From NCBI GenBank assembly GCA_947184155.2, contig CAMXCT020000499.1, positions 12,501-76,500 of the forward strand: DNA of 64,000 nt, given 5' to 3'. Under the pieces are notes generated by a model. That model was not told the origin of the DNA. It saw only the letters and a program-made list of their open reading frames with translations, and searched no databases. The position numbers and the translations under genes were made by a program. The DNA is from Cladocopium goreaui. Its lineage: Eukaryota > Sar > Dinophyceae > Suessiales > Symbiodiniaceae. Of the stretch, positions 1 to 64,000 are shown piece after piece (within the stretch, counting starts at the first letter, position 1; the number at the start of each line of letters is the position of its first letter).

Positions 1-62
1 ACACTAATTACACTACACTACGACTACAGCTCCATTACGCTACAGCTACAACTGCAACTTAA
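1..62. repeat. CTACAA/CTACAC-type microsatellite, end of an array
   Basis: Short imperfect CTACAA-like repeats run in from the left window edge. The same satellite forms long arrays at 10.9-11.5 kb and 12.2-12.8 kb. Those arrays end in the same dispersed repeat that follows here. Confidence 0.8.
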
Positions 63-63
63 A

Positions 64-240
64 TCCAGCAGTTTTGGTGAGGTGACCACTGCAACCACTC
101 CAAAAATACAACCCCAACTCCAACCATGGATTCGCTCTGCCATCCGTGGTTCACAACAGCCAACCTCTCCTATAGGTTTCCTATTTTTTTACCTTCCGCC
201 ACCGCCTTGCGCGGTACTACTGGTATATACAAATATGATT
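64..240 (+). repeat. Dispersed repeat, copy a (pairs with 12822-13010)
   Basis: About 175 bp matches 12822-13010 with scattered differences. Shared blocks include the GTGAGG-GACCA-TGCAACCA stretch, TTCGCTCTGCCATCC, and CTTCCGCCACCGCCTTG followed by CGGTACTACTGG. Both copies lie directly downstream of a CTACAA array, so array and repeat seem to travel together. No coding capacity is evident. Confidence 0.75.
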
Positions 241-544
241 TTAGATTTATACAACCACACTGTAACCACACCTTCTACTGTAATGTCACGTGCGCTGCCA
301 CGTCACGTATCCTACCAAACCCGCGCATGTAGCCATGCCCGCCCTTGAAAATTCATGCCAATCCTTAAAATGTGAAATCTTCTGCTGTCGCATCACCGCT
401 TGTAAAGCCAAGCAAAGCGACATCATGTGATTTCACCCTGCAGAAGCAAGTCACGCATGCACACCCTTCTCACATGTCATGTAAAGTTATTTCACATGCT
501 TTCATTTCATTGTCATGTGATGCCATGCCACAAATAGGAAGGCC
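241..544. other. No gene seen
   Basis: Mixed sequence with several CACATG/CATGTG words and short open frames only. Nothing is supported as a gene. Confidence 0.5.
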
Positions 545-965
545 ATGTGCCAAGCCTTGCGGAAAGAAGCAGCCAAAGTGAGGAGATGCCACGGGAACGG
601 GATGGTAAAAGAAGAGATGTCAAGAGAAAGGGATGCCAAGAGAAAGAGACATCAGAGGCGGCGGGAGGAAGAGCCGGCAAGGCAAAAGGAGGTCAAGGAA
701 AAGGAGGGACAAAATGCAGATGGCAAGGGAAAGCGGTGTTACGCGACAGAGAAGACTTACTAGGTGCCAGGAGGCAGGGATGCCAAGAAAGGGAGATGTC
801 AGAAGAATGGGATGACAAAAGACAGGGGCTGAGGTCAAAAGATGGAGATGCCAAGAGAAAGAAGTGTCAAGGGAAAAAGATGTCGAGGGGATGGGGCAAC
901 AAAGAAAGAGATGCCACAAGAAAAATATGCCAAGAGAAGGGGCGTCAAGAGAAAGCTGTCCCAAT
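545..965 (+). repeat. Purine-rich degenerate tandem repeat (GATGCCAAGAGAAAG-like)
   Basis: The plus strand is almost entirely purine, with irregular recurrences of words such as GATGCCAAGAGAAAG, GATGTCAAGAGAAAG and GAGATGCCA every 15-30 bp. A Lys/Arg/Glu-rich frame of 148 codons crosses it, but this follows from purine bias (AAG, AGA, GAG codons) and is not taken as a gene. Confidence 0.7.
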
Positions 966-2050
966 GTACAGGTGCGTGTCAAAAATGCTATAAGCCCATT
1001 CTTTTTCTCCCAGCTTGGCTGGACTCATTGTGTTAGGGGAAAAATCCTTGGGCCCCGTTGGGTGCCCACCAGCAGCAACTACCTTGATGCACAATCCTTC
1101 CAACCCACGGGCTTTCTATGCAACTTTCCCGAGGCTGCAAGCCTAATGATATTATATAGAATGCCAAGTGGCTTCAGCCAGCAAATTGGACGGGTCCAGT
1201 TGCAATGCGCGACTTGACGAAGAAAGAGCTTTGTGTAGCCAGTCCTGCCGGCGATAAAATATTATTATGGCTTCTTCCATCTGAAGCAAGCAAGCGCAAT
1301 TTAATTACGCGCACTTCACGGTGATTTACTTCAGGTTTCCTGGTTGTCCTCCTTCTCAGCCAAACAGATCTCCTGCAGGGCCCAAACATGAAACCAAATC
1401 AGAACACCTTGGAGAAGGACGTTGGACCCAACCCTGGCTTGCGGCTCCAGCTCGGCAACTTTCACTAAAACTTCAGAGCAAAGCTTGTCGACCTCTTGTC
1501 CTTAATGACGCCGGTTGATGCGGGGGTTCTTGGAGTGTAGTGCCAGTGCCAATATATAAAACGTTTTTCACACTGTTTGCAAACGCCGCAAGCGTGTCCG
1601 CGCAGAAAGACCCTCTAGACATCTTTAAGCTAGCAGCGATGGTTCGAAAGAATTTCGTCGTAGGAGTTTTGCGTTTAGCGGCGTAAGGTTGCCCCAGGGA
1701 AGCCAAGCATCCCAGGACCACAATTCTCGTGCCAGCCCTATTTGCATTCCCCTGTTGGACAGCTATAGCGCAAGCTTCAAAACAGAAGATGCAAAATAAG
1801 GGGCGTTTAAAAGAAACAACCGGAAAGAAGATATTCTTTGTTGCAAAAGGTTCCCCGGGAGCAGTTTTCAGAGGTTCTGTAGTGTCCCTTTAAGTCTTTA
1901 ACCCGCGCGGTCTGATATGCCAAAGCTCTGAAACTCTGACATTCGCAGTGTTTTTCACATTCCAAATCTTCGACGCCCCCCTCCCCCAGAGGAAGACAAT
2001 CTGCGACGGACATTTTTTTACCTTCCCCGGAACACAACTATTTTTAGATC
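966..2050. other. No gene seen
   Basis: Non-repetitive sequence with no convincing coding frame, RNA gene or known element. It ends at the first composite satellite module. Confidence 0.4.
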
Positions 2051-2052
2051 TT

Positions 2053-2100
2053 TTCCCGAGAGCGCCTGCGAAGGGTTCTTCGTAAAAAAGAAGCCGTTAT
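2053..2100 (+). repeat. Head sequence of composite module 1
   Basis: The ~48 bp beginning CCCGAGAGCGCCTGCGAAGG and ending near GAAGCCGTTATAAT is almost identical to 25625-25672 and to the reverse complement of 18809-18853. Related versions occur at 15899, 31761 and 32445. In every case it stands immediately before a tandem array, here the 30-bp satellite. Confidence 0.8.
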
Positions 2101-3280
2101 AATACATCTTCACACCCTCACATCTGCTGATCTACGTCTTCACACCCTCACATCTGCTGATCTACGTCTTCACACCCTCACATTTGCTGATCTACAGCTT
2201 CACACCCTCACATCTGCTGATCTACACCTTCATACCCTCACATCTGCTGATCTACGCCTTCACACCCTCACATCTGCTGATCTACATCTTCACTCTTCAC
2301 ACCGTCACATCTGCTGATCTACATCTTCACACCTTCACATCTGCTGATCTACATCTTCAGACCTTCACATCTTCTGATCTACATCTTCACACCTTCACAT
2401 CTGCTGATCTACATCTTCAGACCTTCACATCTGCTGATCTACATCTTCACACCTTCACATCTGCTGATCTACGTCTTCACACCCTCACATCTGCTGATCT
2501 ACGTCTTCACACCCTCACATTTGCTGATCTACACCTTCACACCCTCACATCTGCTGATCTACACCTTCACACCCTCACATCTGCTGATCTACAGCTTCAC
2601 ACCCTCACATCTGCTGATCTACATCTTCACACCTTCACATCTGCAGATCTACATCTTCACACCCTCACATCTGCAGATCTAGATCTTCACACCTTGACAC
2701 CTGCAGATCTAGATCTTCACACCCTCACATCTGCAGATCTAGATATTCACACCTTCACACCTGCAGATCTAGATCTTCACACTCTCACATCTGCCGATCT
2801 ACATCTTCACACCTTCACATCTGCTGATCTACATCTTCACACCTTCACACCTGCAGATCTAGATCTTCAGACCTTCACACCTGCAGATCTAGATCTTCAC
2901 ACCTTCACACCTGCAGATCTAGATCCTCACACCCTCACACCTGCAGATCTAGATCTTCACACCTTCACACCTGCAGATCTAGATCTTCACACCCTCACAT
3001 CTGCAGATCTAGATCTTCACACCTTCACACCTGCAGATCTAGATCTTCACACCCTCACACCTGCAGATCTAGATCTTCACACCTTCACACCTGAAGATCT
3101 ACATCTTCACACCCTCACACCTGCAGATCTACATCTTCACACCCTCACATCTGCAGATCTAGATCTTCACACCTTGACACCTGCAGATCTAGATCTTCAC
3201 ACCCTCACATCTGCAGATCTAGATCTTCGCACCCTCACACCTGCAGATCTAGATCTTCACACCTTCACATCTGCAGATCT
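2101..3280 (+). repeat. 30-bp satellite array, module 1 (~39 units)
   Basis: An exact 30-bp period built on ATCTTCACACC-TCACATCTGCTGATCTAC. From about 2640 onward a variant with CTGCAGATCTAGATCTTCAC takes over, so the array has two homogenised halves. Because 30 is divisible by 3, a 400-codon Ser/Ala/Asp/Leu/His frame is open across it (2184-3386). That frame is a by-product of the repeat, not a protein. Confidence 0.95.
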
Positions 3281-3345
3281 CCTCTCGCTCTTCTTCTATT
3301 CTCTCTTAAGGCGGGGGCGGTGTCGCCGGAGCGCCACGAAACGCA
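3281..3345 (+). repeat. Linker of composite module 1
   Basis: The CTCTCGCTCTTCT stretch, then GGCGGGGGCGG and GCCGGAGCGCCACGAAACGC, separate the 30-bp from the 72-bp satellite. The same linker occurs at 26216-26290 and, inverted, at 18556-18632. A diverged form lies at 19040-19100. Confidence 0.8.
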
Positions 3346-3905
3346 ACCCTTTCGCACGAAATGGACGTTGGACGTCCAAAACCTAGGTAAAATTGCGATT
3401 TTGAAGCGTCCCCGGCAACCCTTTCGCACGAAATGGACGTTGGACGTCAAAAACTGAGGAAAAATTGCGACTTTGAGGTGTCCCGCGCAACCCTTTCGCA
3501 CGAAATGGACGTTAGACGTCAAAAACTGAGGAAAAATTGCGACTTTGAAGCGTCCCGCGCAACCCTTTCGCACGAAATGGACGTTGGACGTCAAAAACTG
3601 AGGAAAAATTGCGACTTTGAGGTGTCAATCGCAACCCTTACGCACGAAATGGACGTTGGACGTCAAAAACTGAAGTAAAATTGCGATTTTAGTTAGTCCA
3701 TCGCAACCTTTTCACACAAAATGGACGTTGGACGTCAAAAACTGAAGTAAAATTGCGATTTTAGTTAGTCCATCGCAACCTTTTCGCACGAAATGGACGT
3801 TGGACGTCAAAAACTGAAGTAAAATTGCGATTTTAGTTAGTCCATCGCAACCCTTTTGCACGAAATGGACGTTGGACGTCAAAAACTGAGGAAAAATTGC
3901 GATGG
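3340..3905 (+). repeat. 72-bp satellite array, module 1 (~8 units)
   Basis: ATGGACGTTGGACGTC recurs at 3361, 3433, 3505, 3577, 3649, 3721, 3793 and 3865, usually an exact 72-bp step. Each unit holds CAACCCTTTCGCACGAAATG, the dyad GACGT-TGG-ACGTC, and an AAATTGCGA block. The period is 24 codons, which explains the repeated frames seen on both strands. Confidence 0.95.
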
Positions 3906-4375
3906 ACGTTTTCGTTTCTGTACAAGTGTCTGTGTGTAAAAGCGTCTGTGTGTAAAAGCGTTTGTGTTTGAAAGCGTGTGTGCGTGTGTAAAAAGCATCT
4001 GCGTGTAAAAGCGTCTGTGTGTAAAAGCGTTTGTGTGTCAACGCGTCGTCTGTGTGTAAAAGCGTTTGTGTGTGAAAGCGTGTGTGCGTGTGTAAAACGT
4101 ATCTGCGTGTAGAAGCGTCTGTGTGTAAAACCGTCTGTGTGTAAAAGCTTTTGTGTGTAAAAGCGTCTGTGTGTAAAAGCGTCTGTGTGTAAAAGCGTTG
4201 CGTCTGTGTGTAAAAGCGTCTGTGTGTAAAAGCGTTTGTGTGTAAAGGCTTTTGTGTGTCAAAGCGTCTGTGTGTAAAAGCGTCTGTGTGTAAAAGCGTT
4301 GCGTCTGTGTGTAAAAGTGTTTATGTGTAAAAGATTCTGTGTGTAAAAGCGTCTCTGTATAAAAGCGTCGCGTTT
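3906..4375 (+). repeat. 16-bp satellite array, module 1
   Basis: Tandem AAAAGCGTCTGTGTGT units, with TTTGTG variants and occasional short insertions. It follows the 72-bp array directly, as in modules 2 and 3. Confidence 0.95.
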
Positions 4376-4514
4376 CTTCGCGCTCACGGAATGATGGTGC
4401 CGCGCCTTTTTCCGCAATGTGTGTGGGAATTACCATGATAAAATGAGATAGCACATGTCATTCGCAGACTCATGGCACTGAGCCTCCTGTGCACTTTTGT
4501 TGCTCACATTACAT
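4376..4514. other. Non-repetitive tail after module 1
   Basis: A GC-rich bridge leads to TACCATGATAAAATGAGAT. No gene seen. A loosely similar ACCATGAT-type sequence follows the 16-bp array of module 3 at 29522. Confidence 0.35.
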
Positions 4515-4569
4515 TTCTTCATGTTTTCTTTCTACCTCCCCCTTTCATTCTCTCTCTCTCTCTTGCTTT

Positions 4570-4613
<44 letters not shown>

Positions 4614-4645
4614 TTATCTCTGCCCCCTCTTTCTCTCTGTGGTTG
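4515..4645 (+). repeat. CT-rich microsatellite
   Basis: Nearly pure TCTC/TTTCTC repeats. A second CT tract at 5761-5875 leads into the same downstream repeat, so tract plus repeat is a duplicated unit. Confidence 0.9.
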
Positions 4646-4800
4646 CAAGACACATGTCATCTGATGATATCTGATGCCCTTTACCAAATATTCTCTTCTT
4701 GATCAATCTTACTTTTTCACACCATATCTTTCCATAGCTCATATAAAATTCACCAACTATTCACCGACTATCTTTTACGACTACCATCCTCAGAGCCACG
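4646..4800 (+). repeat. Dispersed repeat after CT tract, copy a
   Basis: The sequence from GTTGCAAGACACATGTCAT through the ACTATCTTTTACGACTACCA block recurs at 5877-6066 in the same orientation and at 16621-16772 inverted. Part of its 3' tail also recurs at 31664-31690. No coding content. Confidence 0.85.
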
Positions 4801-4822
4801 GACAATTCCTACTATGTCACCT

Positions 4823-5430
4823 TCAACGGGCTCCAAAACAATCGCTTGGAGACAGAGGTTCAAAACTCATTTTGCGCCAAAAAGTATCATCATCCATTTC
4901 TGTGCTGGGCCTGCCTTCACAGAGCAATCTCCAAGCTTTCAAATCCCGAAGAATGCACCTCAAGTTCGAAACAAATCGGAATGAATGACCACGCGATTCC
5001 AGATTCTCCAGCTCATTCTCCAAATAAGGCAATGAAACTTCCTTGCACGTCTTTTCATTGCATCCCAAATTCAGAAGCCGAAGTCTAAACCTTGAGATCA
5101 ACATGTGCTGTCTGTCCCGGGAATCACACAACTTCCAATCCCCAAACTCCAGCACTAATCCTTGCAGTTCACGCAAATGTTCTTCTTCACTGATGTCCGT
5201 GGGAGGCTGTGGATAAGAGGCCATGATATCTCGGGCAGCTTCCTCGACAACTTCCAAGGATGCCTCGTCTGCCACGAGCAGCACCTGAAGCTCATCCATC
5301 AAATTCTGATACTTCAATTGCAGGAATTCGTCAGTTTTTGCTGATCGACGGCGTTCACACTGGGGCTCGACATGTCTTGCAGTTCCACTCTTGAAGCACC
5401 ATCGCCACCGTCGTCCTCGCCAAGCCTACA
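4823..5430 (-). pseudogene. Unidentified protein-coding fragment, frameshifted
   Basis: A 164-codon minus-strand frame (4823-5317) has normal amino-acid composition and no internal repeats, unlike its surroundings. It is helix-rich, with many Leu and Glu, and reads MDELQVLLVADEASLEVVEE near its start and LENELENLESRGHSFRF in the middle. A second acidic frame upstream (about 5340-5430, ending near VNAVDQQKL) appears to join it through a one-base shift in an A-run near 5336. This suggests a broken gene or an exon with a sequence error. The distal edge overlaps the dispersed CT-associated repeat region. I do not recognise the family and propose no function. Confidence 0.35.
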
Positions 5431-5760
5431 GTGCCCTGATTTGCTTCACAACAAAGTGCAGACGGAGACCAACATTGGTGTAACTCTATGCAAGGGGGAA
5501 AATGTACTGTAATGGTTTGTATCAAGTCCACGTATTGCGTGTTGACCCAGAGGTTGGGATGATATCAAGACAGAAAACAACGCTTGAAACACAATGAATT
5601 TACATGAAATTACTAATAAAATCTAATAAATCAATATATGTTATGATGAATCAATACTCATATACCCAGCTGTTGAGACGGGCCAGGAATGAATTATCGG
5701 TTTTCCCGTGGAAAATGCCGAAGGCTGGCAGTTTTTTAAAAATGGTGTTTAACATAGCCA
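5431..5760. other. No gene seen
   Basis: AT-richer sequence between the minus-strand fragment and the second CT tract. No supported feature. Confidence 0.4.
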
Positions 5761-5761
5761 T

Positions 5762-5803
<42 letters not shown>

Positions 5804-5808
5804 GCTTT

Positions 5809-5848
<40 letters not shown>

Positions 5849-5876
5849 TTCTATCCCCCCTCTTTCTCTCTCTCTG
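5761..5876 (+). repeat. CT-rich microsatellite, second copy
   Basis: TCTC/TTTCTC tract matching 4515-4645 in composition and position relative to the following dispersed repeat. Confidence 0.9.
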
Positions 5877-6066
5877 GTTGCAAGACACATGTCATCTGAT
5901 GCCCTTTACCAAATATTCTCTTCTTGATCAATCTTACTTTTTCACATCATATCTTTCCATAGCTCATATAAAATTCTCCAACTATTCACCGACTATCTTT
6001 TACGACTACCATCCTCAGAGCTGCTTGAAAATCATCTTTTTCGCTCTCGGGCCGACCGTCGTCTAG
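5877..6066 (+). repeat. Dispersed repeat after CT tract, copy b, with longer tail
   Basis: Matches 4646-4800 and extends to a CGCTCTCGGGCC-ACCGTCGTCTAG tail. That tail recurs at 31664-31690 and inverted at 16621-16650. Confidence 0.85.
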
Positions 6067-7290
6067 TTCTTTTCCTTTCTTGATCATTAAGGTGTTTTTA
6101 ATTTAGCGATAACTTTAGCGATAACCCAGCGATAACCTTTTGCTGAAAAAGGAACCCCGGACGAGGGATAGACTCATTTGACCCCAACAAGAAGCATTCA
6201 ACAAGAAAACGAACAGGTTCTCAACCCTAGGCCATCAGGTTGTTTGAGACTTGGGGAGCCTTAAGCACTTCATCATAGCTACGAACGTTTCTTTATTGGA
6301 ACAATAAGGTCCCGCCTTCAATTACTAGAGCTATTGAGCAGGGAAGTGTGGCGTTTTCTGACGCCATGGCTTATCAAAGAGGGGCAATTGCGAGCCTGCG
6401 AGGTGACCCGTTTTCGTTTCCATAGAATTATAATGATCTTATAACCGTTGGGAACCATTGGACCATTGATCTTAATTAAATTCAGAGTTGAGCATGTAAT
6501 AAATGTCTTCCCTGAGGAAAGGGTCTAGGAATGTGCTTAGATAGCTCCCCAACATGGTTGCGAACGCAAAGGCAACGAGCGCCCCTTAATCCATTCCGGA
6601 CAGTTTTAGAGATCTGAATCCGTGGAGCCACTTCCGCTGCATTTTTGCTTTATTTAGTGTTGATTTGAACATATTTGAACAAAACACTGTAGAGCGATAG
6701 GGCGCCCAAAAAAAGCGATAACCTATATTTTCGTACCAGGCATCAACAATTGATTTTGACGGTGGCTCATATATAGTATGTCACGGACAGGAACAAGGAA
6801 ATGCCGAGGGAAAGAGGTTCAATCAGATGGTTGCAATGTGGCTCAACCGACGCGCATTTGGCTGGGGCACTTAGCATTTGGCAAGTAGAATCCTAGGAGC
6901 ATACTGTTCACGCTGGTATGCTAGGATGTCAGGGGGAGGGTTGTGGAATGATTATGGTGCATGCGAGCTGGAATATCAATGAATATCATGGCGCGCTGCT
7001 GCTAACGTGTCAGCCACGTCGAATGGTAGCTTATTTCAGTTCAAAACATGACACTCAAAAGGTCACACCACATATTCTCTCAGTACACATCTCTCCTTTC
7101 CCAACTAGATTTCGTCCCCTTCCCTTTGGCCTCAAGTTGTTGCAATTCTTAATTTAGTTTTGCTTCGCTTTGGCCTTGCTGAGGGGTGTGCTAAACCTTC
7201 ATTACCAATAGGGGACGACCCTATACCGCTACCCCTGTTTTGCATGAGCCGATTCAAAGTCCAAGACCGCAGGCATGGTCACCATCGACA
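6067..7290. other. No gene seen; small AGCGATAAC repeats
   Basis: AGCGATAAC occurs three times within 6105-6141 and once more near 6713. Otherwise the sequence is unique, with no convincing coding frame. Confidence 0.4.
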
Positions 7291-7410
7291 TCCAAATAAA
7301 TAAATACGTAATATATATATATAGTATATATACAGATAGCATTTTTTACGGAAATGCTATAGGCTTGTTGGTTCTTTCAATCCGTATGTGTGCAATGTAT
7401 TTGCTTTACA

Positions 7411-7515
7411 CATGGATGGATGGATGGATGGATGGATGGATGGATGGATGGATGGATGGATGGGTGGGTGGGTGGGTGTGTGGTGTGGTGTGTTGGGTGG
7501 TGGGTGGATGGATAG
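7411..7515 (+). repeat. ATGG/GGTG tetranucleotide microsatellite
   Basis: ATGG units grade into GGTG and GTGT units. A short TA tract (7310-7332) precedes it. Confidence 0.95.
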
Positions 7516-7954
7516 AGCATTAGATGTATAGTAAAGGTTGATGCATAGATAGAGAGGCAGACAGACAAATAGATTAAATAGATGGAATGTGCAAAGGCGC
7601 GTGTGTGTGTGTGTGCATGCAGCACCGCTTTGCCTTCACGCCGCGCTGTGTTTGCTGATGAACATTGTTTGCCGACTTGCTGTGCTTGACCTGATTCCGC
7701 CTCCCTTTGTTTCCCTGCTGAGGGGGGCCAACGCCAAGAAAGGCTTTCATCAAATATTGCTTCTTTCTTGAGCGGCAAGGATTTGGGAGGCAAGGTTTGG
7801 CTTTGCAAAGCATCAGTCAATGTAATGCGACGTGCGTAGTTTTGTTCTTTCCCTGGAGGTGTTGATACACAAGACATCTCTGCTCTGAGCCTTTCCTGTG
7901 TTGGTGCATTTTGGATCTGGGAGTGGTTTTCAACAAGCAAAGTTAGCAAGGCGT

Positions 7955-8445
7955 CTATTTTGGCGCTTTGCGGAGCATGCATGAATTGGCACCAGAAATC
8001 TAAGGCGAGACAAATTCTTGCGGCTGTCTTCGGGGTGAACTGTTGTGCACATGTGGGCCTGTTTTTGAACAGTCTTCGCTTTGCCTGTCAAAATCAAAGA
8101 TTTTCTTTGAAAAATGAAAGAAGGTACAACCGTGGTTTCGGACCTTTACCACCTGACGATAGAGCAGCCATCAATGCATGCATTGAAGAGCTTGAAGCTT
8201 TGAGCGGTCAAACCTGCCAAAGAGTCTTGGCGAAAGCTTCCCGGTCCATTCTGAAAGCAATGGTTGGAAAATTCATTGCTGTAGAACGCTATAGACAATG
8301 CTCACGCAGTGTAGTTTGGATTGCTTATCCCTGCTCGGGATCAGGTGGACAGGACCCTGATGCTCTGACGCCCAAGCTTGCTGGCAAGTGGCGCTTAATT
8401 TGGGCAACATCTCCAGATGTGTTGCTTTTGACGTTCCAGCCTTAA
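7955..8445 (+). CDS. Plastid-lipid-associated protein (PAP/fibrillin)-like exons
   Basis: An open frame on the plus strand has two blocks typical of the PAP_fibrillin domain. The first is GFGPLPPDDRAAINACIEEL at about 8133-8193, the helix preceding the barrel. The second is LAGKWRLIWATSPDVLLL near 8380-8435, the family's GKWRLxYTTSPDVLxL strand. In known fibrillins these blocks are close together. Here they are separated by codons that look like intron sequence. A GT-AG intron from about 8207 to 8344 (138 nt, divisible by 3, no stop) would join LEALSG to GQDPDAL directly. The frame then stops at 8443-8445, probably by running into a second intron. FPRDLRVPLTDPTNALELS in another frame near 8572 may be a later exon. 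Fibrillins act in plastid lipid bodies and thylakoids. Family call fairly sure; gene boundaries unknown. Confidence 0.55.
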
Positions 8446-9139
8446 TCAGAAAATTCAAGACAAAACCATGCTGAGACCCTTGAAGCTCGAGGTGGTGTTC
8501 ATTTCGCTTACTCCCATCATATGATACCATATGTCCCGGCATTCGTTTTCCTACCTGCGCGCTTTGCGCTCGTTTTTCCAAGAGATTTAAGAGTGCCACT
8601 CACTGACCCCACCAACGCTCTGGAACTGTCAATCCAGGCGTTCGGACATTCTTTGGCAATCCTGAAACTCATTGTGGACGAAAGACAGCTTTGACACGTT
8701 TTGTTCGGCTTACATATTGACATTGACATGTGAAAGTTTTACTTTACAAACTTTGCAACGGAGCTTTCTGAGCTGATTTGGCCAGATTTGACAGTGATCG
8801 TGCAGTGATGTCATGTCTTTCAATGCGGGCCAGGTCCTGCCGAAGCCAACCATTTCCAGACAGCCAAAACATGCCAAAACCATTTATTCCCAGAATTTCC
8901 AAGATTCTTTTGTTTTCAGCCCGCCTTGCGACGTTTCACAATATTCTTTGAGTTTTGATTGCGTTGCACCCCCCCCCGAGGGGACACCATCAATTTTCTC
9001 AGAGTCATGTCGAAATACCTTGGGGATCATAAGGTTTTGCTCGCTGCTGAGCCGAAGGCCTGTCTTTCAAGTGCTTCATAACCTTAACATATCTTAACCG
9101 AAGGAAGTTTAGGAGCCAAACTTCGGACAATATGGACAG
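8446..9139. other. No complete gene; possible further exon
   Basis: A 50-codon frame at about 8545-8695 looks protein-like and could continue the fibrillin-like gene. The rest is unassigned. Confidence 0.3.
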
Positions 9140-9240
9140 ATGAAAAAGCAGATGTGGGAAGAGTCAGAGAAGAGAAGAGAAGAAGAAAGAAGATCAGAGA
9201 AGAGAAAGAGTCAGAAGAAAGAAGAAGCAGGCGCGCGAAA
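9140..9240 (+). repeat. AG-rich low-complexity tract
   Basis: AGAGAAGAGAAG-type purine tract. Confidence 0.8.
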
Positions 9241-10084
9241 AGGTAGAAAAGTCGCGAAACACTGTGTTTTTCCAATGTTTTGGGGCTCAGAAGGGTCGAA
9301 AAGTAGGCTCGCTAAAGCGGCGGGTCGCAGATGAGAAATGAAAATCTGTACGCCATTGTGGCGCAAAGCACATTTCCAAGCCAAAATGTGCAAAACACCT
9401 CAACGTCGGAGCACTTTTGGAACTTGAGATGTTCAAAAAGTGTTGTGGCGGGAAGCACATTTCGAAGTCAAAAGTGTTACAAACTGACTGTCTCGGACCA
9501 TCTCGGACCATTTTTGGACGTTCAGATGCCGTTTCGTGTGGCAAGCACAGAAGGGATTCTGCACCTTTTGTCGCAGTTGCAACAACGTTGGCAGGCGTGA
9601 GGATCTGCGAAGATGCATGTCGCGTGGCAGGCGCAGTACAAGCGACATGTTCGTCAGAGATGTTAGGAGGTCAGGGCGCTGGTTTCCTGAGAGGGGTTGC
9701 ATTTTGGAGCCTCATATCTTCAGGTTTGCTGAGATGATTTTGCGTGACAGGTGCAGCACTTCGTATGACCTGGCCTCACTTTTTCGTGGCAGGCGCAATA
9801 TTTTAGACAGATGGGGAGAAATTGCAAAACGCATTGGTGCGAGTCTGTCAGCTTACAAGAGCCTGACCAGCCATAGATTGGCAGCCAGTAAAATGATTTA
9901 TTTTGTATTCCAGCTGTGTTCAGTTTGTATCTTCAAAACGTGCCTTGAAACATAGTCCAAAACCAACACTGTATTCAACTTGTATTTGCAAATTGTCTTA
10001 AACCCGCCCCAAACTGCACAGCGAGTTCACTGTGCACGTCCTCTTGGGAATACACTTGGGAATACATTAGCCTAATGGGAACAC
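9241..10084 (+). other. Repeat-derived region with a protein-like frame
   Basis: Two similar ~40-bp blocks (around 9362 and 9450, each with GCACATTTC and AAAATGTG/AAAAGTGTT) open the region. The frame 9536-9955 contains Cys/Arg-rich sequence (FCTFCRSCNN; later DLASLFRGRRNILDRWG) with balanced composition. I have an impression that this recurs in symbiotic dinoflagellate genomes as part of a repeat, but that cannot be tested here. No function proposed. Confidence 0.3.
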
Positions 10085-10235
10085 ATTTGGAATGAGTTTG
10101 GGGAATACAGTTGGAACACACTTGAACTTGTGGAATACACTTGGAACACATTTGGAATACACTTGGAACACATTTGGAATACACTTGGAATACACTTGGA
10201 ATACACTCGGAATACACTTGGAACACACTTTTCTC
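10085..10235 (+). repeat. TTGGAATACAC/TTGGAACACA short tandem array
   Basis: 10-15-bp units alternate between TTGGAATACAC and TTGGAACACATT. Scattered single units continue to about 10480. Confidence 0.85.
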
Positions 10236-10559
10236 GCTGTTTTTTTTGGATTTGGGGCTCAGGTGGCCGGGATGGACGGGGAATACAGTTGGAATACAAG
10301 TTTGAATCACTGGAAGAATTTCAGGTTTTGAAGAACACACTTGGGATATCTCTTTCTGGGAAACTGGATGTCTTTCTATATCTGACATACACACAGAACA
10401 TGGGCTGGAAAAGAGCCTTTCTGGAACACACTTAGAAGTACCTTTTGAGCATACAAACGGCATACACTTGGAACACAAAAAAATCATTTTGGACATTTCC
10501 AATGTATGGCTTCTGTGGGTGTGGGTGGTTGTAACTGTCAGCTTTGCACTCAACTTTCC

Positions 10560-10750
10560 ATTTTTGAAGGAAGTCTCGCAGAATTGCTTCGTTTTTGATG
10601 TTGTTAACTTGGAAAATTGAGGAAGTCCCGCCGAATTGCTTAGTTTTTTGACGCTAAAAACTGGGGCTCTCTCGCAGGATTGCTGCGTTTTCGATGTTGG
10701 CAAGTTCAAAAATTGAGGAAGTCTCGCAGAATATCTCCGTTTCAAGCTTG
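10560..10750 (+). repeat. ~60-bp imperfect tandem repeat (GAGGAAGTCTCGCAGAATTG)
   Basis: Four degenerate copies of GAGGAAGTCTCGCAGAATTG followed by CTTCGTTTTTGATGTT occur about every 50-65 bp. They lead directly into the CAGA microsatellite. Confidence 0.7.
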
Positions 10751-10761
10751 CCGATAGACAG

Positions 10762-10905
10762 CCAGACAGACAGACAGACAGACAGGCAGGCAGGCAGGCA
10801 GGCAGTCAGACAGACAGACAGAGACAGACAGAGACAGACAGAGACAGACAGAGACAGACAGACAGACAGAGACAGACAGAGACAGACAGATATGGGCAGA
10901 CAGAT
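10762..10905 (+). repeat. CAGA/CAGG microsatellite
   Basis: CAGACAGA, then CAGGCAGG, then CAGACAGAGA blocks, each internally uniform. Confidence 0.95.
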
Positions 10906-11525
10906 AGACAACTGCAACTACACTACACTAGACTACAACTTCAACTACACTACAACTACAACTACCACCACCACTACATTACACTAGACGACAACTACAC
11001 TTCAACTACAACTACAACTGCAATCACACTTCAGCTACAACTACAAGTGCACTACCACTATCTACCACTACAACTATACCGCAACTACAATTACACAACT
11101 ACAGCTACAACTACAACTACGACCCCTACAACTATTGCAATTACTACAGTTATTACTACAAGTGCGACAACTACAACTTCAACTACACTTCGACTAAACT
11201 ACGGCTACAACTACAGCCACAACTACAACTACAACTACAGCAACTAGATTGCAACTACAACTGCAACGACAACTACAACCTCAATTACGCTACAACTACA
11301 ACATCAACTACAAACACAGCCACCATTTTACAACACTACAAGTACATCTGCAACTACAACTACATTTTCAACTACAACTACCATTATACAACACTACAAC
11401 TCCAGCTACATGTGCAACTACAACTACAACTTCAACTACACGTCAACTACAACTAGAAATTCAACTACGACTACAATTACCATGATACAACACTAAGACT
11501 ACAACTACAACGACACTACAACTAC
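10906..11525 (+). repeat. CAACTA-type array, part 1
   Basis: Long imperfect CTACAA/CAACTACAA array with TTCAACTAC and ACCACTAC variants. Thr-rich and Leu/Gln-rich frames across it are artefacts. Confidence 0.9.
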
Positions 11526-12225
11526 CATATACCGGTGTGAATTTCCTCTAGGATTTCAGGGGGGTCAACCCCCCTAAGAAGGACTGATTTTCTGGCGCGA
11601 AACTTCTTCGATTTTGATGAAAGGCTGCTTTTATCAACCCCCTGATTTTCTACAGAACAACTTTTGGAGACCTCTGAGTCGGGAGACCCTGATTTTCTGG
11701 GTAGCTTAAGTGCCCAAAATCCAGGAGCATAAGTTTCGCATCTCTGGGAGGACGTTCCTAGATTTTCTAGTGGTCCCTGATTTTCTAGAGGGGCACTGGT
11801 AGGTCATTTTGTTTTGTTTAAACATGCTTAAAATATATATATATATACCCCAAAAAAAATCCACTCCATTATCAGGACCCCCGGGGGTCCGCCAAAACCA
11901 TTTTTTTGGACAGCCTAAGTGCCTGCAAAGATGCCCAATGCAGGTTCCTCTAGAAAAATGGAACCATTCCCCGGAAGTTGTTTTCAAAAAAAATGATTTC
12001 GTAATTTCAACATTACGCAATTCAAGCAGGGTGATGTTTTTCCAAGAAAAAATGCTATCCATAGCTTCGAAAATGCGCTTCTTGGGGGTTGCTATTTTTC
12101 TAGGGTACCTCAAATTGGTTTGATGTCTGTAGCTAGGTTTTCTTGGGTCCCTAATTTGTACAACATTCATTTTCTAGTAGAAAATCACAGGCCCCAACCT
12201 GACCCGGTGAACTCGCACAGGGTTA
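11526..12225. other. Non-repetitive ~700-bp segment inside the CAACTA array
   Basis: Unique sequence interrupts an otherwise continuous CAACTA-type array, so it is either an insertion or an unrelated spacer. It holds several GATTTTCTNG words and a GGGGGGTCAACCCCCC snapback at 11559-11574. No coding frame is convincing. Confidence 0.5.
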
Positions 12226-12800
12226 CTACCATTACACAACTACAACTACAGCAACTACTACAATTTACATTACAACTGCAGCTGCAACTACAACTGCAGC
12301 TACAACTACCACCTCAACTACAATTACCACTATCTACCACTACAACTACCATTGCAACTTCAACTACAACTGCAATTACCGTTTTACAACGCTACAACTA
12401 AAACTACATGTGCAACTGCAACCACAACTACAACTACAACTACCACTACCACTTCATTACACTAGACTACAACTGCAACTACAACTACAACTTCAACTAC
12501 AAGTGCAACTACAACTACGACTACCACTACTACTACCAGTAAACTACACCTCAACTACAACTACAACTTCAACTTCAACTACACTACTACAACAACAATT
12601 ACCATTAAACTACACTAGAGCTACAACTACAACTACACTACAACTACAACCCCTACAACTATTGCAATTACTGCAGTTACTACAATTGCGACAACTACAA
12701 CTTCAACTACAATCCAAATACACTACAGCTACAACTAGAGCTACAACATTACAACTTCAACAACATGAACTCTCCACTACAACTACAACTAAAATTACAT
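12226..12800 (+). repeat. CAACTA-type array, part 2
   Basis: Continuation of the same satellite. It ends where dispersed repeat copy b starts. Confidence 0.9.
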
Positions 12801-12821
12801 AGCACTTCGCTACACCACACT

Positions 12822-13010
12822 GCATCCTGCAGTTGTGGTTGTGGGTGAGGCGACCATTGCAACCATTCCAAAAATCACAACCACCTTCCGGTCTATCAGT
12901 GGGTTCGCTCTGCCATCCATGCATCACAACAACTCACCTCTCCTTTATTTTCCTATCTTTGAAACTTCCGCCACCGCCTTGTGCGGTACTACTGGCATAT
13001 ACATGCGTAC
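12822..13010 (+). repeat. Dispersed repeat, copy b (pairs with 64-240)
   Basis: Same repeat as 64-240 and in the same position downstream of a CTACAA array. Confidence 0.75.
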
Positions 13011-13429
13011 TGCACATTAATGCATCTGTCCTGTTTTCTTGAGATTTCCTCCAACAATTTCAAGATTGACAAGCAGCGCCTTTTCCATTGCCGTTGCAGC
13101 GAAGCCACCCCTCCCCGCCCAGTGTCGCATAAAGCGCGTGCATACATGCAGCATTCTGGAGTACAAGTAACATCAAGCCTGTGAAATGAGCATTCGTGTG
13201 CAAGAAACAAAGATCCAACATGAGCCTGGTCCGACAACGACTTGTCCGAAAAGGACGAGCTTCTTTATTTCGTGCCAAAGGTTCAACAGGGTTTTAAGAC
13301 TTAACGCCCTATATTATGTTGCATTCTTGTCTCATGGCTTCCAAAATTTGCTCCCCTTTGCCTGCAAATTTTCCTGCCCTGCATGGTTTCCATTTTGTTT
13401 TTTTTGTTGGGCGTTGGACGTTTTGATTC

Positions 13430-13665
13430 CAACAGGCTATGCAGTCCAGAAACGGCATCATAGCCATCATAGAAACCATCAAAGCAATCAGCACAGCGAT
13501 CACCATATCCACCATATCCATTAACAAAGCCATCATCATAGCCAATATCACGGCCATCATCATCGCCGTCATCATAGCCATCGCTGTCGCCCTCATCGCC
13601 CTCATCGTCGTTGTGGTCGTTGTTGTTGTTGCCGTGGCCGGTGCCATCGCCACAATCACAAGGAA
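13430..13665. repeat. CAT/CGTCAT-rich imperfect repeat
   Basis: Plus strand is built of CATCATAGCCATCAT-like words. The minus strand reads as an Asp/Gly-rich frame and another frame as Ala/Met-rich, as expected from an imperfect trinucleotide repeat. Not called as a gene. Confidence 0.7.
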
Positions 13666-13862
13666 CATTATCCAATTTCATCCACGTCATTATCATTCTA
13701 CTCCTTCTTCTCCTTATTCGCTTCGCCATCAGCATTCTTGGTGCTCTCGTATGTCATTATCCGTACTTTTTGGATCTTCTGGGCCTTGTGCCGCAAACTT
13801 CTGCAGCTCCTCATTTTCTCATGCCGCATCTCTCTACTTCGCGCCTCCCTTTTCTTTTGCGT

Positions 13863-14267
13863 TCAAGACTTCATCCCCAATAATGGTGTATCCTGATTAG
13901 TGTCTAGGGTGGCTATTGTTGCCAAATTTTCCAAATTATTCAGGACCCCGGCAATGTTTGGAAGGTTCACTATTCTGGCAAGAATTCTTGGGAGACCAAT
14001 TGTTCCGCCCAAAAAAAATTGATGTAAAGAAAAAATGTACACTTTTTCTGGAAAAAATATTGCTTGCCTCCCTGTCCCAAAGGAATCAGACAGCTTATTA
14101 AACCCTTGTTCGAAAAACAGTTTTACCACAAAATTCCACGCACTGGGCCATGAGAGGGTCCAGTTCACTAATGTAAGTTTGCCCTCAGGGTTCACAATTG
14201 CAGCAAACTTTTTCCAGAGCTGATCCTGGAGCCCAAGAGAAGAAAGAAACACATGGTTCAAAAGCAA
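13863..14267 (-). CDS. Unidentified protein-like open frame
   Basis: A 134-codon minus-strand frame has normal composition and no internal repeats. Central WNFVVKLFFEQGFNKLSDSF is followed by a hydrophobic stretch (FSLHQFFLGGTIGLPRIL). It ends next to the CAT-rich repeat, and a CT tract lies upstream at 14337-14490. No start signal or intron can be fixed. It could be an exon of a host gene or part of an old repeat. Family not recognised. Confidence 0.25.
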   Translation of the reverse strand: MLLNHVFLSSLGLQDQLWKKFAAIVNPEGKLTLVNWTLSWPSAWNFVVKLFFEQGFNKLSDSFGTGRQAIFFPEKVYIFSLHQFFLGGTIGLPRILARIVNLPNIAGVLNNLENLATIATLDTNQDTPLLGMKS

Positions 14268-14336
14268 TTGAAAAGTTCAAAGCCAAAGCCTTTCCCAAAA
14301 GACTCAAATCGCTTATTCAACCCTTACAAAAGCAAC

Positions 14337-14492
14337 CGATTCTTTCTCTTTCTTTTTTCTCTTTCTTTTTCTCTTTTCCTTTCTCTTTCTCTCCCTCTTC
14401 CTCTCTCTCTCTGTTCCTCTTCCTTTTCTTCTTCCTCACTCTCTCTCTTTCTCTTTCTCTCGCTCCCTTTCTCTTTCTCTTTTTACGTTTTC
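14337..14492 (+). repeat. CT-rich low-complexity tract
   Basis: TTTCTC/CTCTCT sequence; the complementary Arg/Glu/Lys frame is an artefact. Confidence 0.85.
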
Positions 14493-15570
14493 CTTGAAAA
14501 AACTTAAGGTGGAAAAGGTATACAACGCAATCAACATGCTGAACCCCACTCACTACAAGTACTACAAGTATCACAAGCTCATCGGCAAAAACAAAAGGTT
14601 TAATTAGATTTCGATTGTCGCCAACTGAAGTCGTTACTTAAATGTGGGGTCGTATTTGTTCTGGGGAACCGCTTTTTTGCACCCAGCGGGTATAGCTATT
14701 TGATCTATTGCTTGGGGGAGGAGGGTGACAAATCAGGACGAAACATTACCTTTCTTATCTTTTCTTTACCTTTCTTTTTCCCTTGCTTCAAAACTTCCAA
14801 AGGCTTAGCATTTAAAAGAGATATTGCAAGCAAAGATTTGTGCTGCATTCCACGGGACAGTTTCGAGGGCCAGGTGCACAGAGGCGCTGTGCAAAGAAGA
14901 AGTCTGTGGACTCCAGCAATAGTCTCGGCATGTCACAGTCCAAATATGTCCAGAAATATCCAGAGCACAACCTTAAGGTCGCTTCCCTTGGCTGAGTGCG
15001 GGGAGATCCGGCAGGAGATCAGAACACCCGAAACTCAGGCAGGAGAGCCGGAAAGAGCCGGGAACATTCACTGAATTGGCGGAGCTGGCGAGATTTTGAA
15101 GGGCTAGAACGCATGCAAGACAGGGCTGTGTAGGACTGGCCAACGAACATCAACGAACCACTTGTTGCCATCAACCCAAACAAGCAGATAACACCACTCC
15201 AGGCGGGCCGGTTGTTCAATAATTTTCTGTAGGGCATATTGATCTGAATGTTCTGAGCGCGTTTGTATTCAGAAATGCTTATGCATTTTTATGCCTTGCT
15301 GCTCTGGATTGGAGGGCGGTGTTCTGGCAATTGATTTGGCGAGCGATCTACTGTAGCAATTGAAGGGCGTGCCTCAAGCTTTGCTACCAGTATAATGTTG
15401 GATGGACAATAGTAAACGAGGGTCCCCCCCCTATTTTTTTTTTTAAGGGGGGGGTCTGCTTTGCAATAGTAAATCGAAAATCCCAACTCTTCCCCAAAGG
15501 CTTCTGTAAGGTTTTGACAAATCCTCTCTTTTCTGATGGGCTCTGATGGGATCTTCATTGGATTCTGATA
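14493..15570. other. No gene seen
   Basis: Unique sequence with a C-run/G-run snapback at 15424-15454. Sequence near 15394-15416 recurs inverted near 25570. Confidence 0.4.
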
Positions 15571-15722
15571 GGAAGAAGGGAAAAATGCCTGCTAGAGCCA
15601 GGAAGGTTGTTTCTTATTGCAAGTGCTAATTCCAGTTTTTAATTGCAAATGCAAGGACCTGCAAGGGGGTACCCTTTGTGGACCTGTTTTTTGCAATTTT
15701 TTAAAAGGGTTTTAAAAAATAA
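15571..15722 (+). repeat. Dispersed ~150-bp repeat (related to 24.65-25.31 kb array)
   Basis: From GAAGGGAAAAATGCCTGCTA through AATTGCAAATGCAAGGACCT to TTTTGCAATTTTTTAAAAGG it matches the distal half of each unit in the array at 24651-25312. Confidence 0.85.
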
Positions 15723-15898
15723 GCCCAAAGAGTATCCCCAACAGCGAGAAACAAAAACAGCTGCCAAACAATGAGTGAAGTATGTTTATTGCCCCGCCCT
15801 TTTTACTCTAGAGATCGGGCGTGCAAGGTGCAATCACAGCACAAACACTTTATGAAAACACGCTTTTCCAAAAGCGTTTGCAATACTGTGGCCAGTAT

Positions 15899-15944
15899 GC
15901 CCGAAGCTCGTGCGAAGGGTTTTCTTCCCAAAGAATTGCTGCCC
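15899..15944 (+). repeat. Diverged head sequence before a CATC array
   Basis: CCCGAAGCTCGTGCGAAGGG, then TTTTC and AATTGCTGCC, resembles the module heads at 2053 and 25625 and especially that at 31761. A CTACAT/CATCAC array begins within 20 bp. Confidence 0.6.
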
Positions 15945-15959
15945 GCCTCACTCTTCGCT

Positions 15960-16575
15960 TCATCTACCTAACATACATCATCCACATCTCTTATGTCCTT
16001 TACATCTTCTTTACCATCTTCTACACCATCTTCTCTAGATCTACATCTACATCTGCACCATCATCATCATCATCACCATCATCATCACCATCACCATCAT
16101 CACCATCATCATAATCATCATCACCTACATCTGTCTCACCTACATTATCTACACCACCTACACATTTCTCCATCAACCTCATCTTTATGATATGACATGC
16201 TTTATCTACAACACATACATTGCCTACATCATCATCACCTACATCACTACATCCTCTACATCACTACATCACCCACATCACCTACATCTTCTGCACCATC
16301 TTTTCCCTACATCATCACCGTCATCATCATTATCATCATCATCACCACCACCACCACCATCATCATCTATCTCACCTACACCATCTACATCACCTACACA
16401 ATCTTTTTCCATCTGCCTCATCTACATGACATACATCGTCTACAACGCATACATGACCTACATCATCACCTATATCACTGCATCCTCTACATCACCTACA
16501 TCTTCAAGCCTATCTAACCTTACATCACTTACAACATCATCCTCATCATCTACAACATAGACAGCATCACCTACA
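15960..16575 (+). repeat. CTACAT/CATCAC composite microsatellite
   Basis: Blocks of CATCATCAC alternate with CTACATCATCAC and CACCTACATC. Two similar ~230-bp super-units start near 15968 and 16200. Confidence 0.9.
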
Positions 16576-16620
16576 TCAGCTACAGGTGATCAACTTCTAG
16601 GAAACTCCTACAAAACTTGA

Positions 16621-16772
16621 ACTAGACGACGGTTGGCCTGAGAGCGAAAAAATGTTTTTCACACAGCTCTGAGTATGGTAGTCGTAAAAAATAGTCGGTG
16701 AATGGCTGGTGAATTTTAAATGAGCGATGGAGGATAAGTTGTGAAAAGTAGGATTGATTCAGAAGAGGATAC
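16621..16772 (-). repeat. Dispersed CT-associated repeat, inverted copy
   Basis: Reverse complement of the repeat at 4646-4800 and 5877-6066, including the CTAGACGACGG tail. Its other end abuts the 16-bp array of the inverted module 2. Confidence 0.85.
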
Positions 16773-16777
16773 ATGTC

Positions 16778-17645
16778 ACAGACACTTTTACACACAGACG
16801 CTTTGACACACAGACGCTTTGACACACAGACGCTTTTACACACAGACGCTTTTACACCCAGAGGCTTTTACACACAGACGCTTTTACACACAGAGGCTTT
16901 TACACACAGTCGCTTTTACACACAGACGCTTTTTCCACAGACACTTTTACACACACACTTTTACACACAAAGGCTTTTACACACAGAGGCTTTTACACAC
17001 AGAAACTTCCACACACAGACACTTTTACGCACACGCGCTTTTACACACAGAGGCTTTTACACACAGACACTTTTACACACAGGCACTTTTACACACAGAG
17101 GCTTTTACACACAGACACTTTTACACACAGACGCTTTTACACACAGACGCTTTTACACACAGACGCTTTGACACACAGACGCTTTTTCCACAGACACTTT
17201 TACACACAGACACTTTTACACACAAAGGCTTTTACACACAGAGGCTTTTACACACAGAAACTTCCACACACAGACACTTTTACGCACACGCGCTTTTACA
17301 CACAGAGGCTTTTACACACAGACACTTTTACACACAGGCACTTTTACACACAGAGGCTTTTACACACAGACACTTTTACACACAGACGCTTTTACACACA
17401 GACGCTTTTACACACAGACGCTTTGACACACAGACGCTTTTACACACAGACGCTTTTACACACAGACGATTTTACACACAGATGCTTTTACACCCAGAGG
17501 CTTTTACACACAGACGCTTTTACACACAGACGCTTTCAAACACAGAAGCTTTTACACACAGACTCCTTACAGAGACCTTTGCACACAGAAACTTTCACAC
17601 ACAGAAACTCCTTTACACACAAACGCTTTCACATACAGAGACTGG
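16778..17645 (-). repeat. 16-bp satellite array, module 2 (inverted)
   Basis: Reverse complement of the AAAAGCGTCTGTGTGT satellite. Two internal ~225-bp super-units (near 16933 and 17190) share the same order of variant units, so part of the array is duplicated. Confidence 0.95.
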
Positions 17646-18560
17646 ACCCGTGAAATCGCAATTTTCCCTCAGTTTTTGACGTCCAACGTCCATTTCGTGC
17701 AAAAGGGTTGCGATGGACTAACTAAAATCGCAATTTTACTTCAGTTTTTGACGTCCAACGTCCATTTCGTGCGAAAAGGTTGCGATGGACTAACTAAATC
17801 GCAATTTACTTCAAGTTTTTGACGTCCAACGTCCATTTCGTGTGGAAAGTGTTTCGCTATCAACTAAAATCGCAATTTTACTTCAGTTTTTGACGTCCAA
17901 CGTCCATTTCGTGTGCGAAAGGTTGCGATGACTAACTAAAATCGCAATTTTACTTCAGTTTTTGACGGCCACGTCCATTTTTTCCGTGCGAAAGGGTTGC
18001 GATGACAAAAATCGCAATTTTACCTCAGTTTTTGACGTCCAACGCCCATTTCGTGCGAAAGGGTTGCGATGGACTAACTAAAATCGCACTTTTACCTCAG
18101 TTTTTGACGTCCAACGTCCATTGGGTTACGATTGACACCTCAAAATCGCAATTTTGACCTCAGTTTTTGACGTCCAACGTCCATTTTGTGCGAAAGGGTT
18201 GCGATGGATAACTAAAATCGCAATTTTACTTCAGTTTTTGACGTCCAACGTCCATTTCGTGCGAAAGGGTTGCGATGGACTAACTAAAATCGCAATTTTA
18301 CTTCAGTTTTTGACGTCCAACGTCCATTTCGTGTGAAAGGGTTGCGATGGACTAACTAAAATCGCAATTTTACTTCAGTTTTTGACGTCCAACGTCCATT
18401 TCGTGCGAAAGGGTTGCGATGGATCAACTAAAATCGCAATTTTACTTCAGTTTTTGACGTCCAACGTCCATTTCGTGCGAAAGGGTTGCGATGGACTAAC
18501 TAAAATCGCAATTTTACTTCAGTTTTTGACGTCCAACGTCCATTTCGTGCGAAAGGGTAG
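17646..18560 (-). repeat. 72-bp satellite array, module 2 (inverted)
   Basis: GACGTCCAACGTCC recurs about every 70 bp. Units at 17770-18010 carry small deletions and insertions, whereas those at 18150-18560 are uniform. Confidence 0.95.
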
Positions 18561-18632
18561 CGTTTCGTGGCGCTCCGGCGGCACCGCCCCCGCCTTAAGA
18601 GAGAGATAGAAAGAAGAGCGAGAGGAGATCTG
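18556..18632 (-). repeat. Linker of module 2 (inverted)
   Basis: Reverse complement of the linker at 3281-3345 (GCGTTTCGTGGCGCTCCGGC, then the AGAGCGAGAG tract). Confidence 0.85.
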
Positions 18633-18807
18633 CAGATGTGAAGGTGTGAAGATGTAGATCTGCAGATGTGAAGGTGTGAAGATGTAGATCAGCAAATGTG
18701 AAGGTGTGAAGATGTAGATCAGCAGGTGTGAGGGTGTGAAGATGTAGATCAGCAAATGTGAAGGTGTGAAGATGTAGATCAGCAGATGTGAGGGTGTGAA
18801 GATGTAT
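18633..18807 (-). repeat. 30-bp satellite array, module 2 (inverted, ~6 units)
   Basis: Reverse complement of the 30-bp unit, with AGATCTGCAGATGTGAAGG and AGATCAGCAGATGTGAGGG variants. Much shorter than in module 1. Confidence 0.95.
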
Positions 18808-18858
18808 ATAACGGCTGCTTTTTTACGAAGAACCCTTCGCAGGCGCTCTCGGGAAAAA
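18808..18858 (-). repeat. Head sequence of module 2 (inverted)
   Basis: ACGGCTGCTTTTTTACGAAG followed by AACCCTTCGCAGGCGCTCTC is the reverse complement of the heads at 2053 and 25625. It marks the outer end of module 2 and faces the diverged module beginning about 180 bp further on. Confidence 0.85.
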
Positions 18859-19035
18859 TGTCATTTACACAGGAGTTGACTTGCAGGTGATCCACTTCTA
18901 CTTGAACTCCTACAAGACTCCTGCCTGCAAGGTCATTTGCACAGAAATTGTTACACAGGAGTTGCTACACAGGAGTTCAGCTAACTTCCAGGGGATCAAA
19001 TTGTATGTGAACCCCTGCAAAATCAGACTTCTCCA
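18859..19035 (+). other. Short spacer with ACAGGAGTT words
   Basis: ACAGGAGTTG occurs three times; part (GTGATCCACTTCTA, AACTCCTACAA) resembles 16588-16612. No gene. Confidence 0.4.
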
Positions 19036-19725
19036 GTTCTTCTATTTCTCTCTGGCGGCAGCGACAGCCAGGCGGTGGCTTACGAAACGTTACCCTCTGC
19101 GGCGTGTCGGACATCCAAACGTGTGGCGAAATGCGGGTCTTGTTTGTCCTTGGGCAACCCTCTGCGGAGATCGTGCGTTCATGTCGGATGGGCAAACATG
19201 TGGCGTGGTGAAATGCAAAACTTCTTTGCCCGCAGCAACCGTCCGCGGAGATCGTGCGTTTGGAACGCCCAAACATGTGGTGGAATGTGAATTTCTTTTG
19301 AGCACGGGCAACCCTCTGCAGAGATCGCGCAGGTCGGAGGGCCCGGCGCAGCCCCTTCGCACGAAATGAGGGTCAACCGTCAAAAACTTGTGTAAAATCG
19401 TGATTTTGAAAGTTCAGATGCAAGCGTGGCATGAAAGTCAAACGGCAATAACTGTGGGAAAACTGATTTTTTTAAACGTCAGATGCAAACGTTCAAGAAT
19501 TGGTGTCAAATTGCGACTTTATCCATTTTGGAACGTCAGGCACAACGGTTTCGCGCGAAAAAAAAACTGGTGTAAAATTGCGATTTTACAAGGTCAGGCG
19601 CAACCCTTTTACGCAAAATGATTGTCCAATGTCAAAAATTGCGATTTTCCAACGCCGGGTGCAACCCTTTCGCACGATCTGATGGCCGAACGTCAATAAC
19701 TTACGTAAAATTGCGATTTTTTGAA
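19036..19725 (+). repeat. Diverged module 2': linker plus 65-80-bp repeats
   Basis: A linker-like start (CTCTCTGGCGGC...TACGAAACGTTACCC) is followed by four ~65-80-bp units with ACCCTCTGCGGAGATCGTGC and CAAACATGTGG. Then come diverged 72-bp-type units (AAAATTGCGATTTTACAAGG, CGCAACCCTTTCGCACGA). The order equals that in modules 1-3, but sequence has drifted. Confidence 0.7.
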
Positions 19726-21158
19726 GTGTGTAAAAGCTGCTCTGTGGAATCGTTTTTTCTGTGGGAAAGCGTCTGTGTGTAAAGGCTTCTCTGTGTAAAA
19801 GCTTCTGTGCGTAAAAGCCTCCGTGTGTACAAGCTTCTGTGTATAAAGACTTCTGTGTGCAAAAGCTCCTGTGCTCAAAAGCTTCTCTGTGTAAAAGCTT
19901 CTGTGGAAAAGCTTGTGTGTGCGTGTAAAAGCTTCTGTGTGTAAAAGATTCTCTTTGTAAAGGCTTCTCTGCGTCAAAGCTTCTGTGATTCTCTGAAAAA
20001 CCATCTGTGTCTAAAAGCTTCTGTGTGTATAGGCGTGTATATGTCAAAGCATCTCTGGGTAAATTCTTCTGTGTGGAAAGGCACCTGTGTTCAAAAGCTT
20101 CTGTGTGTAGAAGCATTTGCCGCATCTGTGTGAAGAACTTTTGAGTAAATACCTCTCTGTGTAAAGACCTGTCTGCGTAAACGCTTGGGCATTTGCGTGT
20201 TTAAAGTTTCTGTGTGTATAAGATTGTATAAGCTGCTCTGTGCAAAGGCCTGTCTCTGTGAAAAGCTTCGGTGTGTAAAAGCTGCTCTGTGTAAACCCTG
20301 CTCTGCAAACAAGCTTCTATGCGTAAAAGCGTCTGTGTGTAAAAGCTCTGTGTGTAAAGGCGTGTGTGTAAAGCTTTTGTGTGTGTAAATGCCTCTGTGT
20401 ATAAAAGATGCTCTGTGTAGAGGCCTCTCTGTGTAAAAGCTTGTCTGTGTAAAGCTTATGTGTAAAAACTTCTGTGCGTAAGAGCCTGGGGCGTCTGTGT
20501 GCAAAAGCTGCTCTCTGCATCTCTGTGTAAAAGTGTCTGTGTGTAAAAGCTGCTCTGTGTAAAGGCCTCTCTGCGTCAAACCTTCGGTCTGTAAGCTCTG
20601 TGAACAAGCTTCTATGCGTAAAAGCGTTTGTGTGTAAAAGCTCTGTGTGTATGTAAAGCTGTTGTGCGCGTAAATGCTTCTGTGTAAAAAAAATGCTCTG
20701 TTTAGATGCTTCTCTGTGTAGAAGCTTCTCTGTGCAAAGCTTCCGTGTGAAAACCTCTGTGCGTAAAAGCCTCTCTGTGTAAAGGCCTCTCTGCATCAAA
20801 GCTGCTCCGCATAAACGCTGCTCTGTAAAACAAACTTGAGTGTAAAAGCTGGTCCGCGCAAAGGCTTCTCTGTGTGAAAGCTGCTGTATGTAAAAACCGT
20901 TTGTGCTCAAAGTTCCTTCCCGCAAACGCTTGTCTGTGAAAAAGCTTCTCTGTGCAAAATCTTCTTTGTGTAACAGCTTCTGTATGTGTAAAAGCTGCTC
21001 TGTTTAAAGGCTTCTCTGAGTAAAAGCTTCTGTGTGTAAAAGCTTCTGTATGGAAAAGCGTCTGTGTGCAAAAGCGTCTGTGTAAAAGCTGCTCTGTGTA
21101 AATCCCTCTCTGTGTAAAGGCTTCTGTGTGTAAAATCTTCTCTGTGTAATTTTTTCGC
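19726..21158 (+). repeat. 16-bp satellite array, diverged (module 2')
   Basis: GTGTAAAAGCTTCTGT-like units with CTGCTCTGTGTAAAGG variants; more diverged than the arrays of modules 1-3. Long His/Thr/Phe/Tyr/Arg frames on the minus strand are artefacts. Confidence 0.9.
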
Positions 21159-21284
21159 TGTGTGAAGACAACATGTCTTTTGATTCTGACTGTTGCTCAG
21201 GAGCAAACCCTCTGCGGGGACAAAGCAGGCATGAAATCGTGGATATATATGACATTTGACTTGCGTCAGCTATCATTCATAATC

Positions 21285-21360
21285 ATCTCCATCGCCATTC
21301 ATCCTCGTCATCGTCATCGCCATCATCATTGTCGTCATCATCATCAACATCATCATTTTT
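21285..21360 (+). repeat. CATC/CGTCAT microsatellite
   Basis: Short CATCGCCATCATCATTGTCG-type repeat after a unique spacer. Confidence 0.8.
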
Positions 21361-21489
21361 CGTGTGTATTATCTTCTCGTCTCCTCCCTCCTGCTTTCAT
21401 TCATGCGACGCTGTCGTCTAGTGTTTTTATCCATGTGCGAGTGCCATATCATTTTTTGAAGCAAAACTAGCTCTTCTTCAATCTCTCCG

Positions 21490-22590
21490 TTCCGTTATTA
21501 GAACATGTCTTCAAACTTTGCAGTATTCTGATTCAATGTTCTTGGAACCTTGCCTGGGCAACTGTTCTTGGACACATTGCTTGACACTTGTTTATCGGAA
21601 CCTTGCTTGGGAACCTGTTCTTGGGAGCCTTGCTTGGGAACCTGTTCTTGGGAGCCTACTCTTAGGAACCTGCTCTTGGGAGCATTGCCTGGTAACCGGC
21701 TATTGGGAACTCTCTCTCTCTTGGGAACCCGTTCTTGGAAACTTTGCCTGCTTGCTTCAAACCTGTTCATTGGGACCTTGCTCGGGAACCTGTTTTTCGT
21801 ATCTTTGCTTGGGAACCTTGTTTAGGAAGCTGTCCTTCGGAACCTTGCTTGGGATTCTGTTCTTGCTTCCAGCCTTGCTTGCAGATGTGCTTCGAAATTT
21901 CGCTTTGCAAGTTGTTCTTGGAAAGCTGTTCCTGGGAACATGAGCAACCTGAAACCATGCTTGGGAACGTGGTTGTGGGAACCGTGCTGGCAACCTATTG
22001 CTCGGAACCTTCCTAGAGAATTTGTTCTTGGAACCCGAACCAGTTCTTGGGAACCTGTTCTTTGAATGAACCCTTGCTTGGGAACCTGTTCTTGCGAAGC
22101 TTGCTTGCAAACCTTGCTTGGGGAGCTGTTCGTGGAAACCTTGCTTGGGAACCTGTTCCCAAGGACCTTGCTTGGTAAGCTACCCTGCAAGGAAACCTGT
22201 TCTTGGAACCCTTGCTTGGGAACTTGAGGCACTGTTCTTGGAACCCTTGCTTGTGAACCTGTTCTTGCGAACCTTGCCTGGGAACCTGGTCTTGCAAACC
22301 TTGCTTGGAAACCTGTTCCCAGGAACCTTGCCTGGAAACCCCTTGCTTGCGAACCTATTCTTTGGAACCTTTTTTGCAACCTTTTCTTGGAAACCTGTTC
22401 CTGGGAACCTTGCTTGGGAACCTTGCTTAGGAACATGTTCCTGGGAACCTTGCTTGGCAACTGTATCTGGAACCCTTGCTTGGGAACCTTGCCTGGGAAC
22501 CTGTTCTTGGGAATCGTTCCTGGTAACCTTGCTTGCAACCTGTTCCTAGAAAATTTGATTGGAAATCTTGTTCTTGGGGTGGCTGCAGAC
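21490..22590 (+). repeat. GGGAACCTTGCTT satellite, first block
   Basis: 13-14-bp units (TTGGGAACCTTGC and TGGGAACCTCTTCC) combine into ~27-bp pairs. This block is the most diverged. It ends at a GCAGACCCCACGCTTACG motif at 22574-22605. Confidence 0.9.
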
Positions 22591-22611
22591 CCCACGCTTA
22601 CGTACGCTGTT

Positions 22612-22872
22612 GGGGAAAAACGTTCCCAAGCAAGTTTCCAGGAAGAGGCTTCCAAGCAGGTATCCAGGAAGAGTTTCCCAAGCAAGGTTAAATTCTTAGG
22701 AACCGCTTGCAAGTACGGTTCCCAAAAACGGTTCCGAAGCAAGGTCCCCGGAACCGTTTCCAAGCAAGGTTCCAAGCAGGAACAAGGCTCGCAGGAACAA
22801 GTTCTCAAGCAAGCGTTCCCAGAAAGAGCTGGTTCCCAAGCAAAATTTCCAGGAGCAAGGGTTCCCAGGCAA
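22612..22872 (-). repeat. Inverted segment of the GGGAACC satellite
   Basis: Here the plus strand carries GTTCCCAAGCAAGG and TTCCAGGAAGAGG, the reverse complement of the neighbouring units. Orientation flips back at about 22873. Confidence 0.85.
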
Positions 22873-24480
22873 CCTTGCTTGAGAACCTCTTCCTAGCAAC
22901 CTTGCTTCAGACTCTGTTCCTGGGAACCTTGCTTGGGAACCTTTTCCTGGAAACATTGCCTGGGAACTTCTTCCGGGAACCTTACTCGTGAACCTGTTCT
23001 TGGGAAACTTGTTTGGGAACCTGTTCCTGGGAACCTGTTGCTTGGGAACCTCTTCCTGGGAACCTTACTTGTGAACCTGTTCTTGGGAACCTTGTATGGG
23101 CACCTGTTCCTGGGAACCTTTGGCTGGGAACCTTGCTTGGGAACTTCTTCCATAAAGCATTGCTTGGGAACCAGCTTGCTGGGAACCTTGCTTGGACACC
23201 TCTTCCTGGAAACCTCTTCCTGGAAACACTTGCTTGAAAACCTGTTGTGGGAAATTTCTTTTGTTTGAGAAAAACATGTTCCTGGAAATCTTGCTTGGGA
23301 AATGTTGCCTGGAAACCTTGAAAACGGTTCCTGAAATCCGTGCTTCCAAACCCTATTCCTGGGAACCTTGCTTGGGAACCTCTTCCTGAGAACCTTGCTT
23401 GGGAACCTCTTCCTGGGAACCCTTGCTTGGGAACCCTTGCCTGGGAACCCTTGCTTGGGACCTGTTCCTGGGAACCTTGCTTGGAACCTCTTGGGAACCT
23501 TGCCTGAGAACATCTTCCTGAAAACATTGGGAACCCTTGCAATCTGTTCCTGGTAACCTTGCCTGGGAACTGGGAACCTCTTTCTGGGAACCTTGCTTGG
23601 GAACCTGTTCCTAGGAACCTTGCTTGGGAACCTCTTGCTAGGAACCCTTGCTTGGGAACTTGTTCCTGGGAACCTTGCTTGGGAACCTCTTGCTGCGAAC
23701 CCGTGCTTGGGAATCTCTTCCTGGTAACCTTGCCTGGGACTGGGAACCTTGCTTGGGAACCTTGCTTGTGAACCTCTTGCTAGGAACCCTTGCTTTGGAA
23801 CCTTGCTTGGGAACCTCTTGCTAGGAGCCTCTTCCTGCAAACCTTGCTTGGGAACCTGTTCCTGGGAACCTTGCTTGGGAACCTTGCCTGGGAAGGAACC
23901 CTTGCTTGGTAACCTGGGAACCTTGCTTGGGAACCTCTTGCTAGGAACCTTTGCTTGGGAATCTGTTCCTGGTAACCTTGCCTGGGAACCTTGCTTGGGA
24001 ACCTCTTCCTGGGAACCTTGCTTGAGAACCTTGCTTGGGAACCTCTTGCTAGGAACCCTTGCTTGGGAACCTTGCTTGGGAACCTGTTCCTGGGAACCTC
24101 TTGCTAGGAGCCCTTGCTTGGGAACCTTGCTTGGGAACCTGTTTCTGGGAACCTTGCTTGGGAACCCTTGCTTGGGAGTCTGTTCCTGGTAACCTTGCTT
24201 GGGAACCTCTTGCTAGGAGCCTCTTCCTGGGAACCTTGCTTGGGAACCTTGCCTGGGAACCTTGCTTGGGAACCTGTTCCTGGGAACCTCTTGCTAGGAA
24301 CCCTTGCTTGGGAACCTGTTCCTGGGAACCTTGCTTGGGAACCCTTGCTTGGGAACCGGTTCCGGGGAACTTTGCTGAGAAACTTTGCTTGGGAACCTCT
24401 TGCTGGGAACCATTGCTTGGGAACCGGTTCCGGGGAACCTTGCTGAGAAACCTTGCTTGGGAACCTCTTCCTGGGAACCC
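22873..24480 (+). repeat. GGGAACC satellite, main block
   Basis: Homogeneous 13/14/27-bp units. Frames of up to 315 codons occur on both strands (Leu/Gly/Asn/Trp on plus, Lys/Arg/Phe/Pro on minus). They result from the repeat and are not genes. A motif similar to that at 22574 (AAGACCCCAAGCTTACGCTG) lies just beyond the end, at 24620-24640. Confidence 0.95.
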
Positions 24481-24650
24481 GGTTCCCAACCTTGCGCCAT
24501 GCCGATCTGGCTCCGAGGGATTCTCTTGTAAAAGGAACCTCTTCCAGGGAACCCTCCAGGGAACCCGGTTCCCAGCGAATTTGGCTGCTCCGACCTGCTC
24601 CGGAACCTTTACTATGGCTGAAGACCCCAAGCTTACGCTGTTGCGGAACA

Positions 24651-25312
24651 AAACAGCTTTTTTGAACAAGGTAAAGTTTTTGATTTGGTAAGTAAAGGTT
24701 TGCTTTGGTTTTTGCTTTTGAAAAACATGCAATCACAATTAAAAACCATTCAACCACAATTAAAAACACCAAGGAAGAAGGGAAAAAAATGCCTGCTAGA
24801 GCCAGGAAGGTTGTTTCCAGTTTTTAATTGCAAATGCAAGGACCTGCAAGGGGGTACCCTTTGTGGACATGTTTTTTGCAATTTTTTAAAAGGATTTTAA
24901 AAACAAAACAGCTTTTTTGAACAAGGTAAAGTTTTTGATTTGGTAAAGGTTTGCTTTGGTTTTTGCTTTTGAAAAACATGCAATCACAATTAAAAACCAT
25001 TCAACCACAATTAAAAACACTAAGGAAGAAGGGAAAAAATGCCTGCTAGAGCCAGGAAGGTTGTTTCTTATTGCAAGTGCTAATTCCAGTTTTTAATTGC
25101 AAATGCAAGGACCTGCGGGGGGGTACCCTTTGTGGACCTGTTTTTTGCAATTTTTAAAAGGATTTTAATAAAGAAAACAGCTTTTTTGAACAAGGTAAAG
25201 TTTTTGATTTGGTAAAGGCTTGCTTTGGTTTTTGCTTTTGAAGAACATGCAATCACAATTTAAATCCATTCAACCACAATTAAAAACACTAAGGAAGAAG
25301 GGAAAAAATACA
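24651..25312 (+). repeat. ~255-270-bp tandem repeat, 2.5 units
   Basis: Units start at about 24651, 24905 and 25174 with AAACAGCTTTTTTGAACAAG and contain AACATGCAATCACAATTAAA and ATGCCTGCTAGAGCCAGG. The distal half matches the single copy at 15571-15722. Confidence 0.9.
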
Positions 25313-25620
25313 CCTGAACTGTAACTGGTTCTGATTTTTTCTTGCATCCATACTAAATCTCAATTAGTTCCTTTACAATTTAGTATTGGAAAATCTGACA
25401 ATTTGGGAATTTTCTGAAAATTATTTGTAGCTATTGCGAATGAACCACATTTATTGCAGACGCTCTGGACCAAGGTTGATGTTTGTAATTTAAAATCAAT
25501 AAGGCCTAATTTAAAATCAATAGGGGCTGAAAAAACAGATTCTGAAAATTATTTGTAGCTATTGCACGCGCTTTACTATTGTCCATCCAACATTAATCCT
25601 TTCCCAAACAATATTTTCCC
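25313..25620. other. No gene seen
   Basis: AT-rich unique sequence. A TATTTGTAGCTATTGC block occurs twice (25421, 25548). Confidence 0.4.
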
Positions 25621-25624
25621 AATT

Positions 25625-25672
25625 TTCCCGAGAGCGCCTGCGAAGGGTTCTTCGTAAAAAAGCAGCCGTTGT
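25625..25672 (+). repeat. Head sequence of composite module 3
   Basis: Nearly identical to 2053-2100, and again directly upstream of the 30-bp satellite. Confidence 0.85.
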
Positions 25673-26215
25673 AATACATCTTCACACCCTCACATCTGCT
25701 GATCTACATCTTCACACCTTCACATCTGCTGATCTACATCTTCACACCCTCACATCTGCTGATCTACATCTTCACACCCTCACATCTGCTGATCTACATC
25801 TTCACACCCTCACATCTGCTGATCTACATCTTCACACCCTCACATCTGCTGATCTACATCTTCACACCCTCACATCTGCTGATCTACATCTTCACACCTT
25901 CACATCTGCTGATCTACATCTTCACACCCTCACATCTGCTGATCTACATTTCACACCTTCACATCTGCTGATCTACATCTTCACACCCTCACATCTGCTG
26001 ATCTGCATCTTCACACCCTCACATGTGCTGATCTACATCTTCACACCCTCACATGTGCTGATCTACATCTTCACACCTTCACATCTACTGATCTACATCT
26101 TCACACCCTCACATCTGCTGATCTACATCTTCACACCTTCACATCTGCAGATCTACTTCCTCTTCCTCGTTCACATCTGCAGATCTACTTCCTCTTCCTC
26201 GTTCACATCTGCGGA
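25673..26215 (+). repeat. 30-bp satellite array, module 3 (~16 units)
   Basis: Same 30-bp unit as module 1, ending in two variant units with ACTTCCTCTTCCTCGTTCAC. Confidence 0.95.
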
Positions 26216-26290
26216 TCTTCTCTCGCTCTTCTTTCTATCTCTCTCTTACGGCGGGGGCGATCCCGCCGGAGCGCCACGAAACGCAACCCT
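26216..26290 (+). repeat. Linker of composite module 3
   Basis: CTCGCTCTTCTTTCTATC, then GGCGGGGGCGA and GCCGGAGCGCCACGAAACGC, as at 3281-3345. Confidence 0.85.
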
Positions 26291-26760
26291 TTCGCACGAA
26301 ATGGACGTTGGACGTCAAAAACTGCGGTAAAATTGCGATTTTGAGGTGTCCAACGCAACCTTTTCGCACGAAATGGACGTTGGACGTCAAAAACTGTTTT
26401 GAGGTGTCCATCGCAATCCTTTCGCACGAAATGGACGTTGGACGTCAAAAACTGCGGTAAAATTGCGATTTTGAGGTGTCCAACGCAACCCTTTCGCACA
26501 AAATGGACGTTGGACGTCAAAAACTGCGGTAAAATTGCGATTTGGAGGTGTCCATCGCAATCCTTTCGCACGAAATGGACGTTGGACGTCAAAAACTACG
26601 GTAAAAATTGGAGGTGTCCATCGCAATCCTTTCGCACGAAATGGACGTTGGACGTCAAAAACTGCGGTAAAATTGCGATTTTGAGGTGTCAATCGCAACC
26701 CTCCTTACGCACGAAATGCACGTTGGACGTAAAAAATTGCGGTAAAATTGCGATTTCACG
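26286..26760 (+). repeat. 72-bp satellite array, module 3 (~7 units)
   Basis: Same dyad-bearing unit as module 1. Some units are shortened (around 26393-26405 and 26600). Confidence 0.95.
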
Positions 26761-29523
26761 GGTCTGGTCTCTGTGTGTGAAAGTGTTTGCGTGTAAAAGC
26801 TTCTGTGTGTGAAGGCTTCTGTGTGTAAAAGCCTCTGTGTATGAAAGTGTTTGTGTGTAAAAGTGTCTGTGTGTAATAGTGTCTGTGTGTAAAAGCGTCT
26901 GTGTGTAAAAGCCTCTGTGTGTAAAAGCCTCTGTGTAAAAGCTTCTGTGTGTAAAAATCTCTGTGTGTAAACGCGTCTGTGTTTCAAGCTTCTGTGTGTA
27001 AAAGCGTCTGTGTGTAAAGGAGTCTCCGTGTAAAAGCTTCTGTGTGTAAAAGCCTCTTTGTGTGAAAGTGTTTGTGTGTAAAAGCGTCTGTGTGTAAAAG
27101 CGTCTGTGTGTAAAAGCATCTGTGTGTAAAAGCTTCTGTGTGTAAAAGTGTCTGTGTGTGAAGGAGTCTGTGTGTAACAGCTTCTGTGTGCAAAAGCGTC
27201 TGTGTGTAAAAGCGTTTGTGTGTAAAAGCGGCTGTGTCTAAAAGTCTCTGTGTAAGCGTCTGTGTGTAAAAGCCTCTGTGTGTGAAAGTGCGTGTGTGTG
27301 TGTAAAAGAAAAGTGTGTGTGTGTGTGTTTGTGTGTGTAAAGGCTTCTGTGTGTAAAAGCGTTTGTGTGTAAAAGCGGTTGTGTGTAAAAGCGTTTGTGT
27401 GTTAAAGTCTCTGTGAAAGCGTCTGTGTGTAAAAGCTTCTGTGTGTAAAAGTCTCTGTGTAAGCGTCTATGTGTAAAGGCCTCTGTGTGTGAAAGTGCGT
27501 GTGTGTGTGTAAAAGAAAAGCGCGTGTGTGTGTAAACGCGTCTGTGGGTAAAAGTGTCTGTGTGTAAAAGTGTCTGTGTGTGAAAGTGTCTGCGTGTACA
27601 AGCTTCTGTGTGTAAAAGTGTCTGTGTGTAAAAGCTTCTGTGTGTAAAAGCCTTTGTATAAAAGCTTCTGTGTGTAAAAGCCTCTGTGAGTGAAACTGTG
27701 TGTGTAAAAGGATCTGCATGTAAAAGCGCCTGTGTGTAAAAGTGTCTGTGTGTAAAAGCGTCTGTGTGTAAAAGGGTCTGTGTGTCAAAGCGTCTGTGTG
27801 TAAAAGCATCTGCGTGTAAAAGCGTCTGTGTGTAAAAGCTTCTGTGTGTAAAATAAAAGCGTCTGTGTGTAAAGGAGTCTGTGTGTAAAAGCTTCTGTGT
27901 GTAAAAGCCTTTGTGTGTGAAAGTGTTTGTGTGTAAAAGCTTCTGTGTGTAAAAGCGTCTGTGTGTAAAAGTGTCTGTGTGTAAAAGCTTCTGTGTGTAA
28001 AAGCGTCTGTGTGTAAAGGAGTCAGTGAAAGTCAGTGTGTAAAAGCTTCTGTGTGTAAAAGCTTCTGTGTGTAAAAGCGTCTGTGTGTAAAAGCGTCTGT
28101 GTGTAAAAGCGTCTGCGTGTAAAAGGGTCTGTGTGTAAAAGCGTTTGTGTGTAAAAGTGTCTGTGTGTAAACGCGTCTGTGTGTAAAGCGTCTGTGTGTA
28201 AAAGTGTGTGTAAAAGCGTCTGTGTGTAAACGCTTCTGTGTGTAAAAGCATCTGTGTGTAAACGCTTCTGTGTGTAGAAGCTTCTGTGTGTAAAAGCTTC
28301 TGTGTGAGTGTGTGTGTGTGTAAAAGCATCTGCGTGTAAAAGCGTCTGTGTGTAAAAGTGTCTGTGTGTAAAAGTGTTTGCGTGTAAAAGTGTCTGTGTG
28401 TAAAGGCGTCTGTGTGTAAAAGCGTCTGTGTGTAAAGGAGTCTGTGTGTAAAAGCTTCTGTGTGTAAAAGCTTCTGTGTGTCAAAGCGTGTGTGTGTGTG
28501 TAAAAGTGTCTGTGTGTGTGAAAGCGTTTGCGTGTAAAAGGTTCTGTGTGTAAAAGTGTCCGTGTGTAAAAGCGTCACGTCTGTGTGTAAAAGCGTCTGT
28601 GTGGAAAAGGCTCTGTGTGTAAAAGTGTCTGTGTGTAAAAGCGTTTCTGTGTGAAAGTGCATGTGTGTGTGTGTAAAAGCATCTGCGTGTAAAAGCGTTT
28701 GTGTGTAAAAGCCTCTGTGTGTGAAAGTGTGGGTCTGTGTGTAAAAGAAAAGCGTGTGTATGTGTGTGTAAAAGCGTCTGTGGGTAAAAGTGTTTGTGTG
28801 TAAAAGTGTCTGTGTGTAAAAGCGTCTGTGTGTAAAAGCGTCTGTGTGTAAAAGCATCTGTGTGTAAAAGTGTCTGTGTGTAAAGTGTCTGTATGTAAAA
28901 GTGTTTGCGTGTAAAAGTGTCTGCGTGTAAAAGTGTCTGTGTGTAAAGGCGTCTGTGTGTAAAAGCGTCTGTGTGTAAAGGAGTCTGTGTGTAAAAGCTT
29001 CTGTGTGTCAAAGTGTGTGTGTGTGTGTGTGTAAAAGTGTCTGTGTATGAAAGCGTCTGCGTGTAAAAGCTTCTGTGTGTAAAAGTGTCTGTGTGTAAAA
29101 GCGTCTGTGTGTAAAAGCGTCTGTGTGTAAAAGCGTCTGTGTGTAAAAGCCTCTGTGTGTACAAGCGTTTGTGTGTGAAAGTGTGTGTGTGTGTAAAAGC
29201 ATCTGCGTATAAAAGCGTCTGTGTGTAAAAGCCTCTGCGTGTGTAAAGGAAAATCGTGTTTGTGTGTGTAAAAGCGTCTGTGGGTAAAAGTGTCTGTGTG
29301 TAAAAGTGTATGTGTGTAAGAGCGTCTGTGTGTAAAATCGTCTGTGTGTCAAAGTGTGTGTGTGTGTAAAAGTGTCTGTGTGTGAAAGTGTCTGCGTGTA
29401 CAAGCTTCTGTGTGTAAAAGTGTCTGTGTGTAAAAGCTTCTGTGTGTAAAAGCGTCTGTGTGCAAAAGCGTCTGTGTGTAAAAGGGTCTGTGTGTAAAAG
29501 CGTCTGTGTGTAAAAGCGTCGGT
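26761..29523 (+). repeat. 16-bp satellite array, module 3 (2.76 kb)
   Basis: The longest 16-bp array in the window. Recurring ~700-bp super-units include a characteristic GTGTGTGTGTAAAAGAAAAG interruption (near 27297, 27508, 28735 and, diverged, 29240). The 539-codon minus-strand frame 27238-28857 is a repeat artefact. Confidence 0.95.
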
Positions 29524-29875
29524 ACCATGATGCCGTGTATGACACATGTCACATGTTATTTCATTTTGTTTGGAAAATCCCACAATCCCCCCCCCTTTAA
29601 CCCTGGAATATTTGGGGGGGGGTAAGGCAAGAAATTTCTGAGAAATATTTCACCTGACCACATGAAATATACCCCCTCCCACATGTTTTTTGGGCTTCGA
29701 AAAGATGTGGGGGGGGGGGGTCCTCCGGATGCAACATTTTTAGCCCAGAGATGGTATGGCACACCCTTTCATAACGTACATACATACATTCATACATTCA
29801 TACTTTCATACATTCATATATAGAGAGAGAGAGATATATATATATATATTATATACACATAATTACACATAGAAA
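29524..29875. other. Post-array region with G-runs and an AT tract
   Basis: One unit of the ~80-bp ACCATGATGC repeat (29522-29575), C-run/G-run snapbacks at 29586-29625, a 12-G run near 29710, and GATATATATA at 29830. No gene. Confidence 0.5.
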
Positions 29876-29879
29876 AATG

Positions 29880-30072
29880 CAATGGTGAAATTTTTGAGGG
29901 GGGGTAGTTGCAAAACCATGGTATTTTACAGTTCTAGCAGGGTCCCCCCTAAAAAAATCCATTGCCAATGCGTTTCCTACCCCGAAATACAAGGGTGAAA
30001 TTTTTGAGGGGGGGTAGTTGCAAAACCATGGTATTTTACAGTTCTAGCAGGGTCCCCCCCTAAAAAAATCAC
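29880..30072 (+). repeat. ~112-bp tandem duplication
   Basis: Two near-identical halves from GGTGAAATTTTTGAGGGGGG through CAAAACCATGGTATTTTACA to AGGGTCCCCCC. Confidence 0.9.
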
Positions 30073-30384
30073 CTTTTTAGTCCTTACGCGGGTAGGGCCG
30101 ACGCGCAAGCCACACAACTAGGTAAATGGATGTAAATGGTAACTGCCAGTTTCCAAGAAAATAAATAAGAGAGTGAACTTGCCAAACATGTTTCAGAGCT
30201 TGACGTTCAGCCTTGAATTCAACCAGGCGCTGGAGAGACCATTATAAACCAGAAATTTTTAGCTGAAATATTTCTAGGTGTGTGGGGGGGGGTTACCCCC
30301 CCCGAAAGTGAAATATTTCAGTTTTCAACCCCCCCCCACCCCCCCCCTTAAAGGGGGGGGGATATCCCACATAAATGGCCCGAA

Positions 30385-31115
30385 AACGATCGGTACCATG
30401 ATGCTGTAGATCACACATGTGACAATACTTCACTAGTGAAATGTCTGCAAACGTTTGCACACAAAAAAAGGTCCAATACCATAATGCTGTAAATGACACA
30501 CGTTATCTCATTTTATTCTGGGAATATCCCACACAATCTAGTTTAAAAAAAGCGTCGGTACCATGATGCCGTGTATGACACACGTTATTTCATTTTATTA
30601 TGAAAAATCCCACATAAATGGCCCAAAAAAAATCGGTACCATGATGCCGTGTATGACACATGTTATTTCATTTTGTTATGGACAATCCCACATAAATGAC
30701 CCAAAAAAGATCGGTACCATGATGCTGTAAATCACACATGTGACAATACTTCACTAGTGAAATGTCTGCAAACGTTTGCACACAAAAAAAGGTCCAATAC
30801 CATAATGCAGTAAATGACACACGTTATCTCATTTTATTCTGGGAATATCCCACACAATCTATTTAAGAAAAAACTCGGTACATCTCGGTACCATTATGCC
30901 GTGTATGACACATGTTATTTCATTTTATTTTTGGAAAGTCCCACAAAAATGGCCCAAAAAAAATCGGTACCATGATGCCGTGTATGACACATATTATTTC
31001 ATTTTATTATTCAAACAACCCACATAAATGGCCCAAAAAAGATCGGTGCCATGATGCTGTAAATCACACATGTGACAGCCTTCACTAGCGAAATGTCTGC
31101 AAACGTTTGCAACAG
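30385..31115 (+). repeat. ~80-bp tandem repeat with palindromes, in ~322-bp super-units
   Basis: ACCATGATGC-GT or ACCATAATGC-GT recurs about every 80 bp from 30389 to 31049. A super-unit of ~322 bp (30389 versus 30711) includes the palindromes TCACTAGTGA and GCAAACGTTTGC. No coding content. Confidence 0.85.
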
Positions 31116-31154
31116 AGCTAGATGCCATCATGTGCTTGATGTCAAAAACAGAAT

Positions 31155-31515
31155 TTTAAAAGCTTCTGTGTGTAAAAGCTTCTGTGTGTAAAAACTTCTA
31201 TGTGTAAAAGCTTCTGTGTGTAGAAGTGTCTGTGTGTAAAAGTGTCTGCGTGTAAAAATGTCTGTGTGTAAAGGCGTTTGCGTGTAAAAGTGTCTGTGTG
31301 TAAAGGCGTCTGTGTGTAAAGGCGTCTGTGTGCAAAAGTCTATGTGTGTAAAAGTGTCTAGTGTCTGTGTGTAAAAGCCTATGTGTGTAAAAGCTTCTGT
31401 GTGTAAAAGCGTCTGTGTGTAAAAGCGCTTCTGTTTCAAAGTCTCTGTATGTAAAAACTCCTGTGTAACAGCTTCTGTGCAAAAGCGTCTGTGTGTAAAA
31501 GGTTCTGTGTGTGAA
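31155..31515 (+). repeat. 16-bp satellite array
   Basis: GTGTGTAAAAGTGTCT and GTAAAAGCTTCTGT units, the same satellite as in the composite modules, here without the 30- or 72-bp parts. Confidence 0.9.
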
Positions 31516-31663
31516 AAACAATACGAAGGATACGATGCCAACTAGTGTCTTGTACTTGTAATATATTGTCTTGATATTACTTGTCTCGTCTGCCTATAGT
31601 ATATCTTTAATATATTGTCTTGTAATATAGTGTTTCAATACTAAACGGAAGACCCTGCTCCTC

Positions 31664-31690
31664 TACGCTCTCGGGCCATCCGTCGTCTAG
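31664..31690 (+). repeat. Isolated tail of the CT-associated dispersed repeat
   Basis: CGCTCTCGGGCCATCCGTCG followed by TCTAGT matches 6042-6066. It lies about 70 bp before a head sequence. Confidence 0.65.
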
Positions 31691-31760
31691 TGCTTTTTTG
31701 AACATATTCATGGAATCATGGAACTGCGTTTTTTTCTTGGAGCCAGTGGGGAAGGCTTGT

Positions 31761-31806
31761 TCCCGAAAGCTCCTGCGAAGGGTTTTTCCTAGAGAATTGC
31801 TGCCAA
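31761..31806 (+). repeat. Diverged head sequence before a 16-bp array
   Basis: CCCGAAAGCTCCTGCGAAGG, then GTTTTTCCTAGAGAATTGCT. Similar to the heads at 2053 and 15899. The next array starts 25 bp later. Confidence 0.65.
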
Positions 31807-31830
31807 TTTCACCTTTCCACTTCGTGTATT

Positions 31831-32408
31831 AAAAGCGCCTCTGTGTAAAGACTTCTCTGTGTAAAAGCTTTTGTGTGTCAAAGCTTCTGCGTGTGAAAGC
31901 TTCTGGTGTAAAGGTTTCCCTGTGTAAAAACTTCCGTGTGTAAACGCGCCTGTGTAGAAGCTTCTCTGTGTAAAGGCTTCTCTGTGTAAAAACTTCTGTG
32001 TGTGAAAGCTTCCGTGTGTAAAAGCTCTCTGTGTAAAGACGTTTCTGTGTGTAAACGCGCCTGTGTGTTAAAGCTCTCTGTGTACAAAATCTCCTTGTGT
32101 AACAGCGTCTGTGTGTAACAGCTTCTGTGAGTAAACGCCCTTGTGTGTAAAAGCTCCTTTGTGTATACGCTTTTCCGTGTAAGAGCTTCTGTGTGAAAAA
32201 GCTTCTGGGTGTAAAAGCTTCTCTGTGTAAAGACTTCTCTGTGTAAAAACTTCTGTGTGTGAAAGCTTCTGTGTGTAAAAGCTCTCTCTGTAAAGACTTC
32301 TTTGTAAAAGTTTCTGTGTGTAAACGCGCCTGTGTGTTAAAGCCCTCTGTGTAAAGATTTCTTGGTGTAACAGCGTCTGTGTGTAACAGCTTCTGTGTGT
32401 AAACGCCT
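31831..32408 (+). repeat. 16-bp satellite array, diverged
   Basis: GTGTAAAAGCTTCTGT-like units. Two ~265-bp super-units (starting near 31866 and 32123) show an internal duplication. Confidence 0.9.
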
Positions 32409-32444
32409 GTGTACATGTATGTGTATATGTATGTATGTTGTTTA

Positions 32445-32540
32445 TTCCCGAAAGTGGGAGCTCTTGCGAAAAGTTCCTTCCAAAGAGCGGCTGCCGATCA
32501 ACATCATCATCGTCATCATCATCATCATCACCATCAACGT
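32445..32540 (+). repeat. Diverged head sequence followed by ATCATC repeat
   Basis: CCCGAAAGTGGGAGCTCTTG, then CGAAAAGTTCCTTCC and GCGGCTGCC, followed at once by CATCATCGTCATC. Weakest of the six head matches. Confidence 0.5.
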
Positions 32541-32559
32541 CTGTGTATCTACACCTACA

Positions 32560-32960
32560 TATTTGCAGATTCACAGATACAGGTTTGTAGAGGTAGGTGA
32601 AAACATCTACAAATCCATGACTGTATGTAGGCTGGTGCAGAGATATTGGTGTATAGATGTAGGTGAAACCTTTTACACGTCATCTACAGTTTCATCTACT
32701 CAGATAAATCAATAAGGGGGTAAAGGCGTAGTTGAAGACAACCACACATCTACAATGCCAAGACGTGGGTGTACAAAAATAGGTGAAAACAGGCGGAGAC
32801 ATCTACGCATCTACAGCTGTAAATTTGTAGGTGCAGAGTGCAGAGATATGGGTGTAGAGATATAGGTGAAAACATTTGAGCACGCCTTCAATGAATGCAG
32901 GGGTATAGATGAGGGTGCGTAGTTCTAGTAGAATACAGAATGCATCTGCACATCTGGAGT
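32560..32960 (+). repeat. Degenerate AGGTGAAAACATCTAC repeat
   Basis: TAGGTGAAAACATCTAC-like units occur about every 60-90 bp (32595, 32660, 32782, 32860). No gene. Confidence 0.6.
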
Positions 32961-33094
32961 CGATGTAAATTTTCTATTCTTTGTGCGGTGGTGCATTGGG
33001 GTCTATGCTTCCGAAGCGCTTCCTCTCGCGCGAACACACAAGATTACAAGATCTGTTGCTAAGGGATTTTGATATAGTCTGTTCCAGGGGGTTT

Positions 33095-33505
33095 AAAAAA
33101 TTGCGTGTAAAAACTTTTGTGTGCAAAAGCATGTGTGTAAAGGCGCGTCCGTGTAAAAGAACCTGTTTGTAAAAACTTCGGTGTGTCAAGACATGTGTGT
33201 GCGTGTGTAAAAGCTTCTGTGTGTAAAGGCATCCCCGTGTAAAGGGACCTGTGTGGAAATGCTCTTCTTGTGCGTAAAAACATCTGGCGTAAAAGCGTCT
33301 GCGTGTAAAAGCTTCTGTGTGCAAAAAATATGTTTGTAAAAGCTTTGTGTGTGAAGGTGCTGGGTGAAAAAACATCGGTGCGCAAAAAGTACCTGAGTGT
33401 AAAAGTGTGATCGGCATGTGTCAATCAAAACTTCGTGAAAACATGTTTGTTTGACTGTTTAAAACTTTTGTGTGTAAAAGCATGTAAAAGCATCTCTGTG
33501 CAAAG
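33095..33505 (+). repeat. 16-bp satellite array, strongly diverged
   Basis: GTGTAAAAGCTTCTGT-like units with many substitutions. The array ends about 65 bp before the gag fragment. Confidence 0.8.
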
Positions 33506-33572
33506 TCCAATGCGACAAGGTCCATGGCAGTTTTCTTCTGCCCACTTGTTTTTTTGAGGGGCGCGAGTTGCC

Positions 33573-34080
33573 ATGGCCTTGTTCGGACGTTGGGCAGATT
33601 TGGACCAGTTCCCGGACATTGGGGCTCTTCGAACCCACTTTGCTGCTCCTGATGAATCTTGGACGAGTTTCACCAACACGGTTGGGGACTTTGGGAACGA
33701 CATTCGCATCCTGGACTGGATTTCTGGCTGGCATCACTCAGGCCACTATGCCAGATTGAACGAGCTTCAACGCTGTCCAAGCAACTCAAATTGGGCTGGT
33801 GTGGTGCCTGGCGAAACGGGTAAGTGCCTTTAGAAGCGGTTTAACGGAGACAGAGTTCCAAGACATAGGCCCTTGGGCTGAGAACAGTACAGTGGAACCA
33901 GCGAGACAAAGCACCACGTCAACCGGAATCAAAGAAAATATCCTGAACATGTCAGCCTTGATAGATCAGGCAGATGACTCGGAGTTGGTCCCACCGACGG
34001 CGACTGAGGTGAACACCTGGTTACAGAATTACCACGCGGTAATGCAGCCATGCCGGAGGAAGCTGAAGTCTTAGAAGCCA
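33573..34080 (+). pseudogene. gag: Retroelement Gag N-terminal fragment, frameshifted
   Basis: Frame 1 begins MALFGRWADLDQFPDIGAL, continues through WTSFTNTVGDFGNDIRIL and breaks near 33755. After a one-base shift a second frame carries NAVQATQIGLVWCLAKRV (from ~33769), TETEFQDIGPW and ILNMSALIDQADDSELVPP. A second break near 34047 restores MPEEAEVLEAMEA. These phrases are familiar to me from Gag-like proteins of dinoflagellate retroelements, but I could not check. No pol follows. The fragment abuts a transposase-like remnant, so it is a truncated relic. A relationship to the Gag C-terminus at 45962 is possible but unproven. Confidence 0.5.
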
Positions 34081-34222
34081 TGGAGGCGCACATCCAGCCA
34101 TGGGCTTTCTTGGAAATATATTTTCAATATTTCCATTCCCCCAAGGCTTGGAAGTGTAACCATGTTCATTCCTACTTCACCAAGATGAAAGCAACATCCC
34201 ACAAGAACAACCAAAAATTTCT

Positions 34223-34902
34223 TTGCAGGCATCAGAAATCTTGGCCACGTTCCCAGTGGTGAGGCATTTTGTCCACACAGTTGTCCAGCCACGCAGCCAT
34301 TGCCCTGCAGAGTGCCATGCTTTGCTAGCCATGGCTATAAACCAGGTACATGATGGCAACCAGGCAGGTGTCACTACTAGGGCCAGCCTTTTGGCTGCCA
34401 TGGAACAGGCCATTGATCATTTTGCCAGAGCCTTTGACACACCATTAATCAAAAAATGGCATTGGACCAGCCCAATCTGTTTCCAGAAGGTGTCTTCCTT
34501 CTGAAAGCCAAAGATGCTTCAAAGAAAGTGCTGGCCAACTTGAACTTGTTCCTGGAGACACCTGTTGGCCAAGGCCTTGAGCTCACATTTTGCCAAAGTA
34601 AGAGGAGCCACTTGCAGTTCGGCGATGTGGTATTGTACCATGTTGGCAGCCATGTGCACCCACCTTGGCAAGTTGCTGAAATCAAGCTCCATTTTGATTT
34701 CCAAGGCCATGCCACAACTTTGGTCAATGCATGGGATTTGCAACAATATCTCCCAAGCAAGCAATACGCTATTTGCATTGCATCCACAAACGTGGGGTTC
34801 ATTCCCACAGAAGACATCTTGGCACCAGTGATTTGGACCAAAAATGACACAGAAGCCAAAGTGCTCCTGCCCTACCAAATCTACAGCAAAGATTTGTGAG
34901 AA
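34223..34902 (+). pseudogene. Transposase-like C-terminal remnant, frameshifted
   Basis: Two adjoining frames look like one broken protein. The first (about 34258-34460) includes CPAECHALLAMAINQVHDG and ends AFDTPLIKKWHW. The second (34456-34899, 147 codons) has FGDVVLYHVGSHVHPPWQVA, WDLQQYLPS and ILAPVIWTKNDTEAKVLLPY, ending in TGA at 34900-34902. This order (Ala/Leu-rich helix, KWHW, then a beta-rich tail) resembles the end of transposase-like ORFs I associate with dinoflagellate DNA elements. No catalytic motif lies in the surviving part. If not a transposase remnant, the 147-codon frame stands as an unidentified protein. Confidence 0.35.
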
Positions 34903-36060
34903 AATTGTCTTATACCGGTTGGCAGCTTTTTTTTGCCAAATGGCAATGCACAAGCTTAAACATGCATATAAAAACCATGTCCTCTGTCACATGAAGGTGG
35001 CATGTAACTTGCCATAGCCTTTTTTGACTTGCAATGCGTTCTATTCTTGACCACATATGGCTCTATGAGATAACTTATGCATTTTCCCACCGGAACACCA
35101 AGCCCAGCCACTCAGCCTCCAGCTTCGATTAAGCCACCATGGGCCAAGTGCTGGGGAGCCAAGATGAAGAAGCCCACCAAGGAGGAGTAGACCAGTATGG
35201 CAGACCCAACAGGCCAGGCCCACCAACCACCATTGGCTCGACCAAATTGTTGGAGGGTGGAAACCTAGAGTGGTGGTGCCAAAAGTGTTCCACAAGGGGA
35301 TGCAGGTCTTGGATTTGGCTCACCAAAACCAGAAATCCAGCCAACCAAGCCTGTAGTGATTGGTCAGTTTCCAAGAAATTGGACCCATTACACAGATGGC
35401 ATTCCCAGCTGAAAGCTGCACCAAGGCAATGACCATGGGCTCCCTACCTGAAAGCCAAACCAAGGCAATGGCCATGGTGCTTCCTCCCAGAAAGGAAGCC
35501 AACAGAGGGCTGCCATGAGCTGCAGTTGCTGTATGTTTTTGGCAATGAACTTCTCATTTCATCGCCCTTCTCACTCCACATCAACATCATGTTGGCTAAA
35601 CATGATTATAGCCACTTTTTGGCAATGATATTTCTTATTTTGGTACAAACATGTTTTTTCTAGGCCCATATATTTTGGGTGGAGATGATGCTATGATGCC
35701 AACCAAAGTTGCCACATGTTCCTATATTTTCTTTCCTGGTAGCGTGACTACTATCCAACCTTTGTGGATGGTTTTCATTTGCAAACGCATTGGTGCTATC
35801 TTGCAAATCAGTTTTACTATTTTGCAGACATGCTGCTGTCATCTTGTGACAAGAAAGAAAAGTATGTGCCAAATGTTAAGCAGCAACATATTTTCCTGCC
35901 ACACACAGCTGCTTGTCCTGATTGAAAAAAGGCAATAAGAACAAATCCAATTGCAAATTCTTGAGTAGAAAGCGTAAAATCATCAACATGTTCAAACCAA
36001 AAAAAGAGTTAGACCCTTGTTATAACTTTTGAGTAACTAACATAACTAACATAACATGTT
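34903..36060. other. No gene seen
   Basis: Sequence rich in CCATGG, TTGGCA and CAACC words. TTTGGCAATGA occurs twice near 35540 and 35618. Trp-rich minus-strand frames are not convincing. Confidence 0.4.
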
Positions 36061-36061
36061 T

Positions 36062-36946
36062 TAAAAATCCGCAGAATGTAAGTAGTCGTAGTAGTCGTAG
36101 TAGTCGTCGTCGTCGTAGTAGTAGTTAGTAGTAGTAAGTAGTAGTAAGTAGTAGTAAGTAGTAGTAGTACTAGTAGGACTAGTAGTAGTAGTAGTAGTAG
36201 TAGTAAGTAGTAGTAAGTAGTAGTAAGTAGTAGTAAGTAGTAGTAAGTAGTAGTAAGTAGTAGTAAGTAGTAGTAAGTAGTAGTAAGTAGTTGTAAGTAG
36301 TAGTAAGTAGTAGTAAGTAGTAGTAAGTCGTAGTAAGTAGTAGTAAGTAGTAGTAAGTCGTAGTAAGTAGTAGTAAGTAGTAGTAAGTAGTAGTAGGTAG
36401 TAGTAGGTAGTAGTAGGTAGTAGTAGGTAGTAGTAGGTAGTAGTAGGTAGTAGTAGGTAGTAGTAGGTAGTAGTAGGTAGTAGTAGGTAGTAGTAGGTAG
36501 TAGTAGGTAGTAGTAGGTAGTAGTAGGTAGTAGTGGTAGTAGTGGTAGTAGTGGTAGTAGTAGGTAGTAGTAGGTAGTAGTAGGTAGTAGTAGGTAGTAG
36601 TAGGTAGTAGTAGGTAGTAGTAGGTAGTAGTAGGTAGTAGTAGGAAAGTAGGAAAGTAGGAAAGTAGGAAAGTAGGAAAGTAGTAGTAGTAGTAGTAGTA
36701 GAAGTAGTAGTAGTAGTAGTACTAGTAGTAGTAGTAGGTAGTAGTAGTAGGTAGTAGTAGTAGGTAGTAGTAGTAGGTAGTAGTAGTAGGTAGTAGTAGT
36801 AGTAGTAGTAGCAGTAGTAGTAGCAGTAGTAGTTAGCAGTAGTAGTTAGCAGTAGTAGTAAGTAGTAGTAGTAAGTAGTAGTAGTAAGTAGTAGTAGTAA
36901 GTAGTAGTAGTAAGTAGTAGTAGTAAGTAGTAGTAAGTAGTAGTAG
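36062..36946 (+). repeat. TAG/AAGTAGTAGT complex microsatellite
   Basis: About 0.88 kb in blocks: AGTAGTAGTA, AGTAGTAGGT, GTGGTAGTA, AGGAAAGT and AGTAGTAGTAGT. Each block is almost uniform and then switches to the next variant. Element E1 begins at its right edge. Confidence 0.95.
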
Positions 36947-37510
36947 GTTTTGCGTTAGCTTGCTAATGCTGGTTTATAGTAAGAAGGAAAGCGAAGGCAT
37001 GAGCGGCTTTCTAACTCAATGTACAACTTCGCCCTCACGCGTAAATATGCCTTACGTAAGTTTATGTTTTGTGCTCAATTTACACTTCCGTTTGTGGACT
37101 GTCAGGTTCGCAATGTTGCCTTTTTGTAAACAAGTGTTTACCAACAAACATATGAGCAAAGCAGATACTGAACTGACGAATGGTTTTATTTGAAGCATTT
37201 CAAAAAAAAAATGAAATGACAAACCTCACGAAACGATGCAGTTGGATGTCAACGTGACACAATGCTTCCAGTGTAGTATCTGTTCTTATCAGAAAATGCG
37301 ACATGATGTCAAACCTTCACAAGTGAGGCTATGATTCAAGTGCAGTATCTGTCAATCATCTTAACTAAACAAACGTGAAACTGTGGATGTCACACACGTC
37401 ACTACATGCATGCATGTTCATGTATCATTACATGTTTGGTGTTTTACACCCCAAGTGCGGAGGGTGGGTGGGTGCATGTGCTATGATAGCACCGGATTGT
37501 TCAGTTTCAC
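36947..37510 (+). repeat. E1 split direct repeat A1
   Basis: 564 bp starting GTTTTGCGTTAGCTTGC and ending near TTGTTCAGTTTCAC. Identical to 44953-45515 apart from one A in an A-run (37200-37210). Forms the left end of E1. Confidence 0.95.
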
Positions 37511-37957
37511 TGACGCGTCGGCGTGGAGCCATTGACCGTGGGCACACCGCCTACATCGCCTGGAAGGCTGAGGCAGCCGTTTCCTCTTGGGTTTTGCCTG
37601 CTACGACTGGTTTCATTTTGGGCTGGTTTAGCTGTTTCTTTTGGCTCCTCTTACCGACAGTGTCATATGCAAATTGATGTGCATTCAGAAGCTGACTTGG
37701 ATCGATACGATCAACTTTTTAGCAATCCTGTGCTTGACCTCTTGTTTGGCGTGGACAACGGATCAGCGGTGTTTCTGCAATTTTTCGATTCATCCTCCAC
37801 GAGGTGTTTTCGAATCACTTGTTTTGCAGTCTTGCTTGAAGTCAGGGATTTTCAGGAACTTCAAGACGCCATCGCACACCCCCAACGGGTGCCAGATCCT
37901 CCACTTGCCTGGACCACGCCACGACCTGCTGAAGATGACAGGGGTACCGAATCATAG
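37511..37957 (+). CDS. E1 ORF1: small membrane-segment protein, split by a frameshift
   Basis: Directly after A1 a frame carries a hydrophobic stretch (TTGFILGWFSCFFWLLLPTV, ~37600-37665) that would make one membrane helix. It stops at 37677. The adjoining frame (about 37665-37957) continues with DLDRYDQLFSNPVLDLLFGV, LEVRDFQELQDAI and a Pro/Asp-rich C-terminus that overlaps the YR start. E4 has a counterpart in the same place, also hydrophobic first, acidic at the end and broken between frames. Function unknown. Whether the break is a mutation or a translational shift cannot be told. Confidence 0.4.
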
Positions 37958-39602
37958 CACTGCAATCATGCCTTTTTCAAGTAATTTCGGCAACAATTTT
38001 GATGATGATGCTTACAACATGCACCTGGCACATGTTTGGACTCAAAACAGATCCTCTGCTTTTACAATGCCCTGGGACCGAGTGATGACTTCACCATGGC
38101 AAGCATGCAAACGAATGAGGACTGTTTACGCTGACATGGTCAAATCGGCTATGCCTCCAATGCCGGTGCGCCAACAACAGGAGGTGCAGTTGGAAGAGGC
38201 CTCGACTGACAGCGCTTTCAAGATGGCTGGAATCAGGGCCGCAAACAACATCGATAATCGACTGTGGGCAGAGAAGTTGTCATGGGAGAGAAGGGCTGCC
38301 TACAAAAAGTGGTCATCCATCATTCTCCATGAAGTTGGTGCCTGGGAGATAGCCCGGCTCGAAGTGCAATGCAGGGCAATGGAGTTTGCCCGTGGAGGCT
38401 TGTTGGAGAGCATAGCTGATGCACTGGGAGCGAGGGCTACTAACACTCTCCATAGCAGGGCTGGTCCTTTGCTCCAATACATCAGCTTCTACAAGGAGCG
38501 CGGAAAGCCATGCATGCCGCTCCATGAGTTCCAGGTGTACGACTTCCTGAAGGCATGCAACAACAGAGCTGCCTCATTCCCTAGATCGCTGCTTTTGTCG
38601 ATCAATTTTGCGGACCATCATTTTGGACTTCATGGAGCAGCTTCAATAAGGGCTTCTGGCAGAATCAAAGGGCTGGTCGACATTTTGTATGGCCAGAGGA
38701 AGAAACTGGTCCAAAGACCACCCCTGTCCGTGAGGCAGATCCTGCACCTAGAAGCCACGGTGCACGATGAGGGCAGGGCAATTTTTGATAGACTGGCCAG
38801 TGGGTACTTCCTTTTCCTTGTGTACGGAAGGCTGAGATACTCAGATGGGTTACAGGTGTCTTCACTCTTGCTGGATGAGCGTCCAGACGGTTTTGGATTT
38901 CTTGAATGCCTTGCCGAGAAGACCAAGACGTCCATCACGTTGGAGAAGAAAGCCCGACACATACCCATTGCTGTGCCCTTACAATGCTTAGGCCCAAAAC
39001 CATGGGTGCAGACGTGGCTGAACCTCCGACAAGAGAATGTCTTACCTGCCATGGGAGATGCCCAAGGTTTTGTGCCGCTTTTGACAACACCATCGAACGG
39101 TGGTGGATGGTCGAAGATTCCCTTGACTGTGACAGCCGCCGCTGGATGGCTCAGGGCTCTCCTTCAAGGGGTGGAAGCTGATGGGCCGGTGCGGATTGGC
39201 ACGCACTCATGCAAGGCCAGCCTGTTGTCGATGTGTGCCAAGTTCAATATGTCAGGACAATCCCGACGGATCCTTGGGTATCACAGTGCTTCCAAGGAAA
39301 CCTCAATGCTCGTTTACAGTCGCGATGCTGCTGCGGGTCCTTTGCGTGACTTATGTCACATGCTGGAGGTCATAAAATCTGGGAAGTTCAGACCTGATGA
39401 GACGCGTTCAGGCAGGTTTGTGGACATGGACCCAGTTGAACCACCAGAGGACGACGACGATGGAGCTTCGTCCAGCACAGCGACGGAGAACGAGGAAGAT
39501 GTTGACTGTGAAAAGGAAGAAGCTGCCTGCAGAAACGTGGTCGGAGATTGGCAACCAGAAAAGGCCATTGAGGTCGAAGATGCAGTGTACGTCCGGAAAT
39601 AA
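37935..39602 (+). CDS. E1 tyrosine recombinase (retrotransposon integrase)
   Basis: 555 codons from the ATG at 37935; the frame is open upstream but overlaps ORF1. It would integrate the circular DNA copy of E1 by site-specific strand exchange. The C-terminal half shows the tyrosine recombinase signature: Arg301 in YGRLRYSD, a Lys in EKTKTS (about 331), H424-S-C-K427 in RIGTHSCKASLL, His450 in ILGYHSASKE and nucleophile Tyr461 in MLVYSRD. The usual HxxR is HxxK here and also in the E4 copy. The N-terminal half contains the helical DNA-binding part (TLHSRAGPLLQYISF), and the tail is acidic (EPPEDDDDG). A 540-bp spacer separates it from Gag. Intact, so possibly active. Confidence 0.85.
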   Translation: MTGVPNHSTAIMPFSSNFGNNFDDDAYNMHLAHVWTQNRSSAFTMPWDRVMTSPWQACKRMRTVYADMVKSAMPPMPVRQQQEVQLEEASTDSAFKMAGIRAANNIDNRLWAEKLSWERRAAYKKWSSIILHEVGAWEIARLEVQCRAMEFARGGLLESIADALGARATNTLHSRAGPLLQYISFYKERGKPCMPLHEFQVYDFLKACNNRAASFPRSLLLSINFADHHFGLHGAASIRASGRIKGLVDILYGQRKKLVQRPPLSVRQILHLEATVHDEGRAIFDRLASGYFLFLVYGRLRYSDGLQVSSLLLDERPDGFGFLECLAEKTKTSITLEKKARHIPIAVPLQCLGPKPWVQTWLNLRQENVLPAMGDAQGFVPLLTTPSNGGGWSKIPLTVTAAAGWLRALLQGVEADGPVRIGTHSCKASLLSMCAKFNMSGQSRRILGYHSASKETSMLVYSRDAAAGPLRDLCHMLEVIKSGKFRPDETRSGRFVDMDPVEPPEDDDDGASSSTATENEEDVDCEKEEAACRNVVGDWQPEKAIEVEDAVYVRK

Positions 39603-40142
39603 ATTTCCAGATGCATCCACGTCTTTGCAGACGAAGCTGGGGCTGAGTTCAAATGCGGCCGAAAGATGTCAGCCAGCTACGACAGGCTTCAGACAAAGCC
39701 AGCTTTCCTTTCTCCGGCCTGCAATGTTTGCTTCAGATAAATGCCATACATGTATGAATGTCGAAGGAAAAAGGCAGCCATTCGACAACTTGAGCCAACT
39801 TGAACGCATCATGATGAAATGCACATCATCAGAGGCACACGCATGCCTTATTGGAAATGCACCATGGAACATCATGCAATGTTCTTGTTTTTGGCTCCAG
39901 ATGACCAATGCGGTCGAACGGCGATGCAATGTATCGTCATGTTAGCATGCACCATGTGTTTATGCTCCACTTTTGCATGTCCCATGTTTTCAGAGTTTTT
40001 TTCAACCTGCATATGCAATCATGCACCACATGTACATGTCAATTTGATGGCTGTTGCAAATAGGTTGAACCTGGCTCAGACAGACATGTTGTCGCTTGGA
40101 AACAATTCTTGCTTTGTCGAACCCCTTTTTCTCCTTGCTGCC
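39603..40142 (+). other. E1 spacer between recombinase and Gag
   Basis: 540 bp with many ATGCA/CATGT words. The Gag frame is open upstream from about 39819, but family comparison places the Gag start at 40143. May act as leader or promoter for Gag; no motif can be supported. Confidence 0.4.
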
Positions 40143-41363
40143 ATGAGTTTTTCAGATAGCGAAGCAGTTTTCTTTCAAAGATGTCGAGAGATTGGGTTCG
40201 AAGACGAGGCCATAGACAACATGAAAAATCAGCAACTGACCACCATGTCACGTTTTGCATTTGCTTGCAATTACTCCCCAGCTGGTACTGACGAAGCACC
40301 TTTGGTTAACTTGGCAAAAGAGGTCTATGGCAAGGACCCTAGCACTGTTGAGATGGCTTTCATCAGAAGAATCTTTAACGAAGCCTACGTGAATGTTGCA
40401 TCAGATATCAAGTCCAAGGCAGAAAGCACAGACGAGACACCGATCAGGAAGCTTGCACCAGCTGAGAGGAGTGAGAGACTCAAACAACAGCAGCAGCGGC
40501 TGAGAGGCATCAACATCTCAGGACCTTTGGAACCTGGCGACAGCCTCATTGACAAATGCATATCCATTTATGAGAGTGACCGCATTCAATACGTTTCTTG
40601 GGAATCAGCAGTGAGTCGAGAACATGAATTACTCACAGGACTGAAAAGAGACACCCAGCTCACTTTTGATGGTTCTGGCACTTTGAAATTGCAGAAGGCC
40701 AATCAGGTTGAGCCATGCAACACCAGCAGCGAGATTCAGGTGAAATACGCCTTGACTAGGCGAGCTCTCGCCTTTGAGCAGGCGAACCTGGTGAAGTTCT
40801 CCCTCATGGAGGCGTGGTCAGAAAAGATGATGCAATGTCGCCTAGAAGAACCCAGCAGCGGATTTGCCCGCACCACCATGAAACAACTGGAACAGGCTGA
40901 CCGGAAGCTTTTTGTAGTCTTGGGTGAACACACCCGCGAGGGGATCAAAGCCAACACTGCAGGACGTCCAATTGACTTCATTTTTGAAAAATGCATGCAG
41001 TCATCGGAAGTCATGGCCCTTTTGCAGCCTCGACCCATAGCAGCCAACAAACCTGATCGAGAAGCTCCCAAACCGGTCGGAGAGAGTCCAGTCAAAAGGC
41101 AGCGTTTTGAGAAAGGTGGCAAAGGAACCTTCAAAGGTAAAGGCAAGTCAAAGGGATCCAACAATGCCCGCATTCCTCATGAGTTGCTTGCTCTTGGTGA
41201 TGTTGCAGCTTCAACCCCAAAAGGGATGCGTTTGTGTTTTGGGTACAACTTGAAGCGTTGCCCTCATGTTGTTGACAAGCAGAAGTGTGAAAGAGGCCTC
41301 CATTGTTGCTGCATCAAAGGGTGCTTCAAGTCCCACCCGGCCTTGGATCACGGGAAGGAATGA
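40143..41363 (+). CDS. gag: E1 Gag-like protein with CCCH zinc finger
   Basis: 406 codons. The start ATG at 40143 (MSFSDSEAVF) was chosen because the E3 and E4 Gags begin at the same aligned point. Shared family blocks are FAFACNYSPAGTDE, PIRKLAPAERSERLKQQQ, GPLEPGDSLID, a YALTRRALAFEQANLVKF helix, and RPIDFIFEKCMQSSEVMALL. A Lys/Gly-rich basic stretch follows (KGGKGTFKGKGKSKGS). The C-terminus holds a C-x7-C-x8-C-x4-H finger and a C-x4-C-x3-H cluster, suited to binding the element RNA. The frame ends in UGA (41361-41363), and the MTase domain continues in the same frame. Intact; presumed particle protein. Confidence 0.8.
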   Translation: MSFSDSEAVFFQRCREIGFEDEAIDNMKNQQLTTMSRFAFACNYSPAGTDEAPLVNLAKEVYGKDPSTVEMAFIRRIFNEAYVNVASDIKSKAESTDETPIRKLAPAERSERLKQQQQRLRGINISGPLEPGDSLIDKCISIYESDRIQYVSWESAVSREHELLTGLKRDTQLTFDGSGTLKLQKANQVEPCNTSSEIQVKYALTRRALAFEQANLVKFSLMEAWSEKMMQCRLEEPSSGFARTTMKQLEQADRKLFVVLGEHTREGIKANTAGRPIDFIFEKCMQSSEVMALLQPRPIAANKPDREAPKPVGESPVKRQRFEKGGKGTFKGKGKSKGSNNARIPHELLALGDVAASTPKGMRLCFGYNLKRCPHVVDKQKCERGLHCCCIKGCFKSHPALDHGKE

Positions 41364-41381
41364 CTCCCGCTTGAGCGGGAG
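41361..41381 (+). promoter_or_regulatory. Candidate UGA readthrough site with hairpin (E1)
   Basis: TGA is followed without a gap by CTCCCGC-TTGA-GCGGGAG, a perfect 7-bp stem with a 4-nt loop (41364-41381). The codons beyond are open in the Gag frame for 219 codons and encode the MTase-like domain. A stop followed by C and by a stem is a known context for recoding in retroviruses and RNA viruses. That it acts so here is inferred. Confidence 0.6.
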
Positions 41382-42023
41382 CCCATACACGAGAGTGGCC
41401 ATGATTTTCATGTCCCTCAGAGCCTCGGTGGTGAAGGCACGCCGATCAATTTTCATGAGTTTTTGCCTGCCCCCTCTGAGGGCACCAAACCTTGCATTTT
41501 TCTTGAGCTTTGTGCGGGCAGCGCACGACTGTCGGCAGCGGTACGTAGTACAGGAATTCCTGTTGTACCCATCGACCACAAGCACAACAGGCATGCACCA
41601 CGATGCAAAATCTTCCAGCTCGATCTTTCACAACCTCATGCATGGAGTCAGTTGATATTTTTGCTTGATAATTATGATGTTCTAGCGTGCCACATAGCAC
41701 CTCCCTGTGGCACATGCAGTCGTGCGAGAGGAATTCCGATGCCTGATGGAACTCCTGGGCCTCAACCTCTGAGGTCAGAAAGTGAGCCTTTGGGTCTGCA
41801 AGGACTATCCTATGCAGATCAAATGCGTGTTGACGGCGCCAATGCCTTGTACGATGTTTTGGGCAAGCTGGTTGAAGAATTGCACAAAAGGGACATACCC
41901 TGGTCAATCGAAAACCCTACAAACTCGTTGATGTGGAGCTTGAAGTTTTCCTTTTTGCAATCATCCACGGAGAGTGGATCCACTGTCATGCATGCGCTTT
42001 TGGCAGCACGAGGAAAAAGTTGA
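41364..42023 (+). CDS. E1 cytosine-C5-methyltransferase-like domain (start of Pol)
   Basis: In frame with Gag across the UGA. Motif I-like IFLELCAGSARLSAAV (~41500), the VVPIDHK acidic strand, motif IV-like HIAPPCGTCSRAR with the catalytic-type Pro-Pro-Cys at 41700-41708, and motif VI-like SIENPTNSLMW (41904-41936) with the conserved Glu-Asn. A motif VIII-like FGSTRKKLTTFLV follows, but in the RT frame. Motif X and a clear target-recognition domain are not seen, so the domain may be minimal or catalytically altered. It could methylate the element's own DNA or only bind DNA. The frame closes at 42021-42023 and passes to the -1 frame (next feature). Confidence 0.65.
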   Translation, partial: LPLEREPIHESGHDFHVPQSLGGEGTPINFHEFLPAPSEGTKPCIFLELCAGSARLSAAVRSTGIPVVPIDHKHNRHAPRCKIFQLDLSQPHAWSQLIFLLDNYDVLACHIAPPCGTCSRARGIPMPDGTPGPQPLRSESEPLGLQGLSYADQMRVDGANALYDVLGKLVEELHKRDIPWSIENPTNSLMWSLKFSFLQSSTESGSTVMHALLAARGKS

Positions 42024-44521
42024 CAACCTTTTTGGTCAGTGATGCTGCACTTTATGAGCCCTTACAGCGATTCTGCCCGGGAAATCATGAACATGAGGCA
42101 TGGGGTTTTGACCATGCCACTTCAACTTTTAACACTGCCAAAGAAGCCGAGTATCCTGATGGAATGTGCCGCACCTATGCTGACATTGTACAACAGATTG
42201 TGTTGCAGCGTGGTTTGCATGTCCACGACTTCAATGGGAAATCCACAGCCACTGCCCCGCAAGTGCAGAAGCGAGGCAGGAAGGTGCCTCAACTGGTTTC
42301 GGAATTTTTGTGGACTAAAGCGGTCCTAACGCGGAACATCCCGAACGTGGATAACAAGAAATGCCTTACTCAACAACATGGCGATATTCCTAAGGGCTGC
42401 AAACTGCTAAGAACTGAAGCGAACAAGGGGAAGGACGGAGATTTAACCTTATGCGTTTTTGGGTGTTTCAGAACAATGCAACAATTTGTGGACGTCAGCA
42501 GACAGATTTGGCATCCATATGATGAGCTCAAGAACCTGCCTGACTCTCTTGTGAGAACGCTTTTCTGGTATCTCAGCACTGCCCCCTCTGAGATCACAAA
42601 GCGCCGAATCAACTGCTTGACAAGATGGAGAACCACGGAAGCCAAACTCAGATCATTGGAATCCGAACTTCATGGACAAATGAGTGAATCAGTTGCATGT
42701 GTTCTCCGTAGCAAGAATATCCTCTTGATGAGACAAGTTGCGGAGGAAATGAGCTGGCCCGACGTCAACCTTTTTGATGAGATGACACAAGGTTTTGAGC
42801 TCACTGGAAACTTCAGCGCATGTGGCATCTTCAAACCGCAGGTCAACATTCCAACCTTATCGGTGGCCCAATTGAAACAGAACACCAAGTTCCTCAGGCC
42901 CACTATCCTGGGGCGCATGAGGCTGACAGAAGCCAGTGAGCTCCAGACGGAACTCATGGAAGTGACAGAGACGGAAAAATCGAAAGGTTGGCTTGAAGGT
43001 CCTTTTACTACAGATGAGATAACAAACAAATATGGTCACGACTGGCTGCCGGTTAGGCGATTCGGAGTCAAACAAAAGAACAAGACGCGGCCAATTGACG
43101 ATTTCTGTGAAAACACGCTGAATGAGACTTTTGGATCGGTGGAGAAGCCTGAGTTGCGCACCATGGACCATGTGCTCTGGGCCCTGGTTGTTCTTGCACA
43201 ATATCTGACTTTCCATGAACGCATGCAGTTCAAGCTGAGCGATGGCAGCACACTGGACGGGGATGTTCATGGCGAATGGAAAAGGCTGAGACCCATCTTC
43301 AAGACCACGTGCGTTGATTTGCAAAGCGCATACAAACAACTTGCTGTGCATCCAGACGAACATCACCGAACGGTGGTAACCTTGTGGGATAACCAGAAGC
43401 GGAAACCAGTATGCTATACTTCCAAGGTTTTGCCGTTTGGAGCCTCGGCCAGTGTGCACCACTTCCTAAGAGTCAGCTCTTTCTTACAAGCGGCCGGACT
43501 GCACATGGGCCTTTGTTGGGCTGCTTACTTTGACGACTATGCTTTGCTGACGCATGAGTGTCACGAGAAAAGCTCCCTACATGCTGCCTTGGAGTTGTTT
43601 GACGTTTTTGGGTTTCTTTACAGCAAAGACAAGCTTGCAGGTTTTTCAGACTGCACTGAACTGCTTGGGGTGGAGCTCAATTTGCAATCTGTGAATTCTG
43701 GCCACATCAAGGTGCAGAACAAGCAATCGAGAATAGAAGAGACTGTGCAATTTTTGGACAAGATGATAGAAGAACGATACATTGCGGTGGACCAAATGCC
43801 AAGTAAACTTGGTAAGCTGCAGTATGCGGAGGCACAGTTGTGGGGACGTGCGGGGCGGCTTGCCCTTGCAGACATAAGACATGCAGCTTCGCTTGGCAAG
43901 GTGACGGTGGAGCTTGATGTAAGAGCTTGCAAGGCCGTTGAACTTCTGAGGTCAAAACTCCTGTCAGGGCGGCCCAGGACAATCAGTGTTTCTAAGAAGA
44001 AGATGCCAGTCGTCATTTTTACTGACGGTTCTCTGGAATATGACAACGGTAAACGTGTCGCTGGCATTGGTGGAGTCTGCATTCTTCCCTGTGGGCATGT
44101 CGAAATTTTTGGAGCTGAAGTACCACAAGAAATTTTGGATGACTGGACAGAGAATGACGACAAAGATCACGTCATTGGGCTTATTGAGCTGTATGCTGTG
44201 CTGACCGCCTTGCACACCTGGTCGCGGCACATTACGTTAGAAAGGGTTGTGGTCTTTGTTGACAACTGGCCAGCTGTCGACGCTCTTGTGAAAGGGGTAT
44301 CCACCCAACAGACGTGGAGAGACCTTTTGATGACCTTTGAGATTTTGGATGAGAAGCAGCAATCGCTGCATTGGTTTGCCAGAGTTCCTTCATCGAGCAA
44401 TCCTGCTGATCCACCCAGCAGAGGCACACTTTCAGGCTTGGAGTTCCTCAAACCCTTTGTTTTATGCGAATCCTTCTGTCCCGTTACCAACAAACCTTTG
44501 ATGCAAATTGTGAAAGAATGA
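41933..44521 (+). CDS. pol: E1 Pol: reverse transcriptase and RNase H
   Basis: 862 codons of open frame. It begins with the end of the MTase-like region (TTFLV..., HEAWGFDHATSTFNTAKEAE, GRKVPQLVSEFLW), which E3 has in one frame with its MTase. RT follows: RRFGVKQKNKTRPIDDFCEN (~43050), motif A TTCVDLQSAYKQLAVHP (~43309), the VLPFGASASVHHF region, and active site YFDDY at 43526-43540. RNase H: FTDGSLEYDNG (44018-44050), IELYAVLTALHTW, FVDNWPAVD and the terminal VPSSSNPADPPSRG, a tail typical of DIRS-type RNase H. It copies E1 RNA into DNA. No stop or deletion is seen. A -1 step at AAAAAGT-TGA (42014-42023), or a mutation, separates it from the MTase frame. Confidence 0.88.
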   Translation: MELEVFLFAIIHGEWIHCHACAFGSTRKKLTTFLVSDAALYEPLQRFCPGNHEHEAWGFDHATSTFNTAKEAEYPDGMCRTYADIVQQIVLQRGLHVHDFNGKSTATAPQVQKRGRKVPQLVSEFLWTKAVLTRNIPNVDNKKCLTQQHGDIPKGCKLLRTEANKGKDGDLTLCVFGCFRTMQQFVDVSRQIWHPYDELKNLPDSLVRTLFWYLSTAPSEITKRRINCLTRWRTTEAKLRSLESELHGQMSESVACVLRSKNILLMRQVAEEMSWPDVNLFDEMTQGFELTGNFSACGIFKPQVNIPTLSVAQLKQNTKFLRPTILGRMRLTEASELQTELMEVTETEKSKGWLEGPFTTDEITNKYGHDWLPVRRFGVKQKNKTRPIDDFCENTLNETFGSVEKPELRTMDHVLWALVVLAQYLTFHERMQFKLSDGSTLDGDVHGEWKRLRPIFKTTCVDLQSAYKQLAVHPDEHHRTVVTLWDNQKRKPVCYTSKVLPFGASASVHHFLRVSSFLQAAGLHMGLCWAAYFDDYALLTHECHEKSSLHAALELFDVFGFLYSKDKLAGFSDCTELLGVELNLQSVNSGHIKVQNKQSRIEETVQFLDKMIEERYIAVDQMPSKLGKLQYAEAQLWGRAGRLALADIRHAASLGKVTVELDVRACKAVELLRSKLLSGRPRTISVSKKKMPVVIFTDGSLEYDNGKRVAGIGGVCILPCGHVEIFGAEVPQEILDDWTENDDKDHVIGLIELYAVLTALHTWSRHITLERVVVFVDNWPAVDALVKGVSTQQTWRDLLMTFEILDEKQQSLHWFARVPSSSNPADPPSRGTLSGLEFLKPFVLCESFCPVTNKPLMQIVKE

Positions 44522-44534
44522 GCTGAAGCAGAAT

Positions 44535-44952
44535 GGGGTGATGGATGTCAAATGCAGACATAAGAATGGCAAGTGCAACCAAAAATGGTCAAGCAACCAA
44601 CCTCACAAAATGTGAGGTGAACATATCCATCGAATCCCCATCTTCTGCGACGAAAGAAAAAGACAGATGTGCTATCAAACATTCAGTTCATTCTCATGCA
44701 GTGATGTCAATGTTTTCATGTCATGTGAGTTGCATGTTTGTTTTTGTATGTTTGGTTTATGTTTTGCGACGGCGTGCGAACGACGTATGACGTATGCGAC
44801 AAATATATATGTTTGATTATATATGTGACTTTAAGTATAGATATGCCTTATGCCTTGAACAATGTATACTGCTGTACCCACGGCTTATACACTACCACAA
44901 CCTTACATGTTGCGTAAGCTGAAACCTGTTTGAAAGATCCTTCTGACTATAA
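44535..44952 (+). repeat. E1 split direct repeat B1
   Basis: 418 bp, from GGGGTGATGGATGTCAAATG to TTCTGACTATAA. Differs from B2 by one base (C/T near 44693). Continues without a gap into A2. Confidence 0.95.
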
Positions 44953-45515
44953 GTTTTGCGTTAGCTTGCTAATGCTGGTTTATAGTAAGAAGGAAAGCGA
45001 AGGCATGAGCGGCTTTCTAACTCAATGTACAACTTCGCCCTCACGCGTAAATATGCCTTACGTAAGTTTATGTTTTGTGCTCAATTTACACTTCCGTTTG
45101 TGGACTGTCAGGTTCGCAATGTTGCCTTTTTGTAAACAAGTGTTTACCAACAAACATATGAGCAAAGCAGATACTGAACTGACGAATGGTTTTATTTGAA
45201 GCATTTCAAAAAAAAATGAAATGACAAACCTCACGAAACGATGCAGTTGGATGTCAACGTGACACAATGCTTCCAGTGTAGTATCTGTTCTTATCAGAAA
45301 ATGCGACATGATGTCAAACCTTCACAAGTGAGGCTATGATTCAAGTGCAGTATCTGTCAATCATCTTAACTAAACAAACGTGAAACTGTGGATGTCACAC
45401 ACGTCACTACATGCATGCATGTTCATGTATCATTACATGTTTGGTGTTTTACACCCCAAGTGCGGAGGGTGGGTGGGTGCATGTGCTATGATAGCACCGG
45501 ATTGTTCAGTTTCAC
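44953..45515 (+). repeat. E1 split direct repeat A2
   Basis: 563 bp, the second copy of A1. A 28-bp spacer containing CACCCACCCACCC separates it from B2. Confidence 0.95.
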
Positions 45516-45543
45516 CCACCCACCCTCCTCTGAAACTTCACAA

Positions 45544-45961
45544 GGGGTGATGGATGTCAAATGCAGACATAAGAATGGCAAGTGCAACCAAAAATGGTCA
45601 AGCAACCAACCTCACAAAATGTGAGGTGAACATATCCATCGAATCCCCATCTTCTGCGACGAAAGAAAAAGACAGATGTGCTATCAAACATTCAGTTCAT
45701 TTTCATGCAGTGATGTCAATGTTTTCATGTCATGTGAGTTGCATGTTTGTTTTTGTATGTTTGGTTTATGTTTTGCGACGGCGTGCGAACGACGTATGAC
45801 GTATGCGACAAATATATATGTTTGATTATATATGTGACTTTAAGTATAGATATGCCTTATGCCTTGAACAATGTATACTGCTGTACCCACGGCTTATACA
45901 CTACCACAACCTTACATGTTGCGTAAGCTGAAACCTGTTTGAAAGATCCTTCTGACTATAA
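45544..45961 (+). repeat. E1 split direct repeat B2 (right end)
   Basis: 418 bp copy of B1, ending GACTATAA at the junction with the E2 Gag remnant. Confidence 0.95.
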
Positions 45962-46433
45962 ATCATCAACTGACCTACAGGGAAATCAAATCCAGACGCC
46001 TCCCTGGAGTCTGGTTCTCAGTTACGAGCATGCAGTGAGGAAACGTGCTTACAGCTTGATGGTCAGTGATCACTTGAAGCTAGGGGCTGCACTGGAACAG
46101 GCATGGAAATGCCCCACAACAAAAGAGCGGCATTTTATCACACCATTGGCATTATACAGCAAACGTTCAAACCCTTCGGCATCATGGGGGGACTGGAACC
46201 CAAAGGGTAAAGGCAAGTCCAACAAGGGCTCAAGCGGCAAAGGGAAATCCAAAGGAAAGGGAGCAGGTACAGCCCCCGATGGATCAAAGATTTGCTTCAG
46301 GTTCAACCAGGGGAAATGCAGTTATCAGAAATGCAAATTTGCGCATTTGTGCAACAGGTGTTTCAAAAAGGGACACAATGCGTTGAACTGCAAGGACGAC
46401 AAGGTAGCCTTGGATACAACAGGTTCAGTCTGA
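45962..46433 (+). pseudogene. gag: E2 Gag C-terminal part with CCCH finger and zinc knuckle
   Basis: Open from the E1 junction (the frame enters from E1 B2, so the first codons are chimeric). Contains WSLVLSYEHAVRKRAYSLMV, ERHFITPLALYSKRS, a basic Lys/Gly/Ser linker, then a C-x7-C-x4-C-x3-H finger (CFRFNQGKCSYQKCKFAH) and a CCHC zinc knuckle C-x2-C-x4-H-x4-C. These are typical nucleic-acid-binding ends of Gag. Terminates at UGA 46431-46433, followed by C, with the pol frame continuing in phase. Only the C-terminal part is present. Confidence 0.7.
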
Positions 46434-49400
46434 CCTAAGGTGCAGCAGAACAACAATGGAGGGGGCACTGCGTCTTCAAAGCAAATATGCAGGGTCCTCT
46501 ACATTCTTTCAGGTAGGCCACGGAAGAATTCAGTTTCATCTTGGTTGCGCAAACTGTCAAAACATTTTGGCGTGACTGTGGAGGTGGAGATGGTTGACAT
46601 ACAGATCAAACCCCACCTTGATATCACCAAGGATTCAGTTCAGCAGCAATTGCTAAGCAAGATAGCCGCTGGCAGATATCTTGCAGTGCTCCTGAGCCCT
46701 CCATGCAGTACATTTACCAGGGTGACCTGGGCAAACCGCAGGGGACCGAGACCAGTCCGATCCTTTGTGAAATTCAGGGGATTTGCTAGGCTGTCGTGGT
46801 CGGAACGGAAGAGGGCAAATTGGGGCAACATTTTAACAGATTTTTCATTTGAGGCCTTTGCGAAACAAATGGTTCATGCAGATGCGATGGCACTTTACGA
46901 GAACCCGGAAGACTTGGGCGCCATCAGAGCTGGGGAAAACAGGGGCATACGACCCGGAAGCATGTGGCAGTTTGAAAAATTTTCTGAGCTTTTACTTTTG
47001 GACAACGTTGACACTGCAGCGTTTTACCAAGCTGACTTTGGTACAGACTATTTGAAGCCTACAAGACTTTTGTTGGGGGGTTTTTCAGTCCTGCCGGAGC
47101 AACTGGTGGCGGGACAACCTTGCTTTGATGATCAGGGTTTTTATGTAGGTCCACTTGCAAAGCGCTCTGCAAAGCGACAACTGGTGGGAAACGTTGGGAG
47201 CCATTTTGCAACCACAGGCTCGGAACAATGGCCCTCAAAAATGTGCAAGTGGATAGCAACAGCCATTCTGGAAAAATTTTCTGCCCTTCAAACCTCTGCA
47301 GTCCTCGCTGACGATGGAGATTTGGGAACCATCTCGGACAGACAGGAACAGTATAAAGTGTTACAGCCGGACGGCAAGAAGCTGGCAGGAGGAGTGGGGG
47401 ATCCCCGCAAATGTCAACCTCCCGGCAAGGATAGACGTTTCCATGACGGTGCTGGGCTGCTTTCAATGGGACGTTGGGATGTTGAAAACAGGATTTGGAG
47501 CATGGGAGCGTTTTGGAAGCAGCTGAGGCAGGGCACAATTGCCTTGATTGAGGCACATCTGGTCGACCCAAGAGAGTTGGATAGAGCATGTTTTGAGATG
47601 GCAGTGAAGGGTGAAGAGGGCTGCAACATAGTGCGGGATGAGAAGCTGAAGAATGAGATTAGGAGATACTGGATCTCTTTGCTTATACAACACGGGTCAT
47701 CGCAGACGGACCTGGAACATGTGGCGGATGGCCAACCTTTTTACCTCAGGTTGATGAGGGAGCTTTTGGCCTTTGGGGAGGACGCCGATCGTGACTTCCT
47801 GCTACAGGGGGAGACGGGGTTCCCAGTGGGAGTGCTGAATCCACTCCCACGCACCCCGCATGCTTATGAAGAGCAAACTTCTTGGCGGTTGGAGGATGAG
47901 CCCTTTATGCAGGAGGAAGTGTGGCGTTCAAATTACCAATCAGTCGAAGATCATGTCCAGTTCATCAGGGAGCATTTTGAGGAGGAGTGCAATGAAGGGC
48001 TCATGGAAAGACTCACCATTGAGCAGGCTAAAGAGCGATATGGGGACAGGATTGCAATTTCTTCTCTGGCAGTGCTGGTGGAAGAGAACCATCAGGGAAA
48101 GAAGAGGGTGATACATGATGCCACCCACGGGACGAAGGTGAACAACAGAATCAGGTGCAGGGATAAGACTAGGAGTCCTAGTGCAAGAGAAAAACAATAC
48201 CTTCTGGCCTATTTTCAGAAGAACAGATCCTCGGTGTTCAGCCTGGTGGGTGACATCAGCAAGGCGCACAGGCGCTTTTTGCATGCGCCGGAGGAGCGTG
48301 GCTTATTGGAGTGTCGCATCCTCGAGTCTGACCAGTTCATTTATATCAACAGGGTTGGAACTTTTGGCTTGGCGTGCGCCTCATATTGGTGGGGGCGTAT
48401 TGCAGGGGCTGGAATCAGGCTCACCCATGAACTTTTGGGGCCCACCATGCCGGTGGAACTACTTCTTTTTGCGGATGACTTGGAGGCCCTAGGGGCCAGC
48501 GCTGGTGGGAGACGAGGAATCACTTTGGCCTTTCTTTACATGTCTGTACTTGGTTTTCCTTTTAAGTGGGCGAAGCAGAGAGGTGGTTTGCGTGTGGAGT
48601 GGATAGGCCTTTTTACGGACTACACTGTATACAAGCTGGGCTTATCGCCAAAGAGGGCACAGTGGATGCATGACTGGGTCTTGGAGCTTGCCCAGTCGGG
48701 TGTTACCACCTCAAGAAACTTTGAACAAGGTTTGGGACGCTTGGGTTTTGCATCCCTGGCGTTAACTTGGGAAAGGCCCTTTTTGGGGCCCCTGTACAAC
48801 TGGAGTGCAGCGGTGCGTAACAAAACAGGTGCTTTGCGTTTGCCGGCCATGCTTCGAACCATCCTTAGGTTCCTGGCAAAGCGTTTTGAGTCAGGCGGCG
48901 ACTTGCAAAGCCCTCCTCCACTTGACAGACCTACGAGCAACGGCCTCACCTTCTACACAGATGCAAAAGCAACAGAATCCAGTGCTTGGATTGGTGGTTT
49001 CAAGCAGGACTCAGAAGGGAAGGTGGTTTCTTGGTTTTCAGAAGAGATTTCCCCGGAATGGGCACCATGGCTACATCTGAAGAAGGATCCCAAGAGGATC
49101 ATAGCAGCTCTTGAACTTCTGGCGAGTTTGGTGGCAGTCAAGCTGTGGATGCCTACAACAGAGGGGACAACTGATGCGGTTTGCTGGATAAAAGGAAACA
49201 CGGACAACCAGTCCAACACACATGCCATTTCACGATGGATGAGTACAAAATTTCCTTTGACAGTTTTTATCATGGAGCTGTCAGAGTCTTTGAGATGTGG
49301 CCGTTGCTGTTTGACATTGGACTGGATACCTCGCGAGGCAAACCAGTTGGCAGATGACCTCACGAACGAGAAATTCGACAGCTTCAACCAAGAGGACAGG

Positions 49401-49559
49401 GTCAGGTGGGATCCAAAGTTGCAAAAATGGCACGTGTTGGATGAGTTTATGTTACATGCAAATTCTTTTCATGCAGAGATGTCGAAACGAAAGAGTGAGC
49501 CGCAAGCTCCCCAGCAAAAAAGGAAGAAGAGAAAAACATCTGCTCTTGAACCATGGTAG
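46434..49559 (+). CDS. pol: E2 Pol: MTase-like domain, RT, RNase H
   Basis: 1041 codons after the Gag UGA, in the same frame; no start codon is needed if read through. N-terminal ~200 residues: YILSGRPRKNSVSSWLRKL, then VLLSPPCSTFTR with Pro-Pro-Cys at 46698-46706 and YENPEDLGAI. This is a second, more diverged form of the MTase-like domain. RT: LVEENHQGKKRVIHDATHG, motif A VGDISKAHRRFLHAP (~48246), GTFGLACASYWWGR, and active site LLFADDLEAL (Phe-Ala-Asp-Asp, 48468-48479). RNase H: LTFYTDAKATESSAWIGGF (~48945), the Glu in IAALELLASL, NTDNQSNTHAISRW and the tail WIPREANQLADDLTN. Intact frame, ending in TAG. Confidence 0.85.
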   Translation, partial: PKVQQNNNGGGTASSKQICRVLYILSGRPRKNSVSSWLRKLSKHFGVTVEVEMVDIQIKPHLDITKDSVQQQLLSKIAAGRYLAVLLSPPCSTFTRVTWANRRGPRPVRSFVKFRGFARLSWSERKRANWGNILTDFSFEAFAKQMVHADAMALYENPEDLGAIRAGENRGIRPGSMWQFEKFSELLLLDNVDTAAFYQADFGTDYLKPTRLLLGGFSVLPEQLVAGQPCFDDQGFYVGPLAKRSAKRQLVGNVGSHFATTGSEQWPSKMCKWIATAILEKFSALQTSAVLADDGDLGTISDRQEQYKVLQPDGKKLAGGVGDPRKCQPPGKDRRFHDGAGLLSMGRWDVENRIWSMGAFWKQLRQGTIALIEAHLVDPRELDRACFEMAVKGEEGCNIVRDEKLKNEIRRYWISLLIQHGSSQTDLEHVADGQPFYLRLMRELLAFGEDADRDFLLQGETGFPVGVLNPLPRTPHAYEEQTSWRLEDEPFMQEEVWRSNYQSVEDHVQFIREHFEEECNEGLMERLTIEQAKERYGDRIAISSLAVLVEENHQGKKRVIHDATHGTKVNNRIRCRDKTRSPSAREKQYLLAYFQKNRSSVFSLVGDISKAHRRFLHAPEERGLLECRILESDQFIYINRVGTFGLACASYWWGRIAGAGIRLTHELLGPTMPVELLLFADDLEALGASAGGRRGITLAFLYMSVLGFPFKWAKQRGGLRVEWIGLFTDYTVYKLGLSPKRAQWMHDWVLELAQSGVTTSRNFEQGLGRLGFASLALTWERPFLGPLYNWSAAVRNKTGALRLPAMLRTILRFLAKRFESGGDLQSPPPLDRPTSNGLTFYTDAKATESSAWIGGFKQDSEGKVVSWFSEEISPEWAPWLHLKKDPKRIIAALELLASLVAVKLWMPTTEGTTDAVCWIKGNTDNQSNTHAISRWMSTKFPLTVFIMELSESLRCGRCCLTLDWIPREANQLADDLTNEKFDSFNQEDRVRWDPKLQKWHVLDEFMLHANSFHAEMSKRKSEPQAPQQKRKKRKTSALEPW

Positions 49560-49582
49560 CTATGGGCCGACCTCGGTTCCAC

Positions 49583-49906
49583 GGGGGTTCAGGCACTCGG
49601 CGACCCATTAAATGGGCTGTGCTGAACATTGGACCAGGTTGTGGTAGCCAACCATCAAACAATTAAGGAAAAGAAAAAAGGATTACTATTTCAAGCTTGG
49701 TGCGTTGAGTGAAGCTGTCCGTATATCTGCACTTTTTCATATATGGTTTTTATTTCATACCGTGGCGATAGCCTCATTAGGAGTTTTCGGATTGAGAGTT
49801 TCCGCGTTTTGGTTTTTTAATAAGAAAGGAATAGACAATGCGCAATTGGCACGCGTAGGTCTAGACTGGGAGGGTTTTGGGTGGTTCATTCTTACGTGTC
49901 TAGTAC
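49583..49906 (+). repeat. E2 split direct repeat B1
   Basis: 324 bp, from GGGGGTTCAGGCACTCGGCG to GTGTCTAGTAC. Contains the CCGTGGCGATAGCCTCATT motif shared with E4. Confidence 0.93.
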
Positions 49907-50370
49907 GCAATCGCGACATGTTGCGACTGTGTATTCGGACGTAAGTTCTTTGGCGCGAGCCGGTGTTTGCTCTTGCGCTTTGCCCGGTCTTCTCCACGCG
50001 TGTTCAGCGATGTCTTCCCTTCTCCTTCCTGTACGCGGTTCTCGTGCAGCGGTGTTGTGAGCGGAAGCTTTCTTCTCCTGAGTAACTTGGAAGTATCCTG
50101 AAACCATCAGAACATCAAACGAGAGGATTGCTCTTATTGAATGTTTAACTCCACTCGTTCGGAAATGGTTTCCGGTTATTTTGGGATGCTTCGGTTTTTG
50201 GGGTTGTTTTCCCGGTCACTGGAAACAACCAATTTTTATGAACACACATTCTCCTACTTTCCGGATTTAGAAAGTTGTTCTGAATTTTTATATATTGATT
50301 CCACAACCGTTTTCAGTGGACCAAGGTTTTCTTGGGTTGGTGCAATTTTTTAGCCCACCCACCCACTCCT
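49907..50370 (+). repeat. E2 A2 region
   Basis: 464 bp between B1 and B2, in the position of A2. Its A1 partner is not in the window. It ends with a CCCACCCACCCACTCCT stretch, comparable to that before B2 in E1. Confidence 0.75.
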
Positions 50371-50694
50371 GGGGGTTCAGGCACTCGGCGACCCATTAAA
50401 TGGGCTGTGCTGAACATTGGACCAGGTTGTGGTAGCCAACCATCAAACAATTAAGGAAAAGAAAAAAGGATTACTATTTCAAGCTTGGTGCGTTGAGTGA
50501 AGCTGTCCGTATATCTGCACTTTTTCATATATGGTTTTTATTTCATACCGTGGCGATAGCCTCATTAGGAGTTTTCGGATTGAGAGTTTCCGCGTTTTGG
50601 TTTTTTAATAAGAAAGGAATAGACAATGCGCAATTGGCACGCGTAGGTCTAGACTGGGAGGGTTTTGGGTGGTTCATTCTTACGTGTCTAGTAC
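50371..50694 (+). repeat. E2 split direct repeat B2 (right end)
   Basis: 324-bp copy of B1; the flank after GTGTCTAGTAC is GTTTGG. Confidence 0.93.
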
Positions 50695-50944
50695 CGTTTG
50701 GAAAACCGCTATGATTTTTTTTGGCCAAATGCAAGGCAAAACCCCTCATTCTAAGTGAAGGCACCCGGTTTTTCCATTTATCACCACAGTTAGAATGACG
50801 TCGTTTTTGCACTTTAGGCTCTGACTTTGCGGCATGTGTGGGGAACTCTGCATTTTGGCGACCACAGATAGAATGACGACCAAACAGATGCCGAAACCGT
50901 TACACAGTCCCAATCTGTTAGATTCTTCCAGAAAAGTGTCGTTA
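50695..50944. other. Flank of E2, no gene
   Basis: Contains two similar CACAG-TAGAATGACG blocks (50786 and 50861). Otherwise unique. Confidence 0.45.
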
Positions 50945-51512
50945 CACGAGGTTTTGCAGCTTCCCCTATAGACACTGCGACATCGACGCAGCAAAAGACA
51001 CGAGGTTTTGCAGCTTCCCCTATAGAGACTGCGACATCTACGCAGCAAAAGACACGAGGTTTTGCAGCTTCCCTAAAGACACTGCGACATCTACGCAGCA
51101 AAAAACACGAAGTTTTGCAGCTTCCCCTATAGACACTGCGACATCTACGTAGCAAAAAACACGAGGTTTTGCAGCTTCCCCTATAGACACGGCGACATCC
51201 ACGTAGCAAAAGACGCGAGGTTTTGCAGCTTCCCTTATAGAGACTGCGACATCCACATAGCAAAAGACGCGAGATTTTGCAGCTTCCCCTATAGAGACTG
51301 CGACATCTACGCAGCAAAAGACACGAGGTTTTGCAGCTTCCCTATAGACACTGCGACATCTACGCAGCAAAAAACACGAAGTTTTGCAGCTTCCCCTATA
51401 GACACTGCGACATCTACGTAGCAAAAAACACGAGGTTTTGCAGCTTCCCCTATAGACACTGCGACATCTACGTAGCAAAACGCACGAGGTTTTGCAGCTT
51501 CCCTATAGACAC
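50945..51512 (+). repeat. 54-bp tandem repeat (~10.5 units)
   Basis: Units run CACGAGGTTTTGCAGCTTCC, then CCTATAGACACTGCGACATC, then TACGCAGCAAAAGA. The period is 53-54 bp. Minus-strand Cys/Arg-rich 18-residue repeat frames are artefacts. Confidence 0.95.
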
Positions 51513-51523
51513 CGAATTAACGA

Positions 51524-51590
51524 CGCGAAAAACGACGCGAAAACGACGCGAAAAACGACGCGAAAACGACGCGAAAAACGACGCGCCGAC
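51524..51590 (+). repeat. CGACGCGAAAA minisatellite
   Basis: Five to six units of CGACGCGAAAA(A), alternately 11 and 12 bp. CpG-rich. Confidence 0.95.
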
Positions 51591-51639
51591 CAACTGGCGG
51601 CGAACAAAGGTCCAACCCCCAGACCCCCAACTATAAACG

Positions 51640-52660
51640 GGAACCCTTCGCTACGCATTCGGGAATAAACCTTGACAACTCATGATATATATGAATTCTC
51701 TCATGGAACATGATAGATTTTTACATACTACGAAACGTGAAGAATGTAATGTTTCATTACATGCCTGTGGTGACACTGAACAACATTGGAGATGAGAATG
51801 TCAGATGTAAACTGAACTTTAATAGATCTCAAGGATGGTGGTTTTCTTTCAGTGAACATCTTTTCGAATCTTTTGAGTTTACAGTGATGATGTGTCGAAT
51901 TTTTCATCATGTTGCAATTTTGGATTCAAGCTTCAAGTGAAGCAATGTGGCAAGTGCCACAGAAATGACATGGCAAGTGCCAAGACTCATGTCTTTAATT
52001 CATCTCAACACTTGACATGTCAATCAATTCACGAAAGTAAACATGAACAAATTCGAAATCATCAACATCATGTTCACTTTCAAATTTTTCGTGGAAAACT
52101 GCAGGACAGCTCGCATCAGCACTGAAGAAGCTGCGTTCTGAGAGATGAAGAAAAAGGAGAATAAGAGCCGCGTTTGTTTGATTAGAAACGGTCTGTTAAC
52201 AGGCATTCAGAGAGAGGCAGGTGCTTCAAATTTCTCAAGTGAGAACCATCATGACAAAGTGCTGAGTCTCTGAACAATCAGCATGTCAAAACGGAACATT
52301 CATTCATGTGAAGATGTTCTTTTGGGAAGCAAGTGCTTCCGTTCGGCCATGTGAGTACATGTCCTCTCCTGCTTTGATGGTTCAAACTCAGTGCACGTTT
52401 GAGTGCATATCCTCAAGTGAGGCTTGAATCAATTCATGAAATCTCATAGTGAACCAATCAAAGAAAGTCTCAGGAGTCAACTTCAACAACAGATTCTAAT
52501 GTGACATGCGATTTCGCCCAATATTGACGTATAATCTTTACCACACAATCACCAATTGAAATCCCACTGTCTCATCAAGTCTCCTCATTGGATATGATCA
52601 ATCATAATAACATAAGCAGACGGTTTGACTTAGTCCGTAGACTGTCAACGCTTCTGCGCA
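51640..52660 (+). other. Probable 5' region of E3
   Basis: About 1 kb of AT-rich sequence with no long frame, running up to the E3 Gag ATG. In E1 and E4 a recombinase precedes Gag. Here none is present, so E3 either has another gene order or lost that part. The A1 repeat of E3 cannot be identified because its 3' end lies outside the window. Confidence 0.35.
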
Positions 52661-53868
52661 ATGGGAACTTTGCTGGAATCTCGAGAGGCCTTGAAGGCCA
52701 GAGGACTGGAGGTCAGCCTCACGTCAGATGAGATCGATGCATTGGTTCACAACAGGGTAGATTCCCTTGCCCGTTTAGCATTCGCAGCATGCCAGCCAGG
52801 TGAATCCCCAACAGATGAACAAATTGTAGCCTTATTTGCCGGAAGGGCTGTTCCGAACCAAGGGACCTTTGCATCCATGAGGCGTTTGATCTTTGAAGCA
52901 CAAACGCTACTATCGGCAGATCTCCAAAACAAGGTGCACAAGGCAGACGAGAGCGTCAAGACCAAATTAGCTCCTGCCGAAAGAGACAACAGAATCAAAG
53001 ACCAAAAAGCAAGGTTGGAAGGGCTCAGATTTCGGGGTGAGGAAGAGTGTTCTCATCAAAGCTACGACTTAGTGCTTCATATGCTTGAGAAGGACACCCT
53101 TTTGTATCTTCCACCCGACAAATTTCCCACGAGACGCCATGAGCTTTTGCAAAAGAAAGCACCCAAAGAAATCACGATTGACCAGTCTGCTTTGATTGTT
53201 CGGGACAAACACATGGAGCTCACCTGTTCGACAACCACTGAACTTGAGGCCACCAACGCCCTTCGACGAAGAGCTTTAGCATTCGATTTGGTAAAGGCAT
53301 GTGATTTTCATGTCATGAATGCTTTCCATGCTGACCTGTTCGATCATTTGCATCAGACGCCACCGCCTGGTTATTCATCAGTTTCTTTGGCCCAACTCCT
53401 GCGAGCCGATCGAGCGGCCTGGGTACTCATCGCTGAACGCATCACAACCCTAAAGAGGGATGAACAAGGCAAATTGCCTTTAGAGGCGGAACTCCAGCAG
53501 GTGCTTTCCCATCCATCAGTCACATTCCATTTGTTGCCTCTGCCAGCTGCGGGAACAACCAAGACTGCTTCACCAAAGCCGAAGCCACAGCCTAGACGTT
53601 CCAGATCGCCCAAAAGACCCTCCGGCCCTGCACCATCCAAGGGCAAAGGCAAAGGAAAGAAAGGGGCAAACGGGGACGGGGCCCTAACGTCCCCAAGGGG
53701 CTGATCAACAAAAATTTGCAGACATCATCAGGAGAGCGCCTTTGCTGGGCATTTAATTTGGATCAAGGTTGCCCAAATGCTAAGCCCGGAGAGCGTTGCA
53801 ACCGAGGCATACACCTTTGCGCAGAACCAGGCTGTGAGAAGCCTCACAGCCTCCAGAAGCACCAATGA
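52661..53868 (+). pseudogene. gag: E3 Gag-like protein, one frameshift
   Basis: Starts at ATG 52661 (MGTLLESREALKARG). Shares with the E1 and E4 Gags the blocks LAFAACQPGESPTDE, KTKLAPAERDNRIKDQKARL, ALRRRALAFDLVKACDF and TPPPGYSSVSLAQLLRAD, then a basic Ser/Pro/Lys linker. Its frame ends at a UGA at 53702-53704. The next frame carries the expected continuation NVPKGLINKN and the CCCH finger (C-x8-C-x8-C-x4-H from LCWAFNLDQGC). A one-base indel in the G-rich stretch around 53665-53690 therefore splits the gene. The true Gag terminus is UGA 53866-53868, followed by C, with MTase in phase beyond it. Confidence 0.75.
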
Positions 53869-54064
53869 CAGCCATCAGCGGAAGCTTCAATTTTGCAAGA
53901 ACCAGCTCATCCGAAGCGAGAGCCATCTCTCTTGAAGAAGCCTCCGCTCAATCAACTTTTTGCCATAGAAATCTTCGCAGGAAGCGGCAAACTCACAGCT
54001 TCAATTCGAGCCATGGGATTGCAAGACAGCTTTGGGATAGACTCGAAGCTGCCTCCAACCTTGC
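53869..54064 (+). CDS. pol: E3 Pol, 5' part: MTase motif I, interrupted by E4
   Basis: In frame with Gag after the UGA. A Pro/Lys/Glu-rich linker leads to LFAIEIFAGSGKLTASIRAM (~53953), a clear motif I (Phe-Ala-Gly-Ser-Gly) of C5-methyltransferases and better preserved than in E1. The domain breaks off after DSKLPPTL where E4 is inserted. Reading resumes at 62323: joining 54064 to 62323 gives TLRSPIIKYDL with the frame kept. Confidence 0.75.
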
Positions 54065-54508
54065 AATACTTGAGTTGAAAACTCATGATGTCTTATGACA
54101 GAGGTGTTGTTTTTTTTGAAAGTTCCTTTCTGAACTTTCCTCCAAACCAAAAACTCTCTATTACCTTCTGCTACCCGAGTCAGAATGTATGTCAGTTTTG
54201 GATGTTAAGTTCATCCTGTCAGAGTATATGTCAAGATGCCAGCTAACACGCGTTTCTGTGCTGTTCAAATCGAAGTGATTTGTTTGCACTGTTCAACTCA
54301 TGTTCAACTGTGAAGTACTCAGTTGTTTTTAATAAAAAACGAAACAAATGTACGTTTGAGTCAAGATGCTTTCACAACATGTTACATCAACATGTCTCAC
54401 ATGTTCAATGTATAATGTCATGCGAAGTAACTTTTTATGTCCATGGACATTTTCCAAGTTCAAGTGGTGGGTGCGGTGGGTTAAGAAACCCTTTTCCCAA
54501 ATTTTGTT
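54065..54508 (+). repeat. E4 split direct repeat A1
   Basis: 444 bp, from AATACTTGAGTTGAAAACTC to CCCAAATTTTGTT. Its start is the left junction inside the E3 MTase domain. Confidence 0.95.
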
Positions 54509-55015
54509 GACAGAACCTTTTGCAGTTGGGCCATATTGCTTTCAATTCTCCGTTGTGCCTGGAGAAATCGCCTGCTCCTGTGTGGAGCCATTTTCGGTGC
54601 AGTTTTGTGGATTGATCGCTGGAATCAATTTGGCTTTCTTTTTCCTGTTCATTGGATTCTGTCCCAGTAAATGCCCAGGGTGCGACTGGTGTGTGACTTG
54701 GCGCGATTCACACAAGGTTGCCGCAATTGTGGTGCTCTGATCTCAGATATTTGGCTTTTCTTCAACCTTTCAACAGGTGTTTTCGCATTGTTGGATACCC
54801 ATTCGCAATACAGATTTTTACAGTGCTGTATTGTCTTGTACGTTGACCGTTCTGCAGTCGCCTTGGGGGCAACTGAACTTCGACTGAATTGCCAATTGAT
54901 CAGTTGGGGAGTCCCGACACCACCTGTGCAGGCTGTGACACCACAGCCCGACACCGCCTCGGACGACTTTTCTTTGTCCAGTGCGGATTTTGCAGACAGC
55001 TCAGATGAATCTTAA
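54509..55015 (+). pseudogene. E4 ORF1 counterpart, membrane segment, broken
   Basis: A frame to 54740 includes a hydrophobic segment (CGLIAGINLAFFFLFIGF). The next frame (54671-55015) gives an SDIWLFFNLSTGVFALL stretch and an acidic, Ser-rich end (ASDDFSLSSADFADSSDES). Placement between A1 and the recombinase and overall layout equal E1 ORF1. Sequence identity to E1 is low. Function unknown. Confidence 0.35.
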
Positions 55016-55123
55016 TCTGATGCACGATGTGGGAAAAGGGGAAAAACGAAGGTTTGACACAGCAGTTCATGAACACCTTCAGTTCTGTGAGCGTAGCATG
55101 AAGCGCACTGCATACAAATACCC

Positions 55124-56842
55124 GTGGCAGATGGTTTTCTTGGTGACAACAACAAGGAGTCATTTCCATTTGGCCCAGTTGGCATGTCACCTTTGTGCAG
55201 GGTTCCGGTATTGCAAGATACTGCAGACCTTACAGGACTTGATCGACAGGAGAGCGTTTTTGATGTCCACTGCAGAAAACTGTTTTGCAGACTTCCGAAG
55301 ATTGAGTGGGATGCACTTTTGGATTCTCAGCGCAATGCAGCGTTAGCCAAGTGGCATCGGATAGTCATGTCAGACCCCATGTCCTTTGAGGTTTGCAGAT
55401 TTTATTTCAACTCAGTCAATTCTGGTTTGCACAAGGGCCGGCTACAAGATGATCTCAAGAATATTTTTGCAGGTAAGAGCACTTCGACGCTTCACAGTCG
55501 TGCAGGTCCGCTGATGAGGTTCTTGCACTACTGTTCCAACTCGCAGCTCAAGGCCTTTCCAGTGTCTGAGGAGGTTGTGTACGCCTTCATGCAACATGAG
55601 GAAGAGAAGGCTGCGCCGACATTCCTTAAGAGCTTCTTGAGTTCGTTTGGATTCGCCTGTCATGTGCTTGGGCTTGTTGGTGCAAGAGCTGTCATTGAGT
55701 CCAAACGTGTCAAAGGAATAGCAGACAAATGCTACCTGCTTAAGCGAAAAACAAGGTCGCGTGAACCACTCCGTGTGGATGAACTGGCAACGCTGGAAGA
55801 AATCGTGCTTGGCCGCAAAGGCCGCTCACTTCCTGACAGACATGCGGCAGGATGTTTCCTGTTCATGGTCTTTGCACGTGCCAGATTTTCTGATATGCTG
55901 AACGTGGGCAAGCTCGAATTTGACCTGAGCAGTTCTGACAAAGGCACACGTGGATATGTTGAAGCCGAGGTCACCAGGTCAAAGACTTCCTTTTCGGTGG
56001 ACCGCAAGGTCAGGCTGCTGCCTATGACTGCAACGATGAATGGAGTCTCTGGCGAGTCTTGGGGTGAAGCTTGGAAAAGCGTTGTGGCAGAAGCTGGCAT
56101 TCAGGTTGGACATGGGAAACCTTTGTTGCCGGGCAGGACACCAGATGGGTGGCACCCGCTCCCTTTGACGGCCTAAGCAGCCACCAGTTGGCTACGTAGC
56201 CTGCTTCAGACTGGTGAATTTTTCCAAGACTCCAGATTGCAGTTGCTTGGAACCCATTCATGCAAGTCGACTTGCCTGTCGTGGCTGGCTAAGTGGGGTG
56301 CCACTCCAGACATGCGCAGGTTGATGGGCTACCACGTGGCCGATAAGATGTCTACGATGCTGATCTATGGAAAAGATAACACAAGTGCTGGACTTCGTGA
56401 AATCGATGTCATATTGGATGCCATTAGAGATGGAGAATTTGTCCCAGATTCAAACAGAGCTGGGATGTTTCCTTTCCTTGAGGATCGTACAGAATCGATG
56501 AAGCGTCAGGACGTTCCTGCTTTCGATGGTCACTGCACTGACAGCTCCTCCGAAGACTCCGTGGACGAGGATGAACCCGACCACAATGCCAGGGAGGCCG
56601 CAGAAAACGCTGTGCTTGGCAAGTGGGATGGCCTGGTGGAAGTTGACAAGCTTCCCGAGGGAGCACTTTATTTTCGCCACCCGCTATCTCGAACCATTCA
56701 TTTGCAGGAAGATGAATCTGGTCTCAAGTTTACATGCGGCAGGGACATCACACGCATCTACATTGCACTTCCGTCCAGACCTCAGACACTTCTGCCTGTT
56801 TGCAAGCAGTGTTTCAACAAGTTCAGAAAGAGCCCGTTTTGA
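55124..56842 (+). pseudogene. E4 tyrosine recombinase with one in-frame stop
   Basis: Homologous to the E1 recombinase throughout: KSTSTLHSRAGPLMRFLHY, VFARARFSDMLNVG (catalytic Arg), EVTRSKTSFSVD (Lys), LGTHSCKSTCLSW (His-x-x-Lys), LMGYHVADK (His) and MLIYGKD (nucleophile Tyr). A TAA at 56174-56176 interrupts after PLPLTA; the next codon continues the family sequence in the same frame (AATSWLRSLLQ). All catalytic residues except the Arg and Lys lie beyond it. Otherwise uninterrupted. The N-terminus upstream of 55124 is unclear and may carry another shift. After the stop codon appeared, movement would need recombinase from another element. Confidence 0.8.
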
Positions 56843-57575
56843 AGCACACGGTTCATGGCAATGTAGTGGCTTGAGTTTGAACCAAAAATTCCACAGTGCT
56901 TGGGATGTCCCTGACTTGAAGTTGTGCCGGCCTCAATTGAATCAGTTGCAACCGAAGACTTCATGTGAAACCATTGCATAGTTCAAAGGAACTTATGAAC
57001 TTTAACGTGCGTTTTGAGCAAAAGAATTCGGAATTGGCAGCCTTCCTGGAGGAGTTAGGAACATGAGCTTGTGGTGATCTTAGTGCAAACGGGGTGAGTC
57101 AATTGAATGCAATGTTCACCCGAACCACGAAAAATGTCTCAGATGCCGTTTTGAAAAGTTGCTGCTCATTCACATGTTTTTCATGAATGTTTCACGTGTG
57201 CAAAGTTTTCATGTTTGTTGTGGAGTTTCCTTCAGAATATCGTCGCATCAAAAGGTTTGTCATCAGGAGACGAACATTAAGGTGCAACTGGTCTGGTGGT
57301 AAAGTTGAACAGTTGTTTGGGCATGGCCAATTGAGATCTCTGCAGGAATCACTCGAGTGTGTGATGTGCAGGCTCCAGAAACGAGTCGAGATGTTGGGAC
57401 AAATTCCAGATATATGCTATCAACATGTTTCATGCTTTTATTCGTGTCATGCCCCATTTATCAAACAATTCAAACGTTGCAATGAATTTCACTTGACAAG
57501 TTCAGCAGGTTTCATGTCTTTTATTTCATTTGCTTCCTTTGATTTCAACCAGCGCAAGCGTAAGAGTTCCGTGTG
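56843..57575 (+). other. E4 spacer between recombinase and Gag
   Basis: About 730 bp with no convincing frame, in the position of the 540-bp spacer of E1. Confidence 0.4.
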
Positions 57576-58753
57576 ATGGCGTTTGCAGACAGCAAACCCG
57601 TGTTCAAAGACCGAACGGTTGCAGCTGGCATTTCAGAGGAAATATTTGAAAGACTTTCTGACGCAAAGCTGGATACTCTGTCGAAGTTTGCGTTTGCAAG
57701 CTCTTATGTGCCTGGATCAGGAGACGACACGGAATTTGTGAAGACTTTGAAGTCGGTTTTAGGTCGTGATGCTGACCTTTCTGAGCTTGCATCGTTTCGC
57801 AAGTTGCTGCACGAGGCTTACTCGCTTGTCACCCAAGAAATGAAACAGCAGCTTGAAAGGAGTGAAGAGGTTCACACGAGAAAACTCACTCAACCTGAAC
57901 GTGCAGATTTGTATGAGAGACAGGTGAAACGTATCACAGGCTTGACTTTGAAAGGACCTCTTGAGCCCAGTGATGCGCTCATTGATTCCTTTTGTGCAAT
58001 GTATGAGGCAAAGAGGCTGAGTTGGACAAAGATGTCAAGACTGAGCACCTGTTTGCGATGGACTCCAATGGTAAGTTGAAAGTTGAGGGTAAGAAGCATG
58101 ACCCTATTGCAGACACATCCACGGAAATCATGTTGCAATATGCTTTGCAAAGGCGAGGCCTGAGCATGGACCAAGCCGACTTGTTGGATTTCAAAATTCA
58201 TCAGCTGTGGGTGGATCACCTGATCAAAGCAAGGCTTCAAACGCCACCACACGGATATGGAAAGACGACCTTTCGTCAATTGCTCGAAGCCGACAAGAAG
58301 TTGTTTGAAGAACTTGCTGATGAGACCCGCCATGGGGTCCAAGTTACAACGAGCGGAAGGCCAATCGACTTGGTTTTCGAAAAGTGCATGAATAAGGCAG
58401 AGGTCATGCACTTACTGCAGCCGCTCATGGGAAAGTCCTTTGAGCCGAAAGGAGATGAGAAGACATCTTCGAGTCGTGTTGCACCTTACCAGCAACAGAG
58501 TCCTTCAAAAGGGAAGGGCAAGAGCAAAAGCAAGAACAGAGCTTCGCCAAAAATGCCACATGTCTTGTTGAATGGTGGTTGTCGTGCAACGACAAATTCA
58601 GGAGATTCAATCTGCTATGGATTTAATCTTGGGACATGTTCGAACAAGGTGACAAACGGTCGCTGTGACCGTGGTTTTCACGTGTGTGCACTGCCGAAGT
58701 GTGGTAAGCACCATGCTTTCATCAACTGCCCTTCCAAGAACCAATCAGGTTGA
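57576..58753 (+). pseudogene. gag: E4 Gag-like protein, one frameshift
   Basis: Starts at ATG 57576 (MAFADSKPVFKDR). Family blocks: KFAFASSYVPGSGDDTEF, HTRKLTQPERADLYERQ, LKGPLEPSDALID. A one-base shift near 58020 moves the frame to ELDKDVKTEHLFAMDSNG and on through YALQRRGLSMDQADLLDF, RPIDLVFEKCMNKAEVMHLL, a basic linker, and the C-x7-C-x8-C-x4-H finger (CYGFNLGTC...). Closest relative in the window is the E1 Gag. Ends at UGA 58751-58753, followed by CTA, with the MTase continuing in frame. Confidence 0.8.
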
Positions 58754-58776
58754 CTATTCCCCGAAGGCGGGAGTAC
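58751..58776 (+). promoter_or_regulatory. Candidate UGA readthrough site with hairpin (E4)
   Basis: TGA-CTA, the nucleotide context known as most leaky in eukaryotes and alphaviruses. It is followed by a possible 7-bp stem: TATTCCC (58755-58761) pairs with GGGAGTA (58769-58775), one G-T pair, 7-nt loop. Same position as the E1 hairpin, although the sequences differ. Confidence 0.55.
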
Positions 58777-59530
58777 GGAGCCTGGTGAACTGCAAAGTGC
58801 AGCATCACCGCGAGTTGGGAATCACGAAGGTGATGTTGACGCATTCAAACCCGAAGTGGAGCTGAATGCAAAGCCTCCCAGGTACCTGGCCGAGGCGCCA
58901 CTTTTTGTTGAAGTTTGCTGTGGTAGTGCACTGCTCAGTGTGTGTGTTTCGAAGGCAGGCTGTGATTCTTTTCCGATCGACTTTCTTGGAGACAAGCATC
59001 GGCTTTGTGCATGTTGTTAGCTTAGACTTGCGAAAGAAATCAACTGGGATTTTCTGGAACATTTAGTTTGACACAAAGACCTTTTCTATTTCCATGCTGC
59101 GCCTCCTTGCGGCACGGCTCGAGGGCGAGAGATTACCAACTCCCGGATGGGAATTGCGGACCACTTCCACTCGGGTCCGAAGAATTTCCCATAAGTTTCA
59201 TGGATCACGAGAGTTCTTAGAGGCGATTTGGATTCAGCAAGGACATTGGATGGAGCATTGAGACGACCACGAGCACCTCCCATGGCCGCATACTAATGAA
59301 GATGGCAAAGTCGTCTTTGACACTAGTAAAGAAGCGGCCTATCCAAAGCTGTTTTGCGAAAGGTGTGCAATTGTTCAGGCGGATGGTGCTGGTTTTCTGA
59401 CATTCACCTGAATCAGGAACTTTTTCTCCAATACGAGAAATGTGGATGCAAGAGTGGCGACCAACAAGCCGCCGCGGGATCGCAAACTGCCACCGCTTTT
59501 GTCTGAATTTTTATACAGATGAGCGAACCT
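58754..59530 (+). pseudogene. E4 MTase-like domain, decayed
   Basis: In frame with Gag through the UGA, leading to LFVEVCCGSALLSVCVSKAG (motif I-like, ~58902) and FPIDF, then a stop at 59019. Later pieces in other frames: SLDLRKKSTG (~59017), HAAPPCGTARGRE with Pro-Pro-Cys at 59102-59110, PWPHTNEDGKVVFDTSKEAA (~59278) and RKLPPLLSEFLY (~59483). Their order is that of the E1 and E3 proteins. At least three shifts or stops make it non-functional. Confidence 0.7.
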
Positions 59531-59699
59531 TGTTGCAATCAGACCATGATATTTCTGCAGGAAGTAAACTACTACGATGGGCTAAAGCAAAGAGGGGACA
59601 AGCTGGTGAAGACAATGCGGTCATTCGATTTTGGAATGTACAGATCGAGTTTCCACTTTACTGAATTGGTCAGATTGTAAATCATCCATTTCATTCGTT

Positions 59700-61048
59700 T
59701 TGTGCCGTCCCTGATTACTTGCTGATGGTTGTTTGCAATGTATTGAGTCGTTCATTTCTGGCAGACGAACTGGCTGACAAGAACCAAGCAATTCTCAGTA
59801 ACATGAATACAAGTTGTGCCAGCGCTTTGAAAGGCAAACATCTTACGTTGGTGGAAAAGGATGGATCCAAGTTGATGGGACTGCAGCACCTTTCTGGAAC
59901 TTTGCTGAAACGAGATCACTTACAGAAGAAGATCTGGTGAAACAACTTAAGTTCCTACAGCATGCGTTGTGGGGCAAAGTTCAATCTGGTCCCGGGGCTC
60001 AATACGATCAAGACCTTGGGATATGACCATGCAAGAACTCGCTTACAAAGGTTGGCTTGAAGGCCCTACTCCCGAGATGAGCTGGATGTTTTTGCTGGCA
60101 CGTAGGTGGTTGCATGTTAGACGCTTTGCAGTCTGGCAGCGGTCCAAATAGACGGCATCTGACGATCTCTCGGAGTGTGGCGTTAATCTACCTTTGCCTA
60201 CTTCGAGAAAATTTTACTTGAAGGCTCTTCATGCAGTCGTCTGGATGGCCTGCTGCTTTGCGAAATTTTGCATATTTGAGGAACGCCTTGACTTCACGCT
60301 GCTTTTTGAAGTGCCCTTGTCTGAATCGGTTGACAAAGCTTGGAGGGACATCCCAACAGAATCAACACAACTTGTCGTCAAGACTATAGACTTGAAAGCG
60401 GCGTACAAACAGTTTCCTATACTTCCCGACCACAGGAAGTTCTTCATTCTGGTGTTGAAGAGGCATACAGGAGCAGCTTCACGAGCTCTTACCTCCATGT
60501 AAGTCTTGAGGCATACAGGAGCAGCTTCACGAGCTCTTACCTCCATGTAAGTCTTGAATGCTGCTAGACAAGAGCTCCCCTTTGACAAGTGCGTAGAAAT
60601 GCTGGGAGTTGTTCTGGAATTAAGCTGGTCTACAAAGGTGTTGTGAAGGTCTCCAACGAGCCCAGCAGTATGGTGGAGCTCAAGGAATTTTTGTCTGGTA
60701 TTATGAAGTCTGGTAAAGTACGTCCAGTCGACCAGACGGAAATGTGTACAGAATGTGTGGCAAGACAGCTGTGGCGCAGTGACCTGACGCCTTGTTTAAG
60801 GGATATAGCAAAGAAGAGACGACGAAAGCGCTGGAGTAGTTCTTGAACAGCTGGATACCGATGATCCAAGTTTGCCTTGGTACTGCAGAGTACCTTCTCC
60901 TTACAATGCTGCTGATTTGGCGTCGCTTGGAAAGTGGAAAGAATTGTTTGCGTTGTTTCCGGAGTGCATGAGAAGTTTCTGCTCATGCCCTTCAGTTCCA
61001 GAAAGCTTCAGAGGATTGAACAGTCAAAAAAAAGAAGTGCATAGCTGA
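59700..61048 (+). pseudogene. pol: E4 RT/RNase H remnants
   Basis: Pieces in the expected order: ELADKNQAILSNMNTSC (~59767), RRFAVWQRSK (~60118), LKALHAVVWMACCFAKFCIF (~60220), and motif A VKTIDLKAAYKQFPILPDHR (~60379). Then comes a direct 51-bp duplication (60458-60559) and a jump to KCVEMLGVVLE, so the YxDD active site is deleted. RNase H is reduced to its tail LPWYCRVPSPYNAADLASLG (~60880). No function remains. Confidence 0.7.
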
Positions 61049-61056
61049 AGAAAAAT

Positions 61057-61437
61057 GGGGTACAAGGAAGAAAGCTTGCAAAGCAAAGTGCTTTATCGTT
61101 TTGGAATGAAACTCAATGTTTGGATACTTCAAAGAAGGAATCCGAAGGACGTATGGGACAACGAGAAGTGTCCGTTTGTTCATTCCGTTTGATGAAACTT
61201 GAATTCCCCATGTCTCAGCTCTGCGCTCGAAAAAGACGGCTTTCGAATTGGGATCTCGTGCAGTTTCAGTGATGTTCATATATATACATATGTATATATA
61301 TGTTTATATCGCGACCTATTCTTACCGTGGCGATAGCCTCATTTAAGTTTCTAGATTTGTAAGTGCGTAGATAACCCGTCGCTATATGGCGTAAGTTTGA
61401 GTTGTTTTTGGTTTGGTTTCAACTCTGTGTCATAAGC
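61057..61437 (+). repeat. E4 split direct repeat B1
   Basis: 381 bp, from GGGGTACAAGGAAGAAAGC to CATAAGC. Includes the CCGTGGCGATAGCCTCATT motif at 61325-61343. Joins A2 without a gap. Confidence 0.95.
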
Positions 61438-61882
61438 AATACTTGAGTTGAAAACTCATGATGTCTTATGACAGAGGTGTTGTTTTTTTTTGAAAGTTCC
61501 TTTCTGAACTTTCCTCCAAACCAAAAACTCTCTATTACCTTCTGCTACCCGAGTCAGAATGTATGTCAGTTTTGGATGTTAAGTTCATCCTGTCAGAGTA
61601 TATGTCAAGATGCCAGCTAACACGCGTTTCTGTGCTGTTCAAATCGAAGTGATTTGTTTGCACTGTTCAACTCATGTTCAACTGTGAAGTACTCAGTTGT
61701 TTTTAATAAAAAACGAAACAAATGTACGTTTGAGTCAAGATGCTTTCACAACATGTTACATCAACATGTCTCACATGTTCAATGTATAATGTCATGCGAA
61801 GTAACTTTTTATGTCCATGGACATTTTCCAAGTTCAAGTGGTGGGTGCGGTGGGTTAAGAAACCCTTTTCCCAAATTTTGTT
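61438..61882 (+). repeat. E4 split direct repeat A2
   Basis: 445 bp copy of A1; one extra T in a T-run. Confidence 0.95.
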
Positions 61883-61941
61883 CCCGCCCTCCCTTGTTCC
61901 CCAAAATTTTCCTTACGTAAACGTCCGCGTACAGGAGTACG

Positions 61942-62322
61942 GGGGTACAAGGAAGAAAGCTTGCAAAGCAGAGTGCTTTATCGTTTTGGAATGAAACTCA
62001 ATGTTTGGATACTTCAAAGAAGGAATCCGAAGGACGTATGGGACAACGAGAAGTGTCCGTTTGTTCATTCCGTTTGATGAAACTTGAATTCCCCATGTCT
62101 CAGCTCTGCGCTCGAAAAAGACGGCTTTCGAATTGGGATCTCGTGCAGTTTCAGTGATGTTCATATATATACATATGTATATATATGTTTATATCGCGAC
62201 CTATTCTTACCGTGGCGATAGCCTCATTTAAGTTTCTAGATTTGTAAGTGCGTAGATAACCCGTCGCTATATGGCGTAAGTTTGAGTTGTTTTTGGTTTG
62301 GTTTCAACTCCGTGTCATAAGC
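61942..62322 (+). repeat. E4 split direct repeat B2 (right end)
   Basis: 381 bp copy of B1 with about two substitutions. Its last bases, CATAAGC, meet the resumed E3 MTase at 62323. Confidence 0.95.
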
Positions 62323-64000
62323 GAAGTCCAATAATTAAATACGATCTGACCAATGAGGAACATCTCGAACTTGTACAGAATTTGATCAGATCACCCCAAT
62401 GCTGCTATGTACACTTCGCGCCTCCTTGTGGCACTAGTTCCAGAGCCCGCCTAATCCAACGCAAAGGACGATGGAATCCCCCCATCGTCCGTACTGACCA
62501 ATATCCCGATGGACTCCCTAACTTGTCAGGAACCTTAGCCATTCGAGTCGCTGCGGCGAATAAATTATATGAAATCACCTGTGACTTGATCCGGTTGTGT
62601 TTGGATTTGAAAAAGTACTTCTCAGCGGAAAACCCGGGACGCTCTTTCATGTGGCAAACCACCCCCTTTGTCAAATTAATGAGTACCTTTCCTTTGCTCC
62701 AAGTGCTTTTTCATCACTGCAGATACGGAAGTTCTCGTCGTAAACTAACCAAGTTAGTCCATAACATCCCTGCTTTCCAAACAGTAGAGTGTTTTTGCCA
62801 AGGCGATCACCCACACGATCCGTGGGGTCGCACTCCTGACGGTAAGTGGTCCACAGCAGAAGAAACAGCCTACCCATGGGAGTTGTGCAAAGCAATTGCT
62901 GCCAAACTCTTGCACCAACTCCAAACAGACGGGTACGATTGCAGTCCACCCGTTTTCGCCTTGCAGGAGTCATCACTCCAAACCATGAGAGCCTCAACCG
63001 ACATTCAACCACGTCGGGGCTTACCATCGATGGTATCAGAATTTGAGAGCGTCCAAAATCACCCCATCGATACGCCTTTACCCATAAACTCCAGACGCCT
63101 CAGTACTCAAGTCCGGGGGTATTCCGCGAGTACTGATGATAAGCCAAGTTCAATCTCCATAGGTATCCACAGAAGCCCAGAAAAATTTGTGAGTGAAGCT
63201 ATCAAAGTCGGACACCCCACCAGAGTTCACTCACTTTTTCCTGACGAGATAACTGATGTGGTAGCCTTGAACTTGAAGAAGGGTAAAAACATGGCCTTGA
63301 CACGAACAGAAGAAATCAAAAGGTGGATAAGCATGTCCAAAGACTTGTCTGAACTCGAAGCCGACTTTAAGAAGACCATGTCAGCCCGACGCAGGACAAT
63401 TCTCAAGGACAAGAAGCTTATCCTGTTTCGAAATCTGCTTGCTGAGGCTGGACACGAAGACGTAGACCTGGTCACACAACTTGCTAGGGGCTTTGACCTC
63501 ACTGGCATGTTACCAGAGTCGCACGTCTTCAACCGGAAGGTCAGACCAGCAGCCATTTCCTGTGGAGAACTCAGACGTGCGGCAGATTTGGGTAGAGCGG
63601 GAATTTTGCAATCAGTCAAGTCCTTGGGGGACCCTGACCTCGACAGGGATCTGTACGCAGCAACCTTGAAGGAGGTTTCCAAAGGTTTCTTGAAGGAAGT
63701 CCCTGACCTGATGACCTTGCCCCAAGGCGCCACCTTAACTAGAAGGTTCGGTGTTAAACAAAAGAATAAGGTACGTCCCATAGATGATTATAAAGCCTCC
63801 TTTGTAAATAGCAGTGTATCTCAGACCGAGTCAGCCACAGTGCATACGGTTGATCACATTGCTTCCTTGATCTCTTGCTTCATGAGGGCGTCATGCAACC
63901 GTGAGGCGATGCCCACTCTGAATGCCAAGACGTGGGATCTTGCGGACGCTTACAAACAAGTGCCGTTGAGCGACGAAGCTTTTGAGATGGATTCTTACTT
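62323..64000 (+). CDS. pol: E3 Pol, 3' part: MTase-like domain and start of RT (runs off the window)
   Basis: Open in one frame from the E4 junction to the window end, about 559 codons. Begins SPIIKYDLTNEEHLELV, then motif IV-like VHFAPPCGTSSRARLI (62410-62457), the Glu-Asn-Pro motif YFSAENPGRSFMW (~62622), and motif VIII-like YGSSRRKLTKLV. Next are PWGRTPDGKWSTAEETAYP and RRGLPSMVSEF, as in E1. A helical linker leads to RT: TRRFGVKQKNKVRPIDDYKA (~63740) and motif A WDLADAYKQVPL (~63937). MTase and RT are here one uninterrupted frame, unlike E1, so this copy shows the ancestral fusion. Start is not local: it continues the E3 Gag-UGA-MTase frame from 53869. Confidence 0.85.

Follow-up and report, generated by a model that had tools for sequence, protein, structure and literature searches.

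The Gag–MTase junction in four retroelements

How can the enzymatic part of a retrotransposon be produced when its frame lies behind the Gag stop codon and has no AUG of its own ahead of the first domain? This question is raised by four elements (E1–E4) in the window, the whole stretch of 64,000 nucleotides analysed here. The first-pass annotation had proposed that UGA ends Gag in each of them and that the same frame enters an MTase-like domain, and this was confirmed. The Gag-like frames, each with a C-terminal zinc finger, stop with UGA at 41361 in E1 (next CTC), 46431 in E2 (next CCT), 53866 in E3 (next CAG) and 58751 in E4 (next CTA). As also proposed, no second stop lies ahead of the domain, and the Gag frame is open from the UGA to MTase motif I for 45, 19, 31 and 50 codons in E1, E2, E3 and E4, respectively. 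The first in-frame AUG past the UGA is codon 126 in E1, 53 in E2, 49 in E3 and 132 in E4, so that none of the four copies has one ahead of motif I. Because it comes so late, translation from this AUG would yield a Pol without motif I, and in E1 without the PPC motif as well.

All four copies are damaged, and a long open Pol is kept in E2 and E3. The Gag-frame join reaches only the start of Pol in all four. The claim that all four retroelements are joined thus holds from Gag to the MTase start and fails beyond it, since E1 and E4 are interrupted downstream. The E1 frame breaks near 41945, ahead of RT, and the E4 MTase-like domain is interrupted by further stops. A programmed frameshift at the E1 break was considered and rejected, because the close relatives P0108 and P0152 continue in one frame. 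E2 Pol stays open until UAG at 49557. The E4 insertion splits E3 Pol, of which the 3' portion is open for 558 codons up to the window end. The features are listed below.

E1
36944..37510, + strand: repeat A1, equal to A2 at 44950-45515 (99.6%, self-BLAST)
37641..39602, + strand: tyrosine-recombinase-like ORF ending in UAA, with motif-like residues; relative P0132
40047..41360, + strand: Gag, 438 aa, C-terminal zinc finger, 99.8% identical to P0061
41361..41363, + strand: Gag UGA, next CTC
41364..41381, + strand: hairpin of 7 perfect base pairs, CUCCCGC-UUGA-GCGGGAG, immediately 3' of the UGA, predicted from sequence
41364..41948, + strand: linker and MTase-like domain in the Gag frame, first AUG at codon 126
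41933..44521, + strand: remaining Pol (RT, RNase H) in another frame, ending GAA-UGA-G; RVT_1 below curated cut-off
44535..44952, + strand: repeat B1, equal to B2 at 45544-45961 (99.8%, self-BLAST)
44950..45515, + strand: repeat A2 (self-BLAST)
45544..45961, + strand: repeat B2 (self-BLAST)

E2
45963..46430, + strand: 3' part of Gag, 5' part missing; 88% to P0235 residues 248-403 and P0236 residues 276-431
46431..46433, + strand: Gag UGA, next CCT; the third codon past it is GTG
46434..49559, + strand: open Pol with MTase fold match; first in-frame AUG at codon 53, past motif I

E3
52661..53865, + strand: Gag, frame break between about 53626 and 53704
53866..53868, + strand: Gag UGA, next CAG
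53869..54064, + strand: Pol, portion 5' of the E4 insertion
62323..64000, + strand: Pol, portion 3' of the E4 insertion, open to the window end

E4
54063..54508, + strand: repeat A1, equal to A2 at 61436-61882 (99.8%, self-BLAST)
55433..56770, + strand: recombinase-like region
57576..58750, + strand: Gag, frame break near 58010-58025
58751..58753, + strand: Gag UGA, next CTA
58755..58775, + strand: 7-bp hairpin UAUUCCC-7nt-GGGAGUA beginning one base past the UGA, predicted from sequence
58754..59134, + strand: linker and start of the MTase-like domain; in-frame stops follow motif I
61057..61437, + strand: repeat B1, equal to B2 at 61942-62322 (99.5%, self-BLAST)
61436..61882, + strand: repeat A2 (self-BLAST)
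61942..62322, + strand: repeat B2 (self-BLAST)

Identity of the elements

E1 and E4 have A1-ORFs-B1-A2-B2 repeats, as in YR retrotransposons, and the repeat copies are 99.5-99.8% identical by self-BLAST. Split direct repeats were not seen in E2 and E3, both of which are incomplete within the window. The residues RLRYSD, THSCK, LGYH and YSRD in the E1 ORF upstream of Gag may be tyrosine recombinase motifs. Its relative P0132 bears the name 'Tyr recombinase domain-containing', and Pfam gave no YR match for this ORF.

The MTase-like domain has a C5-cytosine methyltransferase fold, and its methylation activity is putative. Pfam, including DNA_methylase, gave no MTase match for the domains here. 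For the E2-type MTase, Foldseek returned nothing significant, and VIA-align on the Foldseek list gave a significant match. The RVT_1 match of E1 (E 2.5e-6, 27.8 bits) is just under the curated cut-off of 29.6, and the E1-type profile matches solved RT/RNase H, Ty3 included. RVT_1 was not detected in E2 or in the E2-type proteins P0183 and P0200. The best explanation is that E1–E4 are YR retrotransposons of a dinoflagellate-like host, with E1 and E4 of the split-direct-repeat type.

Kinship among E1, E3 and E4 is recognisable. E2 had been called a distant lineage; it is indeed far from the other three, but a weak likeness remains (about 42 bits, 23-26% identity), and a common ancestor is possible.

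Chance expectation for the junction

The linkers were compared with Markov resampling of their 145 codons (dinucleotides matched, 20,000 trials). All four linkers were stop-free in 1.7% of the trials and lacked an in-frame ATG in 9%, and both conditions held in 0.14%. The chance that four junctions are all in phase is (1/3)^4, and the chance that all four stops are UGA is 0.066. C follows TGA at 135 of the 590 sites in 36000-63900, which gives 0.0027 for four of four. The linkers of E1 and E2 are also stop-free in frame +1, as is that of E3 in frame +2. Codon-usage scores failed to favour the Gag frame, with frame 0 on top only in E4 and frame +2 in E1, E2 and E3.

Under coincidence or decay, the join would be accidental, or the UGA would have arisen by nonsense mutation within what was once a Gag-Pol fusion. 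The damage in all four copies and the additional open frames in three linkers speak for it, but the in-phase UGA-C is common to four copies from two distant lineages, and the Gag end is conserved in relatives. This explanation is very unlikely.

Gag ends and phase in protein relatives

Among 76 Gag proteins that lack an MTase match, 71 share this Gag end (49/54 E1-type, 22/22 E2-type), as judged by a profile built from many of the same 76 proteins. A recent nonsense mutation is therefore less likely. Gag and MTase were both matched in 18 of the 300 fetched proteins, 10 of them gene models and 8 ORF calls.

The gene models, which omit the Gag end, are what an intron spanning the UGA would produce, its spliced mRNA encoding Gag-Pol without a stop. 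However, the omitted stretches vary by model and mostly take out the zinc finger, wholly or in part, which is what a gene predictor dodging a stop would do. Introns are reported to be absent from more than 90% of Symbiodinium DNMT genes (PMC5890265, available text). An intron across the UGA is highly improbable.

Seven of the eight ORF-called fusions cross in phase, and the eighth, P0147, has two frame changes and looks like a damaged copy. Tryptophan stands exactly at the Gag end in P0082 and at or near it in P0120, P0121 and P0243; it may be encoded by UGG, and both fused query sequences carried W there. We would guess that table 4 was used to translate the W-bearing records. At or near the Gag end, P0099 and P0116, which are nearly identical, have arginine, and the junction residue of P0148, which also crosses in phase, is not placeable. 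A single base change turns UGA, but neither UAA nor UAG, into an arginine codon. In P0082 the residue after the stop position is N, so A follows there: the C after UGA noted in the first-pass annotation holds in four of four window copies but is not general.

An off-frame Gag joined to the MTase was found in P0004, P0184 and P0230, in which Gag and MTase are thus out of phase. The test covered 91 of the 206 MTase proteins without a Gag match, those with at least 30 N-side residues, and no further off-frame Gag was found among these 91. The off-frame ORF of P0004 fits Gag at 35 of 36 places, and the sole stop allowed there is UGA followed by C or T. The fit of P0230 permits UAA besides UGA, and that of P0184 has no stop at the fitted place. 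Judged from their protein records, the three are probably damaged copies. Altogether, 7 of 11 ORF-called Gag-MTase records are in phase, one connects via two frame changes and three are out of phase. The tally is 6/10 if P0099 and P0116 are counted once, modestly above 1/3. Profile and sequence searches of viral contigs (E1 MTase, E1-type and E2-type) and of genome contigs (both types) found no relative.

Start sites of Pol

Among 50 E2-type Pols (at least 800 aa, gene models excluded), 31 start inside the domain, 4 at motif I and 15 upstream, 14 of the latter without an internal Met and one with one. The linkers of these 15 contain 1 Met in 392 residues, versus 2.2% elsewhere. E1-type linkers have Met at a normal rate (29 of 1370 residues), and a linker AUG is present in 16 of 40 full-length E1-type relatives. 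One E1-type subclade keeps a conserved MHDDTT-like Met in the linker; the SEGE-like stretch upstream of it is also alike between relatives, as expected if this stretch is translated. The four window copies and most E2-type relatives thus have a second frame that is in phase and reaches the domain without an AUG of its own; many E1-type relatives do not.

Pol could instead be made separately, by reinitiation, internal entry or a non-AUG start, perhaps from its own trans-spliced mRNA, with the phase being a leftover or chance. The linker AUGs in 16/40 E1-type relatives and the conserved Met of the MHDDTT subclade make internal initiation conceivable for E1-type relatives, and the GTG near the E2 UGA and the three out-of-phase records point the same way. 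In contrast, no in-frame AUG precedes motif I in the window copies, the E2-type linkers are Met-poor, seven of eight ORF-called fusions keep the Gag frame, and the likeness between relatives extends upstream of the MHDDTT Met. We regard separate production as unlikely.

A predicted stop-adjacent hairpin in E1 and E4

New in this analysis is a predicted 7-bp hairpin next to the Gag stop of E1 and E4, a feature of only these two among 135 UGAC sites. A stop-adjacent hairpin is found at 2 of 4 Gag UGAs versus 0.6% of positions, by a criterion chosen after E1 had been inspected. For 24-nt folding energy E1 ranks 2/587 and E4 14/587, and E4 also ranks 8/587 for a 50-nt fold starting 8 nt downstream. 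The hairpin was absent after the Gag UGA of E2 and E3, and folding over 120 nt gave z-scores of only -1.4 to -1.9 for all four. A tRNA scan was empty. The E1 and E4 hairpins begin at +4/+5, whereas known readthrough structures lie about 8 nt downstream (PMC3542737, available text). In E1 and E4 the hairpin probably adds to the leakiness of the UGA.

A UGA with an adjacent hairpin resembles UGA redefinition elements. The UGA might accordingly be read as an amino acid by dedicated machinery, through selenocysteine or host reassignment, and stop reassignment is reported in the syndinean Amoebophrya (accessible part of PMC6394959). However, Gag terminates there in 71/76 proteins, and E1 Pol itself closes with UGA, in line with the earlier point that UGA also terminates other frames here. 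An Rfam scan of 36000-64000 gave no match up to E 1, which is weak evidence against SECIS. Dedicated decoding is very unlikely.

Probable UGA readthrough and known systems

Programmed UGA readthrough yielding Gag-Pol, as the first-pass annotation had proposed, is the most economical reading and, on the sequence evidence, a fairly probable one, because of the in-phase UGA, the conserved Gag ends, the phase of the fusions, the stop allowed in P0004 and the Met-poor E2-type linkers. Against it stand the three records with Gag and MTase out of phase, the additional open frames in the linkers, the linker AUGs of E1-type relatives, and a hairpin that E2 and E3 lack and that sits closer to the stop than known readthrough structures. 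The sequences show the in-phase UGA, the open linker and the absence of an AUG before motif I in the four copies, as well as the conserved Gag end in protein relatives. We infer readthrough by ribosomes, the residue inserted, the resulting ratio and a role for the hairpin. Most ribosomes would halt at the leaky UGA-C stop that closes the Gag gene and release Gag. In a minority, a near-cognate tRNA would decode the UGA to give an in-frame Gag-MTase-RT-RNase H fusion; gammaretroviruses pass their own Gag stop, UAG, in a similar way. For E2 and E3, the signal may be the context starting with C, or something unseen here.

Readthrough is used by gammaretroviruses at the Gag stop UAG and by alphaviruses at the replicase stop UGA-CGG or UGA-CUA; UGAC contexts are known to be leaky, and UGA-CUA serves as a readthrough motif in viruses (PMC3542737, available text). 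The elements here are alike in having a presumably leaky stop between in-phase frames, the second of them enzymatic, and C after the UGA, and E4 has UGA-CUA. The type II viral signal combines CUA or CGG after the UGA with a 3' structure from about +8; of its sequence part, CUA is present in E4 only, the others having CUC (E1), CCU (E2) and CAG (E3). The elements here differ in being YR retrotransposons of a dinoflagellate-like host, in the +4/+5 hairpin of two copies and in being known here from sequence alone. In Candida albicans Tca2 a UGA also separates gag and pol, although Tca2 is an LTR element, unlike E1–E4. The Tca2 UGA junction alone gave no readthrough in a yeast reporter, which counts against readthrough here (PMC2194720, accessible sections).

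SymbioDIRS-Dnmt3 of Symbiodinium is DIRS-like, with A-coding-B-A-B repeats and, as here, a cytosine MTase domain within Pol, whereas the MTase-like domains here escape Pfam DNA_methylase; the words 'gag' and 'readthrough' are absent from the available main text of its paper (PMC5890265). DIRS1, Ngaro and VIPER/TATE have gag-like, pol and YR genes and A1-B1-A2-B2 repeats, as here (PMC6681497 and PMC3783388, in the parts available), but in E1 and E4 the YR sits upstream of Gag, unlike in these elements. The word 'readthrough' is absent from the accessible main texts of the YR-element papers examined, and among the matches listed for the open-access literature on readthrough in YR elements, on readthrough in dinoflagellates and on YR elements of Symbiodiniaceae, none described this junction.

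A wider proposal is that Gag-UGA-Pol readthrough is ancestral to a large radiation of dinoflagellate MTase-bearing YR retrotransposons and that E1 and E4 evolved the +4/+5 hairpin as a stimulator in the decoding path; we hold this as tentative and rather doubtful. How YR retrotransposons hold their Gag-to-Pol ratio is little described in the literature examined. If UGA readthrough is true, an element group with many dinoflagellate-like records would be set up for it, and the MTase would be produced solely as a Gag fusion. It would also explain the gene models that omit the Gag end or begin within the MTase domain, and these elements would be natural reporters for dinoflagellate termination.

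Structure and damage of the four retroelements

E1 and E4 appear to belong to the YR (tyrosine-recombinase) retrotransposon type. Their repeats follow the A1-B1-A2-B2 plan of YR retrotransposons, as outlined in parts of PMC6681497 and PMC3783388.

Split direct repeats of E1 and E4
36944-37510, E1 repeat A1
44535-44952, E1 repeat B1
44950-45515, E1 repeat A2
45544-45961, E1 repeat B2
54063-54508, E4 repeat A1
61057-61437, E4 repeat B1
61436-61882, E4 repeat A2
61942-62322, E4 repeat B2

The repeat copies are 99.6–99.8% identical in E1 and 99.5–99.8% in E4, and judged by this identity E4 (54063-62322) is a young insertion. The gene order of E1 is recombinase-like ORF, Gag and MTase-RT-RNase H. 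Its Pol changes frame near 41945, which is ascribed to damage or assembly error because the close relatives P0152 and P0108 continue in a single frame. E2 is truncated on its 5' side, and its Pol is open as far as a UAG at 49557. The truncated Gag adjoins the last E1 repeat (45961-45963); tblastn for its missing 5' part upstream of E1 in the window gave no match. E4 is inserted within the MTase domain of E3, whose flanks rejoin as one open frame in one of five left-edge placements of E4 (54064 / 62323), in agreement with the relative P0147 (TLRSPIIKYDL versus TLRNPIIKYDL). The 3' part of E3 Pol is open for 558 codons, up to the window end. The coding part of E4 carries several lesions (frame breaks, stops in Gag and Pol) despite the near-identical repeats; this young copy may have been mobilised by another copy's proteins, or the lesions may be assembly errors. 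With lesions, truncation and insertion across the copies, none of E1–E4 is therefore whole. Decay of the copies is one alternative, though unlikely, account of the Gag stop. Behind the UGA, long open Pol frames are kept in E2 and E3. Large satellite-like tandem-repeat blocks occupy at least 2103-3280, 16777-18562, 26770-29520 and 36083-36946, and some show inverted-orientation kinship among the matches listed.

Gag UGA and open linker

The first-pass annotation had proposed that Gag and Pol share one frame across a UGA in all four elements, with no second stop before the MTase-like (cytosine-methyltransferase-like) domain, and both points were confirmed for the join from Gag to the beginning of that domain. 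Each Gag-like frame has a zinc finger at its C-terminus and is closed by an in-phase UGA, at 41361 in E1 (then CTC), 46431 in E2 (CCT), 53866 in E3 (CAG) and 58751 in E4 (CTA). From there to the motif-I-like stretch of the MTase-like domain, the Gag frame lacks a stop for 45 (E1), 19 (E2), 31 (E3) and 50 (E4) codons. When the four linkers were resampled by a Markov model keeping their own dinucleotides (20,000 trials), all four were stop-free in 1.7% of trials, all lacked an in-frame ATG in 9%, and both occurred together in 0.14%. Other frames are also open, +1 in the E1 and E2 linkers and +2 in that of E3. Between 36000 and 63900, C follows 135 of 590 TGA triplets.

Start codons for Pol

Internal or non-AUG initiation of Pol is the strongest rival for E1-type relatives. 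In all four window copies the first in-frame AUG lies past motif I, at codons 126 (E1, also past the PPC motif), 53 (E2), 49 (E3) and 132 (E4). Once gene models and proteins matching Gag were excluded, 50 E2-type Pol proteins had a length of 800 aa or more. Of these, 31 start within the domain, 4 start at motif I and 15 start upstream, and a single one of the 15 has an internal Met, which the other 14 lack. All these starts depend on a gene caller, and the 31 may include broken copies. The linkers of the 15 hold 1 Met in 392 residues, versus 2.2% in the rest of the same proteins. E1-type linkers show no such shortage of Met, with 29 Met among the 1370 residues of 28 linkers. Among 40 full-length E1-type relatives, an internal Met precedes motif I in 16 and none does in 12, and motif I is unrecognised in the remaining 12, of which 10 include the start of the domain and 2 begin within it.

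Many E2-type records call Pol from an internal Met (46590 in E2; relatives P0181, P0186 and P0193). Since such calls are frequent (31/50), database annotations of E2-type Pol probably miss motif I. In an E1-type subclade (P0071, P0072, P0099, P0112, P0116, P0134), a conserved SEGE-like or GEP stretch precedes a conserved MH[DV][DA]T Met; it may represent either a linker shaped by selection or a region of internal initiation.

Stop and phase in protein relatives

Proteins were searched with the fused E1 and E2 frames, W placed at the UGA, and the best 120 of 132 and best 120 of 209 matches were listed; the named relatives are from Durusdinium, Cladocopium and Symbiodinium, which points to a dinoflagellate as the host. 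Among the matches listed, 49 of 54 E1-type and 22 of 22 E2-type Gag proteins without MTase match share their end, defined as reaching the last 15 columns of profiles built from many of these proteins, with at most 15 residues beyond. The five others resemble gene models or frame-shifted copies. Both Gag and MTase were matched in 18 of 300 fetched proteins, again among the matches listed. Splicing would be an alternative, less likely route to Gag-Pol, and 10 of the 18 are gene models by source, which skip the Gag end at varied places. The remaining eight come from ORF calls. In P0082 a Trp occupies exactly the stop position of its closest relatives; Trp also stands at or close to the Gag end in P0120, P0121 and P0243, and Arg does so in the near-identical P0099 and P0116; the junction residue of P0148 is not placeable, and P0147 passes from Gag to MTase via two frame changes. 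Trp corresponds to UGA under table 4, or to UGG, and a single change turns UGA, but neither UAA nor UAG, into an Arg codon.

C directly after the UGA, seen in all four copies, is usual in relatives but not universal, because the residues after the junction are N in P0082, then L, L, P, Q and Q in other ORF calls. Shared phase extends to relatives to a modest degree: 7 of 11 ORF records among the matches listed are in phase (6 of 10 with the near-identical pair as one), against one third. A test of the 91 MTase proteins that extend by 30 residues or more on the N side showed an off-frame Gag ahead of MTase in P0004, P0184 and P0230 and in no further record; Gag and MTase are out of phase in these three copies. 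At the Gag end the sole stop permitted is UGA then C or T in P0004; UGA or UAA, then C, is permitted in P0230. Because E2 shows a weak likeness to the E1 type, common ancestry may account for its UGA.

Hairpins after the UGA

Directly after the E1 UGA, a perfect stem of 7 bp capped by a UUGA loop is predicted, and in E4 a 7-bp stem that includes a single G-U pair begins one base further on; no such stem occurs at the Gag UGA of E2 or E3. By a criterion set after the E1 hairpin had been seen, such stems at the given place or the next occur at 0.6% of positions (167/27950) and after 4 of 590 TGA triplets; 2 of 135 TGAC sites carry one, both of them Gag stops (41361, 58751). Folding energy over 24 nt ranks E1 2nd and E4 14th of 587; for a 50-nt stretch that begins 8 nt downstream, the ranks are 8th for E4 and 93rd for E1, again of 587. 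A stem at +4/+5, to be opened by the ribosome at the stop, would be unusual, because known readthrough structures start about 8 nt downstream, according to a section of PMC3542737.

Programmed readthrough as the best reading

The same source, in part, gives UGAC as a leaky context, UGA-CUA as a viral motif and adenosines ahead of the stop as helpers; the preceding codon is GAA in E1 and CAA in E3. Within E1, Gag ends in GAA-UGA-C versus GAA-UGA-G at the Pol end. Selenocysteine or UGA reassignment would be a further, less likely alternative. Candida Tca2 likewise has a UGA between gag and pol, and its junction gave no readthrough in a yeast reporter (portions of PMC2194720). SymbioDIRS-Dnmt3 elements carry DNMT within Pol (parts of PMC5890265), in whose main text 'gag' and 'readthrough' are absent; among the open-access papers listed on YR retrotransposons or dinoflagellates, none described a Gag-Pol readthrough of this kind. 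Programmed UGA readthrough at the Gag end is the best reading of E1–E4; it would yield Gag in excess with small amounts of a Gag-MTase-RT-RNase H fusion.
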